Below, piece by piece: positions 1 to 64,000 of a stretch of 64,000 bases of DNA; positions within the stretch are counted from its first letter, which is position 1, and each line of letters opens with the position of its first letter. A program made the translations under genes and the position numbers. The notes below the pieces were generated by a model. That model was not told where the DNA came from, made no database searches, and was given only the letters and a program-made list of their open reading frames with translations. Source of the DNA: Bacillota bacterium. Lineage in GTDB: Bacteria > Bacillota > Desulfotomaculia > Desulfotomaculales > Pelotomaculaceae. The stretch covers positions 1 through 64,000 of the forward strand of contig JAKPTB010000097.1 of assembly GCA_029555205.1 (NCBI GenBank), in the 5' to 3' direction.

Positions 1-2
1 AT

Positions 3-191
3 TTTAAAGACATAATAATTGAAGATGTACCCAAAGTCAGTATTGACACACCGGTAATAGATATCATTCCTGTACTGGCGGAGACGAGGCTTCCCGTTGC
101 CGTAACCAGGGATGACAATAAACTGGTAGGTATTCTTGTAAAGGGTTCGGTGCTGGCGGGGATGGTAAGGAAGGGAGAAAATATTGCCTAA
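3..191 (+). CDS. Glycine betaine ABC transporter ATPase, C-terminal end (partial)
   Basis: The window opens inside a gene; the open frame runs from base 3 to a TAA at 189-191. The visible 62 residues look like the second half of a CBS domain (strand-helix pattern with LPVAVTRDDNKLVGILVKGS), which is the usual C-terminal regulatory part of OpuAA/ProV ATPases of the betaine/choline family. The next gene is the matching permease and its TTG start at 184 lies inside the end of this gene, so the two are translationally coupled. CBS domains in OpuA sense ionic strength or nucleotides; that role here is by family. The ATPase core is outside the window, so the assignment depends on context. Confidence 0.8.
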   Translation, partial: FKDIIIEDVPKVSIDTPVIDIIPVLAETRLPVAVTRDDNKLVGILVKGSVLAGMVRKGENIA

Positions 192-1017
192 ACTACCAAT
201 TGGTTTATGGGTGGAACTGATAGTTGACTGGGCCCAGGTCAACTTGGATGCCTTATTTGATGTTATTACGCTGATTCTTAGAGTGTTGGTTACAGGTATA
301 GAAACGGTTTTTTTGGCCGTCCACCCGTTGATTATTATTGCTTTGGTTTTCATTTTGTTCTGGTTTATTGCCAACCGGAAGATAGCCATTGGTACAGCCA
401 TAGGCCTTTACCTTATCTACAATATGCAGTTATGGAAACCTTCCATTGAAACATTGGCCCTGGTCCTTGCTGCTGCCGCTCTAGCATTACTGCTGGGCAT
501 TCCGCTGGGTATTCTGACGGCCAGGAGCAACCTTGCCCATAAAATGATAATGCCTTTGTTGGACTTTATGCAGACCATGCCTGCCTTTGTGTACCTGATT
601 CCGGCGGTATTGTTCTTTGGTCTTGGCCAGGTGCCGGGTCTGTTAGCCACGGTGGTGTTTGCCATGCCGCCGACGATACGCCTTACCGGATTGGGCATCA
701 GGCAGGTTCCGGTCCAGTTGGTGGAGGCTTCTGATGCCTTTGGTTCTACTGAATGGCAAAAACTGATCAAGGTACAGATACCTCTGGCACTGCCCACTAT
801 TATGGCCGGTGTCAACCAGTGTATTATGCTGTCCCTTTCCATGGTTGTCATCGCTGCCATGATTGGAGCCGGCGGCCTGGGCAACGAGGTGCTGGCGGGC
901 ATTTCCAGGCTTGACATTGCCAAGGGATTCGAAGGGGGTCTGGCCATTGTAATCATGGCCATCATTCTTGACCGGGTAACACAAAGTTTTAGTGAAAAAC
1001 ACAAGATGAAGATATAA
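184..1017 (+). CDS. Glycine betaine/proline ABC transporter permease (OpuAB/ProW type)
   Basis: A 277-residue inner-membrane permease. About six hydrophobic segments are visible, the first pair near residues 35-80 and the core permease domain from about 85 to 260. The cytoplasmic coupling loop (EASDAFGSTEWQKLIKVQ, near residues 180-197) matches the EAA loop of binding-protein-dependent permeases, and MIGAGGLGNEVLAGI after it is typical of the ProW/OpuAB family. The TTG start overlaps the upstream ATPase by 8 bp. A substrate-binding lipoprotein follows after 112 bp, completing an opuAA-AB-AC order. The likely role is uptake of glycine betaine or a related compatible solute; the exact substrate cannot be read from the sequence. 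Confidence 0.92.
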   Translation: MPKLPIGLWVELIVDWAQVNLDALFDVITLILRVLVTGIETVFLAVHPLIIIALVFILFWFIANRKIAIGTAIGLYLIYNMQLWKPSIETLALVLAAAALALLLGIPLGILTARSNLAHKMIMPLLDFMQTMPAFVYLIPAVLFFGLGQVPGLLATVVFAMPPTIRLTGLGIRQVPVQLVEASDAFGSTEWQKLIKVQIPLALPTIMAGVNQCIMLSLSMVVIAAMIGAGGLGNEVLAGISRLDIAKGFEGGLAIVIMAIILDRVTQSFSEKHKMKI

Positions 1018-1129
1018 GCGCGTTTAGTTTAGTAGGCGCGATTCTAAGAAAAAAATGTTAGGATGATGGCGTCAAAATAATTTAGATAATTAGGATAATT
1101 TAAATAAAAAATAAAAAGGAGGTAATTAA

Positions 1130-2008
1130 ATGATTAAAAAGGTGTCGAAGTTGGCAGTCTTGTTAGCTGTCATGGCCCTGTTTGCCGGGGTAATAGCCGG
1201 CTGCGGGCAGCAGGCGCAGCAACAAGGCCAGGAAAGCAAGGGAGCAGTGGAATTGGGCTATGTGCAGTGGGATTCGGAGATCGCCAGTACCAATGTCATA
1301 AAAAAAGTGCTGGAAGACCAGGGCTATGAAGTGAAAATTACTGCAGTAGATGCTTCTCCCATGTGGCTGGGCGTAAGTGAGGGTAATTTTGATGGTATTG
1401 TTGCCGCCTGGCTGCCCGCGACACACAAGGATTATTATGCTCAGGTCAAAGATAAAGTGGAAGATTTGGGCCCCAATTTGCAAGGTGCCAGGATCGGTCT
1501 TGTGGTTCCGGAATACGTTACTATTAATTCTATCGAAGAGCTTAATAGTGTCAAAGATAAATTCCAGAAAAAAATAACAGGCATTGAGCCGGGCGCCGGT
1601 ATAATGAAGGCCACGGAACAGGCAATCAAGGATTACAAACTGGACTTCGAATTGCAGAGCAGCAGCAGTGCCGGCATGGCGGCAGCACTGAAAAAGGCGG
1701 AAGACAACGGGGATTGGATCGTTGTAACCGGCTGGACTCCCCATTGGAAGTTTGCCAAGTGGAATCTCAAATACCTGGAGGATCCAAAAGGGGTTTACGG
1801 TGCTGAAGAATTCATTCACACAATCGTGCGCAAGGGATTGAAGGAAGAAAAGCCGGAAGTTTACGATATACTGGATAAATTCAATTGGACCGCATCCGAT
1901 ATGGAGGCAGTTATGCTGGATATAGAAGACGGCATGGAGCCTGCCGAGGCAGCAGCCAAGTGGGTGGAGGCAAACCAGGACAAAGTTAAAGAGTGGGTCG
2001 GAAAATAG
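1130..2008 (+). CDS. Glycine betaine-type substrate-binding lipoprotein (OpuAC family)
   Basis: A 292-residue exported lipoprotein with a signal peptide and lipobox ending at Cys25 (GVIAGC). The mature part (about residues 40-285) fits the OpuAC/ProX type II binding fold: a first lobe starting VELGYVQWDSEIASTNVI, a WLPATHKDYY segment, and GWTPHWKFAKWNLKYLEDP near residues 200-220, which carries the tryptophans that usually cage quaternary amines. A strong AAAAGGAGG ribosome binding site precedes the ATG. It is the third gene of the betaine operon and should deliver substrate to the permease at 184-1017. Betaine, carnitine or choline are all possible ligands. Confidence 0.93.
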   Translation: MIKKVSKLAVLLAVMALFAGVIAGCGQQAQQQGQESKGAVELGYVQWDSEIASTNVIKKVLEDQGYEVKITAVDASPMWLGVSEGNFDGIVAAWLPATHKDYYAQVKDKVEDLGPNLQGARIGLVVPEYVTINSIEELNSVKDKFQKKITGIEPGAGIMKATEQAIKDYKLDFELQSSSSAGMAAALKKAEDNGDWIVVTGWTPHWKFAKWNLKYLEDPKGVYGAEEFIHTIVRKGLKEEKPEVYDILDKFNWTASDMEAVMLDIEDGMEPAEAAAKWVEANQDKVKEWVGK

Positions 2009-2022
2009 AAAGCACAAAGCCA

Positions 2023-2052
2023 AAAGCCGGGCCTTTGATGGGTACCGGCTTT
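2023..2052 (+). terminator. Hairpin after the betaine operon
   Basis: AAAGCCGG and CCGGCTTT form a perfect 8-bp stem with a 14-nt loop, 15 bp after the stop codon of the binding-protein gene. The T tract is short (TTTAT), so termination may be partial. Confidence 0.6.
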
Positions 2053-2101
2053 ATAGTTCGCAGGGCATAGACGCTGGGCCGGTGAATTAAAAGAAATCCT
2101 T

Positions 2102-2587
2102 TCACCTCATGTCACCTTTGGCCAAGGTCGCCTTTTCCAATTCTAACAGATAAGACTTTAAGTGAAGTCCCCCTCCGTAGCCGATCAGTTTACCATTGGA
2201 GCCGATTACCCGGTGGCAGGGTATAATAATAGGAATGGGGTTGCGGTTGTTAGCCAGTCCCACCGCTCTTGACGCTTTCTTATTACCCACGCTCTGGGCT
2301 ATTTCCTGATAACTTCGAGTTTCGCCATAGGGAATGGTCAGCAAGCTCTTCCAAACGCGCAGCATAAATTCAGTACCGGAAGGGGCGAGGGGAAGTGTAA
2401 ATTTTCTCAGCTTTCCGGCCAGGTAAGCACGTAGTTGGCGGCCAGCCTCTTTAAGTATTTCGGTTTCGGCTATGAATGCATCTTCAGGTGTTTGTTCTCC
2501 TTGGAAATACAAGTCTGTAACAGCCTTTCCGTCTTCGGCTATTCCGATTACCCCGATATCGGTGTGATAGAAATATATATTTTTCAT
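2102..2587 (-). CDS. ogt: Methylated-DNA--protein-cysteine methyltransferase
   Basis: A 161-residue suicide repair enzyme that removes alkyl groups from O6-alkylguanine in DNA. The active-site block IIPCHRVIGSNGKLIGYGGG is complete, with the acceptor Cys at about residue 124, and the preceding helix-turn-helix segment (TIPYGETRSYQEIAQSVGNK, then RAVGLANNRNP with the arginine finger) is also intact. The length matches one-domain Ogt/MGMT proteins. I chose the ATG at 2587 over an upstream ATG at 2632 because GGGAGAG lies 6 nt before it and because this start matches the family N-terminus. The gene is monocistronic, with the VOC gene following upstream on the same strand. Confidence 0.95.
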   Translation of the reverse strand: MKNIYFYHTDIGVIGIAEDGKAVTDLYFQGEQTPEDAFIAETEILKEAGRQLRAYLAGKLRKFTLPLAPSGTEFMLRVWKSLLTIPYGETRSYQEIAQSVGNKKASRAVGLANNRNPIPIIIPCHRVIGSNGKLIGYGGGLHLKSYLLELEKATLAKGDMR

Positions 2588-2657
2588 AATTACTCTCCCA
2601 TCACCAGCATTACTGTAATTTAAGTATAGCAAAGATTAGATTTGTTGTCTTGGGTTG

Positions 2658-2682
2658 GGACAGGGGTCAGGTTTCCCTGTCC
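2658..2682. repeat. GGGACAGG-type intergenic hairpin repeat, copy 1
   Basis: GGACAGGG and CCCTGTCC form a perfect 8-bp inverted repeat, followed by GGGGTGGGACTGATCCCTGTTCC. The same vocabulary (GGGACA, GGTACC, CCTGTCCC) recurs near 4778, 10760-10915 and 11935-12010, so this looks like a dispersed intergenic repeat family. Confidence 0.55.
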
Positions 2683-2778
2683 TATCGGGGTGGGACTGAT
2701 CCCTGTTCCAAAGTATTAGGATTGTAGGGTTAATTAGATTTATATAAGAGATGGGCTATCTGGGCACAAAGTGAAATT

Positions 2779-3306
2779 CTAAGATTTATGAAGATATTCA
2801 AAGATAATCGAATTGCATATAGGGAGGTTATTAGGACAGTCCCTCTGTTTGTTGCCTAACTTTATGTTCAGTATTTCTATAATATTTCCTTCCGGATCCC
2901 TGGCATAAACCACAGTTAAAAGCCCCAGGCCATCTACTTTCTTTTCTACTATCTCACCCAATTTGCTACCACCTTTTTCCAATAACTTATCGTAGAAAAA
3001 CCTGACATCCTCGACCAGGAAAGCTATATGTGCCAGTCCAGGCCTGTTGACAGGGGGTAGTTCACAACCTTCCGGCTGTTTGTTGTAACTGAATATCTCT
3101 AAAGTTGGGCCGTCCAGATAACCTGGTAGGCGCAGATGAATACCTCTTATGTGGACACCTTTAATGCCGGTAATATTTTCGATCCACCCGCCGCTGTAGT
3201 CACGTTCCGGGGGTACCGGTTCACAACCAAAAACATCGATATAAAATCGGGCAAGTTTCTTCCAATCCCTGGCGACAATATTGGTGTGGACAAACTTTAT
3301 TTTCAT
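2779..3306 (-). CDS. VOC (glyoxalase/bleomycin resistance/dioxygenase) family protein
   Basis: A 175-residue protein with two beta-alpha-beta-beta-beta modules typical of vicinal-oxygen-chelate proteins. Likely metal-site residues are His8 (KFVHTNIVARDWKKLARFY), His93 in GLAHIAFLVEDV and the Glu in DPEGNIIEILNI. The N-terminal half aligns with lactoylglutathione-lyase-like proteins, but substrate specificity in this superfamily is too broad to call. The start ATG at 3306 has a clear GGGAGGG ribosome binding site. The C-terminal 25 residues (LGNKQRDCPNN onwards) fall outside the fold. No partner gene is obvious. Confidence 0.85.
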   Translation of the reverse strand: MKIKFVHTNIVARDWKKLARFYIDVFGCEPVPPERDYSGGWIENITGIKGVHIRGIHLRLPGYLDGPTLEIFSYNKQPEGCELPPVNRPGLAHIAFLVEDVRFFYDKLLEKGGSKLGEIVEKKVDGLGLLTVVYARDPEGNIIEILNIKLGNKQRDCPNNLPICNSIIFEYLHKS

Positions 3307-3563
3307 GGTCTTACCCTCCCGCTAATTAAGTTTATCTGGGCAATTAAACATAAAACATAAATATCCTTTAAATGCAGGAAGTATTTATTCAGGAAAAGAG
3401 AACCATCCCCTTGTTTCGGGATGGCGCCAGGTTTCAAGAAACTGGATTCGGATTTTAGATATGCTGCTTGACTTGTGCTGAAACAACTGGAACCTGTTTC
3501 GGCTGTCAGCAAAGGCAGGTAAGTCAAGGGCGTATGGTTTCTTCCTTGATCATGTGATTTAAT

Positions 3564-4529
3564 TTAATCACACCGGATACGATCGGCTATAAATAACCGC
3601 TGGCCGTACAACCTTACCCCAAAATCGCAAATAATCCGTTGGGTTGCTGGGGAGATCATGAACTCTACGAATTTTCTGCCGCCTTCCTCGTTAATATTAG
3701 GAAATCTCTCTGGATTAACCTGGCTGACATGATATATGTTCAACAAAATTGGGTCTCCTTCCAATAAAATCTGCAGATTTATGTTTCTTTTCATTGCCAG
3801 GTAAGTGCCTCGATCCGATAAAGTATAGCCCCTGCCTGCTGAAGCCTCTAAAAGCGTTTCTGCCATTCCCTTGCCGGTTTTATGATACCAGGGCCCGGAT
3901 GGCTTTGTTCTTGCTCTTGACCAAATCTCCAGTTCCCGTTGGTTGGTGCCTGATTTGTCACCCCTTGAATAAAAGGGTGCTTTACTTTCGGCAATTTTTC
4001 TAAAAGCCTCAGTGGCTGATTTGGTTCCGGATATTTTAGCCGGATCCGAAGAAGGTCCTACGATCACAAAGTCATTATGCATGACCCGCTGGTAATTAGT
4101 AATGATTCCCCTGTCTAACAATCCCTGTTCAGCATCAGGGGCGTGAGTTAACAGGACATCTGCCCTACCCTGCTCCCCCAAAGCCAGCGCTTCTCCCGAC
4201 CCCACAGACCTCACCTCAACCTGGAAACCGGTTGCTTCGGTGAATCTGGGAAGTAAAAACTCAAGTAAACCCGTGTCAACTGCACTTGTTGTGGTGGCCA
4301 GTGTAATTCTCTCCCCGGCCGGGACCTCTGGGGCAGAGGGGACACAAATTACGTCACCCGGATAAATAAGATCGGGATTTGTAATATGCGGGTTGGCCGC
4401 AACCAAAGTTGCCACATTAATCATGTATCTTTGGGCGATCTTAAACAATGTGTCGCCGGCTACAATAGTATAACGTCCTGTAAACCCGACCGGACAACTT
4501 CCTGGTACTCTGGGTTGCCGATTTGCCAT
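3564..4529 (-). CDS. LysM domain fused to a tungstate-binding-protein-like (TupA-like) domain
   Basis: A 321-residue two-domain protein. Residues about 18-63 are a LysM module (YTIVAGDTLFKIAQRYMINV ... LIYPGDVICVP), which binds peptidoglycan or related glycans. Residues about 74-310 resemble the extracellular tungstate/molybdate binding proteins of the TupA group: ITLATTTSAVDTGLLEFLLP, a VGSGEALALGEQGRADVLLTH segment (the anion-binding loops), then HNDFVIVGP and a RGDKSGTNQRELEIW block. There is no recognisable signal peptide; the N-terminus MANRQPRVPGSCPVGF resembles LysM spore proteins instead. No ABC permease or ATPase is adjacent. It may be a spore or wall-associated scavenger; that is inference. 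The next gene upstream is the spore-coat oxidase cotA, which fits a spore-associated location. Confidence 0.8.
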   Translation of the reverse strand: MANRQPRVPGSCPVGFTGRYTIVAGDTLFKIAQRYMINVATLVAANPHITNPDLIYPGDVICVPSAPEVPAGERITLATTTSAVDTGLLEFLLPRFTEATGFQVEVRSVGSGEALALGEQGRADVLLTHAPDAEQGLLDRGIITNYQRVMHNDFVIVGPSSDPAKISGTKSATEAFRKIAESKAPFYSRGDKSGTNQRELEIWSRARTKPSGPWYHKTGKGMAETLLEASAGRGYTLSDRGTYLAMKRNINLQILLEGDPILLNIYHVSQVNPERFPNINEEGGRKFVEFMISPATQRIICDFGVRLYGQRLFIADRIRCD

Positions 4530-4777
4530 AGGATCTACCTCCAGCTTGACAGATCATCCTATATATTGGATAATTTAACTTATGCCGGCAGGCAGCATTT
4601 AGTTAAAATGTAAGCTTTGATAATCACGAAATACAGTGCAAATAACAAAATAATTTGGCTATTTGTGAATTGCCGGGAAATAAAGGGTGGAATAGCGCCG
4701 CAAATAATCAAAGGCGTACTAATGAAGGGTGAAGCAGGTTATTTGATGTCCCCATGACCTGAAAGGTTGGAAAAGGG

Positions 4778-4814
4778 GAGCTGGGACGAGGTACCTTTCC
4801 CCTTGTCCCAGCTC
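4778..4814 (-). terminator. Hairpin after cotA (also repeat copy 2)
   Basis: GAGCTGGGAC and GTCCCAGCTC form a perfect 10-bp stem, with an AGGTACCT palindrome in the loop. It sits 11 bp beyond the minus-strand stop of cotA. It shares GGGAC/GGTACC vocabulary with the other dispersed repeats, so a repeat element may have been recruited as a terminator. No good T tract is seen. Confidence 0.55.
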
Positions 4815-4824
4815 AAGGTTAGTC

Positions 4825-6378
4825 TTATTTGCAATCCGGCGCTATAACCGTAAACGGGCGCATCATATCATAGTCTTCATGCTCCAGAATATGGCAATGG
4901 TATACGTACCGTCCTGTGAAGGGACCAAATCGCATAATAACCCGGGTTACAAAACCAGGTGTTGCCTGGACAGTATCCTTCCAGCCTCTTTCATTGGGCC
5001 GCGGTGGCTGGGGTTCGCCGGTGAAGCGGAGTTGGCCCTTTGAATTAAACGCATCCACATCGAAGGGAATCCGGTCGAGAATTTGAAACTGGATAAGGTG
5101 GATGTGAATGGGGTGTACAGCAAGCCCCTGGTTGATAATGCGCCAGATTTCAATATCCCCAAGGCGTGGTTTTTCGGTGATGTTGTCCATGAATTCCCGG
5201 TTGCTTAATAAAAATTTCAACCTGTTAAACCTGTCAAAGGCAACATCCAGAGTAATGTCTCTGATTCTTGCGGCATCGCTTTCCCGGTATCTTTCGATAT
5301 TGCTTAATAACCTCGGAACGTTGCTTGTATCCGGTGCCCGCAGCTCAACCACTCTAAATTGCATTATCTTACCTGTTGTTTCAGGATCAGGGGGTGCCCC
5401 GAAATCAAAGGGCGTTCTGGCGCTATTGGTAAGAACAATACTGCTTCCCACCGCCTGCCGCGAAAAATCAATTATAATGTCACATCGTTCTGAGGGAGCC
5501 ATGGTGATTTCGTCCAGAGTAACAGGTCTTTCCAGCAACCCTCCATCTGAACCTATTTGGATAAAGGACTGACCGGAATCCAAGCTCATCCGGTAAAATC
5601 TTTGGTTGGAGGCATTTAAAATCCGGAAGCGGTATTTTCTTGGTTCTACTTCAAGATAAGGCCAAACCTTTCCATTGACCAGGATAAAATCACCGGTGAA
5701 ACCAGGTGTGATGGACGGGTCCGGAAGGCCGGGAGGCGGGTTGGCAGGAGTCCGGGGATAAAAAAGTGACCCGTCGTCATTGAATGACCTGTCCATAATT
5801 ATTAAAGGAATCTCGTAATTACCGGCCGGCAGGTTGAGCTGCCTTTCCTGATTGTCCCGGATAAGATACAGCCCGGCCAATCCTGCATAAACATTTAAAC
5901 GGGTAATGCCAAGGGCGTGATCATGATACCATAGTGTCGTAGCGCGCTGGCTGTTGGGATACCTGTAAACTTCACGCTCAAAACGGGGGCCTGTTTGATT
6001 AAATCCTCTTGTGAACCAGGCATCCGGGTAACCGTCACTGTCGGGTTCAACTTCCGCCCCGTGTAAATGAACAACTGTGCGCACCTGGGGCATATCCTCG
6101 CCCGAGCTATGGATAGAGTGATCTACGGGCAGAAAATGTTCTTCGGGTAAGTCATTAATCCACTTCACATGGACCCATTCGCCCCTTTCAGCTTCAATAA
6201 CAGGTCCCGGAAATTGACCCTCATAGCCCCACACTTTGGTTGGATTTGTTATTTCGCTATGCATTTGATGAAAAAATTGTCTCATGGTTACTTCATAATA
6301 AGTAAATTGCCTGTTACGTTCTAAAGGTCTTAAATATCTAGGAATTGGAAGCGCATCAAGAAATGGTGTCAGCTCCAT
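4825..6378 (-). CDS. cotA: Spore-coat multicopper oxidase (CotA/bilirubin oxidase type)
   Basis: A 517-residue laccase-like multicopper oxidase. All four copper-binding blocks are intact: HLHGAEVEPDSDG near residue 103, LWYHDHALGITRLNVYAGLAG near 150, HPIHIHLIQFQIL near 423 and YVYHCHILEHEDYDMM near 490, giving one type 1 copper and the trinuclear centre. The N-terminus MELTPFLDALPIPRYLRP matches CotA. I chose the second ATG (6378) because GGGAGAG ends 8 nt before it but abuts the first ATG at 6384. No signal peptide is present, as in CotA, which is made in the mother cell and placed on the coat. The substrate could be bilirubin, phenolics or Mn(II). A sigma-K promoter is visible upstream. 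Confidence 0.94.
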   Translation of the reverse strand: MELTPFLDALPIPRYLRPLERNRQFTYYEVTMRQFFHQMHSEITNPTKVWGYEGQFPGPVIEAERGEWVHVKWINDLPEEHFLPVDHSIHSSGEDMPQVRTVVHLHGAEVEPDSDGYPDAWFTRGFNQTGPRFEREVYRYPNSQRATTLWYHDHALGITRLNVYAGLAGLYLIRDNQERQLNLPAGNYEIPLIIMDRSFNDDGSLFYPRTPANPPPGLPDPSITPGFTGDFILVNGKVWPYLEVEPRKYRFRILNASNQRFYRMSLDSGQSFIQIGSDGGLLERPVTLDEITMAPSERCDIIIDFSRQAVGSSIVLTNSARTPFDFGAPPDPETTGKIMQFRVVELRAPDTSNVPRLLSNIERYRESDAARIRDITLDVAFDRFNRLKFLLSNREFMDNITEKPRLGDIEIWRIINQGLAVHPIHIHLIQFQILDRIPFDVDAFNSKGQLRFTGEPQPPRPNERGWKDTVQATPGFVTRVIMRFGPFTGRYVYHCHILEHEDYDMMRPFTVIAPDCK

Positions 6379-6426
6379 AAGCATCTCTCCCTGAATATAT
6401 TATTGTTTTAAGATATGCCATCTTTC

Positions 6427-6453
6427 TAATATATGAAACAATTGGAAGCCGGT
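6427..6453 (-). promoter_or_regulatory. Sigma-K promoter for cotA
   Basis: On the minus strand, AC is followed by exactly 16 nt and then CATATATTA, which fits the sigma-K consensus (AC, N16-17, CATAnnnTA). It lies about 50 bp before the cotA start. This supports late mother-cell expression. Confidence 0.7.
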
Positions 6454-6769
6454 TTTTAAAAATATTGCGAGTATTTATATGGAAAAAGCATAAAGATCAT
6501 ATATAATTTTCCATTTGTTTAAAAGTTTTAACAGATTGAGCAGCTGTCTTCCAAGGTTTACTTGCCGGTGCCCCGGTTTGTGCAAGCCTGTTCCGGGTTT
6601 CAATTTATTGCAGATGAAATGCCAATTATTACGAACCAAGAAATGCGAACCTTTTTGAGCTGTGAGACGTCTTCATTTTAGAAGCCTCGTTGAGGTATTG
6701 AGGTATGCTTAGCCAGGCTTTATAGTTACCTGTCATTTTTTCGAAATAATAAAGTTGGGAGTGAATGTA
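6454..6769. other. Intergenic stretch with no gene seen
   Basis: AT-rich DNA between the cotA promoter and the next lipoprotein gene. I see no ORF with a ribosome binding site and no convincing RNA element. Confidence 0.5.
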
Positions 6770-7792
6770 TTGAAATATTGTAAACATATGCTTATTTTAA
6801 CAACAATACTCCTAGCGTTCGCCCTGGCGGGATGCGGCAATAAGATGATTGCTTCAGGTAATAATGAGCTTCCGGAAGTCCCCCTGGAAGAATTAACAAA
6901 AGGATTTGAAAAGGGCATATATCAAGAAGTGGAAGAAGATAGTAGAAGGGTAATAAATTTTACCAGTAAAGCCCAATGGGTCCAGCATATGTCAAAAATC
7001 ATGGATGAGGATTTAGCCCGATCCTACGCCGATGAATTTTTCTACGAAAAGGATGACGGCATCTATCTCCTTTCCAGGGAAGGGCCTTTTATGCTAATCC
7101 TGGATCAACCCTATGAGCTGAAAAAGATTGACGAAGCTAAAGTACAGGTTACTCAAATCAGCGAAAACGTGATGACCGGGAAATATGAGTTAACCGTTAC
7201 CTATGAATATAGAAACGGCCGCTGGATTATTCAGAATCAAGAAGTCAATATTATTAATCAGGAAGAGGTGTCGTATACACCGGAGGAAGCGGAAGAAATC
7301 ATTTCCGAACGGGCTGAAAAAGTCTTGAACCTGATAGCCGGCAGGGATATGAAAGCATTAATTGAATATGTTCACCCGGTCAAAGGTGTCAGATTCAGCC
7401 CTTATAGCTATGTGGACCTTGAGAATAGTGTCGTTTTCATGCCCTCTGACTTTGAGGAATTCTTTTCATCTTCCACTGAATATAACTGGGGGAGCTATGA
7501 TGGAACCGGTGAGCCTATAACTTTGACCCCTGCTGCTTATTATGACATTTTTATTTATGATCAGGATTTTAGAAATGCTGAGAGGATCAGCTATAATAAA
7601 CAATTATTTCATGGCAATGCGATTAACAACGCGCCTGATGTTTATCCCGGATCGATCATTGTTGAATACCATTTTCCTGGATTTGAGCCAAAATACGAGG
7701 GAATGGATTGGCGAAGCTTGCGTTTAGTGTTTGAAGAATTTGAGGGTGAGTGGTTATTGGTGGGGATTATCCATGATCAATGGACAATCTAG
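6770..7792 (+). CDS. Lipoprotein of unknown function
   Basis: About 340 residues, beginning with a lipoprotein signal (LTTILLAFALAGCGN). I prefer the TTG at 6770 because GGGAG ends 8 nt before it; upstream in-frame TTG 6755 and GTG 6761 overlap that site. The mature protein is acidic and has two parts: a domain at about 40-160 with a TGKYELTVTYEYRNGRWII ending that resembles NTF2-like or DUF4829-like lipoprotein domains, and a C-terminal domain (about 170-340) ending FEGEWLLVGIIHDQWTI, a pattern seen in lipoproteins of Peptococcaceae. I do not recognise a function. The next gene, 40 bp on, is another exported protein, so the two may form an operon. Confidence 0.75.
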   Translation: MKYCKHMLILTTILLAFALAGCGNKMIASGNNELPEVPLEELTKGFEKGIYQEVEEDSRRVINFTSKAQWVQHMSKIMDEDLARSYADEFFYEKDDGIYLLSREGPFMLILDQPYELKKIDEAKVQVTQISENVMTGKYELTVTYEYRNGRWIIQNQEVNIINQEEVSYTPEEAEEIISERAEKVLNLIAGRDMKALIEYVHPVKGVRFSPYSYVDLENSVVFMPSDFEEFFSSSTEYNWGSYDGTGEPITLTPAAYYDIFIYDQDFRNAERISYNKQLFHGNAINNAPDVYPGSIIVEYHFPGFEPKYEGMDWRSLRLVFEEFEGEWLLVGIIHDQWTI

Positions 7793-7832
7793 TAAGAAGA
7801 ACTTTTAAAATACTTTGAGCGAGGTATTGCTA

Positions 7833-8774
7833 ATGAAAAAGAAATGGTTGGTTGTCTGTATTGTTCTCCTGCTCACTATCCTGGCAACAATAGCTTTTGC
7901 AGGGAACCCCGTCAAGCTGTTTGTGAATGGCCGGGAAGGTGAAATTAAAGGTGAAAACGAGCAGGAGGAAGTTGTGAGACTGGTTGAAGATTTCGGCAAA
8001 AAGCTGAAATCAGTCTCGCTGCTAGCCCCTCAGGAGATCGTGAACCAGAGTATGCAGGAGAATTACGGCGGTTTTGTAGCTCCTGCGCTTCTGGCGGAAT
8101 GGCAGGGGGATCCCCAAAATGTTCCGGGAAGGCTGCTTTCCAGTCCGTGGCCGGAGCGTATAGAGATTTTAAATGTGGAGAAATTGGCTGATTCCAGCTA
8201 CAGGATCCAGGGCGATATCATCGAAGTAACCAGTGTGGAAATGGCGGAGGGCGGCGCTGCCGCCAGGCGCCCCATTACTCTTGCTGTAGATAAAGTGGAA
8301 GGTAGCTGGCTCATCACTGCCGTGCAGTTGGGTCCGTACGGGGAAGCCGGCTCCAACGTGTACCAAAATACTGAATATGGCTTTAGTTTCTCCTTGCCGG
8401 AGAGCTGGCGGGGTTATTCGGTTCTCGCAGACGAATGGGAAGGTTTTACTCCGGGAGGTTCAGAGGCTGTAGAAAGAGGTCCGTTGATTTCCTTGAGACA
8501 TCCGCAATGGACTGAACAAAACCAGCGACAGGACATTCCCATTATGGTATTCACATATGACCAATGGAACGCACTGCAGAACGGGGAATTCCATATCGGT
8601 GCTGCGCCGGTGGGACCAAGGGAACTGGGCCGCAGCAGCAGTTATGTTTTTGCCCTGCCGGCCCGTTACAACTTCGCATTTCCGGCGGGCTATGAAGAAG
8701 TAGAGGAAATTTTACAGGGCAACCCTTTAAAACCGCTTGAAAACACAGGAGCCCAAAGCGTTGCAGGTAATTAA
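7833..8774 (+). CDS. Exported protein of unknown function
   Basis: A 313-residue protein with an uncleaved or Sec signal (KKKWLVVCIVLLLTILATIAFAG). Residues about 35-170 form a domain that ends RPITLAVDKVEGSWLITAVQ, similar to DUF3828/NTF2-like lipoprotein domains. Residues about 178-290 start NTEYGFSFSLPESWRGYSV, the signature start of PsbP-like or DUF4367-like beta-rich domains found in many exported Firmicutes proteins. I use ATG 7833, which has GAGCGAGG 7-10 nt upstream; a TTG at 7815 is less likely. The same xEYGFSFxLP motif opens the lipoprotein at 12038. No enzymatic motif is visible. Confidence 0.75.
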   Translation: MKKKWLVVCIVLLLTILATIAFAGNPVKLFVNGREGEIKGENEQEEVVRLVEDFGKKLKSVSLLAPQEIVNQSMQENYGGFVAPALLAEWQGDPQNVPGRLLSSPWPERIEILNVEKLADSSYRIQGDIIEVTSVEMAEGGAAARRPITLAVDKVEGSWLITAVQLGPYGEAGSNVYQNTEYGFSFSLPESWRGYSVLADEWEGFTPGGSEAVERGPLISLRHPQWTEQNQRQDIPIMVFTYDQWNALQNGEFHIGAAPVGPRELGRSSSYVFALPARYNFAFPAGYEEVEEILQGNPLKPLENTGAQSVAGN

Positions 8775-8875
8775 AAGGTGTCGCAGGTGTGCCGGGGGGT
8801 AAATTCGGAAGACTTCACCCGCATTGATGGGGAAAGATATGATCAACCAGTTAAGTGAGGATAACTATTGAAACA

Positions 8876-8915
8876 GGGAGCAAGATAGAAGGTAATTTAA
8901 CTTGCTTCCTTTTTT
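8876..8915 (+). terminator. Rho-independent terminator
   Basis: GGGAGCAAG pairs with CTTGCTTCC (one G-T) across a 16-nt loop and is followed by TTTTTT. It lies 100 bp after the 7833-8774 gene and probably ends that transcript. Confidence 0.75.
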
Positions 8916-9231
8916 GCGGAGGGCGTAACCAAATTTTTACAGGCACCGAAACCGGCTGCAGATGGAACTGGATCCCAAAGGGGCGCCTATTTTTCAGGAC
9001 TGTAGGGGTCCTCTTTGTTTCCTCTTAATGTGATATATGGAAAGAAGCTTTATCTGAAAAGTCACTTTACTTTTCTGGATATAAAATATTGTTGCAATAA
9101 GCTTGTAAAAATGTAATTCTATTAATGTAATTCTATTAATGTATTGAATCTGGGTTGTTCTGTCGCCTGTAGTTGACTTTTGACCTGTTATAGATGGAGC
9201 AGCCTTGATTAAATTAAGGGGTGTATTATCC
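8916..9231. other. Upstream region of the PurF-like gene, with a short tandem repeat
   Basis: AT-rich leader of about 315 bp. It contains two exact copies of the 14-mer ATGTAATTCTATTA (9111-9124, 9125-9138) followed by a third partial copy. I looked for a purine riboswitch because of the following gene and did not find its conserved loops. Confidence 0.5.
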
Positions 9232-10638
9232 GTGGGTGGAGTATTTGGTGTTGTTTCCAAAGAGGATTGTGTAATGGATGTGTTTTTTGGTACGGATTAC
9301 CATTCGCACCTGGGAACCAGCAGGGGTGGAATGGCCATATGGAGCGGTAGTTGTTTCAACAGGTCGATTCATAACATTGAGAACACACAATTCAGAGCAA
9401 AATTTGAAGGCGAGCTTTCTAAAGTAAAGGGCAATATGGGTATAGGTTGCATTAGTGATACAGATCCCCAGCCTCTGACAGTGCTTTCCCACCTTGGGCA
9501 ATATGCCATAACTACAGTGGGAAAGATAAACAATTTGAACGAGATCGCCGTTATGGCCTTTTCCAATTTAAGAAATATTCATTTCCTGGAAACTAACAAG
9601 GGTGTTATTAATCCGACAGAGCTTGTGTCTGTTATTATAGATCATGAAAATTCATTTAAGGATGGTTTATTGCAAGCCCAGGAGTTGATTGAAGGATCCT
9701 GTTCGATTTTGCTTCTGACGCCCCGGGGGATTTATGCTTCGAGGGACAAGCTGGGCAGGACTCCTTTAGTAGTGGGCAAGAAAGAAAACTCTTACTGCGT
9801 TTCCCTGGAATCCTGTACCTTTGCAAACCTCGGCTACAGCTTTCACTATGAACTTGGCCCGGGAGAAATAGTTTTCTTGACGCCGGAAGGCATTGAGAAG
9901 ATTGCGCCGCCCAGGGATAAAATGAAAATCTGTGCTTTTTTGTGGGTTTATTTTGGTTACCCCTCTTCAATATATGAAGGGGTAAACGTTGAGCTCATGC
10001 GTTATAGAAATGGCGCCGCGATGGCCAGAAACGACAATGTAGAAATCGACTTGGTTGCCGGAGTGCCTGACTCGGGTGTCGGACATGCTATCGGTTATTC
10101 GAATCAATCCAAAATACCATATGGACGTCCTTTTATTAAATATACCCCGACCTGGTCAAGGAGTTTTATGCCGCAGAACCAGGAGATAAGAAATCTTGTT
10201 GCAAGAATGAAGCTGATGCCCATTCATGCACTTGTTTCCGGTAAACGCCTGCTCTTTTGCGATGATTCAATTGTCCGCGGCACACAGATTTCAGAAACTG
10301 TGGACCTTCTTTATAAGTGTAATGCCAGTGAAGTCCATGTCCGGGCGGCTTGCCCTCCTATTGTTTACATCTGTAAATACCTGAACTTCTCAAGATCCAG
10401 ATCGGTAATGGATCTTGCGGCAAGACAGGCGATCATCCAGCTTGAAGGCAAAGAACCGGAGTCTCTTGAAGCTTATTGTGATCCCGCAACGGAGCAGTAT
10501 AACTCTATGGTTGATTGCATCGGCAAACGACTCAACCTTTCAACTTTGAAATACCAGAACATCCATGACATGATTGAGGCAATCGGTATAGGCGAAGATA
10601 AGATCTGTACGTATTGCTGGAATGGCAAAGAATTGTAA
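9232..10638 (+). CDS. Amidophosphoribosyltransferase (PurF) paralogue lacking the glutaminase cysteine
   Basis: A 468-residue PurF-like protein: N-terminal Ntn-glutaminase fold (about 1-230) and type I phosphoribosyltransferase domain (about 250-440). The PRPP loop is intact (FCDDSIVRGTQIS near residue 344), as are the late cysteines (CTYCWNGKEL at the C-terminus) that hold the 4Fe-4S cluster in Bacillus PurF. The usual start of the mature enzyme, Cys-Gly-Val/Ile-Phe-Gly, is here Met-Gly-Gly-Val-Phe-Gly, so the catalytic Cys is replaced by Gly. I chose GTG 9232 because AAGGGGTG lies about 8 nt upstream. The enzyme might use free ammonia or have another role. It stands alone, not in a purine operon. 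Confidence 0.88.
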   Translation: MGGVFGVVSKEDCVMDVFFGTDYHSHLGTSRGGMAIWSGSCFNRSIHNIENTQFRAKFEGELSKVKGNMGIGCISDTDPQPLTVLSHLGQYAITTVGKINNLNEIAVMAFSNLRNIHFLETNKGVINPTELVSVIIDHENSFKDGLLQAQELIEGSCSILLLTPRGIYASRDKLGRTPLVVGKKENSYCVSLESCTFANLGYSFHYELGPGEIVFLTPEGIEKIAPPRDKMKICAFLWVYFGYPSSIYEGVNVELMRYRNGAAMARNDNVEIDLVAGVPDSGVGHAIGYSNQSKIPYGRPFIKYTPTWSRSFMPQNQEIRNLVARMKLMPIHALVSGKRLLFCDDSIVRGTQISETVDLLYKCNASEVHVRAACPPIVYICKYLNFSRSRSVMDLAARQAIIQLEGKEPESLEAYCDPATEQYNSMVDCIGKRLNLSTLKYQNIHDMIEAIGIGEDKICTYCWNGKEL

Positions 10639-10956
10639 CAAATCTTGTACCTGGCGGTGGTGAACAGGGAAGCATAGGAAGAAATTCTTTTTGCATCCTT
10701 ATTTACCTTGTATGAGATAAAATAGTTAAGAAATGAATGTGATGGCGGTACAGGGGTAAAAGGACGGCGCCGGACAAGGGGCAGGGAAGGTACCATGTCT
10801 CACCCCGGTGACTGGGACAAGGGGCAATACCTTGTCTCATCTGCACCTGCTTAGGTCACCGGAGGTTGCCGTGACAGGGACAGGGGGAGGTACCTTATCC
10901 TGCCCCTGACTATCTAAGGCGATTTAGAGAATCTGGAAGAGTGGGGAGATGTTTAA
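10639..10956. repeat. Intergenic GGGACAGG/GGTACC repeats, copy 3 cluster
   Basis: Between about 10760 and 10915 there are several related units: GGACAAGGGGCAGGG followed by GGTACC; GGGACAAGGGGC with a paired CCTTGTC; and GACAGGGACAGGGGG, AGGTACCT, then CCTGCCCC. These form overlapping imperfect hairpins. The remaining DNA holds no gene. The same words occur at 2658, 4778 and 11937, which marks a local repeat family. Confidence 0.55.
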
Positions 10957-11745
10957 ATGTTCAACAAAAGAATAGTGGGGATGCTGGGACTACTGCTTGG
11001 TTTTATGTTGATTGCTTTGGGAGGCTGCAGTGGTGAGAGGGAGAAAATTACTGACCTTTCCCAATTGGAGGGTAAGGTATTTGCAGTTCCTACCGGTACA
11101 GTGGCGGATCAACTGGTTTTATCCAGGTTCCCAAATGCCAGGTTCCAGTATTATAACACTGTGCTTGATTGCTGCATGGCTGTAAAGTCCGGTAAAGCTG
11201 ATGCTGCGGCTTATGACGAGCCTATTCTGAAGAATATAGCAGCTAAAAACCAGGGGCTTAAGGTTTTACCGGATATGATTACCGTAGACAACTATGGCTT
11301 CGCTGTACAGCCCGGCAATAAAGAACTAAAGGTTGCAATTGACGAAGTTGTTGCCGAACTGAAGAATAGCGGTGAATATGATGAAATGTTAAAACGGTGG
11401 ATTCCTGAGGAAGGAGCTCCCGCAGCCATGCCGGATATAACTCTTACCGGTGACAGGGGTGTCCTGAGGTTCGGGACGGCGGCAGTGACGGAACCTTTTT
11501 CCTTTGTAGACGGAAGCCAGGAAATCGTCGGTTTTGATATTGAACTGGCTAAGTATATTGCCCGCCACCTGGGTATGCAATTGGAAATCGTCGACATGGA
11601 TTTTGGCGGGTTGATCCCGGCCTTGATCGCGGGTAAGGTTGACCTGATCGGCGCCTGCATTACCATCACGGATGAAAGAGCTAAAAACGTCCTGTTCTCT
11701 GAACCCTACTATACAGGCGGTATAGCAGCCCTGGTCAGGGAATAG
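10957..11745 (+). CDS. Family 3 solute-binding lipoprotein with swapped lobe order
   Basis: A 262-residue lipoprotein (lipobox ending Cys24, ALGGC). It belongs to the SBP_bac_3 (amino-acid binding) superfamily, but the order is unusual. Residues about 34-150 read like lobe 2 plus the closing helices of a normal protein: LEGKVFAVPTGTVADQLV, then SGKADAAAYDEPIL, then AELKNSGEYDEMLKRWIPE. Residues about 163-262 read like lobe 1: LRFGTAAVTEPFSFVDG, IVGFDIELAKYIARHLG, DFGGLIPALIAGKVDLIG and FSEPYYTGG, where the protein ends. This is either a circular permutation or the middle of a former tandem. No permease or ATPase is adjacent, so it could also serve as a sensor. Confidence 0.82.
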   Translation: MFNKRIVGMLGLLLGFMLIALGGCSGEREKITDLSQLEGKVFAVPTGTVADQLVLSRFPNARFQYYNTVLDCCMAVKSGKADAAAYDEPILKNIAAKNQGLKVLPDMITVDNYGFAVQPGNKELKVAIDEVVAELKNSGEYDEMLKRWIPEEGAPAAMPDITLTGDRGVLRFGTAAVTEPFSFVDGSQEIVGFDIELAKYIARHLGMQLEIVDMDFGGLIPALIAGKVDLIGACITITDERAKNVLFSEPYYTGGIAALVRE

Positions 11746-11936
11746 AGATGAGCATACCCGCATTGTGAAAAATGGCTGAACACTTTGACGGATAGCAGTG
11801 GTTCGCCGGAAGTAGAGGTAGTACTGAAGCTAAAGATGGAAATGACTTACCTTTACTCTTAAGAACGTCTATCTGCTTCCTTGCTTGATTTACATTAATG
11901 GTATTGGGTATCTTTACCACAGGATATGGTCAAGGT

Positions 11937-12010
11937 ACCTGTCCCTTTGGTCCACCCTGCTCCTGTCCCTCTTTCCGTCCATTTTTCTATGTCCCATCAG
12001 TACCTGTCCC
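11937..12010. repeat. TACCTGTCCC intergenic repeats, copy 4
   Basis: Contains GGTACCTGTCCC, a further CCTGTCCC and a second TACCTGTCCC within 75 bp, the complement-side vocabulary of the dispersed GGGACAGG repeats. It lies directly upstream of the lipoprotein gene at 12038. Confidence 0.45.
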
Positions 12011-12037
12011 ATACTTTCCAGGAAAGGATGGCAAGTT

Positions 12038-13018
12038 ATGAAACGTGTTTTATTGTTATTTTTGTTGTCGATATCATTATTTCTATTTCCAGTTTTGTTT
12101 ACTGCCTGTGACAGGGTAACCAAAGGGGATGTTGTCTATGAAAATGAGAAGTTTGGTTTCTCTCTAAACTTGCCCGGCCATTTTGCAGAAAAAGTTGAGA
12201 TCAGGGAAGAGGGCAAATCTATTTGCTTTGTTGCTAAAGAGGTGCAGGCAGCGTATCCGGAACAGATTTTTGGTGTGATTGGCAGAATCGAGATCTATGA
12301 TAAAGGGGAATTCACCCGGGAAGACTTAAAAGGGCTGGAGGATATGTACGGTTTCAGGTACCTGGGGGAATCAGTTGACTATTATTTCGGCTGGGCTCAT
12401 GCTACCGATGTTCAAGTTCCGCCAGATGCATCCGAAAAAACAGAACAGGACTTCAGAGACCTGGAAAAAGAATTTGACGCGGTTATTGAGAGCTTTTCCC
12501 TTAAGAAGCCCGCAGGGGAAGAACCGGCTGGTACAACCACCGGTCAAAACGCACCAGAGAGTGTTGGCGAGTATTCTTTGATCTCGGACAGGGGGCAGCT
12601 ATCTTTAAGAAAATGGTATGACCAGGCGGAGTTGAGCGCTGTCCTTGGCGAACCAGTAGCAGAGACCAATGAGGTGCTGGGAAGGGAAGCTGACACACAC
12701 GCTGGTTCTCACCTGAAAACGCTGAAATATGAAGGTCTTGTGGTGCAAATGTTCTCGCCCCGGGACAACGGGAAAGACTTCTGGCTCATGAGCATGGATT
12801 TAACAAGCCCAAAACTGCAAACACCCCGGGGCATTACTGTCGGCTCCCCCCTCACCGGGTTGAAAGAAGCTTACACTGGTTTGGAAATTGTGCCCGACGG
12901 GAGATCCGATCCCAATAACTGTGCTTACGGGATCAACAGGGAAAGGTATGAGTATATGACCTTTGAAGTTGAAAAGGGAATTATAAAAGAAATTAAGCTC
13001 TATGTGGAGTTGCCCTAG
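12038..13018 (+). CDS. Lipoprotein of unknown function
   Basis: A 326-residue lipoprotein; signal peptide with a lipobox-like LFTAC at Cys24. I place the start at ATG 12038, which has GGAAAGG about 10 nt upstream; the open frame extends further 5-prime through the intergenic repeats but without a signal sequence. Residues about 33-150 form a PsbP/DUF1795-like domain (NEKFGFSLNLPGHFAEKV ... EFDAVIESFSL). After a Pro/Gly-rich linker (about 152-172), residues 175-326 form a second domain (GQLSLRKWYDQAELSAVLG ... FEVEKGIIKEIKLYVELP) that I do not recognise. It is likely a membrane-anchored extracellular protein. The N-terminal domain start resembles the second domain of 7833-8774. Confidence 0.75.
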   Translation: MKRVLLLFLLSISLFLFPVLFTACDRVTKGDVVYENEKFGFSLNLPGHFAEKVEIREEGKSICFVAKEVQAAYPEQIFGVIGRIEIYDKGEFTREDLKGLEDMYGFRYLGESVDYYFGWAHATDVQVPPDASEKTEQDFRDLEKEFDAVIESFSLKKPAGEEPAGTTTGQNAPESVGEYSLISDRGQLSLRKWYDQAELSAVLGEPVAETNEVLGREADTHAGSHLKTLKYEGLVVQMFSPRDNGKDFWLMSMDLTSPKLQTPRGITVGSPLTGLKEAYTGLEIVPDGRSDPNNCAYGINRERYEYMTFEVEKGIIKEIKLYVELP

Positions 13019-13059
13019 ATGGAGAGCGGGAGTAATTATGGACAGGCGGGGGCTGCAGT

Positions 13060-14448
13060 ATGGAAGGCCGCCAGGATCTAAGGACTTCGGACAAGATCAA
13101 GCTACAAATAAACGGGCTTACCCACGCTGGTGAAGGAGTGGGACGGCACAACGGGATGGCTGTATTTGTCCCCGGTACAGCGCCGGGTGACAGGATTCTG
13201 GCCGAGATAGTCAATATAAAGAGGAACTACGCCCGCGGCAGGTTGCTGGAGGTGCTCGAGCAGTCCCCTGCCCGGTGTCAGCCTGCCTGCGCCAGTTACG
13301 GCACCTGCGGCGGCTGCCAGCTCCAGCATATTGAGTACACAGAGCAGTTGAAGCTGAAAACGGAGCTGGTGAGGGACAGCCTGTCCCGCCTGGCCGGGTT
13401 GAACGATATAAAGGTCCTGGATACCATCGGTATGGATTACCCCTGGCACTACCGCAACAAGGCCAGCTTTCACGTGCGCTTTGCCGAGGGTTGTTATGAG
13501 CTCGGCTATTACGAAGAGGGTTCCCGCACCCTGACCGGTTTTTTTAAAGAAGGCGCAGCCGCAGACGCCGGTTGCCTGCTTGTGGACAGGGATTTAAACG
13601 GGGCCGCGGCCTTCATTAAAAATCTTCTTGATAAGTACGGCAGTTCTGCTCCGGTCAAAGATGGCCGGTTTTTTCGCCATGTAGTCCTGCGCAAGGCTTT
13701 TTCCAGCGGTGAGATAATGGCAGTGCTGGTGACCGGGAGCGGTCCGTGGCCGGCGGAAAAAGAATTTGCTGCCGAGCTCATGTCCGGTTACCCCAGGCTT
13801 GTTTCGGTGGTGCGCAGTATTAATAATAAGCCTTCCGGGGCTGTCATAGGAAGGCATAACCGCACCCTGGGCGGCCGTGCTTATATTACCGACTATCTTG
13901 GACACCTTGCTTTTAGAATTTCTCCCTCTTCTTTCTACCAGGTAAACCCGGTCCAGACCCTGGTGCTCTATAAAAAAGCGCTGGCCTACGCGGGGCTGAG
14001 CGGGGCGGAAACGGTGGTGGACGCCTTCAGCGGGGTCGGCACAATCGCCCTCTTTCTGGCCGGGCAAGCCCGAAAGGTTTACGGCCTGGAGGTGGTTCCC
14101 CAGGCAGTGGAGGACGCCCGCCGGAATGCTGACCTAAATGGAATCAGCAATGTTGAGTTCCACACGGGGGACGTGTCAAAGCTCCTTCCCGGGCTGGCGG
14201 CGCAAGGGCTACGTCCGGATGTGGTGGTGCTGGACCCACCCCGGGCAGGCTGCAGCAGGGAAACACTGGATGCGGTAGCTGCGCTGTCACCGAAACGTAT
14301 GGTTTATGTCTCATGTGACCCCGGCACCCTGGCCAGGGATCTTGGACGTCTTACGGAGAGGGGATACCTGACACGGGAAGTTCAGCCGGTGGATATGTTC
14401 CCCTGGACCCGCCATGTTGAGTGCGTAGTATTGATGTCAAGGGTGTAA
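13060..14448 (+). CDS. rlmD: 23S rRNA (uracil-C5)-methyltransferase, RlmD/RlmCD type
   Basis: A 462-residue SAM-dependent RNA methyltransferase. Residues about 10-68 form a TRAM domain ([20 protein letters not shown]). The cysteine group around residues 74-90 ([18 protein letters not shown]) matches the 4Fe-4S site of the RumA family. The SAM site is [16 protein letters not shown] near 320, the catalytic region [13 protein letters not shown] near 390, and the nucleophile Cys in [15 protein letters not shown] near 419. The length fits the family. It methylates uridines of 23S rRNA; whether one (U1939) or two sites are modified cannot be read here. It follows the lipoprotein gene by 41 bp and may be co-transcribed. 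Confidence 0.94.
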
Positions 14449-14602
14449 GCCATGATTATATGGATTTCATTCAATCTGTCTACTCGACTAAAAGGGCCAA
14501 AATGCGTACATGGAAACATATCTAAGGGTGTATTTTTCAGGTGAAGTTTGAACAGCCCCAAAACAGAGCTTTTACTAAAAAACAAGGGAAACAGCATATC
14601 GC

Positions 14603-14619
14603 CTTAAGATAATCTTAAG
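14603..14619. promoter_or_regulatory. Palindromic operator candidate upstream of the VanR-like gene
   Basis: CTTAAGAT and ATCTTAAG form a perfect palindrome with one central base, about 90 bp before the start codon and 45 bp before a TATAAT. The related half-site ATAAGATTAAG follows at 14625-14635. A response-regulator binding site is the simplest reading. Confidence 0.45.
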
Positions 14620-14663
14620 AATATGATAAGATTAAGCACATAAAATAGTTTTCAATTCTTTGA

Positions 14664-14669
14664 TATAAT
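14664..14669 (+). promoter_or_regulatory. Minus-10 box of the VanR-like gene
   Basis: TATAAT 39 bp before the start codon. No good -35 lies 17 bp upstream, which fits an activator-dependent promoter. Confidence 0.45.
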
Positions 14670-14707
14670 ATTTATGTGTTTTTGTCAAAGAAGGAGTTTA
14701 GCAGATT

Positions 14708-15406
14708 ATGGCAACGAATATTTTAGTGGTAGATGATGAACAGTCCATTGCGGATTTGATTGAAGTATATTTAAAAAACGAAAATTATAATGTATTCAAG
14801 TTCAATTATGGGCGAGATGCTCTACAGTGTGTTGAAAACCAAAATATAGATTTAGCAATATTGGATGTCATGCTTCCCGATGTAGATGGTTTTTTAATCT
14901 GCCAGCAAATCCGGGAAAAGTATACATTTCCTGTTATTATGCTGACTGCTAAAGAAGAAGAAATTGATAAAATTACCGGGTTGACACTTGGGGCGGATGA
15001 TTACGTTACAAAACCTTTTAAACCTTTGGAGCTTGTTGCCCGTGTTAAAGCACAGTTGCGAAGATTTAAAAAATACAATTTGTCTGAACAATTACGAGAG
15101 GAAAAGCTGATAGCATTTGCAGGTTTGGTTTTAAACAAAGATACTCACGAATGCACCTTGAACGAAAGACCTCTATCTCTTACTCCCACAGAATTTTCCA
15201 TTCTCTGGGTACTGGCTTCAAATCGCGGACGCGTGGTTAGCTCTGAAGAATTGTTTCATGAGGTGTGGGGGGAAAAGTATTTCACCAACAGCAATAATAC
15301 GGTAATGGTTCATATCAGGCATCTAAGAGAAAAAATGGGTGATGACGCGCAACAACCCAAATACATCAAAACGGTTTGGGGTGTTGGCTATAAAATTGAG
15401 AAGTAA
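14708..15406 (+). CDS. VanR-like OmpR-family response regulator
   Basis: A 232-residue response regulator: receiver domain (residues 5-115) with phospho-acceptor Asp53 (ILDVMLP), the switch Thr in MLTAKEEE and Lys in VTKPF, then an OmpR-type winged helix (about 130-230, ending KYIKTVWGVGYKIEK). The phrases VYLKNENYNVFKF, DKITGLTLGADDYVTKPF and ELVARVKAQLRR are very close to VanR of glycopeptide-resistance loci. A strong ribosome binding site (GAAGGAGTTTAG) precedes ATG. No van resistance genes follow; the sensor kinase gene that overlaps its end is a stump. Related VanR-like regulators without van genes are common in clostridia, so resistance should not be assumed. Confidence 0.9.
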   Translation: MATNILVVDDEQSIADLIEVYLKNENYNVFKFNYGRDALQCVENQNIDLAILDVMLPDVDGFLICQQIREKYTFPVIMLTAKEEEIDKITGLTLGADDYVTKPFKPLELVARVKAQLRRFKKYNLSEQLREEKLIAFAGLVLNKDTHECTLNERPLSLTPTEFSILWVLASNRGRVVSSEELFHEVWGEKYFTNSNNTVMVHIRHLREKMGDDAQQPKYIKTVWGVGYKIEK

Positions 15407-15554
15407 GCGAGATAAAGGAGAGAATAATTATTCGAAATTAAAAGGAAAAGTTTTTTTTCAGATGTTTCTGATTACAGTTACTGCCGTTGTGACTGTTTAT
15501 CTATTACGCAATATTCTGCGTGGTCAGGTCTGCAATAAAATAGGTAAAAATTGA
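15384..15554 (+). pseudogene. Truncated VanS-like sensor kinase (N-terminal stump)
   Basis: A 56-residue frame that starts at a TTG inside the end of the VanR-like gene (23-bp overlap), exactly as vanS overlaps vanR. It reads LAIKLRSKRDKGENNYSKL, then a single membrane segment (VFFQMFLITVTAVVTVYLL) and RNILRGQ, the expected VanS N-terminus, and then stops. No HAMP, histidine (H-box) or ATPase part exists downstream; unrelated sequence follows. The gene appears to have been deleted after the first membrane segment, leaving the regulator an orphan. Confidence 0.75.
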
Positions 15555-15608
15555 ATTTTTTTCATGCCTGGGCAGGTTTTTTAAATATAATGTAATATAA
15601 AAGACGTA

Positions 15609-16205
15609 ATGAAACATTTAGCAAAAGAAAATAATTACCGGGTGGTTTTGGCAATGCCGGTTTACAATTATCCACTGGTCTCTATCGGGAACCTGGCTAA
15701 TTTTAAGGCTTCTCTTCTCCTTTCCGACAGGATTTCCTGCCATGTATACGACAGCGCCGGAATAACTACCAATAGATGCCGGGACGGCGGTATTTATAAC
15801 CTGGTCATAAAACAGGATGTTCTGTACGGCGAACTCCGGGTCGACCTGGCTGTTTATGAAGCCGCAGATAACGGCACAGCAAGTTTTGCGCTGTCTTACG
15901 GTACTTTTAGGAATCAGGTGCGCGGCCTCTATTATGATAATCCGGACCTTGACAACCCCTGGGCCATTGACAAGTGGGAAGAGGAGGAGGTTTTGCTCCT
16001 CTGGGGATTGAAGACGACCAGCCAGCGTGCCGTCCCGAAGCATTTTCCGGTGACTGTATTCGATAACCTGGCTTTTTGCGAACTGTTAATCCTTTTTAAT
16101 GGCGGTTATGTGGTCATCCAAAAAGACGGGGAAACCCTGGATGACGCCGGCAAGAAGAATATTGCCAGTTTGCATGACGCGCTGACCATGCTGACAGGCC
16201 GTTGA
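15609..16205 (+). CDS. Hypothetical protein
   Basis: A 198-residue soluble protein with no signal peptide or membrane segment. The middle part (about 60-115) looks beta-rich (IYNLVIKQDVLYGELRVDLAVYE, TASFALSYGTFRNQV), followed by an acidic stretch (NPWAIDKWEEEEVLLLWGL) and a C-terminal helix. I do not recognise the family. The ribosome binding site is weak (AAGACG), so the start could be later. It ends 30 bp before the MoxR gene and may be translated with the MoxR/VWA pair. Confidence 0.55.
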   Translation: MKHLAKENNYRVVLAMPVYNYPLVSIGNLANFKASLLLSDRISCHVYDSAGITTNRCRDGGIYNLVIKQDVLYGELRVDLAVYEAADNGTASFALSYGTFRNQVRGLYYDNPDLDNPWAIDKWEEEEVLLLWGLKTTSQRAVPKHFPVTVFDNLAFCELLILFNGGYVVIQKDGETLDDAGKKNIASLHDALTMLTGR

Positions 16206-16235
16206 TTTAACGAATAGTTTTAGGAGTGTCTGTAT

Positions 16236-17267
16236 ATGTTTGCAACTGAAGCGAAAGGTCACCTGAAGATCCTTTTAGCTGATCCTGAAGTTCCCACCGT
16301 GATGTTGTGGGGTCCTCCCGGAGTCGGGAAGTCCAGTATCGTCAAGCAGATAGCCGCCGAAAGCGGCTGGGGTTTCCTCGACCTGCGGCTTTTGCTGCTG
16401 AACCCCATCGACTTGCGTGGTATTCCTTATCCCAACAGGGAAACCCGGCAGGCGGACTGGCTGGCTCCTTCCTTCCTGCCCCATGTGGAGCGCGACGGTG
16501 CAGCCGGTATCATCCTTTATGACGAGATCACCGCCGCCCCACGGGCTGTGCAGGCTGCTGCCTACCAGTTAATCCTGGACCGGCGTGTCGGCGAATACAC
16601 CCTTCCGGAAGGGTGGCGCCAGGTGGCGGCGGGCAACCGGGCCCAGGACAAGGGCGTCACCAACCAGATGCCTGCGGCGCTGGCCAACAGGATGATCCAC
16701 TTTGAAGTTACCTGTTCCCTGGAAGATTGGAAGCACTGGGCCATCCCCAACATGATTGACCACAGGGTGATCAGCTTCTTGAACTTCAGGCCCGAACTGC
16801 TGTACCGGTTTCCCAACCAGGCTGCTGAGATTAAAGCTTTCCCCAGCCCGCGCAGCTGGGAGTTCGTCCACAAGATCCTGCCCTCCTACGACAAGGTGGA
16901 AAGGGCTTTCCCGGCTATCTGCGGAGCGGTCGGCGAAGGACCGGCTACAGAATTTACCGCCTTCTGCCGGATGTTGGAGCAGATACCCGACGCGGACGAG
17001 ATCCTGGAGGGCAGAACGACAGTAGTCCCGTATTCACCCGATATGATCTACGCCTGCATCGGCGCTCTGGTCAACAGCCTGTCCCATAATCCGAGCACGG
17101 CCCGCATGAGCAATTTCTTAGCCTTTATCACAGGATTGATGATCGAGTACCAGGTGCTGGCCATCAATGACGCTGTAAAGGCCGGCCTCCGGAATGAACT
17201 GGTGATGCTGCCTGAATTCCGCGATTGGTTGACCGGCCAGGCGGACGTCCTGGTCAGAACTGATTAG
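16236..17267 (+). CDS. MoxR-family AAA ATPase
   Basis: A 343-residue AAA+ ATPase. Walker A is GPPGVGKSSIVKQ at about residues 26-38 and Walker B is IILYDEITAAP near residue 90; the sensor region (AAGNRAQDKGVTNQMPAALANR) follows at about 130-150. Proteins of this type act as chaperones that load metal or cofactor into, or remodel, a partner with a von Willebrand A domain. The partner gene follows after 18 bp, so the two form an operon. The target of the pair cannot be read from the sequence. Confidence 0.9.
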   Translation: MFATEAKGHLKILLADPEVPTVMLWGPPGVGKSSIVKQIAAESGWGFLDLRLLLLNPIDLRGIPYPNRETRQADWLAPSFLPHVERDGAAGIILYDEITAAPRAVQAAAYQLILDRRVGEYTLPEGWRQVAAGNRAQDKGVTNQMPAALANRMIHFEVTCSLEDWKHWAIPNMIDHRVISFLNFRPELLYRFPNQAAEIKAFPSPRSWEFVHKILPSYDKVERAFPAICGAVGEGPATEFTAFCRMLEQIPDADEILEGRTTVVPYSPDMIYACIGALVNSLSHNPSTARMSNFLAFITGLMIEYQVLAINDAVKAGLRNELVMLPEFRDWLTGQADVLVRTD

Positions 17268-17285
17268 GGATCAGGAGGTGTGCAA

Positions 17286-18476
17286 GTGCCGGATTCTTCT
17301 TATTTGATCAGCCAGGCCCGGACCCGGATGCTCATGAAGTATCCCTTCTTCGGTACCCTGGCCCTCTTTCTACAGCCCAGGGAGGACCCGTCCACCCCGA
17401 GCATGCGGACCGAGGGTTTTGACCTCGTTTACCACGATGATTTTGTCCAGGACCTGTACAAAACCGGCGGCGTCGGCATGCTTATGAGCGCCCTGGTCCA
17501 CGAAGTAATGCACGCGGCGCTCCAGCACATATGGCGCCGGGGCGGCCGGGACCGGGAACTCTGGGACATGGCCTGCGATTATGTCGTCAACCAAATCGTC
17601 AAAGAACAGGGGCTCCAGCTGCCCCCGGGGGTTTTCTTATCTGGCCGTTTTAAGGGCATGTCGGCAGACGCCGTGTATAATATCCTGCTCCAGGAAATGC
17701 CGCCCAAACACCGGGACGATGCGGAGAGAACCTCCACGGCGGGGCAAAGCGGCCTGGATCAACATATCCCGGGAAAAAAGCCTGACGGAAAGCTGCTGGA
17801 CGACCATTCCAGGTGGGGCAAAAACGAGACCGGACAGGAGGAGTCCACCGACTCCAGCGCGGAAGCTTCGACCTGGAAGATGCGTGTGGCCCAGGCGGCC
17901 CAGGACGCCCGGCAAAGAGGCCTCCTGCCCGCCGGCATGATCCAGATCATCGAAAATATCCTGTATCCCAAATTGGACTGGAAGCAGGCTCTGGCTTCCT
18001 TTGTCCAGCCGACCCGGTCCGACTACACCTTCATCCCGCCCGACCGGCGTTTTGACTATGTCTTTCTGCCGGAATTCGGCAGCGAAGGGCTGGAAGAGGT
18101 CGTGGTGGCCATTGATACTTCCGGTTCGGTCTGGCGTTTTTACAAACAGTTCATTTCGGAGATGGTCAGTATTGTCTACTCCTACCCGGAGTTCAAGGGC
18201 TATATTGCCCACTGCGACGCCTCTGTGCAGCTCTTCCAGGAGCTTGACCCGTACAATATACCGCTGCAGTTTAAGGGCAGCGGCGGGACAAACTTCCGCC
18301 CCTTGTTCCAGGAAATCGAAAAACGTAATATCCACCCCTCGTTGATGGTCTTCCTTACCGACGGAGACGCAATCCTGCCCGAGGACCCGCCCCGCTACCC
18401 CGTGCTCTGGGTCCTGACCGGAGAAGACAAACCTATTCCCCCCTACGGAAGCGTGGCCTTCATTTATTTAGAGTAG
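17286..18476 (+). CDS. VWA-like metallopeptidase-domain protein (DUF2201 type), MoxR partner
   Basis: A 396-residue protein. The N-terminal half (about 1-170) is a putative metallopeptidase domain with a zinc motif HEVMHAALQHIW near residues 72-83, followed by DMACDYVVNQIV, as in DUF2201. The C-terminal half (about 270-395) is a VWA-like domain with an incomplete MIDAS (VVVAIDTSGSV near 274-284, then GSGGTNFRPLF and VFLTDGDA). A hydrophilic acidic linker lies at about 140-200. I chose GTG 17286 because AGGAGG ends 7 nt before it; an in-frame GTG at 17280 overlaps that site. It is the expected client or partner of the MoxR ATPase. Confidence 0.9.
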   Translation: MPDSSYLISQARTRMLMKYPFFGTLALFLQPREDPSTPSMRTEGFDLVYHDDFVQDLYKTGGVGMLMSALVHEVMHAALQHIWRRGGRDRELWDMACDYVVNQIVKEQGLQLPPGVFLSGRFKGMSADAVYNILLQEMPPKHRDDAERTSTAGQSGLDQHIPGKKPDGKLLDDHSRWGKNETGQEESTDSSAEASTWKMRVAQAAQDARQRGLLPAGMIQIIENILYPKLDWKQALASFVQPTRSDYTFIPPDRRFDYVFLPEFGSEGLEEVVVAIDTSGSVWRFYKQFISEMVSIVYSYPEFKGYIAHCDASVQLFQELDPYNIPLQFKGSGGTNFRPLFQEIEKRNIHPSLMVFLTDGDAILPEDPPRYPVLWVLTGEDKPIPPYGSVAFIYLE

Positions 18477-18510
18477 GGTACACCTCCTGCCTTAGTGATT
18501 TCAGGGGTTT

Positions 18511-18615
18511 TAAAGCGGACCTGAAAGAATCTTTCACTCCATTACGCTGAGTGCCATTGTTACGGCAATTACTCTGATTCTATGCCCTGATTTCTGTACT
18601 CTTTGAGCATCCCCC
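18511..18615 (+). pseudogene. Decayed fragment of an EamA transporter gene
   Basis: This intergenic stretch of about 105 bp aligns by eye with 21515-21620 inside the intact EamA gene: both read TAAAGCGGA, then CTGAAAGA, GAGTGCCATTGT, CGGCAATT, CCTGATTTCTGTAC and TTTGAGCATCCCC. Scattered substitutions and small indels destroy the reading frame. It is a relic of a second copy, in the same orientation, 3 kb from the intact one. Confidence 0.75.
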
Positions 18616-18766
18616 GGAGAGAACAGCAGCAAACTATTTGCGTAAATCACTAGAATAATTTAACGTCCGCTGTTTGTTGCATAAGCTTCAGAAATTATTT
18701 CGCTCATTATTTCTTTTATTTCTACATCACCTGGTTGAAGTCTGATAGTAATCGGGAGGTGGTTCT

Positions 18767-19360
18767 ATGCACGTGTATATTCTTTTTGCACACCCAGGCA
18801 AAACGTCCTTCAATAGGGAGGTTCTCGGTGCTTTCACACGGGGTCTTCGTGAAGCTGGGCACACATACGAGACCGGCGATTTGTACGAGATGGGATTCAA
18901 ATCAGAAATGGATGCCGAGCAGTATCACCGGGAAACCGACCTTGATCCCTATGAGCCGGTACCAAACGATGTTGCAAGAGAGCAGGAGAAAATTGATCGG
19001 GCCGAGGTTCTGGCTTTTATTTATCCAGTTTGGTGGAGTGACTGTCCAGCAAAGCTTAAAGGTTGGTTTGACAGGGTATTAACATATGGTTATGCCTATT
19101 ACTATGATAAAAGTGGGCAACGGCAGACGAGGGTTGCCATCAAAAAGGCAGTTGTAATCTGTTCGGCGGGTCACACAGTTGAGCACCTGGAGGAAACTGG
19201 TATTGCTGAAAGCATGCGCCGTATTATGTTGAATGATAGACTACTTGGTATAGGTGTGAGAGAGGCAAAAATGGTAATTCTTGGGGGTATGATGCCCCAT
19301 GACAATTCTTTCATGGAGGATAATCTAAAAAGAGCCTACGATCTTGGCAGAAATCTGTGA
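18767..19360 (+). CDS. NAD(P)H dehydrogenase (quinone)/flavodoxin-fold protein
   Basis: A 197-residue protein of the flavodoxin-like NQO1/KefF/MdaB family. The FMN or FAD-binding start is VYILFAHPGKTSFNREVLGAF, the characteristic quinone-reductase block is VLAFIYPVWWSDCPAKLKGWFDRVL near residues 83-107, and the C-terminal part ends with a helix after MVILGGMMPHDN. A GGGAGGT ribosome binding site lies 7 nt before ATG. It probably reduces quinones or other electrophiles by two electrons. It stands between the decayed EamA relic and the MocR gene, and its own promoter was not identified. Confidence 0.88.
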   Translation: MHVYILFAHPGKTSFNREVLGAFTRGLREAGHTYETGDLYEMGFKSEMDAEQYHRETDLDPYEPVPNDVAREQEKIDRAEVLAFIYPVWWSDCPAKLKGWFDRVLTYGYAYYYDKSGQRQTRVAIKKAVVICSAGHTVEHLEETGIAESMRRIMLNDRLLGIGVREAKMVILGGMMPHDNSFMEDNLKRAYDLGRNL

Positions 19361-19454
19361 AGTAGGCCCTGTCTCTGGCAGTTGGATAGGACCGCCACAC
19401 CGGAATATCCATACAAAGCATTTTCATACCGCCTGATAATGTTTTCTTAAAGAA

Positions 19455-20852
19455 TCAGATATTTAATCCCGTTATAATATCAGATAACAGTTCAACACCT
19501 TTTATGATTACAGCGGGTTCCAGATGCCCATATCCGATCAGCAGCTTGCTTTGATGCCTGCCTTTTTCTATGCAATAGCTTTCTACTGGAGTAATATACA
19601 GTCCATTTTGCAGGCAGTAGTTTTTAAATCCCTCATCAAATCGCTTTCCAGGAAAATCGATGGCAACGTGCAACCCGGCAGAGTCTCCATATGCAATCCA
19701 CTCGCTGCCAAAGGCTCCTTCCAGTGACTCCAATAACACCTGCCGGCGCTGACCGTAAATTTTACGCATTTTTTGAATATGCCTGTCAAACTTGCGTGTC
19801 CTTAAAAATTCTGCCAAAGCAGCCTGCTCAAAGGGTGGATTTTGTACATCCGTATGGGTGCGCAGATCACGCCAGCGATCTTGAAACTTATAGGGTAAAA
19901 TTACATAACCTATCCTCAGTGCCGGAAATACTGCTTTACTGAAGGTGCCAACATAAAACACGCGTTGCGGGTCCAAAGCGTATAGCGGAGCAATGGACTC
20001 TCCGCTGTACCGGAACTCGCTGTCATAATCATCTTCGATGATATAAAGATTATTTTCTCTGGCAAAGCGAATCAGTGAGGCACGGCGTGATGCGGGAAGT
20101 ATTCCGCCCAGGGGAAACTGATGGGATGGCGTAACATATATTGCGCCTGTATTTCCGCACTTTGAAAGGTAGTTTGTCTGTATTCCCTCGGCATCCACAG
20201 GTATGGGAACAATGGTGCAGCCTTTATTTTTCAACGTTCTAAGCATCCCGGTATGGCAGGGGTCCTCCATCAATATTTTTTGACCATCCCCACGCAGAAT
20301 ATCCGCAATCAGATGCAACCCGTGCGTTGCACCGGCAGTAATAAAGATATGATCCGATGTAATCTTAAGGCCCCGGCTTCTGAACAGCCAGGCTGCAATT
20401 TCCTCTCGAAGTTCAGGCAATCCCTGCGGTCCGGTATAACCAAAAGCCTCAAGAGGCAATTCATTGGAAGCCTTGTGCAGAAGCTGCTGCCAAAGGAACC
20501 TGGGAAATTGCCTTAAGTCGGGTCTGCCCGTACGAAAGCTCACTGAAACCGGTGGGATTAACTTGCTTTTTGTTTTTGGCAATAGTACCGGTTCCACCGG
20601 TTCGATGCACAAGCCGCTGGCAACCCGTGTAGGAGCTCCCTGCCGGCTTATTACGAAGCCCTCTGCAAGCAGCAGGTCATAAGCCTCGCAAACAGTATTT
20701 CGGGAAACATCCAGCTCCTTCGCCAATTTCCGGGTGGACGGCAGAGCTTCTCCCGCTTTCAGTTGCCCGGACAGCATCAGTTCCTTTAAGGCCTGATAAA
20801 TCTGACGCCATAACTGTAATTCACTTTTTCGATTCAATTCAATTCCTAACAT
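19455..20852 (-). CDS. MocR/PdxR-type GntR transcription regulator with aminotransferase domain
   Basis: A 465-residue fusion regulator. Residues about 8-75 are a GntR winged helix (ELQLWRQIYQALKELMLSGQ ... LPSTRKLAKELDVSRNTVCEAYDLL). Residues about 115-460 form a fold type I aminotransferase domain with the PLP lysine in YVGTFSKAVFPALRIGY near residue 305 and DDYDSEFRYSG upstream. I chose ATG 20852, which has GGAGA 6 nt upstream and gives the family N-terminus; the frame stays open for 107 more codons without a start signal. It is divergent from the EamA transporter, and an operator sits between them. Typical ligands are PLP or PLP-amino acid adducts. Confidence 0.9.
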   Translation of the reverse strand: MLGIELNRKSELQLWRQIYQALKELMLSGQLKAGEALPSTRKLAKELDVSRNTVCEAYDLLLAEGFVISRQGAPTRVASGLCIEPVEPVLLPKTKSKLIPPVSVSFRTGRPDLRQFPRFLWQQLLHKASNELPLEAFGYTGPQGLPELREEIAAWLFRSRGLKITSDHIFITAGATHGLHLIADILRGDGQKILMEDPCHTGMLRTLKNKGCTIVPIPVDAEGIQTNYLSKCGNTGAIYVTPSHQFPLGGILPASRRASLIRFARENNLYIIEDDYDSEFRYSGESIAPLYALDPQRVFYVGTFSKAVFPALRIGYVILPYKFQDRWRDLRTHTDVQNPPFEQAALAEFLRTRKFDRHIQKMRKIYGQRRQVLLESLEGAFGSEWIAYGDSAGLHVAIDFPGKRFDEGFKNYCLQNGLYITPVESYCIEKGRHQSKLLIGYGHLEPAVIIKGVELLSDIITGLNI

Positions 20853-20862
20853 AATGTCTCCA

Positions 20863-20910
20863 ACTGGCTCTATGAAACCCGTGTTATACTGGTTCTTTAA
20901 TAGAACCAGT
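20863..20910. promoter_or_regulatory. MocR operator between mocR-like and EamA genes
   Basis: ACTGGTTCT (20888-20896) and AGAACCAGT (20902-20910) form a perfect inverted repeat with a 5-bp spacer; a direct repeat ACTGGCTCT (one mismatch) lies at 20863-20871, 25 bp upstream. A direct repeat combined with an inverted one is the layout reported for several PdxR/MocR regulators. The site lies between the MocR start (20852) and the EamA start (20971). Confidence 0.7.
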
Positions 20911-20970
20911 GCTTTGAGTAAAATTATACCATTAATAAATAAGTATGCTACGGATTTCTGGAGAACTGTT

Positions 20971-21999
20971 TTGAATGAATCGATAATCGGGAAAGTATAT
21001 TTGATCTGTGCCTTTTCACTGGCGGGAACCAGTGTTATTTCTGCCAAATTTGTTACAGGAAAGCTTGGAGCTTTTACCATCACGGCAGTCAGCCTGTTTT
21101 TCTCGCTTGCGATTTTAGCTCCATTATGCGGCAAACAGCTCGTTCGATACATCAAACTAATGTCATCTCGCAATTTCCTGTTTTTATCGCTCCAGGCCTT
21201 ATGCGGTATTTTTCTGTTCCGTATGTTTTTATTAAGCGGACTTAATTATACCAGCGCCGGAGAAGCAGGCATACTTACAGGTGCGACACCTGCTATAACA
21301 GCTATTTTCGCCATGGTCGTATTAAGGGAGCCAATCAGTGGCAGAAAGCTTTCCGGAATACTCTGCACAGTGGGAGGCATTCTAATCATTCATGGAGTGT
21401 TAACACCAGGAAATGATTTATCCCTGGAACATATCGGCGGGAATATACTTGTGCTTTGTGCGGCGGTAAGTGAGTCTGCTTTCAATACTTTGTCACGTAT
21501 TTCCGCTGTTAAGTCTAAAGCGGAGCTGAAAGAGTCTTCAAGTCCAATTACGCAGAGTGCCATTGTATCGGCAATTGCTCTGGTCCTATGCCTGATTTCT
21601 GTACCATTTGAGCATCCCCTGCATAGACTTTCTGGAATCGGCCTCATGGAATGGATGGCTCTTCTGTGGTACGGCGTATTTGTGACAGCTCTGGCCTTTA
21701 TCTGTTGGTACTCTGGAATAAAGCGGTGCAACGTGTTTACAGCTGCGGCTTTTTCGGGAATGATGCCATTTACCTCCATGCTGCTATCCACCGCTGTGTT
21801 GGGGGAAAGCGTCCATTGCCAGCAGTGGCTGGGCGGGCTTCTTGTCATCGCAGGTATGATCCTGATTGGAACTGAAGGCATTGATGTCGTGTCTTCGGTT
21901 TTGAAACACAAAAAAACAGAGGGAAAGAAGAGGAAATGGATATTTTTATCAATGAAGCAGGCGCTGCCGCAAAATGCTTCGTTGGCATTCAGGTCATGA
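20971..21999 (+). CDS. EamA (DMT superfamily) transporter
   Basis: A 342-residue inner-membrane transporter with about ten membrane segments in two EamA halves (about residues 5-135 and 150-295). Signatures include LTGATPAITAIFAMVVLREPISGRKL at the end of the first half and AAAFSGMMPFTSMLLSTAVLGE in the second. I chose TTG 20971, which has GGAGA 8 nt upstream; the frame is open back to 20854 but that part would cover the operator. The charged C-terminal tail (about 300-342) is unusual in length. The divergent MocR regulator suggests it exports an amino acid or a vitamin B6-related metabolite; that is inference. A decayed second copy lies at 18511. Confidence 0.88.
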   Translation: MNESIIGKVYLICAFSLAGTSVISAKFVTGKLGAFTITAVSLFFSLAILAPLCGKQLVRYIKLMSSRNFLFLSLQALCGIFLFRMFLLSGLNYTSAGEAGILTGATPAITAIFAMVVLREPISGRKLSGILCTVGGILIIHGVLTPGNDLSLEHIGGNILVLCAAVSESAFNTLSRISAVKSKAELKESSSPITQSAIVSAIALVLCLISVPFEHPLHRLSGIGLMEWMALLWYGVFVTALAFICWYSGIKRCNVFTAAAFSGMMPFTSMLLSTAVLGESVHCQQWLGGLLVIAGMILIGTEGIDVVSSVLKHKKTEGKKRKWIFLSMKQALPQNASLAFRS

Positions 22000-24955
<2,956 letters not shown>

Positions 24956-25001
24956 ATCACTCTAAAAATTATATATCAATTTTTATATATCAACTTTGTC
25001 G

Positions 25002-25034
25002 GTAATTAGGGGCAGTGATCCTGCCCCTAATTAC
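25002..25034 (+). terminator. Strong hairpin after katG
   Basis: GTAATTAGGGGCAG and CTGCCCCTAATTAC form a perfect 14-bp stem with a 5-nt loop, 46 bp after the katG stop. There is only a weak T run (TTTGATTG), but the stem strength makes termination or 3-prime protection likely. Confidence 0.75.
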
Positions 25035-26143
25035 TTTGATTGAACAGAAGTTGCTGATAGATTGTATTGGATACGATAGTGTAAAGATATTACAGGGAAC
25101 TTTTAACACAAGGCGAAGATATCCGAAAACAGCTGGCTTGAAACAGCCCATATTATATCTCAGGTACTGAATTTGCTTTCCGATAGAGGTTATGAAGGGT
25201 TTCTATGTGTGTATACTGGTTATTAGACTCCCTTTAACTGCAAATCACCATTTTAGATATTTTATTATTTTAAATCCATTAATATACATTTTTGTTTCAG
25301 TAGCTTATAAAACCCGAAGCCTGCTGTCTAATCAAGCAGGAAAAGAAGAAAACCCTGGCCTAACTGGCCGGTTTTTCTGTTACTGGCTGGAGATGGTTTT
25401 TGGCTCTCACAATATATTGATGGAGCTAATAAATGTAATCAGAAATAAATATTTAACTCTGCTCGTTGGCGGGTGTTAGAATCAAAAAGAGGGAATGGTT
25501 GTGACAAAATGTATTACACGGCATTGAAGTAGTACACCTAAATTTTTATAGGTGGTGATGCGGAAGGTTTATCAGACTATTGAAACTGCCCAGTTTTGAT
25601 AAACGTTAAGGGTATCCCTGTTGTTGAATAGGGGATAATGTGAATGGGGGGCAGGTATGCACGTGAATTCAAGAACTTGCCGCCTGTGGAGTTCTGAATT
25701 GAAGAACCAGGCTACAGTTGCATTAATGACAGGAGAACTGGGACTACGTCATACAACAATTTGAGGCTGGCTCCTCAAGCACCGCCAACACAGAAAAAGT
25801 TATGGCGTTATTACCAAAAAATTCCGCTTCAATCCGATACTGGGTAAAGCTTTCCGAAGGATTAGCGGGTCTGGAAGGGAAAACGCAAGATATAAAAAGC
25901 TCTTTTTACTTAGCAGAATCTTAATAAAGACTTGTTTATAACCATTCATCCAGTTTTTGGGTTGTGGGGATGGTTAAGCTCCTAAAGTATTTAAGTGGCT
26001 CACGACGGGAAAAACTTGGGCTTATTTTAGTGTCAAAAAGTGCCGGGTAAGGGCACTGTTGAGGAAGTGAGGCCACAAAAGAAGCCATGCTGGGGAGACG
26101 GTTCTTGTTATTAAATAAAAATGAATTTAGGAGGGTTATTAAC
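25035..26143. other. Gene-poor region with degenerate coding traces
   Basis: About 1.1 kb without a supported gene. Around 25700-25880 one frame reads ELKNQATVALMTGELGLRHT, a stop, then GWLLKHRQHRKSYGVITKKF, which looks like a decayed coding segment; I could not name the family. Two terminator-like hairpins interrupt the region. The open frame at 25192-25479 has no ribosome binding site and atypical composition, so I do not call it. Confidence 0.45.
25351..25376 (+). terminator. Terminator-like hairpin in gene-poor region
   Basis: CTGGCC and GGCCGG pair (one T-G) around TAACT, extended by AACC with GGTT, and followed by TTTTT. There is no gene immediately before it, so a small RNA or a lost gene may have ended here. 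Confidence 0.5.
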
Positions 26144-26512
26144 ATGGCAAAAGATATACCGAGCGGTCAAGCCAAACATTTTAGAAAAGGTGTTTCAGAT
26201 TCATTATTGGAATACAAAAAAGACTATGATGGCATCTTTTTACCATTTGATTTGCCCCATAAAGACGCTGCTGTGGAAGCTTACAAAAAAGGACGCCGGG
26301 AAGGCGATATACTGAAGAAAGAATCAGAACCAGACGAGCAAGGTGCTGCATACCGTAGAGGCATCTCAGATTCATTGTTGGATGAAAAAAAGGATTACGA
26401 TGGCAAATATAAGCCCTTTGACCTGCCCAAATCACAATTAGCTTCTTACAAAAAGGGCCGTGTAGAGGGAGATAAACTTAAGAAAGAAATTGAGGCAAGG
26501 GTCCAGGATTAA
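26144..26512 (+). CDS. Small protein made of two tandem ~47-residue repeats
   Basis: A 122-residue, highly charged cytosolic protein. It contains the same module twice: residues about 13-59 begin FRKGVSDSLLEYKKDYDG and continue FDLPHKD ... YKKGRREGDILKKE; residues about 69-113 begin YRRGISDSLLDEKKDYDG and continue FDLPKSQ ... YKKGRVEGDKLKKE. Only a short linker separates them. AGGAGGG lies 7 nt before ATG 26144; an upstream frame extension lacks a site. I do not recognise the family. The repeated FDLP and KKGR-EGD motifs suggest a small binding module. It sits alone between gene-poor stretches. Confidence 0.75.
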   Translation: MAKDIPSGQAKHFRKGVSDSLLEYKKDYDGIFLPFDLPHKDAAVEAYKKGRREGDILKKESEPDEQGAAYRRGISDSLLDEKKDYDGKYKPFDLPKSQLASYKKGRVEGDKLKKEIEARVQD

Positions 26513-26595
26513 AATGTAATAGGATAACCCCCTCACTTGGATAATATATTATGAGAAAGAAGACAATCATAACCGTTTTGCCCAAAGAGCGTTTC

Positions 26596-26644
26596 CTTGA
26601 TACCTTTGACGATAGTATGGCAACAGTATGGCAACAGTATCAAG
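26596..26644. repeat. Inverted repeat flanking an 11-bp direct repeat
   Basis: CTTGATAC (26596-26603) and GTATCAAG (26637-26644) are perfect inverted arms; between them AGTATGGCAAC occurs twice in tandem. It lies between the two-repeat protein gene and its terminator. Confidence 0.45.
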
Positions 26645-26664
26645 ATAGAACCGTCGCTGGATAG

Positions 26665-26695
26665 GGGGTAACCTATAGATACCCCATTTTCTTTT
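26665..26695 (+). terminator. Terminator after the two-repeat protein gene
   Basis: GGGGTA and TACCCC pair around a 9-nt loop and are followed by ATTTTCTTTTTCT. It lies about 150 bp after the gene at 26144-26512. Confidence 0.6.
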
Positions 26696-26939
26696 TCTCA
26701 ATGGATCTGTCCTTACTCAGGTTAATACGCTAAAGCGCTGTATTAAATGGAATAGAAGCAAGTAATAAAGGCGAGGGAAAAAGGTGTATTGAGACAGGGA
26801 AATTCATTTTTGCTTTTTGCTTCTTACCCATTGAATTATGCGTGTCCTATTTAGGCAACGGTTTAACAAGTACCATTTGATTTGATCCAATTGATGTATT
26901 GCGCCAATCCCTGAGCGTATTGAATTTTGCAAACCGGCT

Positions 26940-26967
26940 CTGGAGTAATAATACTCCAGGCTTTTTT
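26940..26967 (+). terminator. Rho-independent terminator ahead of the leader RNA array
   Basis: CTGGAGTA and TACTCCAG form a perfect 8-bp stem with a 4-nt loop, followed by GCTTTTTTC. The 250 bp before it hold no gene, so it may end a small RNA or read-through from 26144. It insulates the Moco-type array. Confidence 0.75.
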
Positions 26968-27120
26968 CTTTTTCTATAAGGCTGTCTGTACTAGAAACCA
27001 AAATCTTAAGGAGATTCCAAGAAAAAAAGCTTGAAAGGTGGTATAATTATCCAATAGATTTTTTTTAGATATAAAAAGGATTTATATAGTTTTAGTAGAA
27101 TAAAATCCAATAGTTTCTTT

Positions 27121-27126
27121 TATAAT
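27121..27126 (+). promoter_or_regulatory. Candidate -10 box before the leader RNA array
   Basis: TATAAT ten bases before the first leader RNA. A second TATAAT lies at 27043-27048. Neither has a clear -35, so the start site is a guess. Confidence 0.35.
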
Positions 27127-27135
27127 TAAAAATGA

Positions 27136-27235
27136 TAAATCTGAGTCTCCATTGCCTGTGGTAATTAAACTATGGTAGGGAGGCCGGTAGGGTGTGGCGG
27201 GAAACCGGTACGCCTCCCAGTGCGGAAAGGATTTA
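27136..27235 (+). promoter_or_regulatory. Moco/Tuco-type riboswitch, copy 1
   Basis: A 100-nt element: P1 pairs TAAATC with GATTTA; then the conserved AGTCTC; one short stem TTGCC/GGTAG; then GGGAGGC pairing with GCCTCCC, capped by CCGGT/ACCGG; then the conserved GGAAAGG. This order and these words match the molybdenum-cofactor riboswitch as I remember it from E. coli moaA (AGCCUC, CAGGG, GCCUCCC, GGAAAGG). Only one stem lies between AGTCTC and AGGG, i.e. the P3 arm is absent, the compact form proposed to respond to tungsten cofactor. Confidence 0.75.
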
Positions 27236-27253
27236 ACGGTAATTCCAGGATGG

Positions 27254-27281
27254 CCGTCATGTTCTTACGCATGGCGGTTTT
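27254..27281 (+). terminator. Terminator of riboswitch copy 1
   Basis: CCGTCATG and CATGGCGG pair (one T-G) and are followed by TTTT. ACGGT just after the riboswitch can pair with the CCGT of this stem, offering an antiterminator. Confidence 0.6.
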
Positions 27282-27306
27282 ACTGCTTTATAACTGAAAA
27301 ATGATA

Positions 27307-27406
27307 TAAATCTGAGTTTCCATTGCCTGTGGTAATTAAACTATGGCAGGGAGGCCGGTAGGGTGTGCCGGGAAACCGGTGCGCCTCCCAGTGCGGAAAG
27401 GATTTA
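27307..27406 (+). promoter_or_regulatory. Moco/Tuco-type riboswitch, copy 2
   Basis: Second copy, 171 bp after the first, differing from it at only a few positions (GAGTTTCC, GGTGTGCCGGG, GTGCGCC). All paired elements and the GGAAAGG core are preserved. Confidence 0.75.
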
Positions 27407-27424
27407 ACGGTAATTCCAGGATGG

Positions 27425-27452
27425 CCGTCATGTTCTTACGCATGGCGGTTTT
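27425..27452 (+). terminator. Terminator of riboswitch copy 2
   Basis: The same CCGTCATG/CATGGCGG hairpin followed by TTTT, at the same spacing from copy 2 as the first terminator from copy 1. Confidence 0.6.
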
Positions 27453-27480
27453 GCTGCTTTATAACTGAAAAAAAATGACA

Positions 27481-27580
27481 TAAATCTGAGTCTCCATTGC
27501 CTGTGGTAATTAAACTATGGCAGGGAGGCCGGTAGGGTGTGGCGGGAAACCGGTACGCCTCCCAGTGCGGAAAGGATTTA
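27481..27580 (+). promoter_or_regulatory. Moco/Tuco-type riboswitch, copy 3
   Basis: Third copy, 174 bp after the second and again almost identical. The downstream part diverges from the first two units right after GATTTA, so this copy has a different expression platform, leading into the apbE leader. Confidence 0.75.
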
Positions 27581-27587
27581 GCTGACT

Positions 27588-27631
27588 AAGTAAGGGGCTC
27601 ATTATGACTAACTTGCTTTGCCGGCTTTTTT
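27588..27631 (+). terminator. Possible terminator of riboswitch copy 3
   Basis: AAGTAAG and CTTGCTT pair (one T-G) and a TTTTTT run follows after a short GC-rich stretch (TGCCGGC). The geometry is imperfect, so the call is tentative. Confidence 0.35.
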
Positions 27632-27676
27632 ACTTTCAAATGGAAATTATAAAGTTTGTTGTGGTGAATATTTTAT

Positions 27677-28735
27677 TTGAAGACGTGGACTGTTCTAGTC
27701 ACAATAATATTTGTGCTAATTGCTTGCGCCGGATGCGGGCAAAAGTCAACATCTTTGCAGGATTTTTCTGGTGAAGAGTTTATCATGAACACCCTGGTTC
27801 GGATCCAGGTTATTTGTGAAGATGAAGAAAAGGGGAGGAAAGCCCTAAAGCAAGCCTTTGATGTATTTAGAAAAATTGATCATTTGACAAACAGGTTTCC
27901 CGAAGGTGAGCTGGCAACTTCCTCACCTGGTGATGTGCTTAATATTAACGGCAGCGCCGGGCTTAAGCCCGTCAAGGTCAGTGTCGACACTGTCAGAATC
28001 ATCCAGCGTTCACAGTACTATGCCCGCTTAACCGGCGGTGCCTTTGATATTACTATTGGACCAATAATGGACAACTGGGGTTTTGGAAAGGGCATACAAT
28101 ATGTTCCCGCTGATGAGGAAATTAGCAGGGCGCTAAGTCTGGTGGACTACCGCAAAGTCGAAGCTGACCCGGGTAAGGGGACGGTTTTTTTACCGGAGCC
28201 GGGGATGAGTTTAGATTTGGGCGGAGTTGCCAAAGGCTATGCCATGGATGAAGCAGTTAAGGCTCTAAGGGAAGCAGGCATGAAACATGCCCTGATTAAT
28301 GCCGGTGGATGTGTGTATGCCCTGGGGACCAGGCCGGACGGAGAGCCATGGCGTGTGGGTATCCAGGACCCCCGCAGCAACGGGGACATTGTTGCCATAT
28401 TATCTTTAAAGGATTCAGCGGCGGTGACATCGGGCGACTATCAGCGTTATTTTGAACAGGAAGGTGTTCGCTACCACCATATTATAGATCCATCCACCGG
28501 GAAGCAGGCGAGGGATCTGATCCAGACAACAGTTGTTGCAGAATCTGCTACAGATGCGGATATATTATCTACGGCGCTGTTTGTCCTGGGGCCCCGCCGC
28601 GGGATGAGTTTCGTCGAGGATCTGCCGGGTACCGGAGCTGTCTTGATCGGGCCGGATAAACTCGTGTCGGTTACGGCTGGTTTAATTGATCAGTTAACTT
28701 TCACCGGGAATGGCGGGTATCAAATTGTTGGATAA
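27677..28735 (+). CDS. apbE: FAD:protein FMN transferase (ApbE lipoprotein)
   Basis: A 352-residue lipoprotein (signal ending VLIACAGC). It belongs to the ApbE family, which attaches FMN covalently to threonines of extracytoplasmic flavoproteins. Visible signatures: GEEFIMNTLVRIQV at the start of the domain, GGAFDITIGPIMDNWGFG, GMSLDLGGVAKGYAMDEA, HALINAGGCVYALG, and the catalytic end SGDYQRYF ... HHIIDPSTGKQA ... ADILSTALFVLG. It is the first gene after the triple leader RNA. A plausible substrate, an FMN-binding lipoprotein, lies at 47040-47660 in the same gene row. TTG is the start, with a weak GTGGTG site. Confidence 0.93.
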   Translation: MKTWTVLVTIIFVLIACAGCGQKSTSLQDFSGEEFIMNTLVRIQVICEDEEKGRKALKQAFDVFRKIDHLTNRFPEGELATSSPGDVLNINGSAGLKPVKVSVDTVRIIQRSQYYARLTGGAFDITIGPIMDNWGFGKGIQYVPADEEISRALSLVDYRKVEADPGKGTVFLPEPGMSLDLGGVAKGYAMDEAVKALREAGMKHALINAGGCVYALGTRPDGEPWRVGIQDPRSNGDIVAILSLKDSAAVTSGDYQRYFEQEGVRYHHIIDPSTGKQARDLIQTTVVAESATDADILSTALFVLGPRRGMSFVEDLPGTGAVLIGPDKLVSVTAGLIDQLTFTGNGGYQIVG

Positions 28736-28826
28736 GTAACCAAAGAGAGGTGAGTTGGGATTAAACCTTTTTAAAGTAATAATAGAAACTAGTACGGCAA
28801 TAGTGATTATTACCCAGAAGAACTCA

Positions 28827-28893
28827 TTTCCGGTTTCAACTTGCTAACCGGCAAATTCCCAGTCTGCTGGCCTGCGGCCGGCGAAACCGGAAA
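28827..28893 (+). ncRNA. Structured leader RNA before the ECF S component
   Basis: TTTCCGGTTTC and GAAACCGGAAA close a perfect 11-bp stem around a three-way junction: a small TTGC/GCAA hairpin and a GCTGGCC/GGCCGGC hairpin (one T-G) that stacks on the closing stem. There is no T run, so it is not a simple terminator. It ends 40 bp before the S-component start. The class is not one I recognise. Confidence 0.55.
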
Positions 28894-28932
28894 CACCCGT
28901 AATATTAATACTGATAGAGGAGCATCATAAGA

Positions 28933-29532
28933 TTGCAAATTTTACAGAAAATGCTCGATAAATTTTCAGTATTTGATTTGATTATCATTGCGATGATTTC
29001 TGCCCTTGGTATTGCCAGCAAACCGGTTATTGTGCCCCTCAGCCATATTATCACCGGGCCTTTATTGATACCCGGTGGTGTCGTGGCGGGTGGTTTTTAC
29101 ATGTTGTGGCTGGTACTCGGGGCGGGAATCGTCGGCAAACCGGGTACAGCAACTTTAATGGGGGTTATCCAGGCCCTGGCGGTCTTCGGAACGGGGGTAT
29201 TTGGTTCCCACGGGGCGATGAGTTTGCTCAGTTACACCTTTCCCGGCTTTGCTGTGGACCTGTTGCTCCTTTTAATCAGACACCGCGTCTGCTGTCCCCT
29301 GTGCGCTTTTCTGGCAGGTGTGGCTGCCAACGTCTCAGGCTCTGCCCTGGTCAACATAATTTATTTCCGGCTTCCTTTGATACCTTTAATCCTATCTTTG
29401 GCTGTGGCAACTTTATCTGGTGGCCTCGGTGGCCTTGTTGCATTTAAAATAATCCAACTGGTTAAAAAGAATAATTGTTTTAAAGACATCCCAAGCTCAG
29501 ATTCTAAGCAGGAGAAAGAGCAGGAATCATAG
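28933..29532 (+). CDS. ECF transporter S component (substrate unknown)
   Basis: A 199-residue membrane protein with about six segments, beginning FSVFDLIIIAMISALGIASK, which is the typical start of energy-coupling-factor S components of the thiamine-precursor/YkoE-like kind. It contains the small-residue patterns needed to contact EcfT. The last 30 residues are a charged cytosolic tail. TTG start with GAGGAG about 10 nt upstream. The matching ATPases and T subunit are probably those at 52721-54927. The structured RNA directly upstream could report its ligand. Because the row begins with Moco-type riboswitches and includes ApbE, a pterin, flavin or related precursor is possible; I cannot decide. 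Confidence 0.75.
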   Translation: MQILQKMLDKFSVFDLIIIAMISALGIASKPVIVPLSHIITGPLLIPGGVVAGGFYMLWLVLGAGIVGKPGTATLMGVIQALAVFGTGVFGSHGAMSLLSYTFPGFAVDLLLLLIRHRVCCPLCAFLAGVAANVSGSALVNIIYFRLPLIPLILSLAVATLSGGLGGLVAFKIIQLVKKNNCFKDIPSSDSKQEKEQES

Positions 29533-29751
29533 TTTTTGTCTGCTTTAAATGCTCGCTGTGCTCTTAGATTGAACATAAGCCTGTTTGTACCCTGCACCAG
29601 GACTTAGAAGAGGTCAGAATTCAACAGTGCCGTTTGCGAGTCCTTGATTTCTTTTAAACTTGTTAGGTGTAAATCAAGATACGGCCAGCTTCCCTGCCCT
29701 GGAATAAGAAAGAATTAGACATATTTGTTTTTGTGTAAAGAGGTGTAATCG

Positions 29752-32700
29752 ATGAAAAAGATTTCCCTGTTCTTAAGGGCTGTCTTAAGCTTGTTTCTGC
29801 TGGCTGGATTCCTAGGCCTGACGGCGCCCATAGCCGCCCTGGCTGAAACACCGGCGTTGAGGATCAGCGGAGACGGAGTGACGTATCCCTTGGAGTTTAC
29901 CCTGCCCCAGCTTGAAGCAATGGAGCAGTACCAGCATGTGTACAGTACCGTTAACACCTGGCCCACCAAGAAATGGTGTGTGGGAAGAGGCGTTAAGATA
30001 AGGGACCTGCTAAATCAGGCAGGACTCAGGGAAAATGCCAAAGTGCTTAAATTCGTAGCTAAAGACGGTTTCGTAGTGACGCTTACAGTTGAAGAATTAT
30101 TAAACAGTCCCCGTTATTATTTTCCTCGCTTAATGGACAATCATCCCGACGACGGCAGCATTCCCGGCTCTCCGGAAGGCGCCGAGGTGGTAGAGCCAAT
30201 TCTGGCCCTGGTCAGTGTGGAAGGCAGTGATGCTCCTGCCCATATGAACTCCATGGATTCCTTGAGGCTGATTTTTGGGCAGCGGGCGGTTACCGAGCAG
30301 ACCTGTAGCTCATTTGCCAAGTATGTCAATCAAATCGTGGTATTGACAACTGAGCCGGAGAAATGGGATAAACCGCAGGCAAACCCTCAAGGCGGGATCG
30401 TACCAGCGGGTTCCATGGTGGAATTGAGCAACGCCCGGATGGACGAAGATAAGATCTACTACACGACGGACGGCAGCACCCCTGACCTTAACAGTCCCAT
30501 TTACAACTGGATCTCCAGCCGCTGGTGGTCTACACGCCAGGATGATTTGTACAGGATTAACCACCCGGTTGAAATCACCGGGGATACAATCATCAAAGCA
30601 GTCACCATCGGTCCCGGTAAGAAGAATAGTGATGTGGTAACCTTCACCTATCAGGTGTCCGTTTTACCTCCTCCGCAGCTGCAGGCTGATCTTACAGATA
30701 ATGCAGTGGGCAGCGCAATCGAGCTGACCTTTGAGGACGACGCGGCCTGGCGGGCGGCAATTACCGGTGTCAGTGTGAACGGATCCCCGTTGGCTGCTGC
30801 TGATTATCTTGTGGAGGCTGGCAAACTGACCATCAAGGCGGGTGTGATCAGAAACCCCGGAGATTACAATATAACGGTTAAGGCCACCGGATACGGGGAA
30901 GCCGGGGTGCTTCAGACCATCCTGCCGGGTTTGAAGATACCACCGGAACTGACGGCTGACACCGTGGATAACATAGTCGGCAAGGCAATTGAGCTGACCT
31001 TTGAGGACGACACGGCCTGGCGGGCGGCAATCACCGGGGTAAGCGTGGACGGTGAGGCTTTAGACGCCGGGAAGTATTCCCTGGAGACCGCCGGCATAAT
31101 CATTATCAGTGCAGATGTTTTCAATAAAGCTGGGGATTACGTTATAACGGTCCATGCTTCCGGCTACCTGGACGCCGTTGTGACCCAAACAATCAAGACT
31201 AAAGGAGGCTCGACCGACCCCGGGGGAGAAGTGGTGCTGACCATAACAGGGGATGGGGTGAGCACTTCCAAAACCTTTACCCTGGCCCAGCTCCAGGCGA
31301 TGGAGCAGTATCAGCACGTCTACAGTGCTATCAACACCTGGCCCAGCAAGAAATGGTACGTGGGTAAAGGGGTCCAGTTGAGAGAACTGCTCAATTCGGC
31401 TGGGCTTAAAGGGAGTGCCAAACAAATTAAATTTATTTCCCGCGACGGTTACACAGTGACGTTGACGGTGCAGGAGTTGCTCAGGGACAAACGTTATTAC
31501 TTTCCCCAATTAAAGGCCAATGACCCCAATTTAGGTCATATACCCGGCTCTCCCATAGGGGCGGAAGAGGTAGAACCCATTCTCGCTCTTGTTAGTGCCG
31601 AAGGTACTGACAATCCTGCCTTTATGAATGACATGGATGCCCTGCTGTTGATGATCGGACAGCGGGCGGTAACCGAGCAAAACGGTCATTTGTTTACTAA
31701 GTATGTTGAAAAAATTGAAGTACTGACTGCTGACCCGGGAACATGGGATAAACCGAGAGCTGAGCCTGGAAGTGGCAGAGTGTCAGCAGGGACCCTGGTA
31801 AAACTGAGCAATAACAACAGCGACGCCGATAAGATTCACTACACCACGGACGGCAGCACCCCGACCATAGAAAGCCCCATGTATAACTGGATTGCAAGCA
31901 GGTGGTGGTCGTCGCGTTCGGATGAGTTGGATAGCATTAATAAGCCTATAGAAATAACAAAGAACACAACAATAAAGGCAATAACAATAGGCCCGGGTAA
32001 AAAGAACAGCGAAGTTGCCACCTTTACCTACACAGTTACAGGTGGGGCGGTGGACATAAGCGACAGGATCTCCCCCCTTTCAGGCGGTACTATTAGACTT
32101 GACGATGAAGCGGTGATTGAAATACCTGCCGGGGCGCTGGCCGGAACTGCTGCGGTGGAAGTAAAAATAGAGAAGGTGACCGCGCCTCCCGCAGCTCCGG
32201 AGGGTTTCAAGCTGGTTAGCGGAGTCTATGAGTTCAGCGTGGACGGTAAGTACAGCTACAAATTTAATAAGGAAGTGACGATTAAGCTCGGCTACGATCC
32301 TGAAGCTGTTGGTGAGGGTGAGACTCCGGCCATCCATTATTACGACGAGGCTCAAGGCCAGTGGGTAAACATAGGCGGTACTGTATCCGGCGCAAGCGTC
32401 GCCGTGCAGGTGGACCACTTCACCAAGTTCGCCGTGCTGGCGGCTGACCAAATAACAGTAGCTGCCGGTAAAATTTCACCTCTCACAGGCGGTACGATTA
32501 GTCTTGACAATGAAGCCTTTATCGAAATACCGGCCGGGGCGCTGGCCGGAACTGCTGTGGTGGAAGTAAAAATAGAGAAGGTGACTGCGCCTCCCGCAGC
32601 TCCTGAGGGTTTCAAGCTGGTTAGCGGAGTCTATGAGTTCAGCGTGGACGGCAAGTACAGTTACACATTTAATAAGGAAGTAACAATTGAGATCGGTTAT

Positions 32701-33399
32701 AATCCTGAAGTCGTGGGTGAGGGTGAGACACCGGCCATCCATTATTACGACGAGGCTCAAGGCCAGTGGATAAACATAAGCGGTACCGTATCCGGCGCAA
32801 GCGTCGTCGTGCAGGTGGACCACTTCACTAAGTTTGCCGTGCTGGCAGCAGAAAAAGAACAGGAGCAAACTCTGACGGATATAACCGGCCATTGGGCTTA
32901 CGAGATGATCAACAAGCTGGTGGGCATGGGATGCATCAGCGGCTACCCCGACGGTACCTTTAAGCCCGACAATGCCATTACCAGGGCTGAATTTACCGTT
33001 GTGCTGGTTAAGGCCTTCGGGCTTGAGAACACAGGCGGCCCGCTCTTTACCGATACCACCGGACACTGGGCCAAAGACTACATTGAAACAGCAGCTTCCC
33101 ACGGAATAGTCAATGGTTACGACGACGGTACCTTTGGGCCGGACGACCTGATCACCCGTGAGCAGCTGGCAGTAATGCTCGTCAGGGTGGCTGAATTGAC
33201 GCCGTTAGCGGGAGAGCTTCGTTTTGCCGACAGCGCGAGTATTTCCCCATGGGCGGCAGAAGGCCTTGCCACTGCGATAGGGTACGGCATCATCAAGGGT
33301 TATCCCGATCAGACCATCAAGCCCGGGGGCAGCGCCACCAGGGCCGAGGCTGTGACGGTTATTGTCAATACCTTGAATGTTCTCAATGGATTAACTTAA
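29752..33399 (+). CDS. Large SLH surface protein with two SUOX-like/chitobiase-C-like pairs
   Basis: A 1215-residue exported protein with a Sec signal (cleavage after IAALAE). Domain order: SUOX-like molybdopterin-oxidoreductase domain (about 33-200; QLEAMEQYQHVYSTVNTW, then WPTKKW), chitobiase-C-like domain (about 215-300; YYTTDGSTPDLNSPIYNW), two DUF1533-like modules (about 310-470), a second SUOX-like/chitobiase-C-like pair (about 490-760), two nearly identical ZU5-like domains (about 770-1035) and three SLH repeats (about 1045-1215) for binding to the cell-wall polymer. The SUOX-like domains lack the classical Mo-ligand Cys at the expected place. It shares this architecture with five more genes downstream. 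A surface redox or binding role is inferred. Confidence 0.85.
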   Translation: MKKISLFLRAVLSLFLLAGFLGLTAPIAALAETPALRISGDGVTYPLEFTLPQLEAMEQYQHVYSTVNTWPTKKWCVGRGVKIRDLLNQAGLRENAKVLKFVAKDGFVVTLTVEELLNSPRYYFPRLMDNHPDDGSIPGSPEGAEVVEPILALVSVEGSDAPAHMNSMDSLRLIFGQRAVTEQTCSSFAKYVNQIVVLTTEPEKWDKPQANPQGGIVPAGSMVELSNARMDEDKIYYTTDGSTPDLNSPIYNWISSRWWSTRQDDLYRINHPVEITGDTIIKAVTIGPGKKNSDVVTFTYQVSVLPPPQLQADLTDNAVGSAIELTFEDDAAWRAAITGVSVNGSPLAAADYLVEAGKLTIKAGVIRNPGDYNITVKATGYGEAGVLQTILPGLKIPPELTADTVDNIVGKAIELTFEDDTAWRAAITGVSVDGEALDAGKYSLETAGIIIISADVFNKAGDYVITVHASGYLDAVVTQTIKTKGGSTDPGGEVVLTITGDGVSTSKTFTLAQLQAMEQYQHVYSAINTWPSKKWYVGKGVQLRELLNSAGLKGSAKQIKFISRDGYTVTLTVQELLRDKRYYFPQLKANDPNLGHIPGSPIGAEEVEPILALVSAEGTDNPAFMNDMDALLLMIGQRAVTEQNGHLFTKYVEKIEVLTADPGTWDKPRAEPGSGRVSAGTLVKLSNNNSDADKIHYTTDGSTPTIESPMYNWIASRWWSSRSDELDSINKPIEITKNTTIKAITIGPGKKNSEVATFTYTVTGGAVDISDRISPLSGGTIRLDDEAVIEIPAGALAGTAAVEVKIEKVTAPPAAPEGFKLVSGVYEFSVDGKYSYKFNKEVTIKLGYDPEAVGEGETPAIHYYDEAQGQWVNIGGTVSGASVAVQVDHFTKFAVLAADQITVAAGKISPLTGGTISLDNEAFIEIPAGALAGTAVVEVKIEKVTAPPAAPEGFKLVSGVYEFSVDGKYSYTFNKEVTIEIGYNPEVVGEGETPAIHYYDEAQGQWINISGTVSGASVVVQVDHFTKFAVLAAEKEQEQTLTDITGHWAYEMINKLVGMGCISGYPDGTFKPDNAITRAEFTVVLVKAFGLENTGGPLFTDTTGHWAKDYIETAASHGIVNGYDDGTFGPDDLITREQLAVMLVRVAELTPLAGELRFADSASISPWAAEGLATAIGYGIIKGYPDQTIKPGGSATRAEAVTVIVNTLNVLNGLT
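32062..32855 (+). repeat. Tandem duplication of the ZU5-like domain
   Basis: Two copies of about 390 bp with a 405-bp period (32062-32450, 32467-32855) are nearly identical at DNA level, e.g. both contain GAAATACC, GCCGGGGCGCTGGCCGGAAC and GTGGACCACTTCAC. This is a recent internal duplication. Confidence 0.75.
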
Positions 33400-33619
33400 G
33401 GGTCAGATAAATACAAAATCTGTTGCCGCACATAAATAAATGAAAAGAAAGAGGAACAAACCGGCAGTAGGGTAACAAGGAGGGACGATAGTGTAAGGGA
33501 TAATTGCAGCAAGGACTTCAAATGGATGGGAGACACTCCTCACCCTGGAGGAATGTCCCGGCTGAATACCGTAGTGGCCGGATGCCCCGGTGGAACTTAG
33601 ATCTGGAGGAATGCTTCCG

Positions 33620-35284
33620 ATGTCATATTCAAGCTTAGTAAAAAAGTGCTGCAAATTCCCGGTTGCGCTCCTGGGTTTGCTGCTGGTTGCTTTTCTTAAC
33701 CTGACGGAGCCCGGGGCAGTTTTTGCCGAACAGTCGGACACGATTGAAATCACAGGCGAAGGCGTGACTACACCTGTGACATTAACCCTGGTCCAACTCC
33801 AGGCAATGGAGCAATATCAGCATGTATACAGTACAATAAACACCTGGCCCACAAAGAAATGGTACGTAGCCAGAGGTGTTAAACTGAGGGACCTGTTTGC
33901 CCTGGCCGGCCTCAAGGAAGATGCTACGCTGATCAGGTTTCTGTCGAAGGACGGCTTCGAGGTGACACTTACGGTCAAGGAGATGTTGCAGGACAAGCGT
34001 TACTATTATCCCCGTTTAATGGAGAATCATCCCAGCGATGGGAGTATCCCGGGCTCAACGGAGAAAGCGGTGGAGGTGGAGCCGATCCTGGCCCTGCTCA
34101 GTGCCGAGGACAGCAACAAACCCGCCGATATGAACGACAGGGATGCCTTACTTCTGCTTATGGGACAACGGGCGATTTCCGAGCAGACCAATAGTTTGTT
34201 TTTAAAATATGTAAATAAAATCGAAGTTCTTACCACCCCCCCGCAAAAATGGGATAATCCCAAAGCAGATCTGGATAGTGGAGAGGTGCCTGCGGGTTCT
34301 CTGGTAAGATTGAGCAATAAACGCAATGACGTTGATAAGGTTCATTACACGACGGACGGCAGTATACCAGATTTAAACAGCCCGATCTTCAACGTAAGCT
34401 CCAGCCGGTGGTGGGCGTTACGGCCTGATTTAGATCTTGTCAACCAGCCGATTAAAATCGACAAGGACACTGTAATTAAGGCCATCACCATTGGTCCCGG
34501 CAAGCTGGACAGTGATGTTGTCACTTTTACCTACAAGGCTGATTATTCGGGCAGGGCGGCTGAGCGGGCAAAACTCCCTGCCGCACCGCCCACCGATTTG
34601 ACCCTGGACCAGGATAAAGCCGAACTCAAAATCGGCAGCTCAATTATGCTGAGTGCCTCCCTAGGTTCGGGCAATGCCGGTGACACAGGCCTGGTCTGGA
34701 GTTCCAGCGACACCAGCGTGGCCACAGTGGATCACAACGGCCTGGTTACGTTGATCGGACCGGGTGCAGCCGTAATAACTGTGAAAACGGCAGACGGCAA
34801 TTTAGCGGCCACCTGCGTGGTGCGGAGCCCGGACCAGAACAGCAGGGAACAGGATGCTGAACCAGACTTTGTTCAACAGGATTTAGCCCTGGAAGAGTAC
34901 CAGATTGTGCCGCCGGCAGCGGAACCTGTGGAGCAACCGCCGGTGGAAGAGATAAACGCAGGTACCGAAAGTTCCGGCGAAGAGCCGGTAGAACCGGTTG
35001 AAACACTAGAAGTTGAAACAGCAGAACCGGAAGAGCCAATCGAAAACGGACAGTATTTGGCGGTGAAGGAGGATTTAGCCGCTGCAGCAGACACAAATGC
35101 CGCCGGGGAACAGACGGAAAACCAGCTTGTACAGGTATTCGAAATTTCGGTGGAGGCCGGGCTCTCGCAGCTGCCGGTGGAGCAGAACAATTTGGATTTT
35201 TATACGGCAGGATTCTTTGTTTTCCTGTTCCTTCTTGGTGCAAGCAGAAGATACATGGAGTACGTGAGGGAGGTTAAAAGGTGA
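33620..35284 (+). CDS. C-terminally anchored SUOX-like surface protein with Ig and Glu/Pro-rich stalk
   Basis: A 554-residue exported protein. After a signal peptide (ending AVFAEQ) come a SUOX-like domain (about 40-210), a chitobiase-C-like domain (about 220-310), a bacterial Ig-like Big_2 domain (about 323-404; VWSSSDTSVATVDHNGLVT), a long Glu/Pro-rich stalk (about 412-514) and one membrane segment near the C-terminus (FYTAGFFVFLFLLG) with a short basic tail. It is therefore anchored by its C-terminus with the domains outside. Its stop overlaps by 4 bp (GTGA) the start of an ExbB/TolQ-like gene, and an ExbD-like DUF2149 gene follows. The stalk recalls that of TonB, with inverted topology. 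I use ATG 33620 with GGAGGA upstream. Confidence 0.85.
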   Translation: MSYSSLVKKCCKFPVALLGLLLVAFLNLTEPGAVFAEQSDTIEITGEGVTTPVTLTLVQLQAMEQYQHVYSTINTWPTKKWYVARGVKLRDLFALAGLKEDATLIRFLSKDGFEVTLTVKEMLQDKRYYYPRLMENHPSDGSIPGSTEKAVEVEPILALLSAEDSNKPADMNDRDALLLLMGQRAISEQTNSLFLKYVNKIEVLTTPPQKWDNPKADLDSGEVPAGSLVRLSNKRNDVDKVHYTTDGSIPDLNSPIFNVSSSRWWALRPDLDLVNQPIKIDKDTVIKAITIGPGKLDSDVVTFTYKADYSGRAAERAKLPAAPPTDLTLDQDKAELKIGSSIMLSASLGSGNAGDTGLVWSSSDTSVATVDHNGLVTLIGPGAAVITVKTADGNLAATCVVRSPDQNSREQDAEPDFVQQDLALEEYQIVPPAAEPVEQPPVEEINAGTESSGEEPVEPVETLEVETAEPEEPIENGQYLAVKEDLAAAADTNAAGEQTENQLVQVFEISVEAGLSQLPVEQNNLDFYTAGFFVFLFLLGASRRYMEYVREVKR

Positions 35285-35937
35285 CAGTATCTATCCTGGC
35301 CCCGCTTAGAGACACAATGCATACTATTTCGTCCGGTTTGCTGATGCCCACCATAACTGTTCTACTGTTGCTGCTTGCTTTTTCGGCGGTTGAACTGGGT
35401 GGTCTGCTGGTGGAAACCCTGACAGAGCGGCGCAGGATGAGGGTTAATGTGCCGGATCTGGTGGAAGCCTTTCAGGGGAAGGGCGCCGATGAGATTAGAA
35501 AGGAGATTGAAAAGAGCAGCCTTTTCCGGCGCCAGAAAAAAGCCCTGGGCCAGTTAATCGACCACAGTGCTTTACCCGCCTCTTCCCTGCAGGCCCTGGC
35601 CCGCAAGCTGCTTTCCGGGGAAGAACTGCACTATGCCAGGATTACCAACAGGACTGACCTGGTGGCCCGTCTCGGACCTATGCTGGGCTTAATGGCCACG
35701 CTGATTCCACTGGGACCGGGGATGATCGCCCTGGGGCAGGGTGACACAAAAATTCTGGCAGAATCCCTGCTCACTGCTTTTGACGCTACGGTGACAGGGC
35801 TGGCCGCCGCCGGTGTTGCCTACGCCATCTCCCGGCTGCGGAAAAGATGGTACGAAGATTACTTGAGTTCCCTTGAAGCCCTGATGGAAAGCCTGTTGGA
35901 GGTGTTTACCCGTGCACAGTGGATTGAGGAGCAGTAG
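35281..35937 (+). CDS. MotA/TolQ/ExbB-like proton channel subunit
   Basis: A 218-residue membrane protein. The layout fits TolQ/ExbB: a first membrane segment (about 15-40), a long cytosolic helical part (about 45-120; RRRMRVNVPDLVEAF, FRRQKKALGQLI), and a closely spaced pair of membrane segments beginning RLGPMLGLMATLIPLGPGM and LTAFDATVTGLAAAGVAYAI, the conserved ExbB block in which polar Thr residues line the channel. The start overlaps the upstream surface-protein gene by 4 bp and the end overlaps the DUF2149 gene by 26 bp, so the three are translated together. In diderms this family powers TonB- or Tol-type work; here the organism appears to have no outer membrane. Confidence 0.88.
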   Translation: MTVSILAPLRDTMHTISSGLLMPTITVLLLLLAFSAVELGGLLVETLTERRRMRVNVPDLVEAFQGKGADEIRKEIEKSSLFRRQKKALGQLIDHSALPASSLQALARKLLSGEELHYARITNRTDLVARLGPMLGLMATLIPLGPGMIALGQGDTKILAESLLTAFDATVTGLAAAGVAYAISRLRKRWYEDYLSSLEALMESLLEVFTRAQWIEEQ

Positions 35938-36226
35938 ACGCAGGCTGGCTGAAGACGTCAGTCCTCTGGAGGGCGCCATCAATATCGTGGATGCCATGCT
36001 GGTGTTTGCCTGCGGGCTGATGCTCTCCCTGGTCTTGCACTGGAACGTCGACCTGGAGCAGATAGGGAAGCGGGTCAATTTGGAGCGCGGCCAGGAGGTA
36101 ACCCAGTTGCCGGAGATACGGGATGATTTAATTGAGACTGAGAACCAGGGCAAGCTTTATGAAAAGATGGGCACGGTCTACAAAGATCCCTCTACAGGAC
36201 AGTTGTTTATGCTGACTGGTGAGTAG
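35912..36226 (+). CDS. DUF2149 protein, ExbD-like partner
   Basis: A 104-residue protein with one membrane segment (INIVDAMLVFACGLMLSLVL, about 23-42) preceded by a short basic cytosolic end and followed by an extracellular part of about 60 residues ending DPSTGQLFML. The Asp at the start of the membrane segment (NIVDAMLVF) is placed like the essential Asp of ExbD/TolR. DUF2149 genes are known next to ExbB/TolQ-like genes in methanogenic archaea, from memory. It overlaps the ExbB-like gene by 26 bp. I infer an ion-driven stator pair acting on the C-anchored protein encoded just upstream. Confidence 0.82.
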   Translation: MHSGLRSSRRRLAEDVSPLEGAINIVDAMLVFACGLMLSLVLHWNVDLEQIGKRVNLERGQEVTQLPEIRDDLIETENQGKLYEKMGTVYKDPSTGQLFMLTGE

Positions 36227-36386
36227 ATCAGGTTTATTGTCATCCAGCGCATACGGGACCGGGGTTTAGTAGTTGTATAACCAGCTTGTAGGATTTAAGC
36301 GCGCTGCTTTAGCAGAATGCACGGCTGGAGCGACCCGGGGTCTGATGCAGATATGTAGTTTAATCACAGAAGGGAGAGTAAAAGCA

Positions 36387-37946
36387 TTGCAAGTCAAAAT
36401 TGAACGAAAGAACTGGTTTAATGTTCTGATGGTTGCCGTACTGGGGCTGCTGCTTTTCGGTATGTCCAGCCTGGCTACGCCCGGGGCAGCCCTCGCCGCT
36501 GAGCCCGGTACTCCTGATTCACTGGAAATTACAGGAGATGGTGTGACCACGCCTTTAGTTTTAACCAGGGAACAGCTCCAGGCCATGGAACAATACCAGC
36601 ACGTTTACAGTGCCATCAATACCTGGCCTACCAAGAAGTGGTATGTCGGCAAAGGTGTTAAGCTAAGGGATCTGATGGAACTGGCGGGGATGACTGAGGA
36701 GGCCAAACTGCTCAAGTTTACATCCTCTGACGGCTACACAGTCAATCTTACAGTCCGGGAGCTGTTTGAGGACAAGCGTTATTATTTCCCGGGTCTCAAG
36801 GGCAAAAATCCCAATGACGGTGACGGGCATGTCCCCGGCTTTTCCGAAGGTGCGGTAGAGGTGGAGCCAATCCTCGCCCTGCTTAGTGTGGAAGGCAGCG
36901 ACAATCCTGAATATATGAATGAATTGAACTCATTGCTGCTGATGCTGGGGCAGCGGGCAGTAACGGAACAGAATGGCAATTTGTTCAGCAAGTATGTCAA
37001 TAAGATTGAAGTACTTACCACTGAACCGGAAAAATGGGACAGCCCCCGGGCAAATCCGGACAGCGGTGTGGTCTCCCCGGGAGCCATGATCGCCCTGAGT
37101 AACGACAACATGGATGACGACAAGATTTATTACACCACGGACGGCAGTACCCCAACCTTGAACAGCCCTATCTACAACTGGATTGCCAAACGGTGGTGGT
37201 CGGTGCGGAGTGATGTTCTGGGAACGATTAATAGTCCGGTGGGACCAATTAACAAGACCACAACCATTAAGGCCATAACAATTGGACCGGGCAAGTACGA
37301 TAGTGATGTAGTAACCTTCACCTACGAGGTTGCCGGGGATGTTTCCGGAGTTGAAGACGGGATGGAAGAACCCGGCGCGGAGGACCAGGACAAAGAAGAA
37401 CAAAAGCAGGAAGAGCCGGTGGCCCTGAATGATATCACAGGTCACTGGGCCCAGGACAGTATTGATACGCTGGTGAAGCAGGGTTGCATCAGCGGCTACC
37501 CCGACGGCAGCTTCAAACCCGAAAACAGGATCACCCGCGCTGAATTTGTAGCCGTGCTGGTGAAAGCGTTCCAGATTGAGAGCAATGGCGGAAAGGTCTT
37601 TACCGATACAGCGGCCCACTGGGCCAGGGACTACATTGCTGCAGCAGCGGCAAAGGGTCTGGTCAGCGGTTATGCCGGGGGGAACTTTGGCCCGGATGAC
37701 CCGGTTACCCGCGAGCAGATGGCCGTAATGATCGTCAAGGCAGCGGGATTGGCGCCGGCGGCTGGAGCCCCCGGGTTTGCCGACAGTGCAGACATTTCCG
37801 GATGGGCCGTGGAGGCCATAGCCACCGCAACGGAAAACGGGATTATCAAAGGCTATTTAGATAACACCATCCGGCCCAAAGGCAATGCCACCAGAGCCGA
37901 GGCCGTGACGGTCATAATGAATGCCCTGAATAAAATAAACACTTAA
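36387..37946 (+). CDS. SLH surface protein with SUOX-like and chitobiase-C-like domains
   Basis: A 519-residue exported protein (signal ending ALAAEP). Order: SUOX-like domain (about 48-215; AMEQYQHVYSAINTWPTKKW, GQRAVTEQNGNLF), chitobiase-C-like domain (about 225-315; KIYYTTDGSTPTLNSPIYNW), acidic linker (about 320-345), and three SLH repeats (about 348-519; DITGHWAQDSIDTLVKQGCI). It is a shorter relative of the 1215-residue protein at 29752. I chose TTG 36387, which has GGGAGAG 8 nt upstream; the longer frame from 36273 adds residues that do not look like a signal peptide. Likely located on the wall or S-layer; catalytic activity is unproven because the Mo-ligand Cys is not evident. Confidence 0.85.
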   Translation: MQVKIERKNWFNVLMVAVLGLLLFGMSSLATPGAALAAEPGTPDSLEITGDGVTTPLVLTREQLQAMEQYQHVYSAINTWPTKKWYVGKGVKLRDLMELAGMTEEAKLLKFTSSDGYTVNLTVRELFEDKRYYFPGLKGKNPNDGDGHVPGFSEGAVEVEPILALLSVEGSDNPEYMNELNSLLLMLGQRAVTEQNGNLFSKYVNKIEVLTTEPEKWDSPRANPDSGVVSPGAMIALSNDNMDDDKIYYTTDGSTPTLNSPIYNWIAKRWWSVRSDVLGTINSPVGPINKTTTIKAITIGPGKYDSDVVTFTYEVAGDVSGVEDGMEEPGAEDQDKEEQKQEEPVALNDITGHWAQDSIDTLVKQGCISGYPDGSFKPENRITRAEFVAVLVKAFQIESNGGKVFTDTAAHWARDYIAAAAAKGLVSGYAGGNFGPDDPVTREQMAVMIVKAAGLAPAAGAPGFADSADISGWAVEAIATATENGIIKGYLDNTIRPKGNATRAEAVTVIMNALNKINT

Positions 37947-38007
37947 TAATTAGCTGATCATAATTAGTTGGAAAGCTTCTTGATTGCGCGACGGGAAGTG
38001 AAAAGGA

Positions 38008-38919
38008 ATGAAACCAAAAACATGTTTTCCTAAAAAATATCTGGTTATTTGCCTCGTTTTCCTGTTCAGCGTCCTTCTGACAGCAGGCTGTATCGGGAGC
38101 GGGGAACCGCGGAAGGAGAACAGCGGGGCTGAAAGTCAACAAGTCAGTGGCCAGGCCGTCGTGATCAGCGGCGACGGTGTGAGCAAGGAAACCCGGCTGA
38201 CCCTGGAAGAGATGCTGGAACTGCCCGGCGCCCGGGTCGAACAGGTTTATTCCACCGTCAACAACTGGCCGGCCCCGAAGAAATATGCGGCGAAGGGGGT
38301 AAAAGTGGCTGCGCTGCTGGAAGCAGCAGGCATCAAAGCTGAGGCCAGAGGCATTACTGTTAAGGGTAAGGATGGTTTCCAGTGGTCCTTTACCCGGGAA
38401 CAACTATTGGAGACCCCCAGATACTACTTCCCGGGGGTAATGTCGGGGGATCCATCCGGCGCCGAGCCGGTGGAGCCCATCATTGCCTACGCTTATAAAG
38501 AGAATAGCGATAATCCCGGGGAGGCCGAAAGGGACGATTTATGCCTGATTATGCCCCAGGCCAATGTCAGGGAGCAGACCAACCATACCTTTGTCAAAGG
38601 TGTCAGCGAGATTCAGGTGGTTTTGGAGGACCCGGGAAAATGGGAGAAAGCCGGCGTCTTTCCCGGGGTGGGAACTATTGCTGCCGGAGATACGGTGAAA
38701 CTGCAGCATAAAGATTTGGGCAAGGTTAAAATGTATTATACTCTGGATGGCTCTGATCCGACCGAAGCAAGCACACTCTATAATCCCAGTACCTATCAGC
38801 CTGATTTAAACAAGCCCATCAGGATCGACAGGGACACCACGATCAAGGTTTTAGTCCGGGGCTTCGGCAAACATGACAGTGATATTGCCGAGTTTCATTA
38901 CAAAATTAAAGGATCATAG
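38008..38919 (+). CDS. Lipoprotein with SUOX-like and chitobiase-C-like domains
   Basis: A 303-residue lipoprotein (lipobox LLTAGC near residue 28). The mature part has a SUOX-like domain (about 48-205; RVEQVYSTVNNWPAPKKY, VKVAALLEAAGI, GKDGFQWSFTREQLL) and a chitobiase-C-like domain (about 215-303; KMYYTLDGSDPTEASTLYNP, then RIDRDTTIKVLVRGFGKHDS). It is membrane-anchored, unlike the SLH relatives, and so could bridge between membrane and wall. ATG start with AGTGAAAAGGA upstream. It is one of four lipoproteins in the row that could relay electrons or ligand between membrane and surface proteins; that role is inference. Confidence 0.85.
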   Translation: MKPKTCFPKKYLVICLVFLFSVLLTAGCIGSGEPRKENSGAESQQVSGQAVVISGDGVSKETRLTLEEMLELPGARVEQVYSTVNNWPAPKKYAAKGVKVAALLEAAGIKAEARGITVKGKDGFQWSFTREQLLETPRYYFPGVMSGDPSGAEPVEPIIAYAYKENSDNPGEAERDDLCLIMPQANVREQTNHTFVKGVSEIQVVLEDPGKWEKAGVFPGVGTIAAGDTVKLQHKDLGKVKMYYTLDGSDPTEASTLYNPSTYQPDLNKPIRIDRDTTIKVLVRGFGKHDSDIAEFHYKIKGS

Positions 38920-39001
38920 CTTCAGCTGAGGGGCCGCCGCAGGCACAGCTGCGGCTTAACCCCGGCAAGCGGCAGGAGATGTTGTGAGGAGGTTTGATTT
39001 G

Positions 39002-40117
39002 TTGCCTAAAATAGAAAGAAGCGCCTGTCTTTATCTGGTTTTATTCCTGCTCTGTTTCGCCCTGGCCGGATGCGCCGGGGAAAAAGCTTCCGGTCCCCGC
39101 AATCCGGAATATGAAAACCTGAAGATTGTGGTCGAAGGAGATCTGGAGGAGCCCCGGGAGATCACGGTGGGAGAAATGCGGACGCTGCCCCGGAAAGAAC
39201 TGAACGCCAGTTTCACCCGTACCACGGGACTCCTGGAAGAGTTTAAGGCTGCCGGCCCTACCGTCAAGGATGTGCTGGACCACCTGGGGATTGACTACCA
39301 GGACTACAAGGGAATCGGTTTTACCGGCAAGGACAATTACTATTGCCTGGTGACGCCGGAGATTATGGCCGAACGTGAGCTGATCCTGGCTTTAACCATC
39401 GACGGGGAGCAGGAACTTCCGGAAGAACTGCAGCCGGCACGATTATGCGTACAGGGGGAGCATGGCCCTTACTGGGTAAAAATGGTCGATAAGATTGTTC
39501 TGTACAAGGAAATTCCGGAGAAAGATATTACCTCTGTGTGGGTCTTTAAAAACCTGGCGGAGGGGATCGAGCCCTACCCCTATGAGTATTACGGCAGCAA
39601 AGACGACGCCATCGAACTGGCCCAGATTTTTTCCCGTTTTGACAATGTTGACAGCAAGGCTTTCTTTACGATGAAATCAGCGGACGGCTTTAAGAAGAAT
39701 GAAGCCATAAACATGATCACCCAGGGGTATTACATCAAGGTTTCAGGTGAGGATGCGCCGATGAACATGGCTCCCAACATTAAACTGGGCATGAACGTTG
39801 CGCACATTGCCTGGTTTTCCACCAATGCGGACGCGGCAATCTTCCCGGAGGAAATGGCTCAACTAGTTGGAGAGCAGGAAGCCGGTGCCCAAAGGGGGAT
39901 TTCCTTGAAGGCAATCCTGGAGGAAGTTGGGTTGTTTGATCTTGAGGAAAAACAGTTTGAGCTTATCGGTACTGACGGCAACAGCGTTAAAGTGAGCGGG
40001 CAAGACCTGAATAAGGGGTTGCTGCTGATTAATGCTGACGGCACATATCCTGTGATATGGCAAGAGGGAGCCGGACATAAGTCCGTTGACAACTTGTTGC
40101 GGATCCGTTCGATCTAG
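39002..40117 (+). CDS. Lipoprotein with two divergent SUOX-like domains
   Basis: A lipoprotein of about 371 residues (signal with CFALAGCAG). The first half (about 35-170) reads like a SUOX-like fold (EPREITVGEMRTLPRKELNA, AAGPTVKDVLDHLGI, ILALTIDGEQELPEELQPAR, LCVQGEHGPYWVKMVDKI, the last matching the closing strand of molybdopterin oxidoreductases). The second half (about 205-371) is a more divergent repeat (AFFTMKSADGFKKNEAINMI, GISLKAILEEVGL, IWQEGAGHKSVDNLLRIRSI). The chitobiase-C-like domain of its neighbours is absent. I prefer TTG 39002, which has GAGGAGG 9 nt upstream; GTG 38984 would make that site part of the coding region. Confidence 0.75.
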   Translation: MPKIERSACLYLVLFLLCFALAGCAGEKASGPRNPEYENLKIVVEGDLEEPREITVGEMRTLPRKELNASFTRTTGLLEEFKAAGPTVKDVLDHLGIDYQDYKGIGFTGKDNYYCLVTPEIMAERELILALTIDGEQELPEELQPARLCVQGEHGPYWVKMVDKIVLYKEIPEKDITSVWVFKNLAEGIEPYPYEYYGSKDDAIELAQIFSRFDNVDSKAFFTMKSADGFKKNEAINMITQGYYIKVSGEDAPMNMAPNIKLGMNVAHIAWFSTNADAAIFPEEMAQLVGEQEAGAQRGISLKAILEEVGLFDLEEKQFELIGTDGNSVKVSGQDLNKGLLLINADGTYPVIWQEGAGHKSVDNLLRIRSI

Positions 40118-40572
40118 TTCGAGGAAAGGAGGGTTTCCCAGTTTCCGTATCAGCCGCAGCCCCCGGTCGCGATGTCCGGGAGTCTGCCTGTTAAGAGGTT
40201 GTAACGGTTATGTGAAAGCATTGAATAGATAATTAATCAGCATAAGTATTAGGGATAGTTGCCGGGAAGAAATTCCAATGCTTGCGCTCCCTTTTTAAGT
40301 CAGGTAAAAAAACAAGGTCTGACACACTTTCATATGTCCGGTTTATAGTAACAAATCCTTTTTGCTGATTCTTTAATTTCCCTATAAAAACGGAGGTGAA
40401 AAGAGGGGTTGACGGTTTCAGTTTCAAGTCAAATTATATACTTTGCCAGGGAGGTGATCTTGAGCAAATTTGCACGGAAACTCCGTGCCGTATGGGTATG
40501 AAGTTCTGTAAACTGAGCTTCCAATGTTTTAGTCATATCTTTTGCGGAATTTGAAGAGAGGAGGAGTTATTA
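40118..40572. other. Intergenic leader before the 1780-residue gene
   Basis: About 455 bp. A GC-rich hairpin (CCCGG with CCGGG) lies near 40160-40180. I see no gene and no riboswitch I can name. A separate promoter for the giant gene could be here. Confidence 0.4.
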
Positions 40573-43500
40573 GTGCGAGTTGTTAGTAATAACGGGTCAG
40601 GTAAACTGGTTGTACTGCTTACTGTGGTGGCAATGTTGTTCACACTGTTCATGTTTGCCCCCAATGATGCAAGCGCCGCTACTACCAGCCTCACCATCAC
40701 CAAATATGCCTCTGACAAAACCACAGTTCTTGATCAGAGAACGGTGACTTATCAGGAATTAAGGGATGGTCAACTCAGTGATGGGACTCCCATACCCATA
40801 ATGGGTGACGGGTCTACGCATTATTATCATCAGGGCCCGGTCTTTATCGATGATCCCGATCCGGATACCCAGGAATTGCTCCGTTGGAACGAGGCAGAAG
40901 ATAAAAACTGGGATACCAAGGATATGGGAGCTGTGAAGGGCACCAACGTAAAAGACCTCTGCGAACTGGTGGGAGGTATGGCGGAGGGCGACACGCTCCA
41001 GATCAAAGCATCAGATGGTTTTAAGAAGGAGTATGCCTATAAAAACGTTTACCAGTACTCGGATCGTGAAGGTCCCATGGTGGTCTGCTGGTATAAAGAC
41101 GGGAAGTACCCGGATAGCGGCTACACTGACGGGATGCGCCTGGTCTGGTTTGCCGAAGCCACATACAAAGAAGGCCCAACCGATGTCATAGGTTTACCCT
41201 CGGGATACTATAACGTCTTCGGCAACTGGGACTGGCGTTTAGCTGCAGAATCCAAATACTGGTACTATTATAATAACGAATATCCCACTACCACCGGCTT
41301 ATCCGTACAGAATGTTAACGCGCTGGTAATATACAGCACCCAGGCTCCCAAAGCAACCTGGTACGTTGATGACTCCGGTGAAGCCGACTTCACCACCATC
41401 CAGGCGGCTGTGACGGCGGCCAATGCTGGTGATACCATTATCGTCAAAGACGGTACTTATACCGAGAACGTGGTCGTGGACAAGAGTCTGGTAATCAAGT
41501 CCGAGAATGGTGCGGCCCAGACGATCGTTCAGGCGGCCGACCCGAACGCCGATGTGATCAAAGTAACGGCGACGGATGTTACCATTGAAGGTTTTACTGT
41601 TACTGGAGCAACTTCAATGGGCAAATCGGGTATCTATCTTGCCGGCCAGTCCAGTGGCTCCTGCACCATAAAAAATAACTTGAGTACAGGAAACAACCAG
41701 GGAATAGCGGTTTCTTCATCCGGCAACACGGTTTCCGACAACACCTGCACTCTCAGTGGAAGATATGGCCTTTACCTTAGCAATGCCACCGGTAACCTCA
41801 TAACCAACAACACGTGTTCGAACAACACAGAGGGATCGGGTTTTGCCCTCTACCTGGCGGACAATGCCGATAACAATACCGTCAGCGGCAACGTCGCGGA
41901 CTCCAATAAAATCGGCATAAGGGTCAAGAACGCAGACTCCAATATAATCTTTGAAAACACTTCCTCAAATAACGAATATGGCCTGGAACTGGCTACCGGC
42001 TCTACCGGCAATGTTTTCTACCTGAACAACTTTACCGGTAATACCCTAGGCCAGAAAACATGGAATTTTAACGCGGTCGCCGGCAACATCTGGAGTTCCC
42101 AGGAGGAAAAGACTTACCAGTATAACGGCACCCAGTATACCGGCTATGTGGGTAATTACTGGAGCGACTACGACGGTGTGGACGCGGACGGCAACGGCAT
42201 CGGTGACACGCCATATCAGACAGTCCTGACCGATACTGACAACTATCCCCTGATGGGTCTGTACCAGGATGGTGTCATCGAGGGCTCCGTACCGGCAGTG
42301 GACGTGCTCTACGACGGGACAGTGGCCCTGGCTCCTGGCGAAACCTTCAGTGTGACTGCCTACAACTCGGGAACGGCTTATACCGTCAGCGAGACCACAC
42401 CCCTTGGGGCTCTGCAGGCAGCCGCAACGGCTGGCGGCTTCTCCTATGACGTCACCGACAAGAATTACGAGAACTCTGGCGCTCTGCTGTTGGACAATAT
42501 AGGAGACTACCATTTTGTCAAAGGCGGCAGCAAGTGGCTGGCCTACGTCAACGGCGTCTATAAGGACGGCTATAACAACCCCGCCGGGGCCCTGAACCTG
42601 ATTGAACTGGTTGACGGTGACAGGGTTGAGTTTTACTATGCCGCCGGGATCAGCGATCCCACCGACCTTGATGCAGTCAAGGCAGCGGCTACCGCTGCGG
42701 TAAAAACCGTCGCCTCATTGGCCCCGGCAATGGACGTGCTCTACGACGGAACAGTCGCTCTGGCTCCCGGTGAAACCTTCAGCGTGACCGCTTACAACTC
42801 GGGAACGGCTTATACCGTCAGCAAGACCACACCCCTTGGGGCTCTGCAGGCAGCTTCAATTGCCGGCGGTTTTACCTATGCCGTCACCGATAAGAATTAC
42901 GGGAACTCGGGCGCTCTGCTGTTGGACGATATAGGAGACTACCCCTATGTCAAAGGCGGCAGCCAGTGGCTGGCCTACGTTAACGGTGTCTACAAGGACG
43001 GCTACAACAACCCCGAGGGAGCCCTAAACCTGATTGAACTGGTTGACGGGGACAGGGTTGAGTTTTACTATGCTGCCGGGATCAGCGATCCCACCGATCT
43101 TGATGCAGTCAAGGCAGCGGCTACCGCTGCGGTAAAAACCGTCGCAGCCACAGGGGTTGCTCCCACTGATTGGACTCTGCAGCTTACCGGAGCAAGGCAG
43201 GAAACCGTAACCAAGGCCTACTTCGAACAAGGTCTTGCCTGTTCCCCAACTCACCGGGTGTCCTGGACCGACGAAGACGGTAATGAATGGGCAGGCATGC
43301 CGCTCTGGCTTTTGGTCGGCATGGTCGATGATGACCCCGATGGCGCCAGCCATTTCAGCTTTAACAACGAACTCGCCGCCCAGCATTATGAAGTTAATGT
43401 TATAGGCGGAGACGGGTGGAAGGCTACCCTGGACAGTGCTGCAATAGCCCGCAACAACGGTTACATCGTTGCCAACACCCTTAACGGGGAACCGCTGCCG

Positions 43501-45915
43501 CTCAAGACCGAAGCGGGCAAGGGCTGCTGGCCGCTTCACCTGAAGGGTCCGGCCGTTTTAGCCGGAGCTCAGGTAGGCAACATCGTTAAAATTGAACTGT
43601 CAGGTCTGCCCCAGCCGCCAGCAGGATGGACCCTGGAGATGATTGGAGATATAGGGGACACCATCACTCAAGAGGAATTTGAGAAAGGACTTGCCTGCAC
43701 AGGTTCAGGCCACTACAAGGAATGGACTGATAATGAAGGCAACGTCTGGTCCGGCGTGCCCCTGTGGGTGCTCCTGGGTGCGGTGGACGACATTGAGACA
43801 AGCGGCCACTGGGATTTCAATAATGACCGGGCTGCAGGCTATTCTGTGAAAGTGGTTGCAGAAGATGGTTATGCCAGGACCTTTGAAGGCAAGGATGTAG
43901 CCCGCAGTGACGATTATATCATTGCCAATAAATGCAACGGTGCCCCCCTTACTGATGATTTAGCACCGTTGCGTCTGGTAGGGGCCGGTGTCGCCAAGGA
44001 GGATGGCTCTCTTAGCGGCGCCAGCGTTAGCAAAATAGCCAGGATCGAAATACCCGAACTGCAGACACCGGAGCCCGGACCCGGCAGTTGGAACCTTAAG
44101 CTGTTCGGCAAGGTCAATGATGTTATTTCCCAGGCGGAATTTGAGGCCGGCCTGGCCTGTCCCAATTCCGGCCACCTGGTAGAATGGACCGACAGCGACG
44201 GCAATGTCTGGTCGGGAATTCCCCTCTGGTTATTGACAGGCTGGGTGGATGACCGGTATCCCCACGCTTACAACGCTAACCAGGCTATTGATGGCTACAC
44301 GATCCTGGTAAAAGCCGGAGACGGCTACACCAAGGATTTCAGCAGCGAGGACGTGGCCAGGAGCAACGACTATATCATTGCCAATAAATGCAACAATGAA
44401 CCCCTTAGCGATAAAGCATGGCCGCTTCGTCTGGTGGGCGACGGTGTTGCCAATGATGGAAAACTTACCGGCACCAGCGTCGGCAATATTGCGGAAATTG
44501 AACTGACATCCTTTGGTACTTCCCAGCCTATACCTGAATTGCGGATTGTCAAATATGGTGAAGATCAAACAACCATCATTGCTGAAGTTACGGTGGATTA
44601 CCTGTGGATGGAAAATGAGAGCGGTTTTGACGTCATTGGTGACGGGACTACGGTATACCGCTATGAAAGTATCACAAACAACCCGGATGACATATGGGAT
44701 GCTGAGGAAACCTATCCCGGCGGCTTCAAGGTCGCAAATGCCGTGAAGGGCACCCGGATCAGAGACCTTTGTGGGCTTGTAGACGGCATGGGAGCAGGCA
44801 CTGAAATAGTACTGGTCGCCAGAGACGGTTACGAGACAAGGCTGCCCTATAGCTCCATCTATCCAGATCCTTCGGTTCAAGAACGCCAGGGGGACGCCAT
44901 TCTGGCCTGGTGGGCCGATGGAAAATACGTGCCGTATTATGACGAAGGTATGCGTTTATTCTTTACCCCGGACGACCACATCTATGGCCAGTGGGATATG
45001 CACGAGACGCTGCCTGAAAAATACTGGCACTGGTATGGCGCTGGTGGTATTATGTATCCGTCCTGTGCCGGCCTGGCAGCGAAGTGGATAACAGAAATCA
45101 GAGTTTACACCAAGCCTGCCGGCGACTGGACCCTGGAGCTAGATGGCCGGGATATCGGCGGTATAAAATATGATGTCAACAAAACCTATTTCGAACAGGC
45201 TCTCGCCTGTCAGTTCGGCGCCAATCACAAGGCAACCTACACCGATTCAGAAGGACAGGTCTGGGAAGGCATGCCCCTGTGGTTCCTGGCCGGGTTTGTC
45301 GATGACGCCGACCAGCATTCCTATAACGCCTTTAATAATGAGCTGGCTTTAGCCGGGTATCAGGTTGTCATTACCGCGGCCGATGGCCATTCGGTAACTA
45401 TCGACAGCAGGGATATTATCCGGAACAACAACTATATTGTCGCCAATACCCTGAACGGGGCGCTCATACCCGAGTCCGACGACAACTGGCCGCTCCGGCT
45501 GGTTGGACCTGCTGTCAGCGGGGAAACATCGATATCAAAAATTGTCAGCATCAAGCTGGTAGGCTCTGAGCCTGGTAAACCGAGCTATACGTTAACACCG
45601 CAGGAGGATGCAGCCTACACTGCGGGTAAGACATCCGAGGGCATCGATTTTATGACCGTAAAAGACGGTGTCTCAGGGTTCAAGTACTTTACCGTAGGCG
45701 TCACTCCGGTGGTTTCCCATGATGGCAAGGAAACAGTGGTCTTTACTCATCTAAGAAACGGCAGCCAGCTTGGACTTAATGCCACCAGGGCTGATTTCGA
45801 CCAGGTAAATACGGCCCAGGCAGGCTTTAATGTCAAAGCAGGCGACGAGGTTAAGGTTTTCATTGTGGATGAACTGACTAACGATCCTGACCATAACCCT
45901 GTGATCCTGCAGTAA
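40573..45915 (+). CDS. Giant mosaic surface protein: SUOX-like repeats, NosD-like beta helix, DUF4430
   Basis: A 1780-residue exported protein (signal ending NDASAA). Order: SUOX-like variant domain (about 35-255), right-handed beta-helix of NosD type (about 260-565; GNLITNNTCSNNTEG, DNADNNTVSGNVADSN), two DUF4430 (transcobalamin-C-like) domains (about 575-855), three SUOX-like domains of a second type (about 860-1315), another first-type domain (about 1320-1515), a second-type domain (about 1516-1670) and a C-terminal domain shared with the phosphatase at 51136. All four second-type domains keep a Cys in LAC before WTDxxGxxWxGxPLWxL, a credible Mo/W-ligand position. No SLH or sortase motif. 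GTG start with GGAGGAG 7 nt upstream. Confidence 0.85.
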   Translation: MRVVSNNGSGKLVVLLTVVAMLFTLFMFAPNDASAATTSLTITKYASDKTTVLDQRTVTYQELRDGQLSDGTPIPIMGDGSTHYYHQGPVFIDDPDPDTQELLRWNEAEDKNWDTKDMGAVKGTNVKDLCELVGGMAEGDTLQIKASDGFKKEYAYKNVYQYSDREGPMVVCWYKDGKYPDSGYTDGMRLVWFAEATYKEGPTDVIGLPSGYYNVFGNWDWRLAAESKYWYYYNNEYPTTTGLSVQNVNALVIYSTQAPKATWYVDDSGEADFTTIQAAVTAANAGDTIIVKDGTYTENVVVDKSLVIKSENGAAQTIVQAADPNADVIKVTATDVTIEGFTVTGATSMGKSGIYLAGQSSGSCTIKNNLSTGNNQGIAVSSSGNTVSDNTCTLSGRYGLYLSNATGNLITNNTCSNNTEGSGFALYLADNADNNTVSGNVADSNKIGIRVKNADSNIIFENTSSNNEYGLELATGSTGNVFYLNNFTGNTLGQKTWNFNAVAGNIWSSQEEKTYQYNGTQYTGYVGNYWSDYDGVDADGNGIGDTPYQTVLTDTDNYPLMGLYQDGVIEGSVPAVDVLYDGTVALAPGETFSVTAYNSGTAYTVSETTPLGALQAAATAGGFSYDVTDKNYENSGALLLDNIGDYHFVKGGSKWLAYVNGVYKDGYNNPAGALNLIELVDGDRVEFYYAAGISDPTDLDAVKAAATAAVKTVASLAPAMDVLYDGTVALAPGETFSVTAYNSGTAYTVSKTTPLGALQAASIAGGFTYAVTDKNYGNSGALLLDDIGDYPYVKGGSQWLAYVNGVYKDGYNNPEGALNLIELVDGDRVEFYYAAGISDPTDLDAVKAAATAAVKTVAATGVAPTDWTLQLTGARQETVTKAYFEQGLACSPTHRVSWTDEDGNEWAGMPLWLLVGMVDDDPDGASHFSFNNELAAQHYEVNVIGGDGWKATLDSAAIARNNGYIVANTLNGEPLPLKTEAGKGCWPLHLKGPAVLAGAQVGNIVKIELSGLPQPPAGWTLEMIGDIGDTITQEEFEKGLACTGSGHYKEWTDNEGNVWSGVPLWVLLGAVDDIETSGHWDFNNDRAAGYSVKVVAEDGYARTFEGKDVARSDDYIIANKCNGAPLTDDLAPLRLVGAGVAKEDGSLSGASVSKIARIEIPELQTPEPGPGSWNLKLFGKVNDVISQAEFEAGLACPNSGHLVEWTDSDGNVWSGIPLWLLTGWVDDRYPHAYNANQAIDGYTILVKAGDGYTKDFSSEDVARSNDYIIANKCNNEPLSDKAWPLRLVGDGVANDGKLTGTSVGNIAEIELTSFGTSQPIPELRIVKYGEDQTTIIAEVTVDYLWMENESGFDVIGDGTTVYRYESITNNPDDIWDAEETYPGGFKVANAVKGTRIRDLCGLVDGMGAGTEIVLVARDGYETRLPYSSIYPDPSVQERQGDAILAWWADGKYVPYYDEGMRLFFTPDDHIYGQWDMHETLPEKYWHWYGAGGIMYPSCAGLAAKWITEIRVYTKPAGDWTLELDGRDIGGIKYDVNKTYFEQALACQFGANHKATYTDSEGQVWEGMPLWFLAGFVDDADQHSYNAFNNELALAGYQVVITAADGHSVTIDSRDIIRNNNYIVANTLNGALIPESDDNWPLRLVGPAVSGETSISKIVSIKLVGSEPGKPSYTLTPQEDAAYTAGKTSEGIDFMTVKDGVSGFKYFTVGVTPVVSHDGKETVVFTHLRNGSQLGLNATRADFDQVNTAQAGFNVKAGDEVKVFIVDELTNDPDHNPVILQ
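42298..43161 (+). repeat. Near-identical tandem DUF4430 copies
   Basis: Two units of 432 bp (starting 42298 and 42730) share long identical blocks, such as GACGTGCTCTACGACGG, ACCACACCCCTTGGGGCTCT and CAAGGCAGCGGCTACC. This points to a recent tandem duplication or gene conversion inside the gene. Confidence 0.8.
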
Positions 45916-46060
45916 ATCTCTTGGCTTGGATCATTTGAAAGAAGGAAAAGGCGGGTTGGGCAAAACTGCGCCTGGGCGTCAGTTTTGCCCGGCTCCCGCT
46001 TTACAAACAAGAGCTGTAAACCATTCTGTCCAGTAGTGCAGGGCTTGGGGAGAGATAACC

Positions 46061-46999
46061 TTGTTTTTAAGGAACAGACAAATCAGGATCTTGATTATGC
46101 TTGCTTCGGTTTTGCTGGTGATTTGCCTGAGCATGCTGACAGGATGTCAGGACAAAAAACAAGACGGCCCCCCGGCTGCGATCGGCAAGGCGATGGAAAG
46201 CACAGGTGGGCCAACCGGAGAAACAGGTAGTGAGCCGGCAGTAACCATCACGGGAGACGGAGTAGAGCGCGAAGTCAAGTTTACCCTCGCCGAACTGATG
46301 AACATGGAGGAAGGTTTGGCTGCTTGCTGCTATTCCACCGTGAATAACTGGCCCACGAAGAAATTTGTCGTGGGCAAGGGCGTCAGGGTTGCTTATTTAT
46401 TAGAAAGGGCCGGGATAAAGGAGAATGCGCAAAGGATCACCTTCTGGGCTGCGGACGGTTATAACGCCAGTTTTACCAGTGAGCAACTGACCGAAAAGCG
46501 TTTATACTTTCCTGGTCTTTTGCAGGGCAGTCCGGAGGGGGCCACGGAAGTACCCGCCATTCTGGCCTGGGAGTATGGGGAGGACACCTGTGATTTGAGC
46601 GAGGCGACCAGTGGCAAGCTTCGTTTGCTTTTAGGACAGAAATGGTTGAACGATATGGTTACTGCCGCCTCCGTTAAAGGTGTATCAACTATTGAAGTAT
46701 CGACAGCGCAGCCCGGCCAGTGGAGTGAGGTTCAGGCCGCGCCCGCGCCGGGCAAGGTAAAAAGGGGGACAGAAATCGTTCTCAGCCACCCCCAGCAGGA
46801 TCTTGTCAAAATCTACTACACTATTGACGGGAGTACTCCGGATGAGGAGAGCCTGGTCTACAATCCCAGCACGACTTATTACCAGCCGGACCTGAACAAG
46901 CCGATCCCGGTTGACAAACCTCTTACAATCAAAGCAGTTGTGGTAGGTTTCGGTAAACACAACAGCCGGGTGTCAACATTTAAATACGATCCGGAGTAA
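46061..46999 (+). CDS. Lipoprotein with SUOX-like and chitobiase-C-like domains
   Basis: A 312-residue lipoprotein (lipobox SMLTGC near residue 29). A Gly/Thr-rich linker (about 35-60) is followed by a SUOX-like domain (about 62-215; GDGVEREVKFTLAELMNMEE, ACCYSTVNNWPTKKF, VRVAYLLERAGI) and a chitobiase-C-like domain (about 222-312; KIYYTIDGSTPDEESLVYNP). It closely resembles the lipoprotein at 38008, but carries a Cys pair just before YSTVNNW, near where the Mo ligand lies in sulfite-oxidase-fold enzymes. TTG start with GGGGAGAG upstream. The next gene is the FMN-binding lipoprotein, 40 bp away, which suggests a redox context. Confidence 0.85.
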   Translation: MFLRNRQIRILIMLASVLLVICLSMLTGCQDKKQDGPPAAIGKAMESTGGPTGETGSEPAVTITGDGVEREVKFTLAELMNMEEGLAACCYSTVNNWPTKKFVVGKGVRVAYLLERAGIKENAQRITFWAADGYNASFTSEQLTEKRLYFPGLLQGSPEGATEVPAILAWEYGEDTCDLSEATSGKLRLLLGQKWLNDMVTAASVKGVSTIEVSTAQPGQWSEVQAAPAPGKVKRGTEIVLSHPQQDLVKIYYTIDGSTPDEESLVYNPSTTYYQPDLNKPIPVDKPLTIKAVVVGFGKHNSRVSTFKYDPE

Positions 47000-47039
47000 T
47001 GCAAGTAAACATTTGATACCTGATTGGAGTTGGGAAAGT

Positions 47040-47660
47040 GTGCCAAGGCCTGTTGTCTTAATCCTTGTGGCGGCAGCTTTGACCTTTGTCTTAACCGGGT
47101 GCCTTTCCGGTAATTCAAATAAGCTGACAGCCCAAGAAAAGGAAGCTTTGCAGGCGCTGTTCAGCAGCGATCAAGATCTTGATAATTCAACAATTCAACG
47201 CCTTGAACTGCCGGAGGAGATAGCTAAAAAGTTTCCTGCAGTGAAAAAAGCTTTCGAAATAACTTTCGGCGGGCAAAAACTTTATGCTTTTCACTCAAGC
47301 CCGCTGGGCTACAGAAGCGCTATCGACCTTTTCACTGTCATAGATGGTGAAAAAAATGAAATTCTGGGAACAAGAGTGCTGCAGCATGATGAAACCCCCT
47401 TGTACGGGGGAGATAGCCTGACCAAGGATTGGTTCCTAAACAGATTTAAAAACAAGAGCACAGATCTGTACTTAAATAGAGTAGCCCTGGAGCAAACCCA
47501 GCCCAATGATGTAATCCAGATAACCTGCGCCACAATTAGTTCCCAGGCGGTGATCAACGGGGTCAACGCGGCCATAGGGACCTATCGCGAGTTAATCCTG
47601 GGCGAAGAAGCCCAGCCGGTGCCTCTGAAAGTAGAAGGGTATGTTACTGAAATCGACTAG
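47040..47660 (+). CDS. FMN-binding (RnfG/NqrC-type) lipoprotein
   Basis: A lipoprotein of about 206 residues (signal ending VLTGC). The FMN-binding domain spans about 75-185: FHSSPLGYRSAIDLFTVIDG, ILGTRVLQHDETPLYGG, and the attachment motif region TCATISSQAVINGVNAAI, where the Thr in CATIS corresponds to the threonine flavinylated in the usual S/D-G-A-T-x-S motif. The Gly of that motif is Cys here. ApbE at 27677 is the likely modifying enzyme. The next gene encodes a NapH-like polyferredoxin, an arrangement similar to NosR or Rnf electron paths. I chose GTG 47040 because it begins directly before the signal peptide; TTG 47013 is the alternative. Confidence 0.85.
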   Translation: MPRPVVLILVAAALTFVLTGCLSGNSNKLTAQEKEALQALFSSDQDLDNSTIQRLELPEEIAKKFPAVKKAFEITFGGQKLYAFHSSPLGYRSAIDLFTVIDGEKNEILGTRVLQHDETPLYGGDSLTKDWFLNRFKNKSTDLYLNRVALEQTQPNDVIQITCATISSQAVINGVNAAIGTYRELILGEEAQPVPLKVEGYVTEID

Positions 47661-47709
47661 AGACTAGGGAAAGGGACCTTATAGAGTAAAGGCCCGGGAG
47701 TGTCTGATT

Positions 47710-48585
47710 TTGAACAGAAGAATTGTCCAGATTATTACCGCCGTGGTTATTAATAGCCACCTGACAGGTTTTCTCAAGGGGACGGTATACAATGGAAGCC
47801 TGAAAAGGATTTGTGTACCGGTGTTAAATTGCACCTACTGTCCCGGCGCATGGGGTTCCTGCCCCCTGGGGCTGATTCAGAGTTCTCTTTTATTCGGTAA
47901 TTACCAGCTTCTAGTCCTGATCACCGGAGTTATCCTCTTACTGGGAGGGTTGCTGGGCCGGTTCATTTGCGGCTGGCTTTGTCCCTTCGGCTTTGTACAG
48001 GAACTGCTTTATAAACTGCCGCTGCCCAAGTACCGGTCAGGCCGGAAATTGAGCAAGCTGAATTATTTGAAATACGCAGTGCTGGTCCTTTTTGTTTTCC
48101 TGTTTCCCGCCCTCGGCCTAAGGTATTTGAGCGGTTCCACCTTTTGCAAGTTCTTGTGTCCGGTGGAAACCCTGGAAGCATACCTGCCCTTGATGGCTTT
48201 GCAACCCTCCCTGATGACAACGCCAGGTTTTTTGTTCAGGTGGAAACTGATTCTGCTGGTTGTCTTTGTAGTGCTGGCCATAATTATTTTCAGACCTTAT
48301 TGCAGGTTTATTTGCCCCCTGGGAGCAGTTTACGGTCTGCTTAACCGGTTCAGCCTGCTGAGGCTCGAGGCTGACCGGGAAAACTGTAAAAAGTGTGGGG
48401 CCTGTCAGGAGCAGTGTGAATTAGGAATAGATGTAGTAAACAATCCCTGCAACCCGGAATGTATTCGCTGCACCCAGTGTTTTGCGGGTTGTCAGGATCA
48501 GCTGTTAAAGGTTAAAGCCGGTTATAAACCACATCCGTTCAATGGAAAGAAAAAAACCGGAGGAAGCAAAAACCATAGGTTGTGA
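47710..48585 (+). CDS. NapH/NosR-like membrane polyferredoxin
   Basis: A 291-residue membrane iron-sulfur protein with about five membrane segments. The paired NapH-type motifs are present: ICGWLCPFGFVQELLYK near residue 90 and CRFICPLGAVYGLLNR near 200, plus an extra cysteine group CVPVLNCTYCPGAWGSCPLG near residues 37-56 and a FCKFLCPVETLEAY motif near 145-160. The C-terminus carries two 4Fe-4S sites (CKKCGACQEQCELGI and CIRCTQCFAGC). Such proteins pass electrons from quinol or cytosolic donors to the outside. It follows the FMN lipoprotein by 49 bp. In this row it is the best candidate to supply electrons to surface flavin or Mo/W proteins. Confidence 0.88.
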   Translation: MNRRIVQIITAVVINSHLTGFLKGTVYNGSLKRICVPVLNCTYCPGAWGSCPLGLIQSSLLFGNYQLLVLITGVILLLGGLLGRFICGWLCPFGFVQELLYKLPLPKYRSGRKLSKLNYLKYAVLVLFVFLFPALGLRYLSGSTFCKFLCPVETLEAYLPLMALQPSLMTTPGFLFRWKLILLVVFVVLAIIIFRPYCRFICPLGAVYGLLNRFSLLRLEADRENCKKCGACQEQCELGIDVVNNPCNPECIRCTQCFAGCQDQLLKVKAGYKPHPFNGKKKTGGSKNHRL

Positions 48586-48681
48586 ATCAGGCGGGCAGGC
48601 CGGGAGACGGATCTGCTCCTGCCGCCGGCTGACAAAGGCAGCGCAACGTACCATGATTGAGCGTGGAGGGCAGGTTAGCTG

Positions 48682-49197
48682 ATGGAGAGTAAGGTTGTTG
48701 ACCAAAAAAAGATTCTTTTGGCGGTAGTTACCCTGCTGGTAGTGATTATTGCTGTGTTTGCCTTGTTAAACCGCAGCGGTGAAGAACTGCACGAAGGAGA
48801 AATCTTAATTGAAGCCGGCGGTAACACATTGGGGGTCCTGACGGTTGCTGATCTCCAGAAGCTGCCGGCGGTGCAGAAGAAAATGGTAATTCAGTCCACC
48901 GGCGGCATGACTAAACACGAGTTTACCGGTACCCCGCTGCTGGACGTCTTAAACAGCATCGATCCCGGTCTGACTCAAAAATATACCAGGATTATTACGA
49001 AGGGAATTGATAACTATACGTCAGGCGTGGAAATGTCTGAAGTCTTAAAACCTAACAATGTGTTTATAGTTTATGCGGATTACGGAAAACCCTTACAAAC
49101 AAAGACCGGCGGAGAGGGCGCCATGCGGATTATTATCTACCAGGATGAGTTCGGCCAGCGCTTTACCAATTTTTTAACAAGCCTTGAATTGCAGTAG
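48682..49197 (+). CDS. Membrane-anchored single SUOX-like domain protein
   Basis: A 171-residue protein with an N-terminal membrane anchor (ILLAVVTLLVVIIAVFALL, about 11-29) and one compact SUOX-like domain outside (about 40-170; GNTLGVLTVADLQKLPAVQK, TKHEFTGTPLLDVLNSI, GVEMSEVLKPNNVFIVYADY, GEGAMRIIIYQDEFGQRF). It is the minimal version of the domain that recurs through the row, without the chitobiase-C-like or SLH parts. No Cys is present in the domain, so it cannot ligate Mo in the sulfite-oxidase way. It follows the polyferredoxin gene by 97 bp. ATG start with GGAGGGCAGG upstream. Confidence 0.75.
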   Translation: MESKVVDQKKILLAVVTLLVVIIAVFALLNRSGEELHEGEILIEAGGNTLGVLTVADLQKLPAVQKKMVIQSTGGMTKHEFTGTPLLDVLNSIDPGLTQKYTRIITKGIDNYTSGVEMSEVLKPNNVFIVYADYGKPLQTKTGGEGAMRIIIYQDEFGQRFTNFLTSLELQ

Positions 49198-49544
49198 AAA
49201 ATAATTTTGTTTCCTAAAATTAATAACCCTTACAGGCGGAATGAAGTATTTAAGCTACTTAAGCCCCTGCTGCCTGCAGGCCGGTTGGTTGAAAAAGGGG
49301 GGTGGACTGGTTTTGTTCTCAGCAAACAGGGATTAAGCGCTGTCAAGCCTTGTTAAGTTTTGACGGGTCAGGTAACCGCTTATGCCCTCCCTGCTCGTCC
49401 ACTGGGGGTAAAGTAGATACCTGCCAGCTTTGCTTGAACCCTGTTTTACGATACCGGGATAGGGTAAAAAGAGGTAATAAGAAGGAACTATATTTAATTG
49501 GAACGGGATACTTGAAGCCAATTAAAAGAGAGGAGGATTCTCCA
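49198..49544. other. Intergenic region, nothing clear
   Basis: About 350 bp. The frame of the next gene is open through most of it but has no signal peptide or ribosome binding site before 49545. I see no structured RNA. Confidence 0.4.
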
Positions 49545-50957
49545 GTGCAAAGTTATTGCAAGAACGGGTTGGGAAAACTGGTTGCCGTATTCTTAATGCT
49601 GGGATTACTTTTCGGATTGGGCAGCGCTGTGCCTGCATTTGCTGAAACCGGAGGTGGAGGAGTACCGGTTACCTTAAACCTGAGCAAGAGCACGGCATAT
49701 GTGGGGGATAAGGTTACCGCTTCAGGTAAGGACACCCCAAGCGCCTGGGTGCCCCTTAAAGTGCTCGACAGCAACCAAAACATAGTTGTTTTTGATGCGA
49801 CGAAGTCGGACGCTGAAGGCAATTACAGCATTGATTTTATCGTCCCGGAAGGTGTTGAGGGAGTTTTAACAGTTGTGACAGGCTCCGGCAGTAATGTTGC
49901 CAGCAAGAATCTTACCATAACCCGCCGTCCCGGCGGTGGTGGCGGGGGCGGAGGCGGCGGCGGAACCCCGTCTGCAGTCAGCACCACCGGGCAAGCCTCT
50001 ATTAACCCCTTCTCCGGAGGAAAGGTCAGCCTGGGCAGCGATGTTACCCTTAACATTCCGGCCGGGGCTTTAAAAGGCTCCTCGAAAGTTGATGTCACCA
50101 TTAAGAAGGTCGGCGACCCTCCGGCAGCCCCTTCAGGATTCAAGATCTTGGGCTCAGTCTACGACTTTAAGGTTAACGGCAGCGCTGATTACAGTTTTAA
50201 CAAAAAGGTCACCCTGACCTTTAAATTTGATCCAGCTTCAGTACCAGACGGGGAGAAGCCCTCTGTTTACTACTACGACGAGGCTTCCTCTCAGTGGGTA
50301 AACCTGGGCGGCACCATTTCCGGAAACACCATCACAATCACTGTGGACCACTTCACCAGCTTTGCGGTGCTGGTAGAGGAAGCAGCGGATGCACCGGGTA
50401 CCACTGAACCAGTTCCGGTTACTCCGGTTCCCGGACAGCTCTTTTCCGATGTTCCTGCTTCCCACTGGGCCAGCGAAGCCATCAAAGAGTTAAGTGAACT
50501 TGGCTGCATCAGCGGCTATCCCGACGGGACTTTCAAACCGGAGAACAGGATCACCCGCGCTGAATTTGCCGTAGTCCTGGTCAAGGCTTACAATATCAAT
50601 GTTGCTGCCGGCAAGGTCTTTGACGATACTGCCGGCCACTGGGCCGGGGACTACATTGCCAGTGCTTACGCCGCCGGTATCGTCAGCGGTTACGACGAGA
50701 ACAGTTTCGGGCCGGATGACCCGATCACCCGGGAGCAGATGGCTGTGTTGATCGTCAAGGCAGCAGGGCTTCCTTCTGCAGCGGGAGAGCCCCAGTTCAC
50801 CGACAGCGCAGCTATTTCCGGCTGGGCTAAAGGGGCTGTTGCCACTGCAGCGGAGAACGGGATCATCAACGGGTACCCCGATGGCACCTTCCGGCCTCAG
50901 GGTAATGCCACCAGGGCAGAGGCTGTTACGGTTATTGTTAAGGCCTTGAGTAAATAA
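49545..50957 (+). CDS. SLH surface protein with Ig-like and ZU5-like domains
   Basis: A 470-residue exported protein (signal ending AVPAFAE). Residues about 42-125 form an Ig- or carboxypeptidase-regulatory-like domain (STAYVGDKVTASGKDTPSAW), followed by a poly-Gly hinge (about 128-140), a ZU5-like domain (about 145-285; GGKVSLGSDVTLNIPAGALK, closely related to the pair in the 1215-residue protein) and three SLH repeats (about 300-470). It lacks the SUOX-like domain and may be a structural partner. I chose GTG 49545, preceded by AGAGGAGGA, since the upstream open frame has no export signal. Confidence 0.85.
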   Translation: MQSYCKNGLGKLVAVFLMLGLLFGLGSAVPAFAETGGGGVPVTLNLSKSTAYVGDKVTASGKDTPSAWVPLKVLDSNQNIVVFDATKSDAEGNYSIDFIVPEGVEGVLTVVTGSGSNVASKNLTITRRPGGGGGGGGGGGTPSAVSTTGQASINPFSGGKVSLGSDVTLNIPAGALKGSSKVDVTIKKVGDPPAAPSGFKILGSVYDFKVNGSADYSFNKKVTLTFKFDPASVPDGEKPSVYYYDEASSQWVNLGGTISGNTITITVDHFTSFAVLVEEAADAPGTTEPVPVTPVPGQLFSDVPASHWASEAIKELSELGCISGYPDGTFKPENRITRAEFAVVLVKAYNINVAAGKVFDDTAGHWAGDYIASAYAAGIVSGYDENSFGPDDPITREQMAVLIVKAAGLPSAAGEPQFTDSAAISGWAKGAVATAAENGIINGYPDGTFRPQGNATRAEAVTVIVKALSK

Positions 50958-51018
50958 AACTACCAATCTGTTTTCTTCCGCCCAGGCCGAAAGGATTGCC
51001 GGCCGGCTGCGGTTATGA

Positions 51019-51045
51019 GCCGGGCGCGGTTTTTCCGCTCCCGGC
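51019..51045. other. GC-rich hairpin between surface-protein genes
   Basis: GCCGGG-C-GCGG and CCGC-T-CCCGGC pair around TTTTT, 65 bp after the SLH gene stop. A T tract is absent, so it may attenuate or stabilise the transcript rather than end it. Confidence 0.45.
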
Positions 51046-51135
51046 TATTATATCCGATAACAGCTTTGAACAAAGGACCGGGGAATCTCATTAAAGGCAA
51101 CTGAAATCTTATTTAAGATAAAAGGAGTAACGCTC

Positions 51136-52701
51136 ATGAGGCCTGGATTTGCCACTTTAAAAGGAAACATACCTGCGGCGGCAAGGATTGTTTGCCTGGT
51201 TTTCCTGTTATCGGTGATTTCTTGCTGCTGGTTTTTCCCTTCTGCCGCTTCAGCCGGGGATTCTCTGCAGCCTGAAGGGATTATTCTGACCTGGACTGGG
51301 GACCCGGCTGGCTCTCAGACAATTACCTGGTTGATGCCGGATGATGAGCCTGCCTGTGTACAGTACTTAAGCTCGGACGGGTTTACCGGCAGCTTTGCAG
51401 GCGCTCAGGAAATCAGCGCCGGGTGTTCGAAATTCGACAGTACCAATTACCGTTTTACGGCGACTATAACGGGATTGAACCCGGGTACAAAGTACATCTA
51501 CCGGGTCGGCCGGGAAGGGTCCTGGAGTGAAGCTTTATCCTTTACCACTGCCGCGGACACGGAAAAATTTGAATTTTTATATATGGGAGATGTGCAGTCG
51601 GGGTATACCCAGTGGGGCAGCACTCTGAATTCTGTTTATCAGACCTATCCCCAAATCAAGTTTGCTCTTTTGGGCGGGGATTTGACGGACAACGGCGATG
51701 ATGAAAATGAGTGGGGACAATTTCTTGATGCCGCGACGGGCGTATTCTCTTTGATCCCGGTGATGCCAACCCTGGGAAACCACGATGGGAGTATGTATTT
51801 AAATTTCTTTGCCTTGCCGGAGAACGGCCCCGTAGGCTTAAAGCGGGAATTTTACTCCTTTGATTACGGGAATGCCCATTTTGTAGTACTGGACACCAGA
51901 AACAATACTGATGAAAGGGTAAAGCAATGGCTGCAGGAAGACCTCCAGGCTGCTACAAAAAAGTGGAAGTTTGTCGTTTTTCATATGCCGGCCTATCCGG
52001 CCACTTATGATTATAAGGAAATTGATAAGTCCATAAGGGCAAACTGGATCCCAATCTTGGAACAGAACAGGGTGGACATGGTCTTTGTGGGACACCAGCA
52101 TCAGTATATGCGCACCCATCCCATTTTTCAGGGAGAAGTCCAGACCAGTCCGGCGGCTTACGGAATTGTCTATGTGATGGGAAATGCCGGCTCCAAGACC
52201 TACACGGGGAGCGGGGAGTTTCCCTATATCGCCGTTGAACGGACCGGCAGCAACTATCAGATTATCCAGATTGACGGTGATGTTTTGACGCTGACGGCTA
52301 AAGAGGCAAACGGTGAACTGATTGAAATCTATACCATAAATAAAGGAGGCACGGCCCCTCAGGAACCCGCCTACACACTTTCTCCCCTGCCTGATTCTGC
52401 CTATACCACCGGGACAACTAAGGACGGCATCAAGACAATGACTGTCAATGCCGGTGTGGCAGGGTTCAAATACTTTACTGTGGGCGTTACACCGGTTACT
52501 ACCCACAGTGGTAAAGAGACAGTGGTTTTCACCCACCTGAGAAACGGTATTCAGCTTGGACTTAACGCCGCCAGGGCTGATTTTGACCAGGTTGATTCTG
52601 CCCAGGCTGGTTTTAATGTCCGGCAGGGTGATGTAGTCAAGGCCTATATAGTTGACTGCTTAACCAGCGCCGCCGGTGCCAACCCTGTGATTCTGCAATA
52701 A
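51136..52701 (+). CDS. Secreted purple-acid-phosphatase-like metallophosphoesterase
   Basis: A 521-residue exported protein (signal ending SAASAGD). Residues about 40-140 form an Fn3-like N-terminal domain typical of purple acid phosphatases. Residues about 145-395 form a metallophosphoesterase domain with its five blocks: YMGDVQSGY, LLGGDLTDNGDDENEW, TLGNHDGSMY, FVVFHMPAYPATY and VFVGHQHQYMRT. The C-terminal 105 residues (about 415-521) are nearly the same as the end of the 1780-residue protein (GFKYFTVGVTPV, KETVVFTHLRNG, QLGLNA), so both probably attach to, or recognise, the same thing. It could release phosphate from nucleotides or cofactors before uptake; this is inference. It is 20 bp from the ECF module. 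Confidence 0.88.
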   Translation: MRPGFATLKGNIPAAARIVCLVFLLSVISCCWFFPSAASAGDSLQPEGIILTWTGDPAGSQTITWLMPDDEPACVQYLSSDGFTGSFAGAQEISAGCSKFDSTNYRFTATITGLNPGTKYIYRVGREGSWSEALSFTTAADTEKFEFLYMGDVQSGYTQWGSTLNSVYQTYPQIKFALLGGDLTDNGDDENEWGQFLDAATGVFSLIPVMPTLGNHDGSMYLNFFALPENGPVGLKREFYSFDYGNAHFVVLDTRNNTDERVKQWLQEDLQAATKKWKFVVFHMPAYPATYDYKEIDKSIRANWIPILEQNRVDMVFVGHQHQYMRTHPIFQGEVQTSPAAYGIVYVMGNAGSKTYTGSGEFPYIAVERTGSNYQIIQIDGDVLTLTAKEANGELIEIYTINKGGTAPQEPAYTLSPLPDSAYTTGTTKDGIKTMTVNAGVAGFKYFTVGVTPVTTHSGKETVVFTHLRNGIQLGLNAARADFDQVDSAQAGFNVRQGDVVKAYIVDCLTSAAGANPVILQ

Positions 52702-52720
52702 CGGTAGAGGGGGCGGCTGT

Positions 52721-53476
52721 GTGGGAGCAGTTACTGTTGACAGGCTCGGTTTTAGGTATCAGCCGGCAGCCGGAGAGGTCCTGAAAAATATCAGCTTCAC
52801 CCTTGAAAAAGGGGAGATAGCAGCACTTTTGGGTTTGAGTGGGTGCGGTAAAAGCACCTTGTGCCTGTGTTTGGGCGGTATTATCCCCCACTTGCTCGGG
52901 GGTGAAATGACAGGACGGGTCCTGATCAACGGAAAGGACACGAAAGATTACAAAGTTGCCCAACTGGCCCTGGAGGTTGGACTGGTTTTCCAGGATCCCG
53001 ACACGCAGCTTTTTTTACCCACTGTGGAAGATGAAATAGCCTTTGCACCGGAAAACCTTTGCCTGCCTGTGGCAGAGGTGGCAGCGCGGGTAAACAACGT
53101 TTTGGAACACCTGGGAATCGATGACCTGAGGTATGCAAATCCAAACAACTTATCCGGCGGGCAGAAACAACTGGTTGCCATGGGCGCAGTTCTGGCCCTG
53201 GACCCCGGCGTCCTGGTGCTTGATGAGGCAATGGCCCAGCTGGACCAGGACGCTAAAATTAAAATTAATGACATCCTTTGTGATTTGCGCCGGAGAGGCA
53301 AAACCATTTTAATTGTGGAACATGATCTGGAAAACGTGTCCATAGCCGATCGAGTTCTCATCCTTGAAAACGGATTGCTGATCAGAGATGGACAAGCATC
53401 AGGTGTGCTGGGAGAGCGGGAATTCCTGATCCGGCACAAACTGAAATTCGAAGAAGAGCCGGGGATGGACAGATGA
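52721..53476 (+). CDS. ECF transporter ATPase (EcfA1/CbiO-like)
   Basis: A 251-residue ABC ATPase: Walker A LLGLSGCGKSTLCLCLGG near residue 35, Q-loop FQDPDTQLFLPTVEDEIAF, signature NNLSGGQKQLVAMGAVLAL, Walker B VLVLDEAMAQLD and switch His in LIVEHDLENVSI. The PDTQLF/EDEIAF segment is typical of energy-coupling-factor ATPases. The GTG start lies 19 bp after the phosphatase gene, and its end overlaps the second ATPase by 4 bp. The T subunit follows. The S component is probably encoded at 28933; the Gx-family protein at 55380 is another candidate. Confidence 0.9.
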   Translation: MGAVTVDRLGFRYQPAAGEVLKNISFTLEKGEIAALLGLSGCGKSTLCLCLGGIIPHLLGGEMTGRVLINGKDTKDYKVAQLALEVGLVFQDPDTQLFLPTVEDEIAFAPENLCLPVAEVAARVNNVLEHLGIDDLRYANPNNLSGGQKQLVAMGAVLALDPGVLVLDEAMAQLDQDAKIKINDILCDLRRRGKTILIVEHDLENVSIADRVLILENGLLIRDGQASGVLGEREFLIRHKLKFEEEPGMDR

Positions 53477-54132
53477 GTTTTATTGACTTAATTGATGTCA
53501 GTTTCAGCTACCCGGGCCAAAGGGGACATGTGTTAAAGGGGATCAATGTAAGTATTCAAAAGGAGGGGATTACTGCTGTCACGGGACCCAACGGCAGCGG
53601 TAAAACCACATTCTCCAAGCTGATCACCGGTATCCTGAAACCAACAAAAGGCTCAATCACGGTCAGTGGACAACCCCTGGCATCCCTGACCCTGTCCCAA
53701 ATCGGCCGCAAGATTGGTTATGTTTTTCAAAATCCCGGCAAACAGCTGTTTTGTGAAACAGTGGAGGAAGAAATTGGTTTCGGTTTGCGGAATCTCGGCA
53801 TGCCTCCGGACCAGGTATCCCGTAAAACAGGCGAGATCATGGAATACTTTGAGTTGACCAGGTATGCCCGGTCATTCCCCTTGAGTTTAAGTGCTGGGGA
53901 AAAGAGGCGGCTGGCCATAGCGGCGGTTTTGGCCCTGGAACCGGATATGCTTGTTCTCGATGAACCCACGACAGGTCTCGACCCTTACCGGAAAAAACTA
54001 TTGGGTGATTATTTGGAAAGAATAGCAGCTTCAGATAGAGGTGTGGTTATTATCAGCCATGACCACAGGTTCATTGGCAGGCACGCCACCAGGTTGCTCA
54101 AGCTGGAAGGCGGGCAGTTCGAAGAGTTGTGA
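53473..54132 (+). CDS. ECF transporter ATPase (EcfA2-like)
   Basis: A 219-residue ABC ATPase, paralogous to the preceding gene. Walker A is TGPNGSGKTTFSKLITG near residue 35, then FQNPGKQLFCETVEEEIGFG, signature SLSAGEKRRLAIAAVLAL, Walker B LVLDEPTTGLD and switch His in IISHDHRF. The 4-bp ATGA overlap with the first ATPase shows translational coupling. The C-terminus is short compared with many EcfA proteins, which usually carry an extra dimerisation domain. The two ATPases should form the heterodimer that drives the T subunit. Confidence 0.9.
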   Translation: MSFIDLIDVSFSYPGQRGHVLKGINVSIQKEGITAVTGPNGSGKTTFSKLITGILKPTKGSITVSGQPLASLTLSQIGRKIGYVFQNPGKQLFCETVEEEIGFGLRNLGMPPDQVSRKTGEIMEYFELTRYARSFPLSLSAGEKRRLAIAAVLALEPDMLVLDEPTTGLDPYRKKLLGDYLERIAASDRGVVIISHDHRFIGRHATRLLKLEGGQFEEL

Positions 54133-54174
54133 CCCGGAATACTGGCACCAATGGTAGAAGGACAGGGAAAGAAC

Positions 54175-54927
54175 ATGATCGATATTGATCCCAGGACCAA
54201 GATAGTGGTTATTGTGTGTTTGTCAACTCTGGCTGTTTTTCTTAATACACCCGGTTTATTGCTCCTTTTGTTTGCCTTTACGCTGGTTGTTCTGTCATTA
54301 TTACGCGTAAACTTCCTGGGGATTACAGCAAGATTTAAGAAACTGATCCCCCTGTTGCTGGCAATGCTGTTCATTCAGAGCGTCTTTGCTCCGGGGGGTG
54401 AAGTGCTGCTTTCCCTGGGGGGTGTTCCCATCCTGACGGCTCATGGGATTAATTCAGCGCTCTGCATCTTGTTCCGGATGCTTACATTCTTTGCCTCGGC
54501 GATGATTATCATGACCAGCAACTCCAAAGACTATATTCTTGCCCTGGTCCAGTTGAAAATTCCTTATGAAATAGCTTTTATGGTCATGGTGGCATTTCGT
54601 TTTTTGCCTGTTTTTGTGGAGGAGGTCAAGGATACTCTGGTAGCAATCCAACTCCGGGGTGTCGACCTGAAGAAAATTCCCTGGCGAAACAAGCTCAAAT
54701 TTTACAGCCATTTTTTCACTCCCCTGCTCACCAGCGTTATGATCAAAGCCCAACAACTGTCCATCACGATGGAGGCAAGGGCCTTCAGGGTTTACCGGCG
54801 GCGTACCTACCTGCGGGTTTTAAAATATAGCAGGTTGGACTATCTTGTTATGGCTGTTTTTATAATCTCTACTCTGACAGTGCTGATGCTGGATTTTATT
54901 GATGTTTTACAGGCGGCTAAAAACTGA
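54175..54927 (+). CDS. ECF transporter T component (EcfT)
   Basis: A 250-residue membrane protein. It starts IDIDPRTKIVVIVCLSTLAV, the usual EcfT entry (DPRTKL), has about five membrane segments, and carries two coupling-helix motifs with the Ala-Arg-Gly-like triplets: AIQLRGVDLKKIP near 160 and TMEARAFRVYRRRTYL near 200. These contact the ATPase pair encoded directly upstream. I use ATG 54175 with AGGGAAAG upstream; ATG 54151 is possible but lacks a good site. With A1, A2 and T contiguous but S distant, the module may serve more than one S component. Confidence 0.88.
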   Translation: MIDIDPRTKIVVIVCLSTLAVFLNTPGLLLLLFAFTLVVLSLLRVNFLGITARFKKLIPLLLAMLFIQSVFAPGGEVLLSLGGVPILTAHGINSALCILFRMLTFFASAMIIMTSNSKDYILALVQLKIPYEIAFMVMVAFRFLPVFVEEVKDTLVAIQLRGVDLKKIPWRNKLKFYSHFFTPLLTSVMIKAQQLSITMEARAFRVYRRRTYLRVLKYSRLDYLVMAVFIISTLTVLMLDFIDVLQAAKN

Positions 54928-54947
54928 AGACGAAGGCCGGTGAGCCT

Positions 54948-55337
54948 GTGAAAAAGCTGGATTGCTGTCTAACTATCGTCCTTCTGGCTCTGGTTCTGGT
55001 CAGTTTGGCGGCGCTTTACCTGCTGCAGGGCAGGCCGGCGGGGGAAAATTTAACTGTTGAAATTTATAAGAATGACCGCCTGTACCGGAGCATGCCACTG
55101 GCTGAAACTTCAGCCGGGGAAATTAAGATTTCAGACTCAGAGGGGCATTATAATTTGGTTGAGTTTAAAGACGGCAAAGTCAGGGTTAAAGAAGCGGATT
55201 GCCCCAATCAAGTATGTGTCAAAACGGGATGGCTGAGCAAACCCGGCAGAATATCGGTTTGCGCGCCAAATAAGTTAAAAGTAATTGTTAAGGGTAAATC
55301 AGAAGGGACGGGCCGGGTTGATACCATTACCTATTGA
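54948..55337 (+). CDS. NusG domain II-containing exported protein
   Basis: A 129-residue protein with an N-terminal membrane anchor (about 8-26) and one NusG_II domain outside (about 35-122), recognised by VRVKEADCPNQVCVKTGWLS and the following ISVCAPNKLKVIVKG. The three cysteines in DCPNQVCV and ISVC are typical of the family. In many Firmicutes such genes sit directly before a Gx-family transporter gene, as here (42 bp), and near ApbE and FMN-binding genes; from memory, the EetA/EetB pair of flavin-based extracellular electron transfer loci is of this kind. The function is not known from the sequence. Confidence 0.85.
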   Translation: MKKLDCCLTIVLLALVLVSLAALYLLQGRPAGENLTVEIYKNDRLYRSMPLAETSAGEIKISDSEGHYNLVEFKDGKVRVKEADCPNQVCVKTGWLSKPGRISVCAPNKLKVIVKGKSEGTGRVDTITY

Positions 55338-55379
55338 ACGACACTGTTGCCTATTAATCTTAAAGGATATGGTTATTGC

Positions 55380-55895
55380 ATGTTTAACACGAGAAGGATG
55401 GCTGTAATTGCTGTGTTTGTGGCCCTGGCTACGGTGTTTAACATTGTGGAAAGGTCCGTGCTTGTCCCTGGTCTCCCCCCGGGGGTTAAACCGGGCCTGG
55501 CCAATGTGATTACTCTATTGTCGATTCTGACCCTGGGTTTTAGGGATGCTTTTTTTATTGTTGCTGTCAGGTGTTTCATGGGAGCACTAATCGCCGGCAA
55601 TCCGGTCAGTTTCTTATTTAGTTTCAGTGGCGGTGTACTCAGCACCCTGGTCATGGTTGTAATGTGGAGATATTTTAATAAAGTTGTCAGTATTGTCAAG
55701 ATCAGCATGGTTGGAGCCGTCTGCCATAATCTTGGCCAGTTGTTCATAGCGGCCCTGCTGGTCCGGTCCTGGCAGGTTTATGTTTTTTTGCCCGTACTGA
55801 TGATCTCTGCTGTTATCACCGGGTATATCGTTGGTGTCTTGACCAGGCAATTGTACATCTCCCTGGACCAGCGAAATCTGAGATGGACTGATTAA
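55380..55895 (+). CDS. Gx transporter family membrane protein
   Basis: A membrane protein of about 171 residues with five or six segments, beginning RRMAVIAVFVALATVFNIVE, followed by LPPGVKPGLANVITLLSILTLG (the P-G-x-K-x-G-x-A-N motif of the family often annotated heptaprenyl diphosphate synthase component I), RDAFFIVAVRCFMGALIAG and FLFSFSGGVLSTLVM. These proteins resemble ECF S components and pair with NusG_II proteins. The name linking it to quinone synthesis is historical, so I do not assert it. I use ATG 55380; a TTG at 55347 is the alternative. It closes the ECF/NusG_II block. Confidence 0.82.
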   Translation: MFNTRRMAVIAVFVALATVFNIVERSVLVPGLPPGVKPGLANVITLLSILTLGFRDAFFIVAVRCFMGALIAGNPVSFLFSFSGGVLSTLVMVVMWRYFNKVVSIVKISMVGAVCHNLGQLFIAALLVRSWQVYVFLPVLMISAVITGYIVGVLTRQLYISLDQRNLRWTD

Positions 55896-56063
55896 CCGGA
55901 CCGGAAAGCGCGTCTGGCGGCAGGGGGGAGACAGCCATAGAAGCCGCTAAGTATCCCCGGACCGGCCTGTTTACAGAACTGAACCGGGGTGTTTTAGTTA
56001 TCAAGTATCCTCCGCCAGTGAATCCTGCAATATAAAAGGGCATAAGCAAAGAGGTGATTTGAA

Positions 56064-56816
56064 ATGAAAGTTTTTTCAGTATTTGGGGTTTCCCTGTCAG
56101 GTAAAACCACAACCATTGAACATATTATTGCTGAACTAAAAAGAAGGGGTTACAGGGTGGGTTCGGTTAAAAACATTCATTTTGAAAAATTTACCCTTGA
56201 TTTGGAGGGCAGCAACACCTGGAGACATAAACAGGCCGGTTCGGAGCTGGTGGTGGCAAGGGGTTTGAGGGAGACGGGTGTTCTCTTCCCGCAAAAACTG
56301 GGCATGGATAAAATACTTAGTTATTTTGATCATGATTATGTTGTTGTGGAAGGCGTAGCTGATACCGTCCTGCCTAAAATACTCTGTGCCGGTGAGCCCG
56401 GGGAGATTGAGAGCCGGTTTAATGATCTGGTATTTTTGATTTCCGGACGTATTTCCAATCAATTAACAGAATATAAGCATGTGCCGGTGCTGAACCCCCT
56501 GCGGGAGATCGAAAAACTTGTCGATGTAATTGAAGAAAAAGTTGCTGAAAAAATGCCCTTTGTCCAGGGACTGGACCATTGTAACGCTTGCGGCAGTAAT
56601 TGCAGGGATTTTGCTGTGGGAATTCTCAAGGGCGAGAGAAGGCGGGAGGAATGTGTTTACGTAAAAGACAGGGTATCCCTTTTTATCGGACAGCAGGAAG
56701 TAAAAGTCAACTCGTCATTTGTCGCAGGGTTAAGGGGGTTACTGGACGGCCTTATAACTCAGCCGGAGAATTATAATCCCCTTGATGAGATAAAAATAAC
56801 CATAGGGAAGAAATAA
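56064..56816 (+). CDS. mobB: MobB-like molybdopterin-guanine-dinucleotide synthesis protein with Cys-rich tail
   Basis: A 250-residue P-loop protein. Residues 1-160 match MobB: FSVFGVSLSGKTTTIEHII (Walker A), KNIHFEKFTLDLEG, DTWRHK-type segment (SNTWRHKQAGSELVVARG) and VVVEGVADTVLPKI. MobB proteins bind GTP and assist attachment of a nucleotide to molybdopterin. The C-terminal extension (about 170-250) carries CNACGSNCRDFAVGILKG and a further Cys in RREEC, a likely iron-sulfur or zinc site not found in short MobB. GAGGTG precedes ATG. It places Mo/W cofactor maturation in the same row as the Moco-type riboswitches. The next gene starts after one base, so the two are co-translated. Confidence 0.85.
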   Translation: MKVFSVFGVSLSGKTTTIEHIIAELKRRGYRVGSVKNIHFEKFTLDLEGSNTWRHKQAGSELVVARGLRETGVLFPQKLGMDKILSYFDHDYVVVEGVADTVLPKILCAGEPGEIESRFNDLVFLISGRISNQLTEYKHVPVLNPLREIEKLVDVIEEKVAEKMPFVQGLDHCNACGSNCRDFAVGILKGERRREECVYVKDRVSLFIGQQEVKVNSSFVAGLRGLLDGLITQPENYNPLDEIKITIGKK

Positions 56817-56817
56817 A

Positions 56818-57582
56818 GTGGATTGTATAAATATCCTGCAAGAAGCTCTGAAAGTGAAGGTGCTGTCCTGTAAAAAGAAACTGAGCCTGCGAAATAACGT
56901 GTTTTATGTCGAAACGGTTTCCGGAGATGGCTTGAAAAGGCCATATATCATTAAAGAACACCTGCACTCTTCAAACGGGGATGAAGTGTTTTTCCTGAGC
57001 ACTTTGAAGCGGTATGGCCTCAATGTGCCGGAGATTATCTGGCATGATTCCAAATTTATAATCATGGAGTATATCCAGGGCACTTTGTTGACGGATTTGG
57101 TTGCAAGCCCCGACGGGGATCAGGAATTATGGATCAAACAACTGGCCCATTGGTTAAGAAAAATGCACGGGTTTATAAACTCACCCAGCCGGGTTTGTTT
57201 GTGCAAGTCTGACTTAAACCTGCGCAACTTTATTTTTGACGGCAGGGAGTTTTATGGCCTGGATTTTGAAGACGTTTGTTTTTATCACCCGGAGAGGGAT
57301 TTGGGGGTAATCTGTGCTTTTATCCTCAATAATGACCCTATGTTTGAACAGTGGAAGTACCAAATCTGCAATTCCCTGATCAAGGCCTATGAAAGGGCGA
57401 CGGTTAATAGTTGCTTTACTGAACTCGACCGTGAGGCAATATGGTATTATATAATAGAAGAGCTAAAAGCGGCCGCCTCCAGGCGGGAAAAACAACGGGA
57501 CTTTCTGAACGCTAAGATTAAAGAGCTAATTGTCCTGCAAAAAGCCTCCGCCGGTTTAAAGGATTTTCTGACCGGCTCTTGA
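56818..57582 (+). CDS. Small kinase-fold (APH/RIO-like) protein
   Basis: A 254-residue soluble protein with a reduced kinase fold. The ATP-side Lys is likely in RPYIIKEHLH near residue 43; the hinge FIIMEYIQGTLLTDLV follows near 80-95. The catalytic loop reads CLCKSDLNLRNFIFDG near 125, where the usual His-Gly-Asp is Cys-Lys-Ser-Asp, and the metal-binding block is YGLDFEDVCFYHPERDLG near 147. It resembles aminoglycoside-phosphotransferase or Kdo-kinase-like proteins. GTG start one base after the mobB-like stop. The altered catalytic loop leaves activity open. The pairing with MobB suggests a role on a small molecule of the cofactor route; that is inference. Confidence 0.8.
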   Translation: MDCINILQEALKVKVLSCKKKLSLRNNVFYVETVSGDGLKRPYIIKEHLHSSNGDEVFFLSTLKRYGLNVPEIIWHDSKFIIMEYIQGTLLTDLVASPDGDQELWIKQLAHWLRKMHGFINSPSRVCLCKSDLNLRNFIFDGREFYGLDFEDVCFYHPERDLGVICAFILNNDPMFEQWKYQICNSLIKAYERATVNSCFTELDREAIWYYIIEELKAAASRREKQRDFLNAKIKELIVLQKASAGLKDFLTGS

Positions 57583-57796
57583 GTAATGCCCTTTGTGTAT
57601 TTTCTGGAATAACTGTTAAGCCGGGAGGGCGGTTTCGCTACTGCTGCAGAAGCCCTGGAATTTTTGGAATCCTTGGGCTAGCTTAATCTATTATAGCCAG
57701 CCGGTTGACCATAGTTCGAATATTGATTAGCGGGGGAGAGTTCCCGGAGAACTCAAGATTTGGCGAAAAGCTCCCACATCTCTTTGGCCAGCCCTT

Positions 57797-58705
57797 CTAT
57801 GTAAGCGGCGTTCTCAACTCTCTGCACCCAGTAACCGGAATTGCCTCCAGGCCAAGCAGCGTTCCCAGGATGGCGCCTGTGATTGACCCGGTGGAGTCGC
57901 TGTCACCGGAGTGATTGACCGAGGCCAGGACGCCGCCGGCCCAATCGTTCCTGAACTTCAAAGAACAATAAAGAGAGATGCCCAGGGCTTCCTCACCGAC
58001 CCATCCCTCACCGATTTTTTCTATGGCTTGAGGGGCCGCCAGGCTGCTTTGGGCCAGCTCCTTTGCTTTTTCCAGGCAATCCATGGTTTCCTGGTAACCT
58101 TTAGCGCCCCTTAGAGGAATTAAGCTCAAGCCTGCGGCTTTTTCAAGGTCTATACCGCGAACAAGGTGAGCGATGAGCTCTGCCAGAACACCCGCCGGCA
58201 GGTAACCGGAAGGATGCCCGTGCGTAATGGCGGCAAAAGCTGCTCCCTGTTCAAAAGCCTGGCCGGGCGGAAAGGCCAGGCCGGCCGGAGCGGTCCGCAT
58301 AACTCCCCCGCAGCCTTTGCTGTTATTGACTGGTTCGTCCACTGTACCCATTTTACCGCTGCGCAGGGCGCTGAGGCAGGTATTGCCGGGGGCCCTGACC
58401 TGACGGGGGTCAGACTGGGTTTCCAGCCATTCCAGATACTTCAAATTAACAAATGAGGGAGGATGCCAGATGCCCTTTTCCATACCTCTTTTCCAGGCCC
58501 CGATGCACCCTGCGGCGGTGGCAAGGGACATCTGCGTGTCATCGGTATAAGTTCCGGCCGGGAACCCGCCCCAGCTGTCGAAATCTTTTATCCCGCCGCC
58601 ACCGTATTTTCTTTTGATTTGGGGCAATGTTAAAAACTCCACCGGCGCCCCCAGCGCATCCCCCACTGCCAGGCCAAACAGGCAGCCCTTGTATCTTTTT
58701 TCCAT
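57797..58705 (-). CDS. ADP-ribosylglycohydrolase family protein, frameshifted near the end
   Basis: A 302-residue protein of the DraG-like family that removes ADP-ribose from proteins or small molecules. Metal-site signatures are present: GLAVGDALGAPVEF near residue 12, AGTYTDDTQMSLAT near 51, and VNHSGDSDSTGSITGAILG near 265. The expected last segment continues in another frame: after IP at about 57835 the neighbouring frame reads YWVQRVENAAYIEGLAKEMW to a stop at 57753, just what the family needs. The present frame instead ends VTGCRELRTPLT. One missing base near 57835-57838 explains this. The core is intact, so activity may remain. GGGAGG precedes ATG. Confidence 0.9.
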   Translation of the reverse strand: MEKRYKGCLFGLAVGDALGAPVEFLTLPQIKRKYGGGGIKDFDSWGGFPAGTYTDDTQMSLATAAGCIGAWKRGMEKGIWHPPSFVNLKYLEWLETQSDPRQVRAPGNTCLSALRSGKMGTVDEPVNNSKGCGGVMRTAPAGLAFPPGQAFEQGAAFAAITHGHPSGYLPAGVLAELIAHLVRGIDLEKAAGLSLIPLRGAKGYQETMDCLEKAKELAQSSLAAPQAIEKIGEGWVGEEALGISLYCSLKFRNDWAGGVLASVNHSGDSDSTGSITGAILGTLLGLEAIPVTGCRELRTPLT

Positions 58706-58849
58706 TAATTTACCTCCCGCATTCCATCACCCTGCAGCCCGACCAGCCGGCCTGTTGGTTCAGCGGTTTTATTCAAACTGACCCGGCCACCCAGGACATA
58801 CCCGCCATTGAGCACCCCATTTTCTGTCAGAGGCACTGCTAATTTTAGA

Positions 58850-59287
58850 TTAGATTTCCTGCTCCCTTACAAGCTGGACGGACCAGGAAGATATTTTACC
58901 GGCTGCATTATATAGAACACCCTTTGCGGAATACTCCGATTCGTTGATTTGGGTCAGGATTTCCGAGCCAAAAACCTCTCCTTTTTCGGAGCTGAACAGG
59001 GAAATGATTGAATCCTCAACGATTGCAAAGCTTCCTAATAACGTCCCTAAATCCGGGTTAACTGATTTCCAGGATGTGATTTCGCCTTTAAAAGGGACGA
59101 TTTCATAATTGTTTTTTATTTCTATGGGGTTTTCTCCTGAAAGGGTCATGGAGCTGTTGATAAACCATGTATCTTTGAGGTGCACAATCTCAGACTCTCC
59201 CTTTGCATTTGAGGGACTGCCGTTCTGGTCGTAATAGGTTCCTTTTCCGGTCCATGTGCTTTCTAAAAACAAAAAGGTATGTTTCAT
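58850..59287 (-). CDS. Hypothetical protein, lipocalin/DUF1579-like
   Basis: A 145-residue soluble, beta-rich protein without signal or membrane segment. It begins FLFLESTWTGKGTYYDQNG and alternates short strands throughout (TWFINSSMTLSGE, GTLLGSFAIVEDSIISLF, EYSAKGVLYNAAGKISSWSV), a pattern typical of small lipocalin-like barrels such as DUF1579 or nitrobindin relatives. The family call is by pattern only. AGGAGG lies 5-6 nt before ATG. No partner gene is apparent. Confidence 0.7.
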   Translation of the reverse strand: MKHTFLFLESTWTGKGTYYDQNGSPSNAKGESEIVHLKDTWFINSSMTLSGENPIEIKNNYEIVPFKGEITSWKSVNPDLGTLLGSFAIVEDSIISLFSSEKGEVFGSEILTQINESEYSAKGVLYNAAGKISSWSVQLVREQEI

Positions 59288-59862
59288 AAAAACCTCCTGT
59301 TCAATTAGTACCTCAAACTTAGATTGTTAATAAAATACTATACAGTTTTTAACATGTTATCGTTAGTAAAGCAAGTCTGTTTCTGTATTCCGTTGCCAGG
59401 CGCCCCGTCTGGTAAAAAAAATGCTGTTCCTCTCATTAGAAAAGTTATTAACCATGTTTATGAAAAACTACAAAAATGGTTGTGCCGCAGTGGCTGGTTT
59501 CTATTTTAATTGTAGCATTATGCCGGTTGGCGATGCTGTAACAAACCGCCAGCCCAGACCAGTACCATTATCCTTTGTGTAGAAGAAGGGAGTTCCTATT
59601 CTTTGATCATACTGGTTTTATAAGAACCGTTTTTGTCAACAAATACAAAGGTACGAATGTCAATTACAGTACCTGGATCTCTGTGTTTCTCCTCTGTTAG
59701 AGTTATTATTGTTTATTGTCAACTATTAGAAAATATTATGAGTATATATTTGTCAGGTGCTGAAATTTATCCTTCCGATATGTTGTCGAGTAATGTCAGT
59801 ATAAAAACAATTTTTATAGTGAATACCACGAATTCCGCTTATTTTTTGAAACTCCACAAAAA
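59288..59862. other. Intergenic region without a supported gene
   Basis: About 575 bp, AT-rich. Open frames at 59324-59509 and 59633-59875 have no ribosome binding site and uninformative translations. I see no repeat or RNA element apart from the terminator at its end. Confidence 0.45.
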
Positions 59863-59888
59863 AGCCTTTCCCTGATGGGGGAAAGGCT
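59863..59888 (-). terminator. Rho-independent terminator of the NlpC/P60 gene
   Basis: On the minus strand AGCCTTTCCC pairs perfectly with GGGAAAGGCT across a 6-nt loop and is followed by TTTTTTG, 60 bp after the stop codon at 59949. Confidence 0.85.
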
Positions 59889-59948
59889 CCTAACAAGTAG
59901 TTCATGATATTCAAGCGGCTGTTTACAATAGTCATCGGCTTTCCTGGT

Positions 59949-61703
59949 TCACAAGCTAATGTCGACCACGTTGCCCTTGCTATCCTGTTTCCAGGTCACT
60001 TCTGCGCCAAGGGCTTCGCTGATGAAGCGCAGGGGCACCATGGTTCTACTGTTCTCAATGTAGGCAGGAGCATCAAGGGGGTAATCCTGCCCGCTGATAT
60101 TGAATGTTTTTTCGCCGATGGTCAATGTGACAATTTTTTCAGCCTTGATGATAACCACTTTTTGTGACTCTGCCAGCCAATCCACTTTGGCCTCCAGCGC
60201 TTCCGAAACGAAGCGTACCGGTACAAAAACGCGGCCGGCTGATTCGTCCAGGTAGGGTTTCTGATCGGGAAAAGTTACCGGACTGCCGTTGACAAAGACT
60301 TCTACTTCATGGTCATAGTCCAGCGCGGGTTCAACAAGTTTGCTCCCGTATTCCAGTTGTTTTGCACTGGTCAGGGCGTCGACGAAGAGCTGGCCGTTTC
60401 TTCTCGGCAGGGAAAGGTCTGAAACCACTACTTTATTCAAGGTCAATGGACCCGGTGAACCGTCCGGGTTGGGATGAGCAGGATCCCCAACGGTGGTAAC
60501 GTCGTGGATAACGTAATAACGTCCCTGGTGCCGGCCCAGGTAGAGCATTTCGTGGGTCGGCGTGTACAGGGAGGCACCGGGCAGCAGCGAATCCAACAGG
60601 GTGTGGCGCTGGTTCCGGTCCGCATCTGTGAACCGGACAGTAAGGCCCGCCGATTTCTCCTGTTCGTCTGAGTTGCGCGGCAGCATAATACCGAAACTCT
60701 TATATATGTCCATGACAAAGGCTGAACAGTCCCGCCCGTTGAAGAGGCCTCCCCAGCCATATGGTTCATGCAGGATTTTAAAGGCCTGCTCGATGATGTT
60801 GGCCCTGGTATAGGGAAGATAGCCCACTGAGACGTCGGCGTCAGCAGGCACAAGGGCCGTCATGATTTCCAGTTCGCCGTCCTTCCCGCGTGCGGGCAAG
60901 AGAATGGTATAAGTCTGGCCGTGCGCCGTACCCTCCGTTATAAGCGGGACCCTGGTCCCCATGGTCAATTCCATGCCCGGATCGGGGCCGTTATCCAGCT
61001 TCAGCCGGTTGCCCGTAACCACCAGGAAGTTTCCGGGCTGAATGTAATCCAGCCAGGTCTGCCTGTCCCTGGCAAGAGTCACGTCTGCGGCAGGCATCCA
61101 GCCATTGTAATTGTATGTCTGAACAAAATACCACCGGCCGTCCAGGCTTTGGTGCAGGAGCAGGACCGGCTCGGCCGGGCCTACAGCTGTTTCCTGGAAC
61201 AGGTCGAAATCGTGGTCGTCCGGCTCTTCCAGCGATTCAGCGGCAGTGGGGAAGGTCCGGATGCTGGTTCTGCGCACCGTCAGGGCAGGTGTAACGCTGT
61301 TTTGCTCCCTGATGCCGGGCAGGTTCATCTGCTGAAGGAGGTATTCATAAAAGGATTGCTCCACCTTGATGCCGTTTGAGTAACGGTCCTCTTCCGGAAA
61401 TGGGCGCCGGGTTATTTTTTCAGTTAACTGGTTACTGTCCAGGGAAGCAGGATAACTGGTTAAATCGTAAACCAGATCCGGCAGGGTATGAAGGATGTCC
61501 CGGTTAAATGCTTCAATTGCTTCCCCGTCCATAATCAAGCTGTCCGGGTCCGGCAATTTAGCGGTCCAGAAATCCGGGGAAAGCATCTCCGGTGTTACAT
61601 TCGGCAGGGTTTCAAAAGCGCTGCTCCGGCCGGGTGCAAAAAGCACCCCCAGTGTTAGGAGCAGAAGTGCGGCAAAAACAAGCCCCTTTGTTTTTAGCAA
61701 CAT
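59949..61703 (-). CDS. SH3/NlpC-P60 cell-wall hydrolase with copper-amine-oxidase-N domain
   Basis: A 584-residue exported protein (signal ending RSSAFE). After an N-terminal part (about 28-110) come SH3-like repeats (about 115-290; TVRRTSIRTFPTAAESL, WYFVQTYNYNGWMPAADV), an NlpC/P60 domain (about 305-430) with the catalytic Cys in YGWGGLFNGRDCSAFVMDIY and the His in MLYLGRHQGRYYVIHDV, and a C-terminal copper_amine_oxidase_N pair (about 465-584; VFVPVRFVSEALEAKVDWL, TMVPLRFISEALGAEVTWK), a module common on exported proteins of this bacterial group. It probably cleaves D-glutamyl-diamino acid bonds in peptidoglycan. GGGAGGAAAA precedes ATG. Confidence 0.92.
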   Translation of the reverse strand: MLLKTKGLVFAALLLLTLGVLFAPGRSSAFETLPNVTPEMLSPDFWTAKLPDPDSLIMDGEAIEAFNRDILHTLPDLVYDLTSYPASLDSNQLTEKITRRPFPEEDRYSNGIKVEQSFYEYLLQQMNLPGIREQNSVTPALTVRRTSIRTFPTAAESLEEPDDHDFDLFQETAVGPAEPVLLLHQSLDGRWYFVQTYNYNGWMPAADVTLARDRQTWLDYIQPGNFLVVTGNRLKLDNGPDPGMELTMGTRVPLITEGTAHGQTYTILLPARGKDGELEIMTALVPADADVSVGYLPYTRANIIEQAFKILHEPYGWGGLFNGRDCSAFVMDIYKSFGIMLPRNSDEQEKSAGLTVRFTDADRNQRHTLLDSLLPGASLYTPTHEMLYLGRHQGRYYVIHDVTTVGDPAHPNPDGSPGPLTLNKVVVSDLSLPRRNGQLFVDALTSAKQLEYGSKLVEPALDYDHEVEVFVNGSPVTFPDQKPYLDESAGRVFVPVRFVSEALEAKVDWLAESQKVVIIKAEKIVTLTIGEKTFNISGQDYPLDAPAYIENSRTMVPLRFISEALGAEVTWKQDSKGNVVDISL

Positions 61704-61733
61704 TGCAGTTTTCCTCCCTATGATTAGACTTAC

Positions 61734-62201
61734 TTATTTTATATCCAGTAATCCAGTATGTTTCAATAGCTTTTCCCATAAGCCGGGGCGCTTCTTTTTG
61801 AGATCGAAGGGTTTTCCCGTGCTGTCAACAAACGCATGCACAGTTCTTCCCCCGGTCGCTTTCCCGGTAGCTTCTTCGGGCTTGATGATAAGATAATCAA
61901 AGATCATGCGGGTTCGCCCCAAATAGGATAGTGTTGTGCGGAGGATGTATCTTTCTTCTGGTTTTAAGTTTCTCCTGTAACGGCAGGTTGCTTCCACGGC
62001 TACTACTGTAATACCCTGTTCGTGAAAGAATTGCTGATATGGTAAGGCAATTTGTTTTAACAGGGCAACCCTCCCATCTGTAAACCAGTCAAAATACCTG
62101 GCGTAATAGACGATTCCGGCAGCATCGCAGTCTCCCCAGCGGACCTCCCTTTCCTGCTCACAGACTATAATGCTGTTGCTTCTGGATAATTTATTCTGCA
62201 T
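61734..62201 (-). CDS. Acyl-CoA thioesterase, 4HBT/YbgC type
   Basis: A 155-residue single hotdog-fold protein. The active-site region VRWGDCDAAGIVYYARYFDW near residues 20-40 carries the Asp characteristic of the 4-hydroxybenzoyl-CoA thioesterase/YbgC group. The rest follows the fold (VALLKQIALPYQQFFHEQGI, VEATCRYRRNLKPEERYIL, GRTVHAFVDSTGKPFDLKKK). I chose ATG 62201 because GGGGGTG lies 6 nt before it; ATG 62234 lacks a site. It hydrolyses small acyl- or aryl-CoA esters by family. It sits 30 bp upstream of the NlpC/P60 gene on the same strand and may be co-transcribed with it. Confidence 0.9.
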   Translation of the reverse strand: MQNKLSRSNSIIVCEQEREVRWGDCDAAGIVYYARYFDWFTDGRVALLKQIALPYQQFFHEQGITVVAVEATCRYRRNLKPEERYILRTTLSYLGRTRMIFDYLIIKPEEATGKATGGRTVHAFVDSTGKPFDLKKKRPGLWEKLLKHTGLLDIK

Positions 62202-62502
62202 CTCAGTCACCCCCAATTGTTCATTTGAATTCAATAATTAAAGTAAATGCCGCAATCTAATATTTGTTTCCCATGCGTATACTCTGGAAGTTATTACTAA
62301 GACTTACTTCCCCAATTTTATTATTTAAGATTTAAGATTTCAAGCTGGATTTCAATTTTATTGGTTAAATTTGTACAAGCAACTGTTGTTACTGCTGTTT
62401 TGAACGGCCCCGGCGGTTCCGGGGTGCCCTCCGCCGGAATAGCCCGGTTTGCAGCCGGGCTTTGCTTCCGGGAAAGTAAAAAAGGCCAGGGAACATAATT
62501 AG
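62202..62502. other. Intergenic region, no gene seen
   Basis: AT-rich on the left, then a GC-rich run near 62400-62470 (GGCCCCGGCGGTTCCGGGG) that can fold locally. No ORF or named RNA element was found. Confidence 0.4.
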
Positions 62503-62541
62503 AAAACCCCTGTCCGGCGTAAAGACACCGGACACGGGTTT
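62503..62541 (-). terminator. Terminator downstream of the RND pump gene
   Basis: On the minus strand AACCCGTGTCCGG pairs with CCGGACAGGGGTT (one mismatch) around an 11-nt loop and is followed by TTTTC. It is 175 bp after the stop of the RND gene. Confidence 0.7.
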
Positions 62542-62716
62542 CCGTTTAAGACGAAGGCTGGAAGCGCGGCGCAGTCACGTTGTTTATACGTTGTTTATGC
62601 AATGATCACCACTTCCTAAACAACCGGGTTGCGAGCCGCGGCTTTCAGAAAACGAAAACTAATCTTGAGGAGGTTGAACCAGGTAAACCGGTTCATACTA
62701 TTTCCGGCAATAGATG

Positions 62717-64000
62717 TTATTGAACCGGTATTCTAGAGAACTTCGAACTTATTTTCTTTCCGAAATCATCAAAGATAGTGTAAACAACGGGTACAAGTAC
62801 CAGAGTAATGAGTGTGGACATGGTTAAACCAAAGGCCACCACGATAGCCATCGGGGCCCGCGATTCGGCTCCTTCACCGCCGCCGAAGGCCAGCGGCAGC
62901 AGGGCGAGAACAGTGGTAAGCGCCGTCATCAGAATGGGCCGCAGCCTTACCGGCCCGGCTTCCAGGATGGCCTGGTTGCGTTCATAACCACGTTTTCGCA
63001 GGGTGTTGATATAATCAACCAGGACAATGGAGTTGTTTAAGACAATTCCAACCAGCATGATGGCTCCGATCATGGCCGGCACGCTCAAATGGTGTCCCGT
63101 CAGTCCCAGCCCCAGGACAACGCCGATAAAGGTGGGGGGCAGTGCGAACATAATGATAAAGGGCTGGAACAGGGACTCAAACTGAGCCACCATGACCATG
63201 AAGACCAGTACAATGGAAAGCAGCAGGGCCAGGCCCAGGGAGCCGAAGGATTCAGCCATATCCTTGCTCTGGCCGCCCACCTCAAACAGGTAGCCCTCGG
63301 GTAAAGTAATTGCGTTTAATTTTTCTTGAATTTCTTTGTTGATACTACCCAGGTCCCGCCCGGCGATATCGGCGGTAATACTTACCTGCCGGGTCTGGCC
63401 GTATCTGACAATCTGCTGCGGCGTACTGTGGGTTTCCAGCCGCGCTACTGCCTCCACAGGTACTCTGGCGCCGGTGGGGGATACAATGGTCAGGTTGGCC
63501 AGGGCATCTGACGTGGCTGCAAAACCGTGGGAAGTTTCCAGCCTGATATCTACCTCGTCATCGCCGGTCCGCATCCGGCTGACAACCTGACCGTTAAAGG
63601 AATTGCGGACTGCCGACAGCACCTGGCCCGCAGACAGGCCGTAAAGGGCTGCCTTTTCCCGGTCTACCACCAGCTGCAATTCTGATCTGGTGTCTTCCAG
63701 GGAACTTTCTGCGTTTCTGATACCTTCAATTCCTTTAATCATATCCAGCATCTGGTTGCCTAATTGCTCCAGCACGGTAAGGTCATCGCCCCGGATGGAA
63801 ACTTCCACAGGGCTGCCGGTGGTTCCGGCGGCAGTGGTGCTGACGCTTACAGTAATTTCTGCCCCCGGTACATTAGTCAGAGTGCGGCGTAATTGTTCCG
63901 CCGCATCTTTGGTTGAGATGGAGCGCTCTTCCAGGGGCTTGAGTATAATTTGGAGAGAAGCTTCATTTGTGTTACTTATACCCAGCATGGCCAGTTCGCC
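62717..64000 (-). CDS. RND efflux transporter (AcrB/HAE1 family), C-terminal part
   Basis: The gene runs off the window edge; 427 residues of the C-terminal half are visible and the frame stays open to base 64000. The part shown begins in the second porter region (GSPVEVSIRGDDLTVLEQLG, FNGQVVSRMRTGDDEVDIRL, GRDLGSINKEIQEKL) and continues into the last six membrane segments (LALLLSIVLVFMVMVAQFES, AMIGAIMLVGIVLNNSIVLV, RLRPILMTALTTVLALLPLA, FGLTMSTLITLVLVPVVYTI). The NNSIVLVD block is typical of HAE-type pumps, also found in anaerobic Firmicutes. The exported compound cannot be predicted. The C-terminus is a short basic tail. Confidence 0.92.
   Translation of the reverse strand, partial: GELAMLGISNTNEASLQIILKPLEERSISTKDAAEQLRRTLTNVPGAEITVSVSTTAAGTTGSPVEVSIRGDDLTVLEQLGNQMLDMIKGIEGIRNAESSLEDTRSELQLVVDREKAALYGLSAGQVLSAVRNSFNGQVVSRMRTGDDEVDIRLETSHGFAATSDALANLTIVSPTGARVPVEAVARLETHSTPQQIVRYGQTRQVSITADIAGRDLGSINKEIQEKLNAITLPEGYLFEVGGQSKDMAESFGSLGLALLLSIVLVFMVMVAQFESLFQPFIIMFALPPTFIGVVLGLGLTGHHLSVPAMIGAIMLVGIVLNNSIVLVDYINTLRKRGYERNQAILEAGPVRLRPILMTALTTVLALLPLAFGGGEGAESRAPMAIVVAFGLTMSTLITLVLVPVVYTIFDDFGKKISSKFSRIPVQ

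Follow-up and report, generated by a model that had tools for sequence, protein, structure and literature searches.

The ExbB/DUF2149 stator pair is known together with CobN from the hmu haem-uptake operon (PMC10434189; PMC12583661). PruR, an exported Cys-less protein of the sulfite oxidase (SUOX) fold, binds pterins and binds no metal (PMC13259868). Among ECF transporters, the YkoE protein of B. subtilis binds thiamine, with Trp49, Glu77, and Gln95 as contact residues (PMC5037267). Syntrophomonas wolfei carries a triple P3-less Moco RNA in series, with terminators after the first two units, and two further P3-less RNAs 5' of 'sulphite oxidase' genes (Regulski 2008). How pterins cross bacterial membranes is unknown according to a 2026 review (PMC13259868), and work on C. 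elegans, according to which no other organism had been observed to take up exogenous Moco, raises the question of its harvest and its passage across membranes (PMC9793310).

The locus described here lies in a window of 64,000 nucleotides (contig JAKPTB010000097.1) from a member of the Pelotomaculaceae, a bacterium of methane-producing communities. The sequence-only reading had placed all genes from 27677 to 57582 on one strand behind a Moco/Tuco-type leader, and this holds for 23 of 23 genes, although the leader comprises three RF01055 aptamers in tandem rather than one element (Table 1). Pfam families support the ApbE, FMN-binding (FMN_bind), NapH-like (Fer4_5), ExbB/ExbD-like (MotA_ExbB and DUF2149), NusG_II/Gx (Gx as Hpre_diP_synt_I), phosphatase (purple acid phosphatase), and MobB (with an FeS domain) assignments of that reading. 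Its ECF A-A-T module with separate S component was likewise recovered, through NCBIfam for EcfA, Pfam for CbiQ/EcfT, and PF09819 for the S component. Where at least seven exported proteins with SUOX-like domains had been claimed, we found eight. The proposed ends of the row stood as to the riboswitch and the identity of MobB, but the last gene encodes an APH/RIO-like kinase. The protein encoded from 49302 is corrected to SLH only.

Table 1 Features of the locus, with positions counted in the window.
Feature	Position	Strand	Evidence
Three tandem P3-less Moco/Tuco riboswitches	27127-27248, 27298-27419, 27472-27593	+	RF01055, 57-61 bits
ApbE lipoprotein (FAD:protein FMN transferase), accessory	27677..28735	+	PF02424 4e-85
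ECF S component, YkoE family (candidate pterin S component)	28933..29532	+	PF09819 1.9e-15; co-occurs with SUOX/stator core
Surface protein: 2x SUOX + CHB_HEX_C, 2x Shr-like HID, 3x SLH	29752..33399	+	Pfam
Core SUOX protein, C-terminal TM helix + basic tail, adjoins ExbB on its upstream side	33590..35284	+	AF2 pLDDT 97.6, SUOX fold; slot conserved
ExbB/MotA-type ion channel	35281..35937	+	PF01618 1.2e-7
DUF2149, ExbD-like partner, conserved NivDaMLVF membrane helix	35912..36226	+	PF09919 8e-9; 114-sequence alignment
SUOX + CHB_HEX_C + SLH surface protein	36273..37946	+	Pfam
SUOX + CHB_HEX_C lipoprotein	38008..38919	+	Pfam
SUOX-domain lipoprotein	38984..40117	+	PF00174 6e-11
Giant exported protein, several SUOX domains + NosD beta-helix	40573..45915	+	Pfam
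SUOX + CHB_HEX_C lipoprotein	46061..46999	+	Pfam
FMN_bind lipoprotein, accessory	47013..47660	+	PF04205
NapH-like polyferredoxin, accessory	47710..48585	+	Pfam + NCBIfam
Small membrane-anchored SUOX/PruR-like protein	48682..49197	+	PruR 7kom E 0.0067 (sequence), Z 16.1 (fold)
SLH surface protein	49302..50957	+	Pfam
Exported purple-acid-phosphatase-type metallophosphatase	51136..52701	+	Pfam
ECF module EcfA1-EcfA2-EcfT	52721..54927	+	Pfam, NCBIfam; 71-74% identity orthologues adjoin YkoE-S in relatives
NusG_II and Gx (EetA/EetB-like)	54948..55895	+	PF07009, PF07456
MobB with FeS domain	56064..56816	+	PF03205 5e-20; TIGR00176 over cut-off
APH/RIO-like kinase	56818..57582	+	also adjoins MobB in related locus L243

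All three leader matches exceed the RF01055 cut-off of 36 bits and span the whole aptamer (positions 1-135). The P3 positions are deleted in each of them in the Rfam alignment, which is the tungsten-type form. A terminator-like hairpin follows each aptamer, and those of units 1 and 2 are predicted OFF-type terminators, with calculated energies of -59.9 and -63.7 kcal/mol for the antiterminator against -57.6 and -61.9 kcal/mol for P1 plus terminator. The leader is thus a predicted OFF switch. No fourth, degenerate riboswitch was detected before the giant SUOX gene (40117-40573), even in a filter-free search; relatives carry one there. Elsewhere among relatives, Moco RNAs lie directly 5' of genes for the YkoE-type S component, ApbE, the phosphatase, or the first SUOX protein (the last in loci L187 and L193), and a Moco RNA, an AOR tungstoenzyme, and a MobB-family gene are found downstream of L176 and L193. 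Moco RNAs occur at 12 of 27 SUOX-type loci but at none of 17 CobN-type loci with the same stator (p=0.001; 17 of 18 loci in that comparison set were verified as carrying CobN). In the present genome they also precede formate dehydrogenases and, in tandem, the gene of a TupA-like binding protein, so riboswitch control alone is no proof of uptake.

The neighbourhood comparison that the sequence-only reading had proposed, for conservation of the gene set with Moco riboswitches in related genomes, gave a positive result. Of 80 related loci across Clostridia, 72 encode a SUOX protein directly 5' of ExbB-DUF2149, one encodes CobN there, and seven could not be assigned; carriers include Pelotomaculum, Syntrophomonas, Desulfoscipio, Sporotomaculum, Petroclostridium, and rumen or gut Clostridia. 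CobN takes the slot before ExbB in loci L108 and L111, the former also with a FecCD gene. The comparison of loci shows a conserved core made up of a TM-anchored SUOX protein, ExbB, and DUF2149, and shows its association with P3-less Moco/Tuco riboswitches. This conserved order of stator and importer genes, together with the riboswitch link and the near-invariant residues S34, N37, W39, P40, R90, Q146, and K159 of the SUOX alignment, argues against S-layer or adhesion proteins that merely reuse a SUOX-like fold beside unrelated genes; the SLH, CHB_HEX, Big_2, and NosD modules of the surface proteins (Pfam) would suit that reading, which we rate the least probable of those considered. Hardly more probable is envelope pterin sensing in the manner of PruR-DcpA, whereby SUOX proteins would sense external pterins and the stator would relay a mechanical or ion signal inward. 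PruR is indeed a sensor subunit and the surface SUOX proteins are many and different, but output domains such as a cyclase or kinase are absent from the conserved core, and its constant partners are transporters. Haem uptake via the Shr-like HID domains was considered and rejected, as the row has no other haem gene and the riboswitch points elsewhere.

Oxidored_molyb (PF00174) domains were assigned to the eight proteins encoded from 29752 (two copies), 33590, 36273, 38008, 38984, 40573 (several), 46061, and 48682. Taken alone, some of these matches do not reach the Pfam cut-off, but AlphaFold2 models confirm the SUOX fold (pLDDT 97.6 and 92.3). When the SUOX+CHB domain was compared by sequence with solved structures the matches were weak, and fold comparison was therefore used instead. 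The core protein model matched neopterin-bound PruR (7rkb) at Z 13.6 and the sulfite oxidase/MsrP-type structures 2blf and 2xts at Z 15.0 and 15.2, while the small protein had PruR 7kom as its best fold match. The Mo-ligand cysteine is not conserved in the aligned SUOX domains: the position aligned to that of MsrP, in a weak stretch of the alignment, holds T46/A37/V13/C11/S11 of 120 sequences. Because hhalign of the SUOX domains to MsrP was weak (probability 3.8%), this placement rests on a short alignment and on there being no conserved Cys nearby. The export signals are of the Sec or lipoprotein type and not Tat, although a molybdoenzyme of the same regulon does have a Tat signal; seven of the eight proteins have no twin-arginine motif, and the 38984 lipoprotein carries a lipobox signal despite an RR at position 2. 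The earlier description of these as Mo/W-type domains holds as to the fold. As exported SUOX folds without the ligand cysteine they should be termed PruR-like (putative pterin binders) and not Mo/W enzymes.

These features bear on the earlier model of extracellular electron transfer, in which electrons would flow from an ApbE-flavinylated protein and NapH to SUOX-type Mo/W enzymes on the cell surface. The row does contain ApbE, FMN_bind, NapH, and EetA/EetB-like genes; NapH-like flavin systems serve oxidoreductases (PMC8238504), and Gx/EetB corresponds to an FAD-export S component (PMC9973259). The model is nevertheless weakened by the cysteine position and the Sec/lipoprotein export, and by the presence of flavin/NapH genes at just 9 of 72 SUOX loci, against a constant stator for which electron transfer has no need. 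Judged from gene content, this branch is optional and accessory, and we regard electron transfer as improbable.

Two importers accompany the core. The first is ECF-type: an S component, EcfT, and two EcfA are present here and contiguous in locus L249, and a YkoE orthologue occurs in 21 of 26 SUOX-type genomes against 2 of 87 others (p=4e-16; counted by genus 9/2/1/43, p=8e-8). The thiamine-contact residues of YkoE may not be kept in our S component. The second is FecBCD, with FecCD in 16 SUOX loci, accompanied in those inspected by an ABC ATPase and a Peripla_BP_2 binding protein; 41 of the 72 SUOX loci had no importer inside the stretch examined, many being short contigs. The comparison shows the core to be partnered with one or the other importer. 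A position beside the ECF genes is conserved for MobB, which lies 3' of them also in locus L243.

The main rival explanation is that tungstate, molybdate, or a small-molecule W/Mo complex is captured instead of a pterin cofactor. In the gut variant, the binding proteins of FecB type resemble HI_1472, which we take to be MolA, a molybdate/tungstate binder; a Moco RNA stands directly 5' of FecCD in L243; and the tandem Moco RNAs before the TupA-like gene would fit as well. SUOX/PruR folds, however, bind pterins and not oxyanions, a Tup-type tungstate system is already there, the row carries MobB and not a metal chaperone, and no ECF transporter that carries molybdate or tungstate is known to us. 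We consider metal acquisition unlikely, though less so than electron transfer.

Our best explanation is a system that binds a pterin cofactor at the cell surface and imports it; the ligand would be Tuco/Moco itself, a molybdopterin-type precursor, or a product of breakdown, and scarcity of W/Mo cofactor would switch the system on. We hold it tentatively, at somewhat under an even chance. Of the two earlier models, stator-energised capture and uptake is thus favoured, because the core is accompanied by either of two importers and because haem-uptake operons use this stator together with CobN. The comparison of loci shows the partnership and regulatory grouping; the ligand, direction, and energisation are our inference. 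Free cofactor would stabilise the aptamers and end transcription early. When it is scarce, SLH-anchored and lipid-anchored SUOX-fold proteins would bind pterin outside the cell, and coupling of the ExbB/DUF2149 channel to the TM-anchored SUOX protein would let the latter strip or hand over the ligand, a step modelled on haem uptake, where CobN-type HmuS works with this stator. Transport of the ligand across the membrane would then fall to the S component and the ECF ATPases, and its processing inside the cell to MobB; the ApbE/FMN_bind/NapH/EetAB branch may keep the ligand reduced. Against this explanation stand the published PruR pockets, which are described as too small to hold Moco (PMC13259868), the thiamine binding of B. 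subtilis YkoE, the HI_1472-like binding proteins, and the 41 loci that had no importer inside the stretch examined. As MoaC is found in 106 of 113 of these genomes, which can thus make molybdopterin, uptake would only supplement synthesis, and strict Moco auxotrophy was rejected. We think it rather unlikely that this is the first dedicated bacterial importer of intact W/Mo pterin cofactor, in which PruR-like 'pterinophores' would feed a SUOX-stator complex driven by protons or sodium and an ECF or FecBCD transporter specific for the cofactor, all shut off by cofactor via riboswitches.

To our knowledge, no machine importing W/Mo pterin cofactor has been described in bacteria, and a literature search, with subscription journals mostly outside its reach, turned up no publication that treats this gene cluster. 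Candidate receptors can be named at this locus and tested, together with a power unit and two importers. The locus suggests a general rule by which ExbB/DUF2149 stators may power the capture of cofactors, tetrapyrroles through CobN and pterins through SUOX/PruR folds. Such uptake would enable syntrophic and gut anaerobes to share a W/Mo cofactor that is costly; if import of intact cofactor is true, Moco/Tuco would be a shared good in anaerobic communities.

Compared with known systems, the locus shares ApbE, EetA/EetB-like NusG_II/Gx, and ECF genes with the Listeria-type flavin locus, but its flavin genes are optional and neither Ndh2 nor a PplA-type flavoprotein is among the Pfam matches of the row; the SUOX/stator core is presumably absent from Listeria. 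It shares a fold with the sulfite oxidase/MsrP family but differs in the ligand cysteine and export route. The PF09819 S component and its EcfA/EcfT partners resemble a YkoEDC-type thiamine importer, yet in these genomes they are tied to a SUOX/Moco-riboswitch locus and not to thiamine genes. The triple riboswitch of S. wolfei, by contrast, precedes MPT-synthesis and transport genes, and the surface system went unrecognised (Regulski 2008). PruR matches in its exported SUOX fold without Mo-ligand Cys (Z 13-16) but acts with DcpA in c-di-GMP signalling (PMC13259868), whereas here many surface proteins accompany a stator and an importer. In the Hmu operon of Bacteroidota, the CobN-like de-chelatase HmuS likewise stands as a membrane-anchored, exported cofactor-handling protein beside the same stator pair (the ExbB- and DUF2149-type HmuV/HmuU). 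The loci examined here have no TonB receptor and, unlike Hmu, place a SUOX/PruR-fold candidate receptor in the CobN slot, with an ECF or FecBCD importer and predicted Moco riboswitch control.

All genes between 27677 and 57582 lie on one strand, as the sequence-only reading had stated, and Pfam and NCBIfam matches agree with the gene families it named; we found eight exported proteins with sulfite-oxidase-type (SUOX) domains where at least seven had been claimed. The Moco/Tuco-type leader was also borne out and can be extended to three RF01055 aptamers in tandem. P3 positions are absent from the best-scoring aptamer (displayed in full), a form tied to the tungsten cofactor by Regulski et al. 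2008 (PMC2408646), and the remaining two are near-identical to it in sequence. In computed folds, an antiterminator sequestering the aptamer 3' part and the terminator 5' arm competes with P1 plus terminator in unit 1 (-59.9 vs -57.6 kcal/mol) and unit 2 (-63.7 vs -61.9 kcal/mol). This small gap predicts an OFF switch, in which ~2 kcal/mol from ligand binding would be enough to tip both units into termination. In the same analysis unit 3 has a terminator and no clear antiterminator. The triple Moco leader of Syntrophomonas wolfei shares this arrangement but precedes other genes (PMC2408646).

Related loci were collected by a DUF2149 search in the family and class, with ~20 kb fetched around matches, and by an ExbB-alignment scan of GTDB contigs. 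More than 100 loci were gathered, some being the same place twice; contig loci derive mostly from MAGs, and among named organisms the closest are Pelotomaculum and further members of the Desulfotomaculia. One kind of locus has a high-scoring DUF2149, a CobN partner and usually DUF2162; in the other, a SUOX protein that ends in a TM helix and a basic tail lies directly 5' of ExbB. Across 80 contig loci the slot before ExbB holds a SUOX protein in 72, CobN in one and is unresolved in seven, establishing a conserved partnership. Two loci (L108, L111) bridge both kinds, with a divergent stator type and a short CobN protein in the SUOX slot (plus a FecCD permease in L108), so a single stator family works with both types of cofactor-handling protein.

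Moco RNAs lie within ~10 kb of 12/27 SUOX-type loci and 0/18 controls (p=0.001), the controls being high-scoring or CobN-slot loci with CobN verified in 17; because many loci sit on short contigs, riboswitch and importer counts are lower bounds. The gene set is thus conserved with Moco riboswitches in relatives, as the sequence-only reading had proposed to check, and position establishes Moco/Tuco RNA regulation. Tandem aptamers directly precede the YkoE-type S component in L082, L083 and L120, and ApbE and YkoE in L249 and L250 of the window's genus. They precede a phosphatase gene in L097, L106, L110 and L112, with further aptamers before the giant SUOX gene in the first three. Among rumen/gut loci, a Moco RNA precedes the first SUOX gene in L187 and L193, and a Moco RNA, AOR tungstoenzyme and MobB-family gene follow downstream in L176 and L193. 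Two genomes, G005 and G006, each carry 23 to 30 Moco RNA matches; the 2008 figure for S. wolfei was lower, at 15.

Coordinates of the row and of features in the window and at other loci
Location	Coordinates	Strand	Feature
Window	27677-57582		Gene row
Window	33590-35284		TM-anchored SUOX protein before ExbB
Window	40573-45915		Giant SUOX protein; residues ~600-840 include two repeats resembling a DUF4430/transcobalamin-type ligand-binding domain, which is not among its Pfam matches
Window	22754-24955		Catalase-peroxidase (KatG-like) gene just 5' of row; similar protein in same place in L249 (same genus)
Window	3564-4529	-	LysM domain fused to apparent TupA-type tungstate-binding protein (by eye only)
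L099 (window's own genome)	2334-2624		Two tandem Moco RNAs before PBP_like_2 (TupA-like) binding protein
L239	2843-3124 and downstream		Second, distant YkoE-like S component and EcfA1-EcfA2-EcfT behind Moco RNAs
L245			Same distant set
L248	5235-13599		Same distant set
L243 and L242 (G005)	260-1465 and 16309-19900		FecCD-ABC-Peripla_BP_2 operon with SLH protein directly behind Moco RNA; binding protein similar to HI_1472 and 4ovk

A YkoE-type S component occurs in 21/26 genomes with the SUOX system and 2/87 without (p=4e-16), a value that, like all our co-occurrence p-values except the genus count (9/2/1/43, p=8e-8), ignores shared ancestry. In the window's family 16 genomes have both DUF2149 and YkoE, none DUF2149 alone, one (64% complete) YkoE alone and eight neither. 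ECF A-A-T genes directly follow YkoE in L119, L122, L124 and L249; those of the window lie 23 kb downstream and are orthologous to L089 (71-74% identity). The distant YkoE-like set, 3' of a CCG/Fer4 iron-sulfur protein gene, may be another cofactor-regulated ECF importer. Gut Clostridia carry FecCD, an ABC ATPase and Peripla_BP_2 in place of the ECF importer, and the similarity of FecB-type proteins to HI_1472 makes a W/Mo complex a serious rival as captured ligand.

We favour a pterin-type ligand. AlphaFold2 (120 sequences) models residues 48-322 of the TM-anchored SUOX protein (pLDDT 97.6) as a SUOX domain followed by an Ig-like CHB_HEX domain, matching SoxCD (Z 15.2), SorA (Z 15.0) and PruR-neopterin (Z 13.6). 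The small membrane-anchored protein at 48682 (pLDDT 92.3) best matches PruR (Z 16.1, against Z 4.0 for the nearest fold of another kind), and the fold class is clear. PruR proteins are exported, Cys-less and pterin-binding, with pockets maybe too small for Moco (PMC13259868).

The sequence-only reading offered two models, of which electron transfer to surface Mo/W proteins is weakened. Flavin/NapH/ApbE/Eet genes occur at 9/72 SUOX loci; the MsrP Mo-ligand cysteine position (35 in our alignment) is mostly Thr/Ala/Val/Ser, with Cys in 11/120 domains; and the row's SUOX proteins carry Sec or lipoprotein signals, unlike a molybdoenzyme behind another Moco RNA of the window genome, which has a Tat signal. 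In Listeria, EetB (Gx) and FmnA (EcfT) export FAD (PMC9973259), so by analogy the window's ECF ATPases could serve importer and FAD exporter alike.

The other model, stator-energised capture and uptake, is favoured, and we read the system as cofactor-regulated pterin capture and uptake, with ligand and transport direction inferred. A pterin-type ligand would be captured outside and then imported, with uptake energised by the stator and the flavin branch as a helper. Nearly all of the genomes encode MoaC, so uptake would add to synthesis. The closest working model is Hmu, whose HmuS protein has a TM-helix anchor at either end and takes part in haem uptake together with partners of the ExbB and DUF2149 types (PMC10434189, PMC12583661). 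The system described here adds to stator-coupled cofactor acquisition a receptor class that is new and a ligand class that probably is too.

Follow-up and report, generated by a model that had tools for sequence, protein, structure and literature searches.

The described system closest to the locus analysed in this work is the HmuS-HmuT-HmuU-HmuV set encoded in the haem operon hmuYRSTUV of Bacteroidota. HmuU is an ExbB-type protein, HmuV is a DUF2149 protein, and HmuS is a CobN-like haem de-chelatase with a large ectodomain outside the cell and a terminal membrane helix (available text of PMC10434189, PMC13227078 and PMC12583661; loci L206-L208 in our survey). The accessible part of PMC10100974 describes HmuUV as the power source of the receptor HmuR and not of HmuS, and the accessible part of PMC12583661 reports only 1-2 turnovers in vitro for HmuS without membrane helices and without HmuTUV. 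In the Ton system, TonB extends from an N-terminal anchor to an outer-membrane receptor; its D-box strand is bound by the ExbD dimer (available text of PMC10907165), and binding of this strand is possible in either direction according to the portion of PMC12215075 at hand. For cells lacking an outer membrane, the role of ExbB relatives "remains to be tested experimentally", as an excerpt of PMC9389320 puts it. In the literature searched we found no title on the question of a C-anchored partner of DUF2149, none on DUF2162, and no relevant paper on ExbB or TonB in monoderms or archaea with a C-terminal transmembrane partner.

The window, i.e. the whole stretch of 64,000 nucleotides analysed, contains three overlapping genes on the forward strand, here called A, B and C. 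Gene A (33620..35284, ATG start, 554 amino acids) encodes a signal peptide, a SUOX-fold domain, a CHB/Fn3_assoc domain, a Big_2 domain, an acidic stalk and a C-terminal helix, as judged from the ORF, Pfam, an AlphaFold2 model and fold matches. Gene B (35281..35937, GTG start, 218 amino acids) encodes a MotA/TolQ/ExbB-type channel protein and gene C (35912..36226, GTG start, 104 amino acids) a DUF2149 protein with one membrane helix. All three frames are open, and the overlaps of 4 bases (A/B) and 26 bases (B/C) are those given in the initial annotation. The trio was called Ton-like there, a label that does not name its closest kin: the nearest described counterpart is HmuS-HmuU-HmuV, in which HmuS is C-anchored as well. 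The two sets differ in that A is a SUOX/CHB/Big_2 protein without a CobN/HmuS-type ectodomain, and in that neither HmuT (DUF2162) nor the outer-membrane receptor of the Hmu set was found with the trio; DUF2162 was not detected among the 30 window proteins scanned. With TonB-ExbB-ExbD the trio shares the ExbB-type channel and a membrane Asp on a one-helix partner, and A resembles TonB as a putative one-helix force-bearing protein whose stalk is disordered and whose juxtamembrane motif is strand-prone (compare the D-box, accessible part of PMC10907165). In contrast to TonB, A is predicted to be anchored at its C-terminus and has no receptor to reach; Pfam finds no TonB domain in it.

The match of B to MotA_ExbB (PF01618) is 32 bits, over the curated cut-off of 22.9 (E 1.2e-7), which agrees with its earlier description as a MotA/TolQ/ExbB channel-like protein, and its profile matched MotA structures with E 0.002. 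T170 and G173 of B are invariant in the 23 rows of alignment A1, in a stretch that aligns with the ATLYG of MotA; we take T170 to be the conserved pore threonine of the last membrane helix. C matches DUF2149 (PF09919) over the cut-off (E 8e-9). Its Asp27 (codon at 35990..35992, forward strand) was invariant in 58 of 58 aligned homologues, and so was N24. The comparison of C with ExbD made previously is thus valid for the Asp at the start of the single membrane helix; an ExbD-like domain was not seen in C. DUF2149 was the sole Pfam match of C at E <= 0.1, with no match to PF02472, and we have not assigned ExbD identity to it. A search of PDB sequences with the DUF2149 profile gave no match, and the single-chain model, of low confidence (pLDDT 59), consists of a helix (18-50), a disordered stretch (50-84) and a small hairpin. 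One ExbD gene was seen on contig C37 of the window's own MAG and none in three congeners; as the MAG is 8.5% contaminated, this gene was given no weight.

Pfam detected Fn3_assoc (E 1e-14), CHB_HEX_C_1 (E 9e-12) and Big_2 (E 2e-10) in A, and a sub-threshold Oxidored_molyb match (18.5 bits). The SUOX fold (approximately residues 41-207, 33740..34240, forward strand), weak by sequence, was clear in the AlphaFold2 model: residues ~26-207 matched sulfite dehydrogenases and oxidases in VIA-align with Z 13-15 (2xts, Z 15.4, rmsd 4.0, 140 aligned residues; 3hbg, Z 14.1, rmsd 2.4, 140 aligned). The SUOX-like, chitobiase-C-like and Ig domains originally proposed are therefore borne out by the Pfam matches and the modelled fold. 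The cysteines of A are at residues 10, 11 and 399, with none between 11 and 399, thus the SUOX domain is without the usual Mo thiolate ligand, and we rejected the possibility that A is a sulfite-oxidase-type molybdoenzyme. A SUOX fold without the Mo-ligating cysteine is also present in the PruR pterin-binding proteins (accessible text of PMC13259868), which matched the model of A with Z 12-13; PruR are free periplasmic signalling proteins, whereas A is a predicted membrane-anchored motor partner. The NCBIfam names obtained for A (diheme GEGP, intimin) were discarded, their scores being far under the respective cut-offs. The Ig-like Big_2 domain (residues 321-408, 34580..34843, forward strand) matched 7quz with Z 14. 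It is followed by an acidic, disordered stalk (residues 405-517, 34832..35170, forward strand; model pLDDT < 50 over 407-522), which was expected to be rich in Glu and Pro. The composition (24 Glu and 10 Pro in 113 residues) confirms the former but not the latter.

The last 62 residues of A (35096..35284, forward strand) form a conserved module recognised from alignment A3, from profile-model matches and from its co-variation with the motor, and proposed to serve in docking. It consists of a juxtamembrane strand, a helix and a basic tail. The strand motif V-Q-V-F-E-I-S (residues 504-510, 35129..35149, forward strand) may dock on DUF2149. The membrane segment (approximately residues 527-541, 35198..35242, forward strand) precedes the basic tail and contains G540, which is invariant across the 42 rows of A3; in agreement with the single C-terminal membrane segment predicted initially, the model has one helix there, at 518-553. 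From its sequence, A is probably C-anchored, with the ectodomain outside the cell.

The survey showed that the association between A and the motor is stronger than the window alone would reveal. Of the 113 genomes of the host's order, 28 carry the divergent, window-type DUF2149 subfamily, and the anchor model matched exactly these 28 genomes, with no match in the 15 genomes containing canonical DUF2149 only or in the 70 lacking DUF2149. Altogether 37 anchors were found in the 28 genomes and none in the other 85; 32 of the 37 adjoin a divergent DUF2149 copy, and 32 of the 33 divergent copies have an adjoining anchor. Three intact anchors (L235-L237) have no motor nearby; their genomes contain one elsewhere. 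The order A-B-C is more than chance: instead of being routinely apart, the genes are arranged so that A immediately precedes B in 55 of the 58 non-redundant anchor-carrying loci, with the identical 4-base overlap in 28. Genes for C-anchored proteins were more frequent near motors (96/293) than far from them (17/359; Fisher p 6e-22, in a set that includes some repeated loci such as L147/L232 and L148/L216). A recognised C-anchored partner was present in 73 of the 84 full-context loci remaining after identical B proteins were dropped, archaea included; we prefer this figure to an earlier crude tally (90/117), which missed several profile-positive anchor loci. In 13 of the 84 loci the partner was classified as "other C-anchored" by the hydropathy filter alone, and in 11, including Anaerovorax (L122) and a number of archaea, no C-anchored partner was recognised. 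It must be noted that 80 surveyed loci were chosen for likeness to the window's B, which favours A-type loci. The proposal that a C-anchored protein accompanies the ExbB/DUF2149 pair is strengthened by these results, since the association is conserved and specific and involves a dedicated C-terminal module.

C-anchored CobN/HmuS proteins are encoded in DUF2149 loci of Bacteroidota, archaea and Bacillota. In the archaeal and Bacillota loci, which combine CobN, DUF2162, ExbB and DUF2149, the ectodomain and the motor clade differ from those of the window, whose 78-row clade contains no CobN-type row. Most of the CobN/HmuS proteins have an [FY]E[MIL] or similar element ~17 residues before the helix. 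When the pattern, fixed after both kinds of tail had been inspected, was searched 5-32 residues before the C-terminal helix, it was found in 36/58 and 7/9 A-type tails and in 21/28 CobN/HmuS-type tails, compared to 2/88 in the control, and the median position of its Glu was -17 from the helix in both kinds of partner. Comparison of the A-anchor and CobN-tail profiles aligned the motif columns, with 19% probability and P 0.0012, which is only suggestive of homology. The module carries unrelated ectodomains: in Desulfovirgula (L117), inside the A-type motor clade, anchor and motor are retained and the ectodomain of A is a CobN fragment (E 4e-55). Distances between anchors correlated with those of B (rho 0.75) and C (rho 0.71) better than ectodomain distances did (0.49 and 0.51; difference 0.26, bootstrap 5-95% 0.13-0.38), a co-variation which shared ancestry can also produce.

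Genes encoding related domains surround the trio, all on the forward strand and identified by Pfam. An SLH-anchored surface protein (29752..33399) has two SUOX/CHB units like the ectodomain of A and two Shr-like Hb-interacting domains; an SLH-anchored paralogue of the A ectodomain (36273..37946), a lipoprotein-like SUOX + CHB paralogue (38008..38919) and a further SUOX + CHB protein (46061..46999) lie downstream. There are also a PF09819 membrane protein of the ECF substrate-component type (28933..29532) and ECF transporter ATPases with a CbiQ-type T component (52721..54927). Of 56 A loci, 46 also contained paralogous ectodomains or binding domains; PF09819/EcfT clusters occurred in 14 of the 44 A-type loci of at least 10 kb, and 3 of the 44 had FecCD/binding-protein clusters. 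The ligand may be pterin-like or a metal chelate/tetrapyrrole; none of the candidates considered (pterin, tetrapyrrole, flavin, vitamin) is proven.

The interpretation that best fits these data, and to which we give slightly better than an even chance, is that A, B and C work together as a single machine, in which the ExbB-DUF2149 pair, powered by ion-motive force, would drive the C-anchored surface component of a ligand-capture system. An ExbB/MotA-type pentamer of B, with the Asp helix of DUF2149 in its pore, would constitute the motor in the cytoplasmic membrane, and A would be the work-bearing partner, its C-terminal helix packing on the motor. The outer part of DUF2149 would hold the V-F-E-[IM]-S strand of A, probably much as the ExbD dimer binds the TonB D-box, except that the topology is inverted and the chain of A runs towards the membrane. 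The acidic stalk could then relay each motor cycle to the SUOX/Ig ectodomain, and this ectodomain would pass on or release a small ligand collected by the paralogous S-layer proteins and lipoproteins, which ECF or FecCD-type importers would take up. The data show the gene order, a module that is conserved, specific to this motor and co-varying with it, the ectodomain swaps and the shared motif geometry; from these we infer the complex, the strand docking and the force transfer. Several observations count against the one-machine interpretation: A does not adjoin B in Petroclostridium (L098) and in L128, one genome (G023) has a motor without an adjoining A, the strict motif is missing from 7 of the 28 CobN-type tails, and the only possible strand acceptor in the low-confidence DUF2149 model is the small hairpin.

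The recurrence of importer genes and paralogous binding domains near the trio would also fit a channel role of B and C in powering or gating import with an ECF or FecCD transporter, A being a passive membrane-proximal receptor without force transfer. This is rather unlikely in our view, because ECF and FecCD systems are already ATP-powered and importer genes of these clusters were absent from 28 of the 44 loci within the DNA examined, whereas A is nearly always present. A motif, a membrane helix and a basic tail are likewise the elements of a sorting signal (such as LPXTG or PEP/PGF-CTERM), and SLH surface proteins abound in the locus; A could accordingly be cleaved and then linked to the wall or to lipid, with ExbB/DUF2149 merely co-transcribed. 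In sorting signals, however, the motif stands directly before the C-terminal helix and not ~17 residues away, and the module is restricted to genomes having this motor and co-varies with B and C. Sorting systems have numerous substrates in a genome and a dedicated enzyme; the modules number 37 in 28 genomes, and no sortase was detected among the 30 window proteins scanned. We consider this explanation improbable.

According to a 2025 survey, the Ton systems of monoderms are likely non-functional (accessible part of PMC12204202), and an ordinary Ton/ExbBD system of diderm origin could persist here as a vestige. We give this hardly any credence and rejected it: TonB-dependent receptors (PF00593; positive controls matched in E. 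coli and others) and Omp85 were found in 0/4 genomes of the genus, as expected of a bacterium predicted to lack an outer membrane, DUF2149 has no ExbD match, and the trio is kept across Bacillota with strictly conserved channel residues, which argues against decay. The ApbE, FMN_bind, Fer4_5 and NusG_II matches in the window (Pfam) could mean that an enzyme or chaperone of extracellular redox biology acts as the partner, with a role in flavin-based electron transfer and not in nutrient capture. FMN_bind-type genes (cluster 10) were, however, present in only 7 of 80 loci and the SUOX domain of A is cysteine-free, which makes this slightly less probable still than a sorting signal. A redox function would alter the cargo, not the motor model.

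The recurrence of an ExbB-type motor with a tail-anchored surface protein across anaerobic bacteria and archaea suggests a widespread putative cell-surface machine. A wider generalisation, which we put forward tentatively and somewhat below even chance, is that ExbB-DUF2149 motors of monoderm bacteria, archaea and Bacteroidota constitute a distinct pan-prokaryotic, "inverted Ton" class, in which a juxtamembrane strand would hold the C-anchored partner and ectodomains (CobN/HmuS chelatase, SUOX/Ig, substrate-binding protein and others) would be freely exchanged. Bacteroidota HmuUV would then act on the C-terminal anchor of HmuS and so drive this de-chelatase, and not HmuR. This casts doubt on the customary view that HmuUV serves the outer-membrane receptor, and the proposed coupling offers a testable reason for the low turnover of HmuS in vitro. 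The conserved module provides a concrete partner and an experimental handle, because its deletion, exchange or tagging is possible in cultured species that carry the locus, such as Sporotomaculum syntrophicum, Syntrophomonas wolfei and Clostridium ragsdalei.

The initial annotation had proposed three overlapping genes, and these are borne out: the C-terminally anchored surface protein A (33620-35284), the MotA/TolQ/ExbB-type channel protein B (35281-35937) and the DUF2149 protein C (35912-36226) are all encoded by open frames on the plus strand, with overlaps of 4 (A/B) and 26 (B/C) bases, and B and C match MotA_ExbB and DUF2149, respectively, above the cut-off. In A, Pfam recognized Fn3_assoc/CHB, Big_2 and, as a weak match, Oxidored_molyb. 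The AlphaFold2 model of A (40 rows, mean pLDDT 76) has, in this order along the chain, a signal helix, ordered domains (41-402), a disordered stretch (407-522) and a single C-terminal helix (518-553). Model-based comparison assigns a sulfite-oxidase fold to the first domain (Z 15.4, rmsd 4.0, 140 aligned residues for 2xts; Z 14.1, rmsd 2.4, 140 aligned for 3hbg). The sequence of this domain contains no cysteine, a feature shared with the pterin-binding PruR as described in PMC13259868 (7kou, Z 13.1, rmsd 2.6, 125 aligned). The stalk, previously called Glu/Pro-rich, is indeed rich in Glu (24/113), less so in Pro (10/113), and is better described as Glu-rich.

The host genome is of the Desulfotomaculaceae type (Bacillota); the closest B proteins come from Pelotomaculum and other Desulfotomaculaceae (best identity 83%). 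Neither Omp85 nor TonB-dependent receptors were found in the four genomes of the genus, whereas both were detected in control genomes, in agreement with the expectation that there is no outer membrane.

DUF2149 is present in 43 of the 113 genomes of the host's order, its copies falling in two score groups, 17 at 64-82 bits and 33 at 23-39 bits, with the window in the second. ORFs were inspected in the window and in 40 fetched stretches, 41 loci in all, of which 33 carry DUF2149 of the window's divergent subfamily and 8 the canonical one. Nearly all had ExbB-like genes, and at the divergent loci the upstream gene had a common C-terminal ending of ~60 residues, the module, which comprises a juxtamembrane strand, the membrane helix and a basic tail. 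A model built solely from the module (alignment A3) and run on the same 113 genomes matched 28, which by row-by-row comparison are exactly the 28 with divergent DUF2149; it matched none of the 15 genomes whose DUF2149 is all canonical and none of the 70 lacking DUF2149. Thirty-two of the 37 modules adjoin a divergent DUF2149 copy (there are 33 such copies), another sits at a contig end, and the remaining four are located elsewhere. Of the latter, three (L235-L237) belong to full A genes without adjoining B and C, the motor (B plus C) being at another site in the same genomes, as sharing of one motor between partners would predict. The last of the four, in genome G023, is a weak match to a 921-residue protein, whose 3008-residue neighbour has a similar tail. 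These two adjacent C-anchored proteins (L238, 6899-19190) are distant from the motor genes of the genome, and their tails resemble 'VFEIVKDAV' and 'IFEIVKKAV'.

A B-alignment scan of named genomes yielded 201 loci, the best 80 of which contained a B ORF in 78 cases, DUF2149 in 77, and 58 module-ended genes, one per locus. The three genes are not routinely apart in homologous loci, a finding that would have spoken against a common complex: the module gene was immediately 5' of B in 55 of the 58 non-redundant loci with an anchor, overlapping it by 4 bases in 28. Among the exceptions are Petroclostridium (L098) and L128, in which the module gene is downstream. Across 54 loci, the Spearman correlation with the distances of B and C was 0.75 and 0.71 for module distances and lower, 0.49 and 0.51, for distances of the ectodomain encoded by the same gene; for B the difference was 0.26 (bootstrap 5-95% range 0.13-0.38). 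Since ectodomain and module are equally diverged (median distances 0.69 and 0.68), this is not a rate effect. The module thus co-varies with the motor, a correlation that shared ancestry alone could also cause.

The ectodomains vary. Among 31 A proteins scanned, Big_2 was found in 24, Oxidored_molyb in 14 and CHB/Fn3_assoc in 13, others occurring in single members. Desulfovirgula thermocuniculi (L117) has a CobN fragment as its ectodomain (E 4e-55, profile positions 719-975 of 1090), and the module and B are of the A type, its B nesting within the window's B clade. The survey of DUF2149 loci for C-anchored neighbours suggested in the initial annotation was positive, with archaea and Bacteroidota included, in 73 of the 84 non-redundant loci having at least 4.5 kb on either side of B: 38 partners had an A-type module, 22 were CobN-type, and 13, called by hydropathy only, were of other kinds. 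No C-anchored partner was recognized in the remaining 11, among which L142 has a downstream gene with a similar tail, L218 a masked CobN, and L097 lacks DUF2149. Other ectodomains include an archaeal Peripla_BP_2 metal-chelate-binding protein with its own C-terminal membrane anchor, immediately 5' of ExbB/DUF2149 (L222, 7549-9180), DUF3344 (L226) and CARDB/PQQ repeats (L219). C-anchored genes made up 96 of 293 genes close to motors vs. 17 of 359 distant ones, in a set that has some repeated loci and leans to the window's kind. In a tree of 120 B proteins the window falls in a 78-row group (support 100/98) that contains every A-type row (59) and none of the CobN type, thus the A type looks like one lineage of the motor family; other lineages appear to adjoin C-anchored CobN proteins, and which way the change went depends on the rooting.

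The nearest known system is the Bacteroidota haem operon, in which HmuV is a DUF2149 protein and HmuU is ExbB-like (PMC10434189). Of the description "Ton-like", the ExbB-type channel stands, Ton as the closest kin does not. HmuS is described as a CobN-like, extracytoplasmic haem de-chelatase with membrane helices at both ends (PMC13227078, PMC12583661). At our loci, canonical ones being taken from Bacteroidota, archaea and Bacillota, 28 of 35 CobN-like ORFs end in a membrane helix, the rest being fragments, masked or without a terminal helix. The pattern [FY]E[MIL], fixed after inspection of both A-type and CobN-type tails, occurs 5-32 residues N-terminal of the helix in 21 of the 28 CobN tails (0.2 expected from shuffles) and in 36/58 and 7/9 A-type tails, vs. 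2/88 (1.2 expected) control genes with a terminal hydrophobic segment more than 3.5 kb away. The median position of the Glu relative to the helix is -17 for both partner types, and the seven CobN tails without the strict pattern (three Bacteroidota, four archaeal) carry variants around V-[ML]. Pattern-independent profile comparison of the A anchor with the CobN tail aligns the same motif columns, weakly (P 0.0012, probability 19%). According to the hmu papers, HmuUV powers HmuR (PMC10100974, PMC12583661). The same gene pair at monoderm and archaeal loci, together with the C-terminal anchor and common motif of HmuS-type proteins, suggests that HmuS is at least one partner of HmuUV. The limit of 1-2 turnovers reported for HmuS without its helices, for which PMC12583661 gives other causes, would fit such a role.

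TonB binds ExbD via a short strand beside its membrane anchor, which is recruited to both halves of the ExbD dimer (PMC10907165). In A the strand likewise adjoins the anchor, but the chain runs towards the membrane; this should be no obstacle, because the two-fold symmetric site on ExbD allows the strand to bind in either direction (PMC12215075). By analogy, the V-F-E-[IM]-S strand of A, just outside the membrane, may play a D-box-like role on DUF2149, the weak point being the acceptor surface, as the model of C (long helix, disorder, small hairpin) has a pLDDT of 59. The helix of A would pack on B as that of TonB does on ExbB, and the motor would drive the ectodomain via the acidic stalk. The role of Gram-positive ExbB proteins was left open in a 2022 review (PMC9389320), and the available part of a 2025 force-transducer survey describes new vWA-type partners without mentioning DUF2149 (PMC12204202).

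In 46 of 56 loci the ectodomain of A is common to another protein of the locus; in the window it is shared with two SLH proteins and with several others that are secreted or lipoprotein-like. The 44 A-type loci of at least 10 kb contain PF09819/EcfT genes in 14 cases, FecCD/binding-protein genes in 3 and further paralogues in 39. The arrangement resembles a relay that runs from S-layer to importer and in which the motor partner holds the position at the membrane. By the precedent of PruR, a pterin-like molecule is a candidate ligand; partners of the CobN and Peripla_BP_2 kinds point to a metal chelate or a tetrapyrrole. An SLH protein in the window (29752-33399) combines a pair of Shr-like haemoglobin-interacting domains (PF07550, E 5e-54) with two SUOX/CHB units; a haem link is possible. 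The window also encodes ApbE, FMN_bind, Fer4_5, ECF A/A/T, NusG_II and Hpre_diP_synt_I proteins (27677-28735 and 47013-55895), a set that resembles the components of an extracellular flavinylation or flavin-based electron-transfer system. A surface protein of 1780 residues (40573-45915), in which beta-helix/NosD and SUOX-like stretches occur, has a C-terminus whose like recurs elsewhere, e.g. at L083 (12654-19676) and L119 (12646-17322).

Some loci are unusual. In Pelotomaculum terephthalicicum JT (L044 and L097, genomes G101/G507) A lies 70 bases 5' of DUF2149 with no ExbB-like ORF between them, and an intact ExbB-like gene stands alone on another contig, without DUF2149; the split may be genuine or stem from faulty assembly. 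At L063 (9613-11230) A is intact, and the ORF after it, of 96 residues, matches both ExbB and DUF2149; this ORF is apparently a collapsed motor-gene remnant, and the genome has two other copies. A Clostridia-like A-B-C locus on a 4.8-kb contig of a MAG labelled Parabacteroides (L120, JAQWBH010000361.1) is probably a binning error.
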